The notes beneath the pieces are model-generated. The model saw only the letters and a program-made list of their open reading frames with translations. It was not told the DNA's origin and made no database searches. A DNA stretch of 29,208 nt from Botryococcus braunii. Lineage: Eukaryota; Chlorophyta; Trebouxiophyceae. The translations under genes and the position numbers were made by a program. The DNA is taken from positions 72,501-101,708 of the forward strand of contig MVGU01001472.1 of NCBI GenBank assembly GCA_002005505.1, read 5' to 3'. Numbering within the stretch: the first letter of the stretch is position 1; every line of letters begins with the position of its first letter. Below are positions 1-29,208 of this stretch, piece after piece.

Positions 1-326
1 ACTTAGTAGTCACACCTGGGTCCCATCTTGATCTCCTATGTACCACCGCTGCACCGCTTCTACTCTCTTCTTGGCTACTTTCATCCAGGGGAGCCAATTG
101 GCATCTCGTTGAAAGCATCGTAGGCGTATCCCCACTCAGGTGTCGGGCGTTTAAGCCCCTCTTCCACCCAATGGGCTTGGAAAGATCACAGAGCGCATTA
201 CTTGAATTAAGCCACCAGGTTTTAAGTCAATCAAGGAGGCGCGTCAGCAGGAAAGTGGATGAGGGGTTCAGGCACAATACACCCAGGGGGATAAGGGGAA
301 GGGCACAGAAGCTATTGGGGTGGAAC
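1..326. other. Left edge: intron and unresolved next exon of the CwfJ gene
   Basis: The stretch beyond the RRM exon shows no confident gene. On the minus strand around 72-112 one frame reads GYAYDAFNEMPIGSPG and then stops; GYAYDAF is loosely like RNP1. A second frame is open through 10-110 and ends at CAG|GTGTGA. Neither can be joined to exon 7 with a clear acceptor, so no exon is called. Confidence 0.3.
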
Positions 327-534
327 CTTCAGAGTTGTTGGATCTGTAGTAGTCTGCCACAGTGCCGGCCTGTGAGAAGAAGGCAATGACATCCTCCTCT
401 GTGGCAGTGAAAGGCAGATTGTTGACAAAAATCCTCTTTTTGAAGTCTGGCGGGACCACATCCTTTCGACCCAAGCTGGGCGCCGCTCTTTTGGGCTCCT
501 GCCTTCGCCTCTTCTTGTCCTCCCACCGCCAGTC
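327..534 (-). CDS. RRM-encoding exon 7 of the CwfJ gene
   Basis: The open frame starts DWRWEDKKRRRQEPKR, a basic stretch in the position where plant homologues have a similar YWRYD/KRQK segment. It continues to KKRIFVNNLPFTATEEDVIAFF. IFVNNL is a good RNP2 motif of an RNA recognition motif, followed by the expected alpha-1 helix. The proposed acceptor is CAG|GACTGG (534; CAG at 537 is also in frame) and continues in phase from exon 6. The proposed donor is GAAG|GTTCC at 327, which is weak. RNP1 should lie in a further exon to the left. Animal and land-plant homologues as I recall them lack an RRM at this point, so this is either a lineage-specific domain insertion or a misassigned exon. Confidence 0.7.
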
Positions 535-1259
535 CTGCTCAGCCACCCCATACCCCCCATTTGCCCTAGAGAAACCCCATGTACACGTCCAAGTTTCAGA
601 GGTATACCTCCCTCCCTCCCTCCCTCCGCGTCCCTCATTCGCTGCCTCTCCCCCCCCCCCCACACCCCCTTTCCCCTCCCTTAGTGTCTGCAATCCTCTC
701 ATTCCACCCCAAGGCCAGGAGGACCTACCATATGAGGCAAGAACCAGATGTGTTTAACCATTCTCAACATGTCTAAGCCATAAGCTCTCCTTTTGAGCTA
801 CTGATTACCAGGCCTGGACTGGGCCAACATGCAATCAAACCTAGTTCAGCACGATCCAAAAGTATACATTTAGCATACTCATACTCCGCCTCCTCCTCCT
901 GTGCTGTTGGCTTCTATGAAGACCCAAAAGGAATTGGCTAGGGCTTTGCCTAAGGTCACTTCAATTGTCAAAGTTAAGAACCAACAATTTACTGTAATAT
1001 CTCTGAGTTTTGTAAACCAGTAATTGTAGATTTGAATGTCATAGACTTTCCAGGCATAATAAAGCTAAGTACCCTACAAGCCCACCTCCACTCCCCTTCT
1101 CTTTCTCCTTCCTTCTAAGTCCCATTCTCCCCCCCCCCTCTCTCTCGCTCGCCCTCCCTCTCTCCCTCCCTCCCTCCCTCCCTCCCTCCCTCCCTCCCTC
1201 CCTCCCTCCCTCCCTCCCTCCCTCTCTCTCTCTGTCTCTCTCTGTGTGTGTGCGTGTGT

Positions 1260-1344
<85 letters not shown>

Positions 1345-1346
1345 CG

Positions 1347-1430
<84 letters not shown>

Positions 1431-3105
1431 CGTGCGTGTGTGCACGCGCGCACGCATGCCTACGCACGCCCCCACGCGCTACATGTAGGGTGAGAGGGGT
1501 ACCTCAACACCAAAGATGGGTCCGAACCACACACAATCTCACGCTTGCTGCACTTGAAACGGAGCGCCTTTGAGGGCCATCCCAGGCAGCTACCCCTACC
1601 CCCCCCCCAAAAAAACAATCTACAGCAAACATACAGCCAGTGGATTCACTACCTGCACTCCCAGGTTGGAGTCATCAGTAGGAAAATGTCGCTTCTTCCC
1701 AGCTGTGGTCTCAAAGGGGATTGCGGTAGTGTCCGCTGGCTTCTGCTGCAGCTCCTTCACATCCATTTGGGAAGCAGGTACAAGCGCAAGTGCATGCAGG
1801 CTCTTTTGTTTGCTCTCGTTTCCCACTTTTGCCAGTCCAATGAAGCGCGTGACATGCGACCCTGAAGAAATGAGTGGAATGATCAGTATGGCTGAATGAG
1901 CAGACGGATGGGTGCAGCGATTTTTAAATGGATGGATGGATGGATGGTTTGATGAGCCCCTTGTGCGGCAAAGTGGACCGTCGTGCTGTCAGCTGGAGAG
2001 TTGAATGCACACGCAAACAGTCAAACAAACATAATCAACAAGCAAGCAAGCAAACAAACAAATAAAGAAAGAAACTAAGAAACCAACCAACAAGCTAACA
2101 GACAAACAAATAGACAAATAGACAGACAGACAGACAGATTCGCTATGGGAAAGCTACATACTCGGTCAGAAGGACCACCACGTCAATCCTCAAAACACAT
2201 TAGGCAGCAAGCCCGCCGTGTCAGAGACCTCCCGCCCCTTCGGGCCCCTTGCTCTCCCCGCATGGCTCCTGGCCCATCCCTTCCCCTCCAGGCATTTGCC
2301 ACCCGCTGCATCAGGGCAAAACCAAGCTATGCTTGGAAGCTCGACTCCTAAGCAGGCATCCCAAACCCGCTGTTCAAAATGAAGTTCCCAACATCCCTCC
2401 TGACCCGACCTTCACCTTTTTGCCCTCCTGACCCGACTAAAGTGCCTCTTCAATCAAACATGACAGAAGACTACTAGGTGGACCTGAGTGCGCAATGCTG
2501 GCTGCTGCACGATGCGCTAGCAGTCAAATGGGATGCTTGCCTCTGCACTCAAAAACGACAGGAAGGAGGCCTGCATTGCTGCTGAGGTCCTCGACAAAAA
2601 GACAGCTGAGCCTTCATGAACTAGCAACAAAGAATCAGGCATAACGCGCTTCCCCTGCTTGGTGAGCGGGGGGAGGGGACATGGGATAGGGTCAAGCCCT
2701 ACCAGCACCCAGGTCTGCGTTGAGGTAGGGCTGCCGAGCAAAGAAGTAGGGCTTGCCAGCAGCCACATGGTATCTGGGCCGTATCTTGGTGACCAGATCG
2801 GCCACAATGGCACTCCCTACAAGTGGAAATCAACCTGCATCTTAACAATCCTTCAAGTAGGCGCCACATACACCAGGCCATCATGCCAAGCCCCAATCGA
2901 TAAGGCACGCGTCAAACATGCATTCGTGTAGGCACCACATACACCAGGTTATTATGCCAAGAACCTATCAGTAAGGCATCTGTCAGACAAAAAGTTGGTC
3001 AGGATGTACTGCCCCTCATCACCGCGCAACCCCGTCCCTTCCCAGCCTTCACACCCATTTCATCATATGCCTCTCCTCTTCTCCCTGCTTGTCTACCTCC
3101 CCCCT

Positions 3106-3164
<59 letters not shown>

Positions 3165-3932
3165 ACGCGCGCGCGCGCGCGCACGCATGCGTGTGTCATT
3201 TCTCCTTCAAATACTAGAGCATGCTCAGGAATGCAAGGCCAACATTGCGTTCCACTAATCTTGTCTGACGCTCCTTCCAAGCCAGGCGGTGGGGGGACCC
3301 ATGCCCTTGGTAACCTAGGAACAGCATTTTTGGACAAACAAACTCTCACCAGAAGGATCCAGGGCTTGTGGAAGCGCTTCTTTTGAAATGTGCTTAGTCA
3401 CACCATCTGGCCATTCACATGTCAAGAATAAGTCAATGTCTGTGGAGGTGGACTGCAACGCAGCTTCCAGCGCCGCCACATCGGCCTGTCAAGCACCAAA
3501 CATGTTGAATGAGACACAGTACTTGCAGGGCAGGCAGCAATGTCAAATGCAGGGCAGGCAGCAATGTCAAATCCAAGAGGACTAAGTCAGTTCGAGATGA
3601 ACTCTAATGATAGATAACCAGAGCAGTGCACTAGAGAAGACATTTTGGAAATTCAGGATGCACAGCCATCAGTAACCTGGGATGCAGATGGTGGTGGGGC
3701 TTGTGCCTTCCCCGCCCGTGACTAAATCTGACAGAAAACTACAAGTCTTGCATGCAAGGTATTGCAGTTTTGTTTCAATTAAGGAAACCTCTGTTACAGC
3801 TGAAATGAACATGTCGAACTGACCTGCCTTCGCATGAAGCCCCTACAATCTCACAAATAACGCAACATTCAGGAAGGGGACCGAACCCGTTACTTTATAG
3901 CCCTACACCTTTTTCATGAAAAAGCCCCCATG

Positions 3933-4008
<76 letters not shown>

Positions 4009-4802
4009 TTTTCTGTCCCCCCCCCCCCCCCCCCCGCCCCCTCCTTTTTGGTAATGCCTTTATCAAAGCGGAGAAGCACAAGAACCTCAGACGGCCAAGC
4101 AACAGATAGACAGGCAACAGGCAGCAAAAGATATCTACCCTACCACAGTATAACTTTTGGATACGGCACTATCCGATGACTTGAAGAGGCTGGGGTTGTA
4201 TGTCCCATCCAGGAAGGCAACTGACAAGCCTTTTACTGCTGTTATGCCGGCCCGACCTAGCCAGTGCAGGTCTGTGCACAGTACCCATATCAGATTCACA
4301 TTCAGAATTAAGAATACTGAACATACATATTTGTGGAAATCAGACCGTTCTGATATGAACATTGACACATAGAAACTTACCAATTGCCTTTGAAGAATCT
4401 GTTAGGGCCTGCATGGCTTTGGCTGCCCCTTCATCACAACCAATGAAGTATGTTGGAATAGGAACGGGTTTTTCTCCCGTGAAGTAAGGTAACACTTCTT
4501 CTTCGAAGTTCTGCGTCTCTACCAAGATTGAACCTCCTATCAGTACAGGACAATCACAAAAGCCTCCATAGTACAAAACTTGCACATAATTTTAAAAAGC
4601 TCAAATGCACAAAAGGTGGTGAAGTCAAGCTGCATGGCATCCAGCAGAAAGTTGGGGTATAACCAGTTCCCGTGAAGAAGGGTCCAACGCAAAAGAGCGC
4701 GTCAAATGGTCCATTGGATTTGTTAACTGAGGCAACCCGTTTGTATAATGCTGACAAACTGCCACACACAGGCCCAGAAAGAAGTATTTTTTTACTTCCC
4801 AT
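327..4802 (-). CDS. CWF19L1-like: CWF19L1/DRN1-type CwfJ family protein, exons 1-7 (gene continues past left edge)
   Basis: Spliced gene on the minus strand. Exons by GT-AG borders and phase: 4802-4664, 4536-4381 (alternative acceptor gives 4518), 4271-4144, 3485-3350, 2816-2703, 1861-1653 and probably 534-327. Phases agree at every junction from exon 1 to exon 6. The start is ATG at 4802. Exon 1 reads GPFDALFCVGPFF, exon 2 PVPIPTYFIG, exon 3 GLSVAFLDG, exon 4 DIDLFLTCEWPDGV, exon 5 PRYHVAAGKPYFFARQPYLN, exon 6 HVTRFIGLAKVGN. This order matches the N-terminal metallophosphoesterase-like domain of plant CCCH/CwfJ proteins and human CWF19L1. Family members associate with the spliceosome and lariat debranching (yeast Drn1). 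The CCCH fingers and CwfJ C-terminal domains would lie beyond position 1. Introns range from 109 nt to about 1.1 kb and hold the microsatellites listed separately. Identification is by recalled similarity; the splice sites are seen directly. Confidence 0.88.
598..668. repeat. Pyrimidine-rich low-complexity tract in intron
   Basis: Repeated CCTC/TCCC units, then a C-rich run. It lies in the intron between exons 6 and 7 of the CwfJ gene, just upstream of the RRM exon acceptor in gene orientation. Confidence 0.7.
1130..1440. repeat. Compound microsatellite (TCCC)n-(TC)n-(TG)n-(AG)n
   Basis: About 300 bp of consecutive simple repeats inside the intron between exons 6 and 7. A TCCC array (about 1152-1222) passes into TC, then about 90 bp of TG/CA (1242-1331), then about 100 bp of AG. 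The long open frames here (poly-RE, poly-SL, poly-HT, poly-CV) are products of the repeat, not genes. Confidence 0.97.
1926..2140. repeat. (ATGG)n and AAAC/AGAC-type tetranucleotide tracts
   Basis: A short ATGG array (about 1928-1949) is followed by a degenerate CAAG/CAAA/CAGA tetranucleotide region (about 2030-2140). Both are intronic in the CwfJ gene. Confidence 0.8.
2857..2992. repeat. Imperfect ~70-bp tandem duplication in intron
   Basis: Two adjacent copies share the core CACATACACCAGG, then ATGCCAAG and a TAAGGCA block (about 2857-2924 and 2929-2992). They lie just 5' of exon 5 in gene orientation, within the intron between exons 4 and 5. Confidence 0.7.
3107..3197. repeat. (GT)n-(GC)n microsatellite
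   Basis: About 58 bp of GT, then about 20 bp of alternating GC, then GT again. This purine-pyrimidine alternation favours Z-DNA. Intronic, between exons 4 and 5 of the CwfJ gene. Confidence 0.95.
3530..3576. repeat. 22-bp tandem duplication
   Basis: The unit GGGCAGGCAGCAATGTCAAAT occurs twice in tandem inside the intron between exons 3 and 4. Confidence 0.8.
3935..4039. repeat. (GT)n microsatellite followed by a poly-C run
   Basis: A 73-bp GT array (3935-4007) is followed by an uninterrupted run of 19 C (4017-4035). Intronic, between exons 3 and 4. The run is long enough that its exact length may be a sequencing artefact. Confidence 0.93.
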
Positions 4803-5953
4803 ATTTCAAATTCCCAAACGAGGTGCTAGGTCCGGGGACATGTCCAAGCCACCCCAGCCTTAACCTTTAAAAAGTAAAACAAGGTTCCAGAATTACGATT
4901 TATATATTGTACCAAATCTTCGTGAATTGAGATGACAGGCATGTACACGGAATGAAGCTAAAACACTTACATGCGTCACAAGTTAACTAGGTTCGCTAGC
5001 ACTGCTCGCCCAACAGGTACTCCATTCAAAAATCAGTTCAGCTAAACAAACTCAGTATTTTCCAAGTCAATCAAACAGCAGAGAGCCGTGCGATTCAATT
5101 TGGCTGCACGCTGCATTTGATATTTGATTGCCGATCGTGATCGGTGATCACGGGGTTCACGCTTCCCCGGATACGGTATCCGGGATACCGGCGTATCATA
5201 CCGCTGGGCAACTCCGCGACGCGGAGTCCGCGTTAAGATTTTAAGCGGTGTCCACACCGGATTAAAGTTCAGGTTTAAAGCATGTTGGAAGTATGAAGTG
5301 TTTGCTACCCCTCATTTCCTCAAAATGGTATCATAAGTCCCTCTTTAGAACCTTTGTAGAGGTCACTGCACGTTCGTAGGACACACTCAAGTAATCAAGG
5401 AGCTTTGCTCCAACGTGAGTTCATTAATATCAAGGCACTTTAGGCGGTACCGTTCGCAGGGAAGGCAGTTAAACAATTTTTTGCATCGACTCTATACCTA
5501 AATCATATGTGAGCGTCGGTACCCAAGTCAGGGGTACTGACGGGTCTCCTGTATACTACGGTCCCGGCACGTGCATGTAGTTTCTAAGTAATAACGAGGG
5601 ATGCCAACTTGTAACTCCTCCAGTAGTAGTATAAAAAGGGTGTGCGAATGATTGCTCTGGCAGTTCGATGGTTTAAGGCTCCAGTGTATGATGTCAAAGC
5701 CTTGCGTGTTCAACTGTCTCAATGCACTGTTATGTGTATCTGTTGCTGCGAGTGCGACCATGTGCAAGAAATGAACCTGTTTGAGTGTTGAATAATCAAA
5801 CTGTAGCAGAATAAACAACCTGGAGCACGCGGAGAAAAAGATTTTGCAAGAACAAGAAGAACGCCATATTCCCACCGTACACTAACCTTCTTTCCAGCCA
5901 GCATGAACAAAAGGTCCAGAGGAGCGCTAGCCGTATAGGCGCACCAGACTCCC
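4803..5953. other. Upstream region of the CwfJ gene, no confident gene
   Basis: It lies between the CwfJ start codon and the outer end of the Copia-B 3' LTR. No conserved coding frame was found. One open minus-strand stretch (about 5884-5953, LDLLFMLAGKK, then a GTTAGT donor-like site) could be a host exon, but it has no recognised homologue. The region contains the palindrome cluster listed below and presumably the CwfJ promoter. Confidence 0.5.
5131..5259. repeat. Cluster of short perfect and near-perfect palindromes
   Basis: At least seven hairpin-capable inverted repeats occur within 129 bp, several overlapping: 5131-5144; 5136-5152 (CGTGATC/GATCACG); 5166-5184 (9-bp arms); 5175-5189 (GGTATCC/GGATACC); 5184-5197; 5212-5226 (CTCCGCG/CGCGGAG); 5219-5233; 5246-5259 (CGGTGT/ACACCG). 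Loops are 0-4 nt. The centre is built from alternating GGATAC units in opposite orientation. Confidence 0.85.
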
Positions 5954-5959
5954 TGTGAT

Positions 5960-6208
5960 CTGCAAGATCCAAAGGTGTCAAAGATCAAATATAGATTATC
6001 AATATACGTACACGTATATCATCCAGATATTGCACCAGTTCGATCAGGCACACATACTCAATGGTGTCGAACTGGTGTACAATCAGATTAGACTGTTGCT
6101 TTCAGGGAATTGCTCACACACAGTGAGTAGAAGAGAAAGCAAGACAATAAGAGAACAGACGAGTCAAACAGGAGACGGCTTGAACAAGCCTTTAGAGAGC
6201 GAATGACT
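5960..6208 (-). repeat. X': intron-less copy of the LTR leader segment X
   Basis: 249 bp, identical by my reading to the three exon pieces of X (6251-6674), with both introns removed exactly. It ends CTTGCAG|ATCACA, which resembles a 3' splice site preceded by a T-rich tract. It begins AGTCATTCGC, the same first base as X, with TGTAA overlapping the boundary. Confidence 0.93.
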
Positions 6209-6314
6209 TACAACGTTGAACGAACGAACACACACACTATCTAATCTCACCTGCAAGATCCAAAGGTGTCAAAGATCAAATATAGATTATCAATATACGT
6301 ACACGTATATCATC

Positions 6315-6397
6315 CTGTCAACGCACTAACACCTTAAGTATCTTGCATGATTTCTACATTACTACTCTAATACCAAGACGTCACACTGCCGGCTTAC
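6315..6397 (-). other. Intron within the Copia-B LTR (exon B to exon C), 83 nt
   Basis: On the minus strand the sequence is CTG|GTAAGCC...TTGACAG|GATG, a canonical GT-AG intron. It is absent from X' at exactly this junction. In the 5' LTR the donor GT is mutated to CT (position 19546), so splicing there would be impaired. Confidence 0.92.
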
Positions 6398-6457
6398 CAG
6401 ATATTGCACCAGTTCGATCAGGCACACATACTCAATGGTGTCGAACTGGTGTACAAT

Positions 6458-6549
6458 CTGTAGAATTAACACACTTATGTTAGTAACTAGTCAATATTCA
6501 GCACTCATGGCTGTGAAAGAACTGAGGCCGTCATGACCCGGAGTCTTAC
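6458..6549 (-). other. Intron within the Copia-B LTR (exon A to exon B), 92 nt
   Basis: On the minus strand the sequence is CTG|GTAAGAC...TTCTACAG|ATTG, a canonical GT-AG intron precisely missing from X'. The donor is intact in the 5' LTR copy. Confidence 0.92.
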
Positions 6550-7033
6550 CAGATTAGACTGTTGCTTTCAGGGAATTGCTCACACACAGTGAGTAGAAGA
6601 GAAAGCAAGACAATAAGAGAACAGACGAGTCAAACAGGAGACGGCTTGAACAAGCCTTTAGAGAGCGAATGACTGCCTGTCCTTCCGGGTTCTAAGCCTA
6701 TCAATACTCAGATCAGCGCGTGAAGTTTGCGCTGTTCAGCAGTACTCCTGACCCTTTTCCTGAATTCCTGTCTCCCTAATGGTCCAGAACTTGAGGTTTT
6801 GGACCCTTATCCAAACAGTACTCTCATGCACGTTTTTATTAAAGGTAAATGCATGGTTTTTCAGCCACAAAAGGTAACAGTAGACGACAGCCATATAATG
6901 TTTATCCTTCTGATTGATTAGTCAGTGTCAAGGCATCCTCACCTTGAGTTAACTGTGAAGTTAACTCACAGCTATTTATCTAATCATAATTACCTCAAAT
7001 TAACATGACATAATGAAGCACAAAAACCCAACA

Positions 7034-7046
7034 ATCTTCCCCTTGG
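7034..7046 (-). other. Copia-B polypurine tract
   Basis: Minus-strand CCAAGGGGAAGAT directly precedes the 3' LTR TGTTGGG. It is the expected plus-strand primer site and lies 31 bp after the pol stop codon. Confidence 0.8.
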
Positions 7047-7076
7047 TTCATATGTCAGTTAATTTTACCCCATTGT

Positions 7077-8253
7077 TTAAGACACTCCAAGCTTAGCCCT
7101 ATGCTTCTCAAATAAGGCAGATGCTAAGGGCTTCGTAAACATATCTGCCACGTTTTCAGACGTAGCAATATAGACAGGTTCAATCTGCCCCCAAGCCACT
7201 TTTTCACGTGCATAGTGATAACTGATGCTTATATGCTTAGTGAATTTGGACACTATGTGATTTTTCAAGTGCTGAATTGCTCCTTGATTATCACAGAAAA
7301 GCTTGACAGTCTTCACTGTTACTCCAAGCTCTTCAAGCATACCTCCCATCCACATTACCTCCTTCACTGCTGCACTGGCAGCAACAAATTCAGCTTCCAC
7401 TGTGGATGTGGCAACTGATGACTGCTTCTTGCTGCACCAAGACACAGCTGACCCATTCAGTAGAAAAATAAACCCTGTGGTTGATTTTCGTCCATCGAGG
7501 TCCCCAGCAAAATCTGCATCAACATATCCCACCAACTCATTGTCTCCCGAGTTAGTATATGTGATGCCCATTTCTTTAGTGCAATTTAAGTACCTCAGTA
7601 CCCTTATTGCCCCATTCCAGTGTGCAATCGTAGGCTGCCCCCTGAAGCGACTCAGTATCCCCACTGCCTGAGCTATATCAGGCCTTGTTGTGGTAGCAAA
7701 GTATTGTAGCGATCCAATGAGCTCAAGGTACCTGTGACCTTCTGGCAGTGGCATGCCAGCTCCTACCTGCTCACCAGCCCTTCCTAGTGGTGGCTCAGGA
7801 TTCTGCGTAGAGACAAACCCATATGCCATTGGAGTATTGACTTCCTTCCCCTGTGCCGGCAGTCCATACTCCTCCACCAGTCTCTCAATTTTCAACACAT
7901 TGGTCATTTTGAGATTTCCAGTAGATTCATCCTTTCTAATTTCACATCCCAAAAATGCTTTTATCTCACCCAAATCATGGATTGAAAAGATGCTAGTGAG
8001 CTGTTGTTTCACACACTCAATAGTTTCACCTTCCTTACAAATAATTAACAGATCATCCACGTAAGTCAGCAGATAAACAGGTGACTCATAGGACTCCTTG
8101 TTAATGAACAAGGATGAATCGCTTTTGCAAGCCTTAAATCCAAACTTGTTCAGCTCTTCAACTAAACGCTTGTGCCAGGCACGTGGGGCCTGTTTCAAGC
8201 CATACAATGACTTCAGGAGTTTACATACCTTACTGGAATCACCATTGAAAAAG
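7077..8253 (-). CDS. Copia-B pol, C-terminal part (RT fingers/palm to RNase H)
   Basis: Second half of the Copia-B polyprotein, left of the Copia-A insertion. It starts in frame with [26 protein letters not shown] (RT), has the catalytic YVDD (LLTYVDDLLIICK) and conserved LGCEI and TRPDIAQAVG blocks. RNase H follows, with VDADFAGDLDGRKSTTG, STVEAEF and VKLFCDNQGAI, and it ends DMFTKPLA and a stop at 7077. There are no frameshifts or stops over about 390 codons. At the junction (8253) the reading frame matches the upstream part, so the only lesion in pol is the nested element. Confidence 0.93.
8249..8253. repeat. Copia-A target-site duplication, left (AAAAG)
   Basis: The 5 bp before the LTR start. 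The right-hand counterpart at 15490-15494 is GAAAG, so the duplication is either 4 bp (AAAG) or 5 bp with one change. Confidence 0.7.
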
Positions 8254-8486
8254 TGTTGAATGAATTGGTCAATACTGTACTTAGTGACATCCCCTGTCAC
8301 ATGCCATCAACAGCAGTGTAAACTATAGCCGTTATAGCCCTTTATGAACGGTATAGATCATACTCGTACCTCAATGACATAACACGTGACTTGTACGATA
8401 TGCGTTCTCAATAGACATTACGTATGGTAGTACTTTAGGATCCCTGCAGTCCGAGCCATCCCTGGGCAGCCCAGGAACGGCTCGGT

Positions 8487-8627
8487 ACTTGTCCGAAGCA
8501 TGTTGGTATCCTTGACCAACCTCTACTGTTGGAGAGTGCTGTGTGCTGTTCCTGGAAACGTTGTAGCGTGGACGGTTTTTCCCACAGGCTACGAAGTGAC
8601 GCTGCCGTCGTGCCATCACTGCAGGTG
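8487..8627 (+). repeat. Copia-A LTR segment X (first copy)
   Basis: 141 bp beginning ACTTGTCCGAAG and ending CACTGCAGGTG, repeated identically as X' at 8969-9109. Here CAG is followed by GTGTGT, a possible splice donor. Confidence 0.9.
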
Positions 8628-8968
8628 TGTTTAGGATTCTCAAAGCCGTTCCAGATATGATTGTGCTCAAACATTCAGACCAGTTAGATATTACTGCTGT
8701 GTGCATTGATGAGAGTGCATGACGAGAGCGCACTGAATGTTTGACCTCATTGAGACTTATGTTGACGTCCACCGTTGTGGCGGTAAGATAGTTTCACTGT
8801 ACAAACATCACAAAGAGACCTTGCTGAGTTACTGATGAACTATTATTGTATTCTAGTGACGTAAAGTAGACATCGCAAGGCCTCTTTGGTGCTGAACTCT
8901 GCTATCAGGCAAGGCGTAGTGTTACGTGGTCTTTAGCAAGAGTGAGAGCAGTTAAGATCATTTGTAAG

Positions 8969-9109
8969 ACTTGTCCGAAGCATGTTGGTATCCTTGACCA
9001 ACCTCTACTGTTGGAGAGTGCTGTGTGCTGTTCCTGGAAACGTTGTAGCGTGGACGGTTTTTCCCACAGGCTACGAAGTGACGCTGCCGTCGTGCCATCA
9101 CTGCAGGTG
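8969..9109 (+). repeat. Copia-A LTR segment X' (second copy)
   Basis: Identical to 8487-8627 by my reading and directly preceded by TTGTAAG. Its end CACTGCAG is a possible splice acceptor. Splicing from 8624 to 9106 would leave X joined to the last 26 bp of the LTR. Confidence 0.9.
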
Positions 9110-9132
9110 ACGCCGCAAGCAGAAATGCTTGA

Positions 9133-9148
9133 GGTTATGGGCCCACGC
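9133..9148 (+). other. Copia-A primer-binding site, half-tRNA-iMet type
   Basis: GGTTATGGGCCCACGC starts immediately after the LTR. Its first 14 nt are complementary to the anticodon arm of plant initiator tRNA-Met (contains GGGCCCAUAACC) rather than to the tRNA 3' end. Drosophila copia uses the same mode with a cleaved tRNA half. Confidence 0.85.
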
Positions 9149-9440
9149 TTTCCAAGCTGAGCTTGCAGTGACGCACGACAGATTTCCAGGGAGAAAAGGG
9201 GTTTCGGACCCCGCTTCGAGACTGCGAGCTTCACTGACGAGTGAGGTCTGGCCGTTCAAACATATCGAGCTAGTCACGTAAAATTATTCCTTCTGTAGTG
9301 CTGGAAGGAATTGTTGTACAGTAGCAACTGGGCTGGGAAAGCAGAAGTACTTCTGGGACTGATCAACTCAGTGTCAGAGCTAGGAAGAAGTGCTTCCAGG
9401 GGAAGTCATTTAAGGCTTGGAGTGAAGAACTGGCTTGATC

Positions 9441-12400
9441 ATGAAAACTAGAAGCAGACAAGTGATCATGAAAACGAGAAGTAAGCGCACTGCAACGGAG
9501 TCTGGATCAGCTGGGTCTGGCTCCTCCATCAGTGCATCACCCAGCCAGCCAGCAAACTCCACTGCGCAGAGTGGAGAGATGTGCATCGCAATGACGAAAA
9601 CCGGTGGCGTCGTCACCACGAATGTCAAATGTCCAGTGACTCTGGACAGAGAGGGAGTGGAATTTCCACTCTGGGATCTGGCATATGTGGCAGCCTGTGG
9701 CCTCAAAAGGTGCAAGGCAGCCATTGAAGCTCCAATGCCAGACACAGAGGAGAATGCAGCAGCGCTCCTAATGCTGATTGAGAGCGTCCCCAAGGCGTGG
9801 GGTGCCAAGCTGGCTGCAATGCAAGTGGCAGCCAATGCCTACCAGTGGGTTCGAGAGCGTTTTACTGGAGGGGCAGACCAGGAGGTAACAGCACGCTGGC
9901 TGGAGCTCCTACACACCAGCATGGGAGAGACAGAAACGTTGGAGGACTACTACAACAGGAAGGTGGCACTCTTCCATGCACTCAAGCGAAATGGGCACTC
10001 CATCATGGAGAGAGAAGCCAAGCTGGCAATCATCAAGGGCCTGCCAGAGGAAGCGAAGGAGACTGGGATGTTCTCCTCATCTGCTGGGAAGGATCTGGAG
10101 GGACTGTGGGAGATCATCTCCACCACAGCCAAGGGACTGGGCTTCAACGACCAGGTCCCCAGAGTCACCCCTGTGGCCAGGGCAGCCATCACACCAGCCT
10201 ACTCCACCACACCAGGGACTGCAAGCCCACAGGAGACCCAAGCTGGAGGCCAGGGGGGCCAAGCTTCATCGACCAAGGTGGAGGGACGGGACCGGCGTGA
10301 CAACAGGCGCTGCCGCTACTGCAACAAGCTAGGCCATTTTGAGAGGAACTGCCTCAAGAAGGAGGCGGACGAGAAGATGCAACAGAACCTGCAGCAAGTC
10401 ATGGCTGCAATGGCCAATCTGCTTCCGCAATTCCAAAATCAAGCGTCGGCTGCAGTGGCTCGACCTCCGGAGGGCAGCGGGAACGGCAACAACTTTTTCC
10501 CCGGGGGATATCCACCACCCTCTGGTATGTCTGCCATGATTTCTCTGAATGTCTTAACACCAACACGCGTCATGCCAGAAGCGAGAAGTTTTCTGGTGGA
10601 CAGTGGAGCCACCATCCACCTAGTCAATGATCTGTCCCTGCTACATTCCCCCACCCTGCACAGAAATCCCATTCCTTTGCATATGGCTACGTCAGATGCC
10701 ACGGGACAGATAATTGCAACTGGTTCCCTGTGCTTGAGCAGTGCAGAACAGCAACCCCTGTGGCTTCACAATGTGCATTGTGTTCCTTCAGCTACAGCTA
10801 ATCTGATTTCAGTGACAGCTGCTATACGTGATGGGGCTAGTTTTGTGACAGACAGTGTGGGAAGTTACACTGGTATGCGTGGCGCTCAAAACTGGTCTTG
10901 TTCAGTTGCACAGAGAAATGGCCTGTATTTCTTGCAGAAGGTCAGTCCAGTCAGAAACCCTGCCTCTGTGTTTGTTAACACAGCCAGAGCACCAGTCGCT
11001 CATGATTGCAGATTGAGAGCACTGTGGCACAGTAGACTGGGGCACCCAGGGGAGGTTAATATGAGGCGACTGCAGTCTGAAGATTTGGTCCTGGGCATCC
11101 CTGTATCTCTCTCCCCTTGCGCAAACTGTCACTCTTCGTGTGAAGCGTGCATTCAAGGAAAGCACAGTCGTCCCCCTTTTGGAACCAGTTCCAGAGCAGC
11201 CACTGAGCCCCTTGAGAGAATTCATTTGGACACAGTTGGCCCCATCTCCCCTACAGCTATTACTGGGGAGCGCTTCTTTGTCACGATTGTGGATGAGGCT
11301 ACGCACTACGTCATAGCCCTGGCAGTAAAAACCAAGGATGCAATCAGCAGTGCAGTCAGAGACCTCCTGATTTTTTGGCAGAGGCAGTTGAACCGCTCTG
11401 TTAAGTGCATTCGTACTGACAGGGGGACAGAATTCCTCAACAGTACATTGAAGGGTTTCTGTACGCAGGAGGGAATTAAATTTGAGACCTCTGCAGCATA
11501 CACGCCTCAGCAAAATGGCGTTGCTGAACGGATGAACCGAACAATCAAGGAGAAGGCCAGAACACTCATGTTGCATGCAGCTGCCAAACAGTCACTCTGG
11601 AAGGAAGCAGTGGAGACAGCCTGCATCCTGTACAATATGGGACCTGTGACTGGACGTGACAAGACGCCTTATGAAGCCTTCCATGGGGTAAAGCCCGATG
11701 TATCCCTGCTCAGGACTTTTGGCTGTCTAGCACATGTGCACATACCTGATCACCAAAGGGGAGTGTTTGAGTCTAAGACCTCCCCTGGTCTCTTCACAGG
11801 GTATTCCAGTGTGTCAAAGGCATATAGAATTTATATGGGAAACGGGATTTGGAAAGAAAGCAGAGATGTTACCTTTCTGGAGCACTTAAGGGGCGCAGAC
11901 AGAGTGGGGCTTAGCACCATGTCTCCTGTGAGTCCAAATGCAGTCCAGCAGCCCTTTGCCTTGCCTTTTGTACAACAGGAGGGCCAGCAGTCCTTGGGTC
12001 AGTTGTCTTTTTGGGACTCAGATGATCCTGAGCCTCTCTGCAACCGAGAGGTCAACGTGCAGCAGTCCGGACCTGACTCCCCCTGTGCAACCACCCCCTG
12101 TGCAACTACCCCATGTGCAATCAACCCCTGTGAGAATTCTGAGACTACAAGTGTCAACGTGGACGGGGAGCCCACTTCCTCGGAGCTGAGCCATACGCAG
12201 TCCGGCCACAGCTGGTCCGTACTCGGACACATGGAGAACCTGGCGCGAGGAGGCGAGGAGACCAAGTCACACATGCAACGTTTGAATAATGTGCAAGAAT
12301 GTGTTCGAATGGAAGTTGGGGCCATGGGTGTCCGAGGGCAAGACGGGCTGACCCGGCAGCAACGGTATGATCAGAGAGTAGCAGCACGTGAGACTGCAGC

Positions 12401-14585
12401 TGAGGTCACTGTGGAACATGATGGAGATGTGAGTGATGGAGAGAATAGGAGAATGTCAGAGGCCATTTGCCCAGGGGAAGCAACGGAAGCTCAGCCTAAT
12501 GGACAGGACTTGGCCAGGCTGGAGGGCATGTCTGATCATGTAAGCGCTGAGAGTGAGGCAAGAGAGGTCAGTTTGGAGATTTCCAATCAGACACTTGATG
12601 GACAAAGGGAGTCTTCAGATGGCCAGGCTCTGCGTGCTTGTGAGGGACACACTGGGGAGTCACAGGTGTGTTGTGAGAGTACAAGCGTGGATGAGAGAGA
12701 CACCACTGCAGGGTGTCGCACAGTGCCAGATTATGCTGCGCCTTTGAGTGATGAGTGCGTTTGGGACATGACGAGTGATGTAAGACCCAGATTGAGTGGA
12801 GCAGCATGTGAATCCTCCAAGGAGAGAAAGCTGCAGACACCTCCAGAGTGGGAGAGAGTCAGAGAGGTGTGTAACGCAGTAACCTCGAGCGAAAGAGTAG
12901 TGGAAGCACGTGCGTGTGAGCCTAGAGAGGATAGCCATGTTGTGCATGATCACAATCTGAATCCTGTAAAGGGTAAGATACCTGGGGTGAGGTGGTCCAA
13001 GGTGCCAATCCCTGGAAACCTCAGGGAGGCGCAAAGATCCCCTCAGTGGGAATTCTGGCGCCAGGCAATGCAAGAGGAGCAAGATTCTCTTGATGCGCAC
13101 GAGGTGATGGAGTACGTTGAGAGACCCAGGGGACACAAGGTGATCCCTGTGCATTGGATCTTCTCTGTGAAGACTGATGCACATGGGAACGTGTTGAGAT
13201 TTAAGGCTCGGCTTGTAGCCCAGGGCTGTAGACAGATTCCTGGAGTTGATGTAGATGAGGTCTTTGCACCTACCAGTAGCTATGGGTCCAGGAGGACTTT
13301 GCTAGCAACTGCTGCAGCAAAGAACATGGAAATTCACCAGGTGGATATAAAGACCGCCTTTTTGAATGGTGAATTAGAGGAGGAGGTGTATGTGACACAG
13401 CCTCCTGGATTTGATAATGGCAACCCCAACATTGTGTGCAGACTGCGTAAGGCCCTTTATGGCCTGAAGCAGGCTCCCAGGGCTTGGCACAAGACCCTGA
13501 ATGAGAAGCTGCTGAGTATGGGATATGAAGTGTGTAAGAGCGATGCGGGAGTTTACATAAAGAGACACGAGGATGGGGAGCTGTCATACATGCTTGTGTA
13601 TGTTGATGATCTTTTGATTGTGGCAATGGGTGCGGAAGAGATAGAATGGGTGAAAAAGGAGCTGTTGGCAAGCTTCAAGATTCATGACCTTGGTGAAGTC
13701 AAGGACTTCTTGGGCTGCCAGATCCTGAGAGATAGAGAGAATCGGTGCTTATCACTGAGCTGCGTGCCTAAGATTGATGCACTGTGTGAGAAGTTTGGGG
13801 TGAGTGCTGAGTCACGTACAGTCGATACTCCCATGAGTAAAGACTTTGTGATGTCTGGGATGCCGCAGGTTACAGTGGGTGAGACCAGCTTTGGGTCTGG
13901 GACTCCACTGCCTCCCGGGCATAGATATTGTGAGCTTGTTGGGTCTCTGTTGTATATTGCTAATACAACTCGACCTGATATAGCTCAGGCTGTGGGTGTT
14001 CTGTCCCGTTACCGGAACGCTCCCACCACTGCCCACATGAATGAGGGCTTGAGGGTATTGAGGTATCTTCAGTCTACTCGAGAGTGTGTCTTAGTGCTGG
14101 GAGGGAAAGGGCCTGTGTTAGAAGGTCATGTTGATGCAGATTATGCTGGCGATATTGACAGCAGGCATTCTACCTCGGGATATGTGCTATCAGTGTTTGG
14201 CAGTGCTGTGGTCTGGGGTAGTAAGAAGCAACACTCAGTTGCTACCTCCACTGTGGAGGCAGAATTCATGGCAACCAGTCTGGCTATTAAGGAGCTTAAC
14301 TGGCTGCGTGGGTTCATGGAGGAAATCGGAACTCCTCCTTGGTCAGTGAAGCTATACTGTGACAATCAGGGGTGCATTGCTAACCTGAAAAACCCACTGT
14401 ATAGCAAGTATACTAAGCACATTGCAGTGTGCTTCCACTTTGCACGTGAAGCTATTGCAAAGGGGCAGGTTACACTCTGCTATGTGGAGTCTGCAAGGAA
14501 CAAGGCAGACATGCTGACAAAGCCTCTCGCTCGCCCTGCCTTCCAGACGCACAGGCGAGGGTTTGGACTTGTGAAGATGACATAG
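9441..14585 (+). CDS. Copia-A Gag-Pol polyprotein (1714 aa)
   Basis: A single open frame. The first ATG is at 9441; a second at 9468 follows a short duplicated MKTRS segment. Domains by approximate residue: gag (1-270), zinc knuckle CRYCNKLGHFERNC (about 290), aspartic protease VDSGATIHLV (about 386), GAG-pre-integrase zinc region HSRLGHPG...CX2CX3CX2C (about 530-575), and integrase core with HLDTVG, RTDRGTEF and a glutamate in QQNGVAERMNR (about 597, 657, 697). A long acidic linker with PCATT repeats follows (about 830-1190). Then come RT with [21 protein letters not shown] and YVDDLL (about 1300-1390), and RNase H with DADYAG, STVEAEF and YCDNQG (about 1563-1690). All catalytic residues are present. 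Gag and Pol must be produced from the same frame by proteolysis; no frameshift or stop separates them. Confidence 0.97.
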   Translation: MKTRSRQVIMKTRSKRTATESGSAGSGSSISASPSQPANSTAQSGEMCIAMTKTGGVVTTNVKCPVTLDREGVEFPLWDLAYVAACGLKRCKAAIEAPMPDTEENAAALLMLIESVPKAWGAKLAAMQVAANAYQWVRERFTGGADQEVTARWLELLHTSMGETETLEDYYNRKVALFHALKRNGHSIMEREAKLAIIKGLPEEAKETGMFSSSAGKDLEGLWEIISTTAKGLGFNDQVPRVTPVARAAITPAYSTTPGTASPQETQAGGQGGQASSTKVEGRDRRDNRRCRYCNKLGHFERNCLKKEADEKMQQNLQQVMAAMANLLPQFQNQASAAVARPPEGSGNGNNFFPGGYPPPSGMSAMISLNVLTPTRVMPEARSFLVDSGATIHLVNDLSLLHSPTLHRNPIPLHMATSDATGQIIATGSLCLSSAEQQPLWLHNVHCVPSATANLISVTAAIRDGASFVTDSVGSYTGMRGAQNWSCSVAQRNGLYFLQKVSPVRNPASVFVNTARAPVAHDCRLRALWHSRLGHPGEVNMRRLQSEDLVLGIPVSLSPCANCHSSCEACIQGKHSRPPFGTSSRAATEPLERIHLDTVGPISPTAITGERFFVTIVDEATHYVIALAVKTKDAISSAVRDLLIFWQRQLNRSVKCIRTDRGTEFLNSTLKGFCTQEGIKFETSAAYTPQQNGVAERMNRTIKEKARTLMLHAAAKQSLWKEAVETACILYNMGPVTGRDKTPYEAFHGVKPDVSLLRTFGCLAHVHIPDHQRGVFESKTSPGLFTGYSSVSKAYRIYMGNGIWKESRDVTFLEHLRGADRVGLSTMSPVSPNAVQQPFALPFVQQEGQQSLGQLSFWDSDDPEPLCNREVNVQQSGPDSPCATTPCATTPCAINPCENSETTSVNVDGEPTSSELSHTQSGHSWSVLGHMENLARGGEETKSHMQRLNNVQECVRMEVGAMGVRGQDGLTRQQRYDQRVAARETAAEVTVEHDGDVSDGENRRMSEAICPGEATEAQPNGQDLARLEGMSDHVSAESEAREVSLEISNQTLDGQRESSDGQALRACEGHTGESQVCCESTSVDERDTTAGCRTVPDYAAPLSDECVWDMTSDVRPRLSGAACESSKERKLQTPPEWERVREVCNAVTSSERVVEARACEPREDSHVVHDHNLNPVKGKIPGVRWSKVPIPGNLREAQRSPQWEFWRQAMQEEQDSLDAHEVMEYVERPRGHKVIPVHWIFSVKTDAHGNVLRFKARLVAQGCRQIPGVDVDEVFAPTSSYGSRRTLLATAAAKNMEIHQVDIKTAFLNGELEEEVYVTQPPGFDNGNPNIVCRLRKALYGLKQAPRAWHKTLNEKLLSMGYEVCKSDAGVYIKRHEDGELSYMLVYVDDLLIVAMGAEEIEWVKKELLASFKIHDLGEVKDFLGCQILRDRENRCLSLSCVPKIDALCEKFGVSAESRTVDTPMSKDFVMSGMPQVTVGETSFGSGTPLPPGHRYCELVGSLLYIANTTRPDIAQAVGVLSRYRNAPTTAHMNEGLRVLRYLQSTRECVLVLGGKGPVLEGHVDADYAGDIDSRHSTSGYVLSVFGSAVVWGSKKQHSVATSTVEAEFMATSLAIKELNWLRGFMEEIGTPPWSVKLYCDNQGCIANLKNPLYSKYTKHIAVCFHFAREAIAKGQVTLCYVESARNKADMLTKPLARPAFQTHRRGFGLVKMT

Positions 14586-14600
14586 GTGACAGGGTGCTGT

Positions 14601-14610
14601 CAAGGGGAAG
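14601..14610 (+). other. Copia-A polypurine tract
   Basis: CAAGGGGAAG lies immediately before the 3' LTR TGTTGAATG and 16 bp after the Gag-Pol stop. The same tract precedes the Copia-D LTR. Confidence 0.85.
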
Positions 14611-15489
14611 TGTTGAATGAATTGGTCAATACTGTACTTAGTGACATCCCCTGTCACATGCCATCAACAGCAGTGTAAACTATAGCCGTTATAGCCCTTT
14701 ATGAACGGTATAGATCATACTCGTACCTCAATGACATAACACGTGACTTGTACGATATGCGTTCTCAATAGACATTACGTATGGTAGTACTTTAGGATCC
14801 CTGCAGTCCGAGCCATCCCTGGGCAGCCCAGGAACGGCTCGGTACTTGTCCGAAGCATGTTGGTATCCTTGACCAACCTCTACTGTTGGAGAGTGCTGTG
14901 TGCTGTTCCTGGAAACGTTGTAGCGTGGACGGTTTTTCCCACAGGCTACGAAGTGACGCTGCCGTCGTGCCATCACTGCAGGTGTGTTTAGGATTCTCAA
15001 AGCCGTTCCAGATATGATTGTGCTCAAACATTCAGACCAGTTAGATATTACTGCTGTGTGCATTGATGAGAGTGCATGACGAGAGCGCACTGAATGTTTG
15101 ACCTCATTGAGACTTATGTTGACGTCCACCGTTGTGGCGGTAAGATAGTTTCACTGTACAAACATCACAAAGAGACCTTGCTGAGTTACTGATGAACTAT
15201 TATTGTATTCTAGTGACGTAAAGTAGACATCGCAAGGCCTCTTTGGTGCTGAACTCTGCTATCAGGCAAGGCGTAGTGTTACGTGGTCTTTAGCAAGAGT
15301 GAGAGCAGTTAAGATCATTTGTAAGACTTGTCCGAAGCATGTTGGTATCCTTGACCAACCTCTACTGTTGGAGAGTGCTGTGTGCTGTTCCTGGAAACGT
15401 TGTAGCGTGGACGGTTTTTCCCACAGGCTACGAAGTGACGCTGCCGTCGTGCCATCACTGCAGGTGACGCCGCAAGCAGAAATGCTTGA
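14611..15489 (+). repeat. Copia-A 3' LTR (879 bp)
   Basis: Identical to the 5' LTR by my reading, including X (14844-14984) and X' (15326-15466). It is followed by GAAAG, the target duplication, and then Copia-B pol. Confidence 0.95.
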
Positions 15490-17863
15490 GAAAGCAAGGA
15501 GGCTGAGAAACATAAACTTCCTCTTCTAGTGATCCATTCAGAAAGGCAGTTTTAATATCTACCTGATGCACCTTCCATCCATTTGCGTTTGCCAAATTTA
15601 GAAGCACACGCCTGGAGGAGTGAGTGCTAACTGGAGCAAACGTCTCAAAATAGTCCACTCCTGGCCGTTGCTTGCATCCTTGAGCAACAAGTCTAGCCTT
15701 GAACCTGACTACATCCCCAAAACCATCAGTTTTAATAGCATAAACCCACTTCAGTGGGATCACCTTTGCATGTGATGGCTTGTCACAATACTCGAAGGTT
15801 TCATGCGCTTCGATGGAGTCCATTTCCTCGTTGATGGCCTCCAGCCAGTATACCCATTGGGGTGAATTCCTGGCTTCAAACCAATCGTTAGGAATCCTCA
15901 CATCTCTAGATGCAATGTTGACTTTCTCTCTTGCTCCATTCTGCATGGGTGGTGTAACCTCTGTTGCGCCTAGTAATGGATTGTCCTTTACATGATAAGC
16001 GCCTGGAACATACTTATCTGGTTGAGCAAGTGTCTCTCTTAGATCATACCGACTTGTTCCACCCCTCACCCTTTCCTGCACATCATCATCATTGTCAGAC
16101 TCATGTGATGAGTTATCGTTATCCGACTCTGAGCATGGATTATTCACACCCTCCTCTGGAGGTTCCTGTCCAGTCCCAAGGCCCATTAACTCTTCCCCTG
16201 AGATGGCTGAGCCATGTGTCTCTCTGATCCCACTCTCTTCCGCCTGAGCCTGTTCCCTCAGAACTTCGTTCAGTCTCTGCATAACTTCTAGGTTAGCTGG
16301 AAGGATTTGATCTACTCCCCTTCCAGCTTCCCTGTTCATCTCCAAGGCGTCGGCAATGTCAACCGGGACAAAATCCCAGTCATCCTCATCTGCAGCGCTT
16401 GGCACCTGATCACAAGTTACTTCACGTGGGAAGTCAGAGGGCAATTGGGTTTCAGTAGAGAGAGTGTGAATTCCCAATTTATCTTCGAAAAACTTAACAT
16501 TTTTCGATACCTTGACCTTACTGCCAACCCTTATCCTGTATGCCTTAGATGCTGGTTCATAACCCACGAACATACCAGCCTCTGACCTAGGGGAGAAGGC
16601 AGACAAGTCTTTGTCTGGAATTTTGATGTACGCCAGACAGCCAAAGACCCTCAAATAATGCACAGAAGGTTTCCTGCCGAACAGTAGCTCATAAGGGGTG
16701 GAAGACTTCCCCTTAGTAGCTCTAAGATTAAGTAGCCTGACAGCAGTAGGCAGTGCGTCGGTCCACATACTTTGTGGGGCCTTAGCTTGTAGCAGCAACA
16801 TTCTAACCTTCTCCTTTAAGGATCTGTTAAAACGCTCTGCCCTACCATTTTGTTGAGGTGTGTAGGGTGCAGACGTTTCATGTCTGATGCCCTTTGACTG
16901 AAAAAACTCGTGTAAATCTGAGTTAACAAATTCAGTCCCCCTGTCAGTCCTAACCACCTTTACAGAGTGACCAGTTTGATTTTCTAAATATAGTAGGATT
17001 GCTTTAACAGCATCGCCCACCTGAGACTTGTAGCATAGAGCCCTTGCTTCACCAGCCTTAGAAAAATCATCCAGCACAGTGAGCATATACCTCTCCCCTT
17101 CTGCCCCCGGTACAGGAAGCTCACCAACAATATCCATATGGACAAGCTGTAGGCGCTCTGTAGCCGTTGCAGGGGAACGCTGGTAGCTTTCTCTAGTCTG
17201 CTTACCCAAAACACACACCTCGCATAGTGAGTGACCATGTGAGCAAGGAGATAAAGAGGTTTCAATCCCTTTAACCATATTTTCTGTCTGCAGTCGTTCC
17301 ATATTTTTACTTCCAGGATGTCCTAACCTTGCATGCCAGAGATCATACTCGGAGCACTTGTGTGCAAGACCAGCAGTGTGAGGGGGCTTCATTGACTGAC
17401 ATGATGTTGAACAAAAATACAACCCTCTCTCCTTTGTAACTTCCATTGTGAAGGATGATTTCAGACAGCAGACATTTGTGACTTCACCTACTGAAATAGT
17501 TGAAAAACTAAGACCGTCGACGACTCCAGCAGATACTGACATTAAATTTTCCAACGCAGTCGGAACAAATTCAACATCCCTCAACATACATGTGTTGCCC
17601 TGCTGATCAACCAAGCATACGATTCCAGATGCTTTGCGTTGCGCCACATGTTCACCAGTGGCCAGATTTAGACCCTTTGGAACTGGATACCAATGTACAT
17701 TATTCATTAATCTCACATCATTGCAGATATGTGTGGAAGCTCCAGAATCTACTACCCATAGTGAGGACAATTTACCTGAATCTGAGGAGTCAATCATGGC
17801 CATTCCTCCAACAGGATTTTGAGATCGCCCTTGCCAGCCATGATTGCAGCTCTCCTGGCACAA
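15490..17863 (-). CDS. Copia-B pol, N-terminal part (protease, integrase, start of RT)
   Basis: The open frame begins near 17863 and overlaps the end of gag in the -1 frame. It carries protease VVDSGASTHICND, the GAG-pre-integrase zinc region (WHARLGHPG...CSHGHSLCEVC), integrase with HMDIVGELP, RTDRGTEF and TPQQNGRAERFNR, an acidic linker, and the start of RT (KWVYAIKTDGFGD, VDIKTAFLNG, EEEVYVSQPP). The element sequence stops at 15490 where Copia-A inserted; the open frame runs 35 bp further into the LTR before a chance stop. It resumes at 8253. No internal stop or frameshift is seen, so it was intact until the insertion. Confidence 0.92.
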
Positions 17864-18672
17864 TCATCTTTGTACTTCTGACAGTCCTGCCTTCTATGAC
17901 CATCTCCAAGGCAGAACCAACAGCCACGAAACTCTGTTGGTAGATCATGAGGCATGCCCTTAGGCCTCACACCCTCATAAGTAGGGGCATTCCTTGGTCT
18001 GGGAGGAGGAACAAGGTTTGCTGACGCAGAGGGAGCCTTGTGCTGATCGATTCCTAAGAATTTTGCACTGGCACTGATACGAGACACAACCTCATCCTCA
18101 TCTTTTCCCAAGCATGAATCATACAGATGGCCTAAATCATGAGAAAAAGCCTTGGGCAGCCCACTGACAATTCCCATTATGAGGCGCTCATCATCCACAG
18201 GGTGATTATTTGCCCTAAGACCTCTAGCCAGCTTGAACTTCATGGCTACAAATGCCATGTAGGTCTGGGCATCCTCGATTTTACCTGAATCAAGGAGAAA
18301 AGCCCATTTAGACATGAGCTTTTGATTTTTACCTCCTGTGAACTTACCTTTCAGCCACTCATAGGCTTGCTTGGCTGAAGGCATGTCGAGCGCTTTATCT
18401 ATCCACTCGTCGGGAATCTTTTCTGTCACTAGACTCATAGCCAGTGAGTCCCCAGGCGTATCCGGGTGTTCCTCTTCAAGGCATATCCTGATTCTCTTAC
18501 TATTAGCAACATTTTCAACATCCTTAGCCCACCTGAACCCATTTATACAATCAACATCCAGAGATTGTACCAATTTCTGGTTGTTATAAACAGGATTATA
18601 TGGGTCAGGTGTGCTACCTGAGGCAACCGTTGGATTACCACCAGGAGCAGGTGCTCCAGCTGAATTACTCAT
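17794..18672 (-). CDS. Copia-B gag
   Basis: Starts at the ATG at 18672 (MSNSAGAPAPGG); the in-frame codons upstream do not begin with ATG. The central region is copia-type gag (EWLKGKFTGGKNQKLMSKW). The C-terminal zinc knuckle is CWFCLGDGHRRQDC, and the stop is at 17794. It forms the nucleocapsid and RNA-packaging protein. Pol lies in the -1 frame and overlaps by about 70 bp. Copia-A has gag and pol fused, so here either a recoding event links them or a single indel split an originally fused frame. Confidence 0.88.
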   Translation of the reverse strand: MSNSAGAPAPGGNPTVASGSTPDPYNPVYNNQKLVQSLDVDCINGFRWAKDVENVANSKRIRICLEEEHPDTPGDSLAMSLVTEKIPDEWIDKALDMPSAKQAYEWLKGKFTGGKNQKLMSKWAFLLDSGKIEDAQTYMAFVAMKFKLARGLRANNHPVDDERLIMGIVSGLPKAFSHDLGHLYDSCLGKDEDEVVSRISASAKFLGIDQHKAPSASANLVPPPRPRNAPTYEGVRPKGMPHDLPTEFRGCWFCLGDGHRRQDCQKYKDDCARRAAIMAGKGDLKILLEEWP

Positions 18673-19393
18673 TATGAACACTGTAAGTGCTGTGATCAAA
18701 CTCAAACTTCAGGTGCCTTGGTACGCCAAAGAATAAACACTTGCAAGGACTAAGTGATTGTTTGTTTCAACATCCTCAGGAAATTGGTCAATAATTCTAC
18801 GTCTTTCACCTTCCAATCTGATTCTAATAAGGTCTTGACCGTGCAATTCAGGACAGAGTACCAAGTTAAGGATTTTGCCAATGAAAGTAGGGTAAATACT
18901 TCAATTACTAACCAGTAGAAGGAAGTGTCTGAAGGATTTTTGTCACAGGAGTCCACCAATAATCCAGCTTCTACCCACGGCGATCTAAACTAATGTTTGT
19001 GATTCACACAGTCTCTTTCCCAATCACTTAATGAGTGTTGCTCTTCAATAAAAGGTCGATACGGAATATAACTTCACACCGACTTCGTTTAACAGGCCGA
19101 AGTTCTTCGGATTCAGAGCCAGGTGGTCGGTAAGGATAGACAAACTCAGAAATGGGTTGTTCCTTCTGTTTTTCTTTCAATTTATGTACCAATGTCACAG
19201 AAGCGTTCGAAACGATAGCAACCACTATCAATTGCCGATGCTACTTGATCTAAGGGGACCTTTCCAAAGAAGTAGTTATCGCACGAGTCGCAACGGAAGC
19301 GCCCTTTTCTATGTTGCTCCACGCCAAAGTGAATGAGATTCGCACGCTGCACTTCTAGGCGTCGAGACTCCATGGGTGGGGCCCAATAACCAT
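18673..19393 (-). other. Copia-B leader with degenerate half-tRNA primer-binding site
   Basis: About 720 bp between the 5' LTR and gag. Directly after the LTR (19391 downward) is GGTTATTGGGCCCCACC, which is the half-tRNA-iMet site with two single-base insertions. The remainder shows no conserved coding frame; short ORFs here are not supported. Confidence 0.7.
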
Positions 19394-20181
19394 TGTGATC
19401 TGCAAGATCCAAAGGTGTCAAAGATCAAATATAGATTATCAATATACGTACACGTATATCATCCTGTCAACGCACTAACACCTTTAGTATCTTGCATGAT
19501 TTCTACATTACTACTCTAATACCAAGACGTCACACTGCCGGCTTAGCAGATATTGCACCAGTTCAATCAGGCACACATACTCAATGGTGTCGAACTGGTG
19601 TACAATCTGTAGAATTAACACACTTATGTTAGTAACTAGTAAATATTCAGCACTCATGGCTGTGAACGAACTGAGGCCGTCATGACCCGGAGTCTTACCA
19701 GATTAGACTGTTGCTTTCAGGGAATTGCTCACACACAGTGAGTAGAAGAGAAAGCAAGACAATAAGAGAACAGACGAGTCAAACAGGAGACGGCTTGAAC
19801 AAGCCTTTAGAGAGCGAATGACTGCCTGTCCTTCCGGGTTCTAAGCCTATCAATACTCAGATCAGCGCGTGAAGGTTGCGCTATTCAGCAGTACTCCTGA
19901 CCCTTTTCCTGAATTCCTGTCTCCCTAATGGTCCAGAACTTGAGGTTTTGGACCCTTATCCTAACAGTACTCTCATGCACGTTTTTATTAAAGGTAAATG
20001 CATGGTTTTTCAGCCACAAAAGGTAACAGTAGACGACAGCCATATAATGTTTATCCTTCTGATTGATTAGCCAGTGTCAAGGCATCCTCACCTTGAGTTA
20101 ACTGTGAAGTTAACTCACAGCTATTTATCTAATCATAATTACCTCAAATTAACATGACATAATGAAGCACAAAACCCAACA
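19394..20181 (-). repeat. Copia-B 5' LTR, short form (788 bp)
   Basis: Starts TGTTGGGT (20181) and ends ATCACA (19394). It contains U3 and X with both introns (X = 19823-19400), then goes straight to ATCACA, with no linker and no X'. Differences from the 3' LTR include loss of one splice donor (19546) and a 1-bp deletion near the start. It is the form expected from recombination between X and X', or from an RNA that lost only the third intron. Confidence 0.9.
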
Positions 20182-20894
20182 CTTGCAGACACTATACCCC
20201 ATGACACTCAACTTGTCATTCAGGGTCTTATGCCATGCCCTAGGGGCTTGTTTAAGACCATATAGTGCCTTCCTAAGTTTACACACTACTCTCGTATTGC
20301 CATTCTCAAAACCTGGCTGAGTCACAAATACTTCCTCCTCCAATTTCCCATTAAGAAAGGCAGTCTTGATATCCACTTGGTGGATCTCAAGATTCTGTGT
20401 GGCAGCTACTGCCAGTACAGCCCTCCTTGCCCCTTAGCTGCGAGTGGGTGCAAATACCTCCCCAACATCTATCCCAGGGATCTGTCTACACCCCTGGGCA
20501 ACCAATCTCGCTTTAAAGCGAGTAACATTCCCATGTGCATCATTTTTAGTGGAGAAGATCCAATGGACAGGAATATCTTTCTGTCCATGTGGCATGTCCA
20601 CATATTCTAGAACCTCATGGGTATCAAGGGAATCCATCTCTTCCCTCATTGCTTGTTGCCAAAAATCCCACTGCGGGGAGCATTGGGCTTCCCTCAGGTT
20701 AGATGGCACGTGAACCTTTCCCAGCTTGACATAAGGTACATTCTGTACCTTATGCTGAGACTCTACAGTACTGTCAACACTCCTGGGACTGTTGTCTTTA
20801 ATATCCCTCTGATCTTGGTTCCCAAAATAAGGTACATTTTGTACCTTATGTTGAGATCCGGCAGTACAGCCAGAACTGCCAGAGCCCTCCCCAA

Positions 20895-20926
<32 letters not shown>

Positions 20927-21259
20927 CTGCCAGACTCATGCGCTCCACCATTACAATCTCTCACCTTTCTCAATGCAGGTGGAAGCAGCAGCCCTCTCTC
21001 TCTCCTGGACTCACACCTAGGTACACTACTCTGACTTTCCTAAGCTGCGCCTATCGTGTTAGACTGCACCCCATAAGCATGATTGGCTCCCAGCTCAAAT
21101 TGGCTACATGCTTCCCCTGCTGCTGGCACTTCTAGCCACTACTCTCCTCGCTAACATCTTCTCCAAGCATAGCCTCCCCTGTCTCAACCTGCCTGTGCAA
21201 ATCAGGGAGACCTACCAAGGGTGGCTCACTCACAAGTACCTGGCCTGAGCCAGGGTCAT
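20182..21259 (-). pseudogene. Copia-F: truncated copia pol fragment (linker and RT N-terminal part)
   Basis: Minus-strand reading from the right: a degenerate acidic linker, a poly-RE stretch from a (TC)n microsatellite (about 20896-20931), two copies of SQHKVQNVPY, then RT (VHWIFSTKNDAHGN, RFKARLVAQGCRQIPG). After a frameshift near 20435 it continues [12 protein letters not shown] and [13 protein letters not shown], ending at VCK where the Copia-B LTR starts. The fragment belongs to the same family as Copia-D (near-identical RT). It is cut on the left by Copia-B and on the right by the Copia-C 5' LTR. Confidence 0.88.
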
Positions 21260-21957
21260 TGTTGAGTTCTAAACATTATTACTGAATGCCTTGTGCTTTA
21301 AGTGATCTTCAGGTGTGTACTATTAGGATATGGGTCCATTGAGAACATAAGGTACCTTAAGACACGTTAGGTTGTGGACGATTTCGAACATAAGGTACAA
21401 TCTAATCTAGATTACGCATTAGTGTGAAAGGACTCTTAAAGCTGCAATCACCGCATAGTCGAGCAACTGGTTTGGAAAGATACTGGGCACATAAGGATGC
21501 CAGTCTTGTTCATGCAGTTGCATGTGTCTAAAGAGCAGACAGTCGTCGAGGACTGTAACTGGAGAGACACGAACTTACGGCCTGTCTGCTTGCTTACAGG
21601 TGCGGTGACGCAGGGTGTGTATTGGTAATGTGTTCATGTTTGATTGCTTGTTTGTAAGTGAACCATCTTAGTGTACAATCAAGTCTCCAAACAGCTAAGG
21701 GACGGAGTCTTGATTGAGTATAGGAGGTACTTGCTTTCAGCCGTCAGGAGCTTATCCGTGTGTAGATGCTCATTGACGGATCAACGTGTAACGGAACTGG
21801 TTTGGAAAGATACTGGGCACATAAGGATGCCAGTCTTGTTCATGCAGTTGCATGTGTCTAAAGAGCAGACAGTCGTCGAGGACTGTAGCTGGAGAGGCAC
21901 GAACTTACGACCTGTCTGCTTGCTTACAGGATACGCCACTGGCCATAACCTTTTAAA
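21260..21957 (+). repeat. Copia-C 5' LTR (698 bp)
   Basis: Starts TGTTGAGTT and ends CCTTTTAAA before the PBS. X is at 21465-21600, a 194-bp spacer ends GTGTAACGG, and X' is at 21795-21930. A TATA-like CTTAAA lies about 28 bp before X. X is followed by CAG|GTGCGG; X' ends in a textbook acceptor context, TGCTTGCTTACAG|G. The U3 contains two ATAAGGTAC motifs. Confidence 0.9.
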
Positions 21958-21973
21958 GGTTATGGGCCCACGC
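21958..21973 (+). other. Copia-C primer-binding site, half-tRNA-iMet type
   Basis: GGTTATGGGCCCACGC is identical to the Copia-A site. The LTR end just before it (GGCCATAACCTTT) is its reverse complement but for one C, so U5 end and PBS can form a hairpin of about 13 bp. Confidence 0.85.
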
Positions 21974-22456
21974 CCTTCCAACTGAGCCAAGGGCAGACAT
22001 GAGTGCATGGCATCATGGGGATGCATCTGTACTAGGTTTGCCACGGACTCGCCTGACGGCAAGAAGAAGTAAAAAGGAACAACTGGATATTCACTCAGAA
22101 GGCCTACCTACAGAGTCTTCAATCTCTTGGGAAGTTTTTTTTTCCGTGAAGTGACCTGAGATTATCACCCGTCGTCGATATCGTGAGACCGTCAGTATGT
22201 CCGGGTGGTCAGGCAATTGAATTGCTGAAGAATATTTTGCATATCTTGCATATTAAGGTTACATGCTAGACCTCGAAAGGGTGGAATACTTGAAAGTGCT
22301 GTGGTGTACGCCGGAAGGGTATGCTTAAATCAGCTGTGTCAGGCTGAACGCTGTGAGAGGAAGTGAAGTGTATGACCAGACCTCAAACTCGTTCTTAAAT
22401 CAGCTGTGTCAGGACAGACCACTGGAGGCACTGCAGCCAGCTCGTATGCATACACG
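21974..22456 (+). other. Copia-C leader
   Basis: Non-coding stretch between PBS and gag. It contains a 20-bp direct repeat, CTTAAATCAGCTGTGTCAGG, at 22324-22343 and 22394-22413, and a 5-codon upstream reading frame (ATG at 22446) just before the gag ATG. No other feature was seen. Confidence 0.6.
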
Positions 22457-23829
22457 ATGAACTCCTCCAATCCCAAGATGTCTACGCAGCTGAAGGCTGA
22501 TCGCACTAATTTCAGGGCCTGGCGTGAAGAGCTGGAGTCCTGCGCAATGCAAAAAGGAGCTATGGGAGCGTTGGAGACAGCCCTGCCTAAGACCGCAGAG
22601 AACACAGCAGTAAAACATTTCATTTTGCAGTCTGTCCCGTCCATGTGGCAAGACGAAGTCAAACAGCGGGGGAGCGCTTTTGACTTCATTCAGTGGATGG
22701 CAGACCGCGGCACCGGAGGGAAGGACAGGGAAATCAACGAGAAGTGGATCAAGGGGCTCAAACAAAGCATGGTGAAGGGAGAGACAGTGCAAGAATGGTG
22801 CCACCGAGTCCTCAGTATTGCCGCCTCCCTAGAGGCCAATAACCATCAGCTGGGCGACCGCTAGATCTGCAGGTATATGTATAAGGGGCTACCTGCAGTC
22901 TTGCAGAACGACGCTTGGGCAATTACCTCTGCCAAGTCAGACCCCTGCAACATGCTGGAGACGATCCTCACTGCCATTGAGAACTTGGAGTACCAGGATA
23001 TCCCGTTGGCAGAGTCAGTGCAAGTCACAGCATCAGCTGGAGCAGTTATGGCAGCAGCAGCAGCAGCCGTACCAGCTCAGGGTGGAATCCCTGGGCCTCC
23101 CCAAGGCGCTGGAGCTGCACCGGGCGCTGGAGCAGCACCAGGAGTGGGAGCTGGAGCACCTGCTGATGGTCAGGCCCACTATGGCCCTTCTGCTCACAAC
23201 GCTGGAGGCAGGGGGCGAGGGTCTGGACGTGGCAGGAGGCCAAAGGAGGAACTGGCGTGTCGCTTCTGCAACAGGACGGGACATTTCTGGAGGGAGTGCC
23301 TGGATCTGAAGAGGCTGCAAGCTCTACATGGCACAATGCAAGCTGCAAGTGCGGGCCCAGCTGCGTGGTGGGGCACTGGAGCTCCTCAGCAACAAGCCAG
23401 CTGGTGGGATGCTGGCCAGTCCAAAGGAGGCCCTCCCGTGTCAACCTCACATGCTCCTGGATCTGTGTCCACTATCTTCCCCTTCTTCCCAGGCTGGCAT
23501 CTCCCACCACCACCTCCTCCAGGTGCTGGTGAGCCTATGTTCGTTTCGTTGAATGTGCTTACCCCTACGTCTCATGGGGCTTGCAGTACCTCGTGGCTGA
23601 TAGATAGTGGTGCATCGGTGCACCTTGTAAATGATCTGTCTTTACTACACAACCCAGTCATGCATGCCCAACCTCTCCCTCTTCATTTGGCCACTTCTGA
23701 CGCCAAAGGAGGGATAGTTGCAACTGGGTCTGTGTGTCTGGTCAATGCCAAACAAGAGGTGTTTTGGCTGCATAATGTGCAGTGTGTGCCCACTGCACAC
23801 ACTAATCTGATTTCTGTCACAGGAGCCAT
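22457..23829 (+). pseudogene. Copia-C gag-protease region with an in-frame stop
   Basis: The gag ATG is at 22457 (MNSSNPKMSTQLK). The frame is open to TAG at 22862-22864, then continues in the same frame (YKGLPAVLQN...) to the Gyp-E insertion. Features: a long Ala/Pro/Gly-rich segment, zinc knuckle CRFCNRTGHFWREC, protease LIDSGASVHLVND, and NLISVTGAI at the break. In the other copia gags the GLP motif follows without a stop, so the TAG is most simply a nonsense mutation. The only alternative is stop read-through, and the context shows no known read-through signal. Confidence 0.85.
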
Positions 23830-24029
23830 TGTAACAGGGAAAATCACACAATGGCACGGAGACCAAGAAATAGCAATAATAGTCTGTAAAACAGACGGCA
23901 TCCACCTCATGCTCTATCTTCTCTTGTGTCTTCTTCTCGTTCTTATGCTCGCGACATTAGGGCACATTCGAGACACCTACAACGCGTACACGCGCTACCA
24001 AACCGCTAGGGACCAAAACACCTATTACA
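23830..24029 (-). repeat. Gyp-E 3' LTR (200 bp)
   Basis: Nearly identical to 25701-25904, with small indels (for example GTAAAACAG versus GTTACAAACAG). It is bounded by TG...CA and the GCCAT duplication. Confidence 0.92.
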
Positions 24030-25149
24030 TCCTCCCCCCCTTATTGTGAGCGTCCTCGCTCACCGAGCAAATGAGACACGGATAGAACAGACGGGCCAAG
24101 CCCAAACTTGGGCATCCGCCACTCCCGTCAGACCCCGGCCTTCTGCCGTCTATGCGGGTCCCCACCATATAACAACAATACAGACAAACAAGGCAGGCAC
24201 ACATGCAAGCAAGTCCCGTCAAGTCCAAGTCCAAGTCCAGCTTACACAAACAACTCCATGACATGACAAGCATAAAATATCTTAACCGGTTCAATCAAGC
24301 ATTAATTATCCTCCTGGATGGATCCATTGTCACTGCTGGGGCACATTCATCTCATCCACCAGGCATGCACAGACTAGGGGCGACTCCCTCGTTGGCCCAG
24401 CCCCCTTCCATTCGTCTTCGGGAGTCTTAACTCCTGGAGAACCCCTCTTCGGCGACTCCGTTGGCACACACAGAGCCTTCCCCAGTGACTAAGGGATGCC
24501 AGAGGGCCCACCCGACCTGCCAAGCCCCTCCCGTAAGGACTTGTGGTTTAACCCCAGGAGCCCCGCTAGCCCCCTTAGAACATCGACTACGCATGCGTAA
24601 CTAGTGTTAAGCTTGTTTGGTACCCACTGAACAAAACCACAAGGGTCACGAGTAGCAGGGGCCCCTACTCCCAGTGCATCGTAAAGCCTGACACGGAGAG
24701 AAACTCCCCGGGTACCTGCTGAAGGAGAACTGAATGACGAGCACGCAGAACCCCTCCTGCACCGCAGTGCAGTTGGCATTTTAGCAGGCACCTGTGAGGG
24801 GGCAAAACACCCTTTGTCAGTATGGCTAGACTCCGCCCCTGCGTACTTGCTCAGCGAAGTAAGGGTTAAGAAAAAGTATGAGAGAGAGAGACTCCTCTAG
24901 TCTAGGGATAAAACTAACTCTGTCCTCGTCGATGCTTCAGGCCTGTAAATCCTACGGGACGTGCCAAGGCCTACCGTTTGACACGGGTCCGGCCTCCCCA
25001 TGCACAGGTCAGCATGCAGCAATCACAAGCAAGGCAACCGTGAGCTCCCATTCGCTCAGACCATGCTGACAAGTGCATGAATCAACACAGAGCAATATCA
25101 AAACAAATACTTACCATATTACCAACGCTTCTTCTTGAGGCCAGTCTGA
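24030..25149 (-). other. Gyp-E internal non-coding region
   Basis: About 1.1 kb between the gag remnant and the 3' LTR. The polypurine tract AATAAGGGGGGGAGGA (minus strand) lies next to the LTR. A short (AAGTCC)n tandem sits at about 24216-24239. No enzyme domain or conserved frame was recognised. Confidence 0.6.
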
Positions 25150-25579
25150 TCAAAGTAATCTTTGAGGGGCAGACACTCTGCTTATGCCCAAAGCCAGTAC
25201 ACTTATACAACGCAGCACATAAGGTAGCTCTGTGTCTGCTCGGCGCTTGAAGTTTACCGCTGCAACTGCCAAATCTGACACATCGACGACGGGAGGCGAC
25301 ACGACAAGCGTCTCTGCATTTTTCTTGTCTGCAATGTGCTGTGTCTTCACTTCAGCTGATACCCCTGCGTCATACCGAGCTGTATACTGAAGAAGAGCTG
25401 CCAAAGTCTGGAAAGTCTTCTCCTGTGGCCGGTTAAGGGTGACTGCACTCTTCAGGTAGGGGGCCAGCCCCTTTTTGAAGAGGTGGACCTGGTCTTGAGC
25501 CGAGATAGTGTACTCCGTCGAAAACATCCCCTACCAAAGACATGAAGTCTTGCGTGTACTCCTCAAGGGTACCCGCCAT
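25125..25579 (-). pseudogene. Gyp-E gag remnant (Ty3/gypsy type, frameshifted)
   Basis: ATG at 25579 reads MAGTLEEYTQDFMSLVGDV. A frameshift near 25525 then leads to STEYTISAQDQVHLFKKGL and on through QKTF-like gag helices (frame 25527-25150). This EYTQ...F..L...GL..LK..V arrangement is typical of Ty3/gypsy capsid, not copia. A second shift near 25200 reveals KCTGFGHKQSVC (minus, about 25195-25160), which has the last three ligands of a CCHC knuckle. Not translatable as one protein. Confidence 0.75.
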
Positions 25580-25700
25580 TGACGCAAAAATCTAGGCTTA
25601 ATGCCGTTTGCAGTTTGCGTGCATGAATCAGCGGGGGTGCCCCAGTGGTCAAGGTCGAGTACAGTCCGACGATCGGCAACCAATCGCCGATACCAGAAAG

Positions 25701-25904
25701 TGTAACAGGGAAAATCACACAATGGCACGGAGACCAAGAAATAGCAATAATAGTCTGTTACAAACAGACGGCATCCACCTCATGCTCTATCTTCTCTTGT
25801 GTCTTCTTCTCGTTCCTTATGCTCGCGACATTAGGGGCACATTCGAGACACCTGCAACGCGTACACGCGCTACCAAACCGCTAGGGACCAAAACACCTAT
25901 TACG
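25701..25904 (-). repeat. Gyp-E 5' LTR (204 bp)
   Basis: Begins TGTAACAGGG on plus and ends CTATTACG next to the GCCAT duplication. On the minus strand it is followed after 5 bp by TGGTATCGGCG, a tRNA-3'-end type PBS distinct from the half-tRNA sites of the copia elements. Confidence 0.92.
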
Positions 25905-25909
25905 GCCAT

Positions 25910-27077
25910 TCAGGATGGAGCATCATTCCTCACTGAGAGTGCAGGTGGGTACACGACCATGAAAGGCCCAGCATGCTGGTATGGTCAGATAGCCAGAGAG
26001 CGAGGGCTGTTTTTTTTAGAATGGGTGTGTCCAGTCAAGAGCCAGCATGCTGCGCAGCCACAGTCCAGTCCTCATGTTGCCTGGTATCATGCCAGGAAAG
26101 GGCACGTGTGTACAGATAGACTAATGTGGCATGCAAGGTTGGGTCATTTTGGGGTTAAGAGTATGACAAGGTTGGACAACGAAGATCTGGTAACTGGGAT
26201 CAATGTGTCCCTTGCTCCATGCTCAGAGTGTCCTCCCCAATGTGAGTCATGTATACAAGGGAAACACTCTCGCCCCCCCTTTCCAGCTTCCTCTAGGCCT
26301 GCAGAGAGTGTGTTAGATAGAGTGCATGTGGACACTGTGGGGGCCATTTCACCAGCTGTCATCACGGGAGAGCGTTTTTGGGTTACCGTGGTTGATGAAA
26401 AATCCCCTCTGATAGCCTCATTGGCAGTGAAGTCGAAAGAAGCCATTCCCAAGGCCCTCATTGAGCTCTTGAAGTACGGGCAGACATTTCATGAGAAAGT
26501 GGTGAAGTGTGTGAGATCTGATAGAGGGACAGAATTTCTGAATCATCTGCTCAAAGAATTTTGTGCTCAGCAGGGCACTAAAATGGAGACCTCAGCTCCA
26601 TCCACGCCTCAGCAAAATGGACTTGCTGAGCGCATGAATCGGACTCTGAAGGAGCGCACAAGGACCCTGTTGGTGCACGCTGCAGCAGACCCTTCCTTGT
26701 GGAAGGAGGCACTGGAGTCTGCCACCCTGCTTTACAACGTGGGCCCCACCACAGGCAGGCCTCTGACCCTACTGAGATGTTCTATGGGGTAAAGCCTGAT
26801 GTTGCTTCCTTGCGCACATGGGGCTGTGTGGCACATGTTCACATTCCCCAGGTCAGCGGTCTGTATTTGGACCAAAGACCATTCCAGGCATGTTCACTAG
26901 GTATTGCCCACAGTCTAAGGCCTATAGAGTGTACGTAGGCAATGGTGTATGGAAAGAGAGCAGGGACGTTACATTCCTTGAGAATTTGAGAGGGGGGAGA
27001 GAGTGGGTATGTCTAAGGTGCAACCTGGATCCCCAATGGCTCTCAGGAGCGTCCTCGCATGGCAGTGGAGGCAATTC
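25910..27077 (+). pseudogene. Copia-C integrase region, frameshifted
   Basis: Continues the Copia-C frame after Gyp-E (IQDGASFLTESAGG). It includes the zinc region WHARLGHFG...CPPQCESC and the integrase core with VDTVGAIS, RSDRGTEF and QQNGLAERMNR. Frameshifts near 26765 and 26860 split the C-terminal part, readable as FYGVKPDVASLRTWGC and then SKAYRVYVGNGVWKES in other frames. It ends abruptly at 27077 at the Copia-D LTR. By comparison with Copia-A, about half of pol is missing from the window. Confidence 0.88.
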
Positions 27078-27777
27078 TGTAAAAGGTTATGGGCAATGGC
27101 GTATCCTGTAAGCAAGCAGACAGGTCGTAAGTTCGTGCCTCTTCAGCTACAGTCCTTGACGACTGTCTGCTCTTTAGACACATGCAACTGCATGAACAAG
27201 ACTGGCATCCTTATGTGCCCAGTATCTTTCCAAACCAGTTCCGTTACATGTTGATCTGTCAATGAGCATCTACACACGGATAAGCTCCTGACGGCGGAAA
27301 GCAAGTACCTTCCTATACCCAATCAAGACTCCGTCCTTAGCTGTTTGGGAGACTTGATTGTCCACTAAGATGGTTCACTTACAAACAAGCAATCAAACAT
27401 GAACACATTACCAATACACACCCTGCGTCACCGCACCTGTAAGCAAGCAGACAGGTCGTAAGTTCGTGCCTCTTCAGCTACAGTCCTTGACGAATGTCTG
27501 CTCTTTAGACACATGCAACTGCATGAGCAAGACTGGCATCCTTATGTGCCCAGTATCTTTCCAAACCAGTTGCTCGACTATGCGGTGATCGCAGCTTTAA
27601 TAGTCCTTTCACACTAACGCGAAATCTAAATCAGATTGTACCTTATGTTCGAAATAGACCTCATCCGAACGTGTCTTGAGGTACCTTATGTGGATAGTGG
27701 ACCCGTATCCTAATAATGTACATTTGAAGATCACCTAAAGCACAAGGCATTCTATAATGTATGTTCACAACTCAACA
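27078..27777 (-). repeat. Copia-D 3' LTR (700 bp)
   Basis: Starts TGTTGAGTT and ends CCTTTTACA in element sense. X is at 27571-27436 and X' at 27240-27105, with TGTAACGG right before X'. Clear homologue of the Copia-C LTR. The U5 end again carries GCCCATAACC, the sense sequence of the tRNA-iMet anticodon arm. Confidence 0.9.
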
Positions 27778-27789
27778 CTTCCCCTTGCC
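27778..27789 (-). other. Copia-D polypurine tract
   Basis: Minus-strand GCAAGGGGAAG lies immediately before TGTTGAG and after the pol stop at 27798. Confidence 0.8.
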
Positions 27790-27797
27790 TGCATGCT

Positions 27798-29208
27798 TTA
27801 TGTGTATCTTCTCAAACCTAGTGAATCACGATGACCAACAAACACGGGCTTAGCAAGTGGCTTGGTCATAATGTCAGCCACATTTCGAGCAGATTCTACA
27901 TAGAGGATATCTACCTGCCCAAGTGCCATAGCTTCCCTAGCATAGTGGAAGCTTACTGCAACATGCTTTGTGAATTTGGAATAAAGGGGGTTCCGTAAAT
28001 TGGAAATGCATCCTTGGTTGTCACAGAAAATTTTGACTCTCGAAGGTGCAGCTCCAATCTCTTCCAAGCAGCCCTAAGCCAGTTGGCTTCCTTCACAATA
28101 TGGCCGGCTGCCATAAACTCGGCTTGCACAGTTGAGGTAGCAACTGAGCTATGCTTCTTGCTTCCCCAAACCACGGCACTACCATAGACTGATAGAACAT
28201 AGCCCGTGGTGGAATACCTGTGGTCCTGGTCCCCAGCATAGTCGGCATCAACATAGCCTTCTAGCTCAGGCCCCTTTCCACCCAGAGTAAGAGCTAATTC
28301 TCTCGTATCTCTCAAGTACTTCAGCACTCGAATGGCCTCATTCCAGTGTGAGGTAGTGGGTGTCATTCTATACCTTGACAACACTCCAACAGCCTGAGAA
28401 ATGTCAGGCCGGGTCGTATTGGCAATATATAGCAACGATCCAATCAACTCACGGTATGGATGACCAGGTGGCAGTGGGGTACCTGCCCATGTGACAAACC
28501 ATTTGAGGACTCGGGTCTGCTGCTAGCCACGAAGTCCTTGGACTTGGGGGTATCAACCACACGCCCATCATCAGCAACACCAACCTTTTCCACAAGAGCA
28601 TCAATCTTGGGAGTGCAACTCATGGAAATAGTGCTCTGAACTCTATTGCGTAGGACCTGACACCCCAGGAAATCATTCACCTCTCCAAAATCATGGATGG
28701 TGAAGTCCTTCTTCAACAACTCTTTCCCCCACTCAATCTCTGCAACCAATCTGGCAACTATGAGAAGGTCATCAACATAAACAAGAATAAAGGACAGGTT
28801 GCCATCAGGGGCCCTCCTGATTTATACACCCGCATCACTCTTGCACACACTATACCCATCACGCTCAACTTGTCGGTCAAGGTCTTGTGCCAAGCCCGTG
28901 GGGCTTGTTTTAGACCGTATAGTGCCTTCCTGAGCTTGCACACAACCCTCGTGTTGCCATTCTCAAATCCTGGTGGTTGGGTCACATAGACCTCTTCCTC
29001 CAACTCTCCATTGAGAAAGCCGTCTTGATATCCACTTGGTGGATCTCAAGATTCTGTGTGGCAGCCACTGCCAGCACAGCCCTCCTTGCCCATAGCTGCT
29101 GGTGGGTGCAAATACCTCCCAACATCTATCCCATGGATCTGTCTACACCTTGGGCAACTAACCTCGCTTTAAAGCGAGTAACATTCCCATGTGCATCAAT
29201 TTTAGTGT
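27798..29208 (-). pseudogene. Copia-D pol remnant (RT and RNase H) with several frameshifts
   Basis: From the right edge: DAHGNV and [29 protein letters not shown] with a deletion near 29023; [21 protein letters not shown] readable after a shift near 28840; LGCQVLRN; then, after another shift near 28447, GSLLYIANTTRPDISQAVG and VDADYAGDQDHRYSTTG. A shift near 28070 leads to VKIFCDNQGCISN and ADIMTKPLA, and the stop is at 27798. Every catalytic block is recognisable but the frame is broken at least four times, so it is inactive. Confidence 0.9.

Follow-up and report, generated by a model that had tools for sequence, protein, structure and literature searches.

How can an LTR retrotransposon read through a poly(A) signal in its 5' LTR and use the same signal in its 3' LTR, and how could an intron persist in such an element? 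Introns are normally destroyed by reverse transcription of spliced RNA. Both questions are raised by the copia elements in the window (the whole stretch of Botryococcus braunii DNA that was analysed, 29,208 nucleotides). The sequence-only reading had proposed that their LTRs share a plan in which a segment X is followed by a CAG/GT donor; then come a spacer with TGTAA at its end and X', a repeat of X whose last bases are CAG. This plan was confirmed in the A, B (3'), C and D LTRs, and the splice-type ends and TGTAA were found in place when coordinates were checked for A, B and C. X and X' end in CAG at 8624 and 9106 in A, 6251 and 5960 in B, and 21599 and 21929 in C, and their starts agree in sequence. 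The explanation that best accounts for the whole, with a probability of roughly 0.85, is that the 5' signal is spliced out and that spliced strong-stop cDNA rewrites X'.

Table 1. Features of the Copia-A, -B, -C and -D elements in the window
Feature	Positions	Strand	Details
Copia-A 5' LTR	8254..9132	+	Identical to 3' LTR 14611-15489; PBS from 9133; 8487-8627 = 8969-9109, 100% over 141 nt
A: X, putative RNA 5' leader exon	8487..8624	+	Start = putative TSS
A: putative LTR intron	8625..9106	+	CAG/GTGTGT ... CTGCAG, containing TGTAA 8963-8967 and X'
A: X', putative cDNA copy of X	8969..9106	+	
A: primer binding site (PBS)	9133..9148	+	GGTTATGGGCCCACGC; 14 nt complementary to the genome's tRNA-Met (anticodon arm)
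A: gag-pol ORF, 1716 aa	9435..14585	+	gag_pre-integrs, rve, SH3_retrovirus, then RVT_2 (copia order)
Copia-A 3' LTR	14611..15489	+	X 14844-14981, TGTAA 15320-15324, X' 15326-15463 (first bases = putative RNA 3' end); 14844-14984 = 15326-15466, 100% over 141 nt
Copia-B 3' LTR	5954..7033	-	X 6674-6251 vs X' 6208-5960: three identical blocks (125, 62 and 65 nt, 100%)
B: X	6251..6674	-	Exon 1 6674-6550, exon 2 6457-6398, exon 3 6314-6251
B: intron 1 of X	6458..6549	-	GTAAGACTCC...TTCTACAG, missing in X'
B: intron 2 of X	6315..6397	-	GTAAGCCGG...GTTGACAG, missing in X'
B: putative intron 3	5960..6250	-	GTGAGATT ... CTTGCAG, containing TGTAA 6212-6208 and intron-free X' 6208-5960
Copia-B 5' LTR, aberrant	19394..20181	-	X runs straight into U5, without spacer and X'; introns 1 and 2 kept in X, intron 2 donor now CTAAG
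Copia-C 5' LTR	21260..21957	+	X 21465-21599, donor 21600, TGTAA 21787-21791, X' 21795-21929, PBS from 21958; 21465-21600 vs 21795-21930, 97.8% identity
Copia-D 3' LTR	27078..27777	-	X 27571-27437, donor 27436, X' 27240-27106; 27571-27436 vs 27240-27105, 98.5% identity

The proposed LTR layout is U3 - X - (GT spacer TGTAA X' AG) - U5. In the 5' LTR, transcription would start at the first A of X, and the spliceosome would link the end of X to the AG that ends X', thereby deleting a TGTAA signal that, if kept, would terminate the RNA immediately; in the B group, the leader would also lose two introns in X. In the 3' LTR, the RNA would be cleaved a few nucleotides past TGTAA, within X', and the LTR intron would be unspliceable there because cleavage precedes the existence of the acceptor in the RNA. 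From a half-tRNA-Met primer, reverse transcription would copy U5 and the spliced X, and the 3' end of the strong-stop cDNA would transfer to the first X' bases at the RNA 3' end, renewing X'. In the new LTR, U3, X and the spacer would thus descend from the 3' LTR, and X'-U5 would be newly copied from the spliced 5' leader. We infer the start site, splicing in vivo, the cleavage site and the end-to-end transfer from the DNA.

The A element belongs to the Ty1/copia type, with the integrase preceding an RVT_2-type reverse transcriptase in a single polyprotein (gag_pre-integrs at residues 528-576, rve at 589-690, RVT_2 at 1222-1467 with E 2.6e-64), and its body is flanked by direct LTRs (8251-9133 = 14608-15490, 100%). 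The LTRs start with TGTTG in A, B, C and D and end in CA in B and D, GA in A and AA in C. The sequence GTGGGCCCATAACC is common to the PBS and the tRNA-Met anticodon arm; ARAGORN calls a tRNA-Met at two of three places, and the tRNA-Met matching the PBS was judged by eye to be the initiator. Some Ty1/copia elements, such as Drosophila copia, use internal half-tRNA-iMet priming, and the likeness to them extends to the integrase preceding the reverse transcriptase in one ORF, LTRs starting with TGTTG and a PBS complementary to the tRNA-Met anticodon arm. A candidate target-site duplication, AAGTC, was seen by eye at both sides of the L029/L118 element; none was found at B in the window, and that of A was not clean.

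In all 10 LTR types compared, which fall into three related groups, TGTAA lies 4-8 nt before X'. Published work on chlorophyte poly(A) signals reports UGUAA with a peak near -17 from the cleavage site (PMC1868727), so that putative cleavage would fall about 9-13 nt inside X'. Position and chlorophyte usage thus support the earlier suggestion that TGTAA acts as a signal with cleavage a few nucleotides inside X'. It is possible, if unlikely, that spliced strong-stop renewal takes place but TGTAA is not the working signal, the RNA then ending farther into X' or past it, with the spacer surviving through inefficient splicing in the 3' LTR. Single X-U5 LTRs could also derive from RNAs spliced in the 3' LTR, and further TGTAA copies occur elsewhere in 6 of the 10 LTR types (at least one each, seven in all); against this stands the placement of TGTAA just before X' in every type.

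The strongest fact suggesting that X' is copied from spliced RNA is provided by the B group. The X/X' pair that the sequence-only reading had described in the B 3' LTR was found, but that reading had overlooked two GT-AG introns in X, both exactly lacking from X', and the B 5' LTR has neither spacer nor X'. Of 25 rows examined, 17, representing 16 distinct B2/B3 LTRs, gave the same result: X with two GT-AG introns, X' with none. These are putative spliceosomal introns by their GT...AG boundaries and by the contiguous product of their removal, which is found elsewhere; among the matches listed for an intron-free query, at least 35 covered U3 and exon 1 only, at least 34 ran contiguously from exon 1 to U5 and at least 6 covered the whole query. 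Because X' lacks exactly the two introns of X, it is probably a cDNA of spliced X, and spliced and unspliced leader stand side by side in one LTR as sequence forms. Furthermore, X' scored 0.93-1.00 against its own spliced X and a mean of 0.68-0.92 against those of others, its own being the best match in 13 of 16 LTRs, tied in one and not best in two.

The best explanation does not account for why the 3' X retains introns 1 and 2. A variant of it, to which we give a low probability, would do so: strong-stop cDNA made on one spliced RNA would transfer to a second, less spliced RNA, so that the introns disappear from one end but survive at the other. One molecule or two would fit the sequences equally well; an unspliced 5' leader would, however, meet the 5' TGTAA, so that the genomic RNA itself would be expected to be spliced there.

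The genome-wide survey for X/X' pairs that the sequence-only reading had proposed started from the PBS, which has 923 occurrences in the genome (reversed control, 0). The sample was 81 of the first 100 listed places; two close to a contig end and the final 17 were left aside. X/X' was present in 75 of the 81 LTR ends next to this common primer site. The six others comprised four with a single X joined to U5 (L029, L033, L044 and L084), one that is mostly N (L063) and one with a nested insertion (L086); the last was considered as a hybrid LTR and rejected, being by eye a B2-like LTR nested in a C-like one. Script scoring of the 75 X/X' LTRs found GT/AG in 74 and TGTAA in 74, the misses being L077 and L026; in L077 the script had picked an extra partial copy, and the donor is intact in its printed X. 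No relatives were confirmed in viral_contigs. Together with the intron-free X', the survey rules out chance or simple tandem duplication as the origin of X/X'.

At the level of sequence, X' is an intron-free copy of X where X has introns, and it tracks X. Subfamily alleles and a deletion are common to X and X' of the same LTR: a variable site in family A reads C/C in nine, G/G in eight and G/C in one LTR, and a 41-nt deletion is present in both X and X' in 2 of 39 C0 LTRs. At sites where at least two copies deviate, X and X' disagreed in 1 of 18 LTRs in A, in L013 and at one gap in C0, and in single copies at five sites in C2, with two copies at one of these sites. Neither of two candidate lagging alleles was retained: L013 (G in X) has a partner, L115, with T, so that its change came after insertion, and L080 (G in X, C in X') has no partner LTR in the stretch fetched. 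Since the X-only change of L013 arose after insertion, it is the introns that indicate the direction from X to X'.

Among the variable LTR sites of C0, one large family, the base before X' ranks first (G in 29, T in 7, C in 2 and A in 1 of 39 LTRs). A search with the C0 junction gave 852 matches at up to one mismatch, of which 812 were exact with only this base free. Partner LTRs agreed at this base in all 34 presumed pairs, nine of them non-G, and it was therefore set before integration. Hypervariability of the junction as a general rule was rejected, since it was found in C0 only; in family A, 17 of 18 LTRs carry G and one carries C, and all readable C2 rows have G.

Products predicted from mis-transfer are present among the LTRs. 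The U3-spliced X-U5 form occurs in presumed pairs on C322 and C35, and the single X-U5 form in both LTRs of the L029/L118 element. Two LTRs with three copies (L051 and C261:164426-165998) each have a normal partner and may thus be later DNA changes, and triple-X LTRs were not kept as proof of unspliced strong-stop. L077 as a product of alternative splicing is a lead only, with a splice-like junction at one place and no partner LTR within the 1.9 kb fetched.

A single origin of X' by tandem duplication or retro-insertion, followed by homogenisation with X through ordinary DNA gene conversion or unequal recombination in the LTRs, is most improbable. Tandem-unit changes limited to one LTR do exist (L051 vs L117; C261), and X-X' recombination could in principle yield single-X LTRs. 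However, conversion would either copy introns 1 and 2 to X' or remove them from X, whereas X keeps and X' lacks them in 16 of 16 LTRs measured, the C0 junction base was set before integration, and single-X forms occupy both LTRs of an element. The earlier proposal that X' is rewritten from spliced strong-stop cDNA is thus strongly supported by sequence, through the intron-free X' and the X/X' concordance, and is backed by the junction base in C0 and the single spliced X in presumed LTR pairs.

These elements probably represent a class of LTR retrotransposons with spliced RNA as the replicating genome, in which the LTR intron carries the poly(A) signal and half of R. The intron would be removed in every cycle but rebuilt with each first-strand transfer, since the acceptor lies beyond the RNA 3' end, and hence would not be lost by retrotransposition. 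With this layout, splicing seems to have become a step of the cycle, and the intron seems to be protected. If true, this would be a new answer to the conflict between 5' read-through and 3' use of a signal present in both LTRs, and would explain escape from early RNA ending without intron loss; X/X' LTRs would then naturally record where the RNA starts and how it is spliced. The endpoint of first-strand transfer becomes testable from genome sequence alone, because the junction base appears to record it.

No description of the X/X' LTR-intron layout was found in the literature searched. To our knowledge, copia LTRs have a single R and no LTR intron rewritten in each cycle, unlike the X/X' and intron of the Botryococcus LTRs. 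The 5' LTR poly(A) site of HIV-1 and of foamy virus is suppressed by U1 at the major splice donor. The problem, a signal in both LTRs, is the same and is likewise solved via a splice donor, but in these viruses the 5' signal remains part of the transcript and is merely silenced, whereas splicing would remove it from the Botryococcus RNA and strand transfer would bring it back. Penelope-like elements belong to a different reverse transcriptase class without tRNA-primed strong-stop. Their mobilisation of intron-containing genes has been reported (PMC3846280), with introns kept whole, whereas in the Botryococcus LTRs a spliced copy stands next to an unspliced one. BARE1 of barley is likewise a copia element with spliced RNA, splicing being putative here; its junctions, CAG/GTAT...CAG/GA, are comparable, but the BARE intron lies at the gag end and its splicing makes a Gag-only RNA (PMC3735527). 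Its authors state that reverse transcription of spliced RNA must be avoided by retrotransposons (PMC3735527); where BARE1, by that account, has to keep spliced RNA from reverse transcription, the Botryococcus copia elements seem to use it as the template.

The four copia elements of the window, assigned to Ty1/copia from their gene order, were re-measured, and the repeats and coordinates that the sequence-only reading had proposed for their LTRs proved correct. The layout X ... GT ... TGTAA ... X' ... CAG, in which X is a putative RNA 5' leader exon and X' a second copy of it ahead of U5, had been noted in three copia families and was confirmed in copia LTRs at the sequence level. The earlier interpretation, that spliced strong-stop cDNA renews X', is supported in its core by sequence evidence such as intron-free X' copies, and is extended here.

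Elements and other features in the window, with further LTR places where noted
Feature	Position	Strand	Remarks
Copia-A	8254-15489	plus	identical LTRs, 1716-aa ORF
Copia-B	LTRs 20181-19394 and 7033-5954	minus	
Copia-C	5' LTR 21260-21957		with primer binding site (PBS)
Copia-D	3' LTR 27777-27078	minus	
CCATAACC U5 end	21930-21975		also L011, L010, L066, L102
PBS region (extended primer match in the C group)	9133-9160, 21958-21985		also L011 and others
200-nt direct repeat (97.5%)	23830-24028 and 25701-25903		1.9 kb apart, between C and D LTRs
Long low-complexity tracts	1158-1385, 3039-3212, 3877-4040		left of the elements

The RVT_2 domain of Copia-B is interrupted by the insertion of Copia-A, and B itself seems to be inserted in another copia pol gene, to judge from the match of 20189-20700 to A. 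Organisms with named relatives of the reverse transcriptase (RT) include Haematococcus, Tetradesmus and Closterium; land plants and a small number of further taxa, among them an oomycete, also have them. A protein with an RT 100% identical to that of A (P0001) is encoded on a 6312-nt contig, which may be a transcript assembly, since a length of about 6370 nt is predicted for the spliced transcript of A. In the host assembly, 35 matches to PF00504 were found (exon pieces, LHC type), and together with the RT relatives they indicate that the host probably belongs to the green lineage.

The 176 Mb assembly was surveyed with the PBS as anchor, which occurred 923 times, versus 0 for the reversed control. 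The first 100 places yielded 80 fetched regions covering 81 places, and X/X' pairs were present in 75 of these 81. GT/AG was scored at the shared end in 74 of the 75, and TGTAA where X' begins in 74 as well. In a second set, with the PBS following T or C (45 places; 20 fetched regions giving 22 rows, two places being counted twice), which was mostly of the B2 family, a repeat ending by the PBS was found in 18/22 rows, 17 of them with GT/AG and 15 with TGTAA. Ten LTR types (A, B and C; the families C0, C2 and B2; and the sampled LTRs L022, L066, L088 and L102) sort by X start into three groups, ACTTG, AGTCA and AACTG/AACTA. The LTR L102 (G000:C228:240090-242140; X start ACTTGTTTGGG, CAG/GTAACG, TTGTAAT at X') is nested inside a B2 LTR.

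The main evidence for renewal through spliced cDNA came from introns within X. In Copia-B, two GT-AG introns, 92 and 83 nt long, divide X into three exons (125, 60 and 64 nt), and a third donor, CAG/GTGAGA, follows X, with the matching acceptor CTTGCAG/ATCACA at the X' end; X', being exactly the three exons joined, looks like a DNA copy of spliced RNA. Among 25 rows of the related families B2 and B3, 17 were usable, covering 16 different LTRs because L107 overlaps L108, while eight gave no three clean blocks. Both X introns were GT-AG and missing from X' in all 17 rows. X' was 0.93-1.00 identical to the spliced X of its own LTR, which was its best match in 13 of the 16 LTRs and tied in one, but not in L017 and L107. 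With an intron-free query, at least 35 rows among the matches listed matched only U3 and exon 1, and at least 34 matched exon 1 to U5 contiguously, with two more nearly so. Irregular exons were seen in two LTRs: in L098 (G000:C162:272670-274730), the part of X from exon 2 through intron 2 to exon 3 is duplicated and X' is the simple product of three exons, as would be expected if the additional exon was skipped or the duplication came later; in L111 (G000:C809:11080-11950), exons 2 and 3 of X' are separated by about 22 inserted nt, which begin with the end of exon 2 in reverse complement and resemble a snap-back cDNA synthesis error.

Variants were also compared between X and X', at sites with two or more deviating copies, and a few single cells were discordant. 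At a subfamily site of family A (X position 110), the X/X' states were C/C in 9, G/G in 8 and G/C in 1, and a 41-nt deletion was present in X as well as X' in two of 39 C0 copies (L043, L083). By eye, Copia-C and Copia-D differ at two sites, at each of which an element's X and X' agree.

The base immediately before X' in C0 would be the landing point of the strong-stop 3' end. It was G in 29, T in 7, C in 2 and A in 1 of 39 LTRs, every other listed site having ≤3 deviants (host flank set aside). A 31-nt pattern across this junction had 852 genome matches at ≤1 mismatch, 812 of them exact with only the junction base free, so that the other 30 positions together account for 40. Among the first 100 listed matches, 26 had a non-G junction base, and LTRs presumed to form pairs, lying on one strand at a distance of 6.15-6.36 kb, were concordant in 34/34 cases (25 GG, 7 TT, 1 CC, 1 AA; 0 of 100000 shuffles), indicating that the base was fixed before integration. 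Extra bases at the cDNA end, perhaps a cap-derived G, would explain the variation. Family A (G in 17/18, C in 1) and C2, in which all rows readable at the junction had G, speak against a variable junction base as a general rule.

Splicing had also been proposed to remove the poly(A) signal of the 5' LTR, and the position of the putative signal agrees with such removal, TGTAA beginning 4-8 nt upstream of X' in 10/10 types, with further TGTAA elsewhere in the LTR in 6/10. In the 3' LTR, the RNA would end before the acceptor, so that the intron would not be lost. In chlorophytes, UGUAA is most frequent at around -17 relative to cleavage, according to a published analysis (PMC1868727); with this spacing, the RNA would end some 9-13 nt into X'.

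Spliced cDNA landing on X rather than X' would give a U3-spliced X-U5 product; as the poly(A) signal would be lost in the process, copies of this kind should make poor parents. At least six such LTRs, among the matches listed, matched a query drawn from one of them over the whole length of the query (presumed pairs on contigs C322 and C35, singles on C521 and C1); the form was read in L091 and L106, and L097 is, by eye, an additional, diverged example. In the C group, a single X is joined to U5 in L029, L033, L044 and L084, and also in L118, the partner LTR of L029. Single-X forms common to both LTRs of an element point to reverse transcription and not to later recombination. The 5' LTR of Copia-B and L113 retain introns 1 and 2, with X directly joined to U5 and neither spacer nor X', a form consistent with a strand transfer made too early, in exon 3, or with recombination at the DNA level. 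Copia-B looks like a mosaic, since its 5' LTR has the intron 2 donor altered to CTAAG and an altered PBS, and its two LTRs show 1.3% divergence and no clear target duplication. Against the simple story, the extra X-spacer unit of L051 and contig C261 is confined to one LTR, and the odd junction of L077 was seen at one place only.

The tRNA-Met of this genome has an anticodon arm complementary to the PBS, and in Drosophila copia the PBS likewise matches the corresponding arm of its tRNA-Met primer. In the C group, the PBS region past the 14-nt core also resembles, by eye, the tRNA-Met D arm (GCTCAGC.GGAAG). In the C group, as well as in L066 and L102, U5 ends with CCATAACC, which is complementary to a portion of the adjoining PBS, so that the leader could fold the PBS into a hairpin.

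No description of the X/X' layout was found in the openly licensed literature searched, and the proposed renewal of LTRs by spliced RNA is not known to us from any other element. Splicing in BARE1 serves Gag production, whereas in the botryococcal copia elements it would take place inside the LTR; in the view of the BARE1 authors, spliced RNA has to be excluded from reverse transcription (PMC3735527), and Penelope-like elements carry introns by a different route (PMC3846280).
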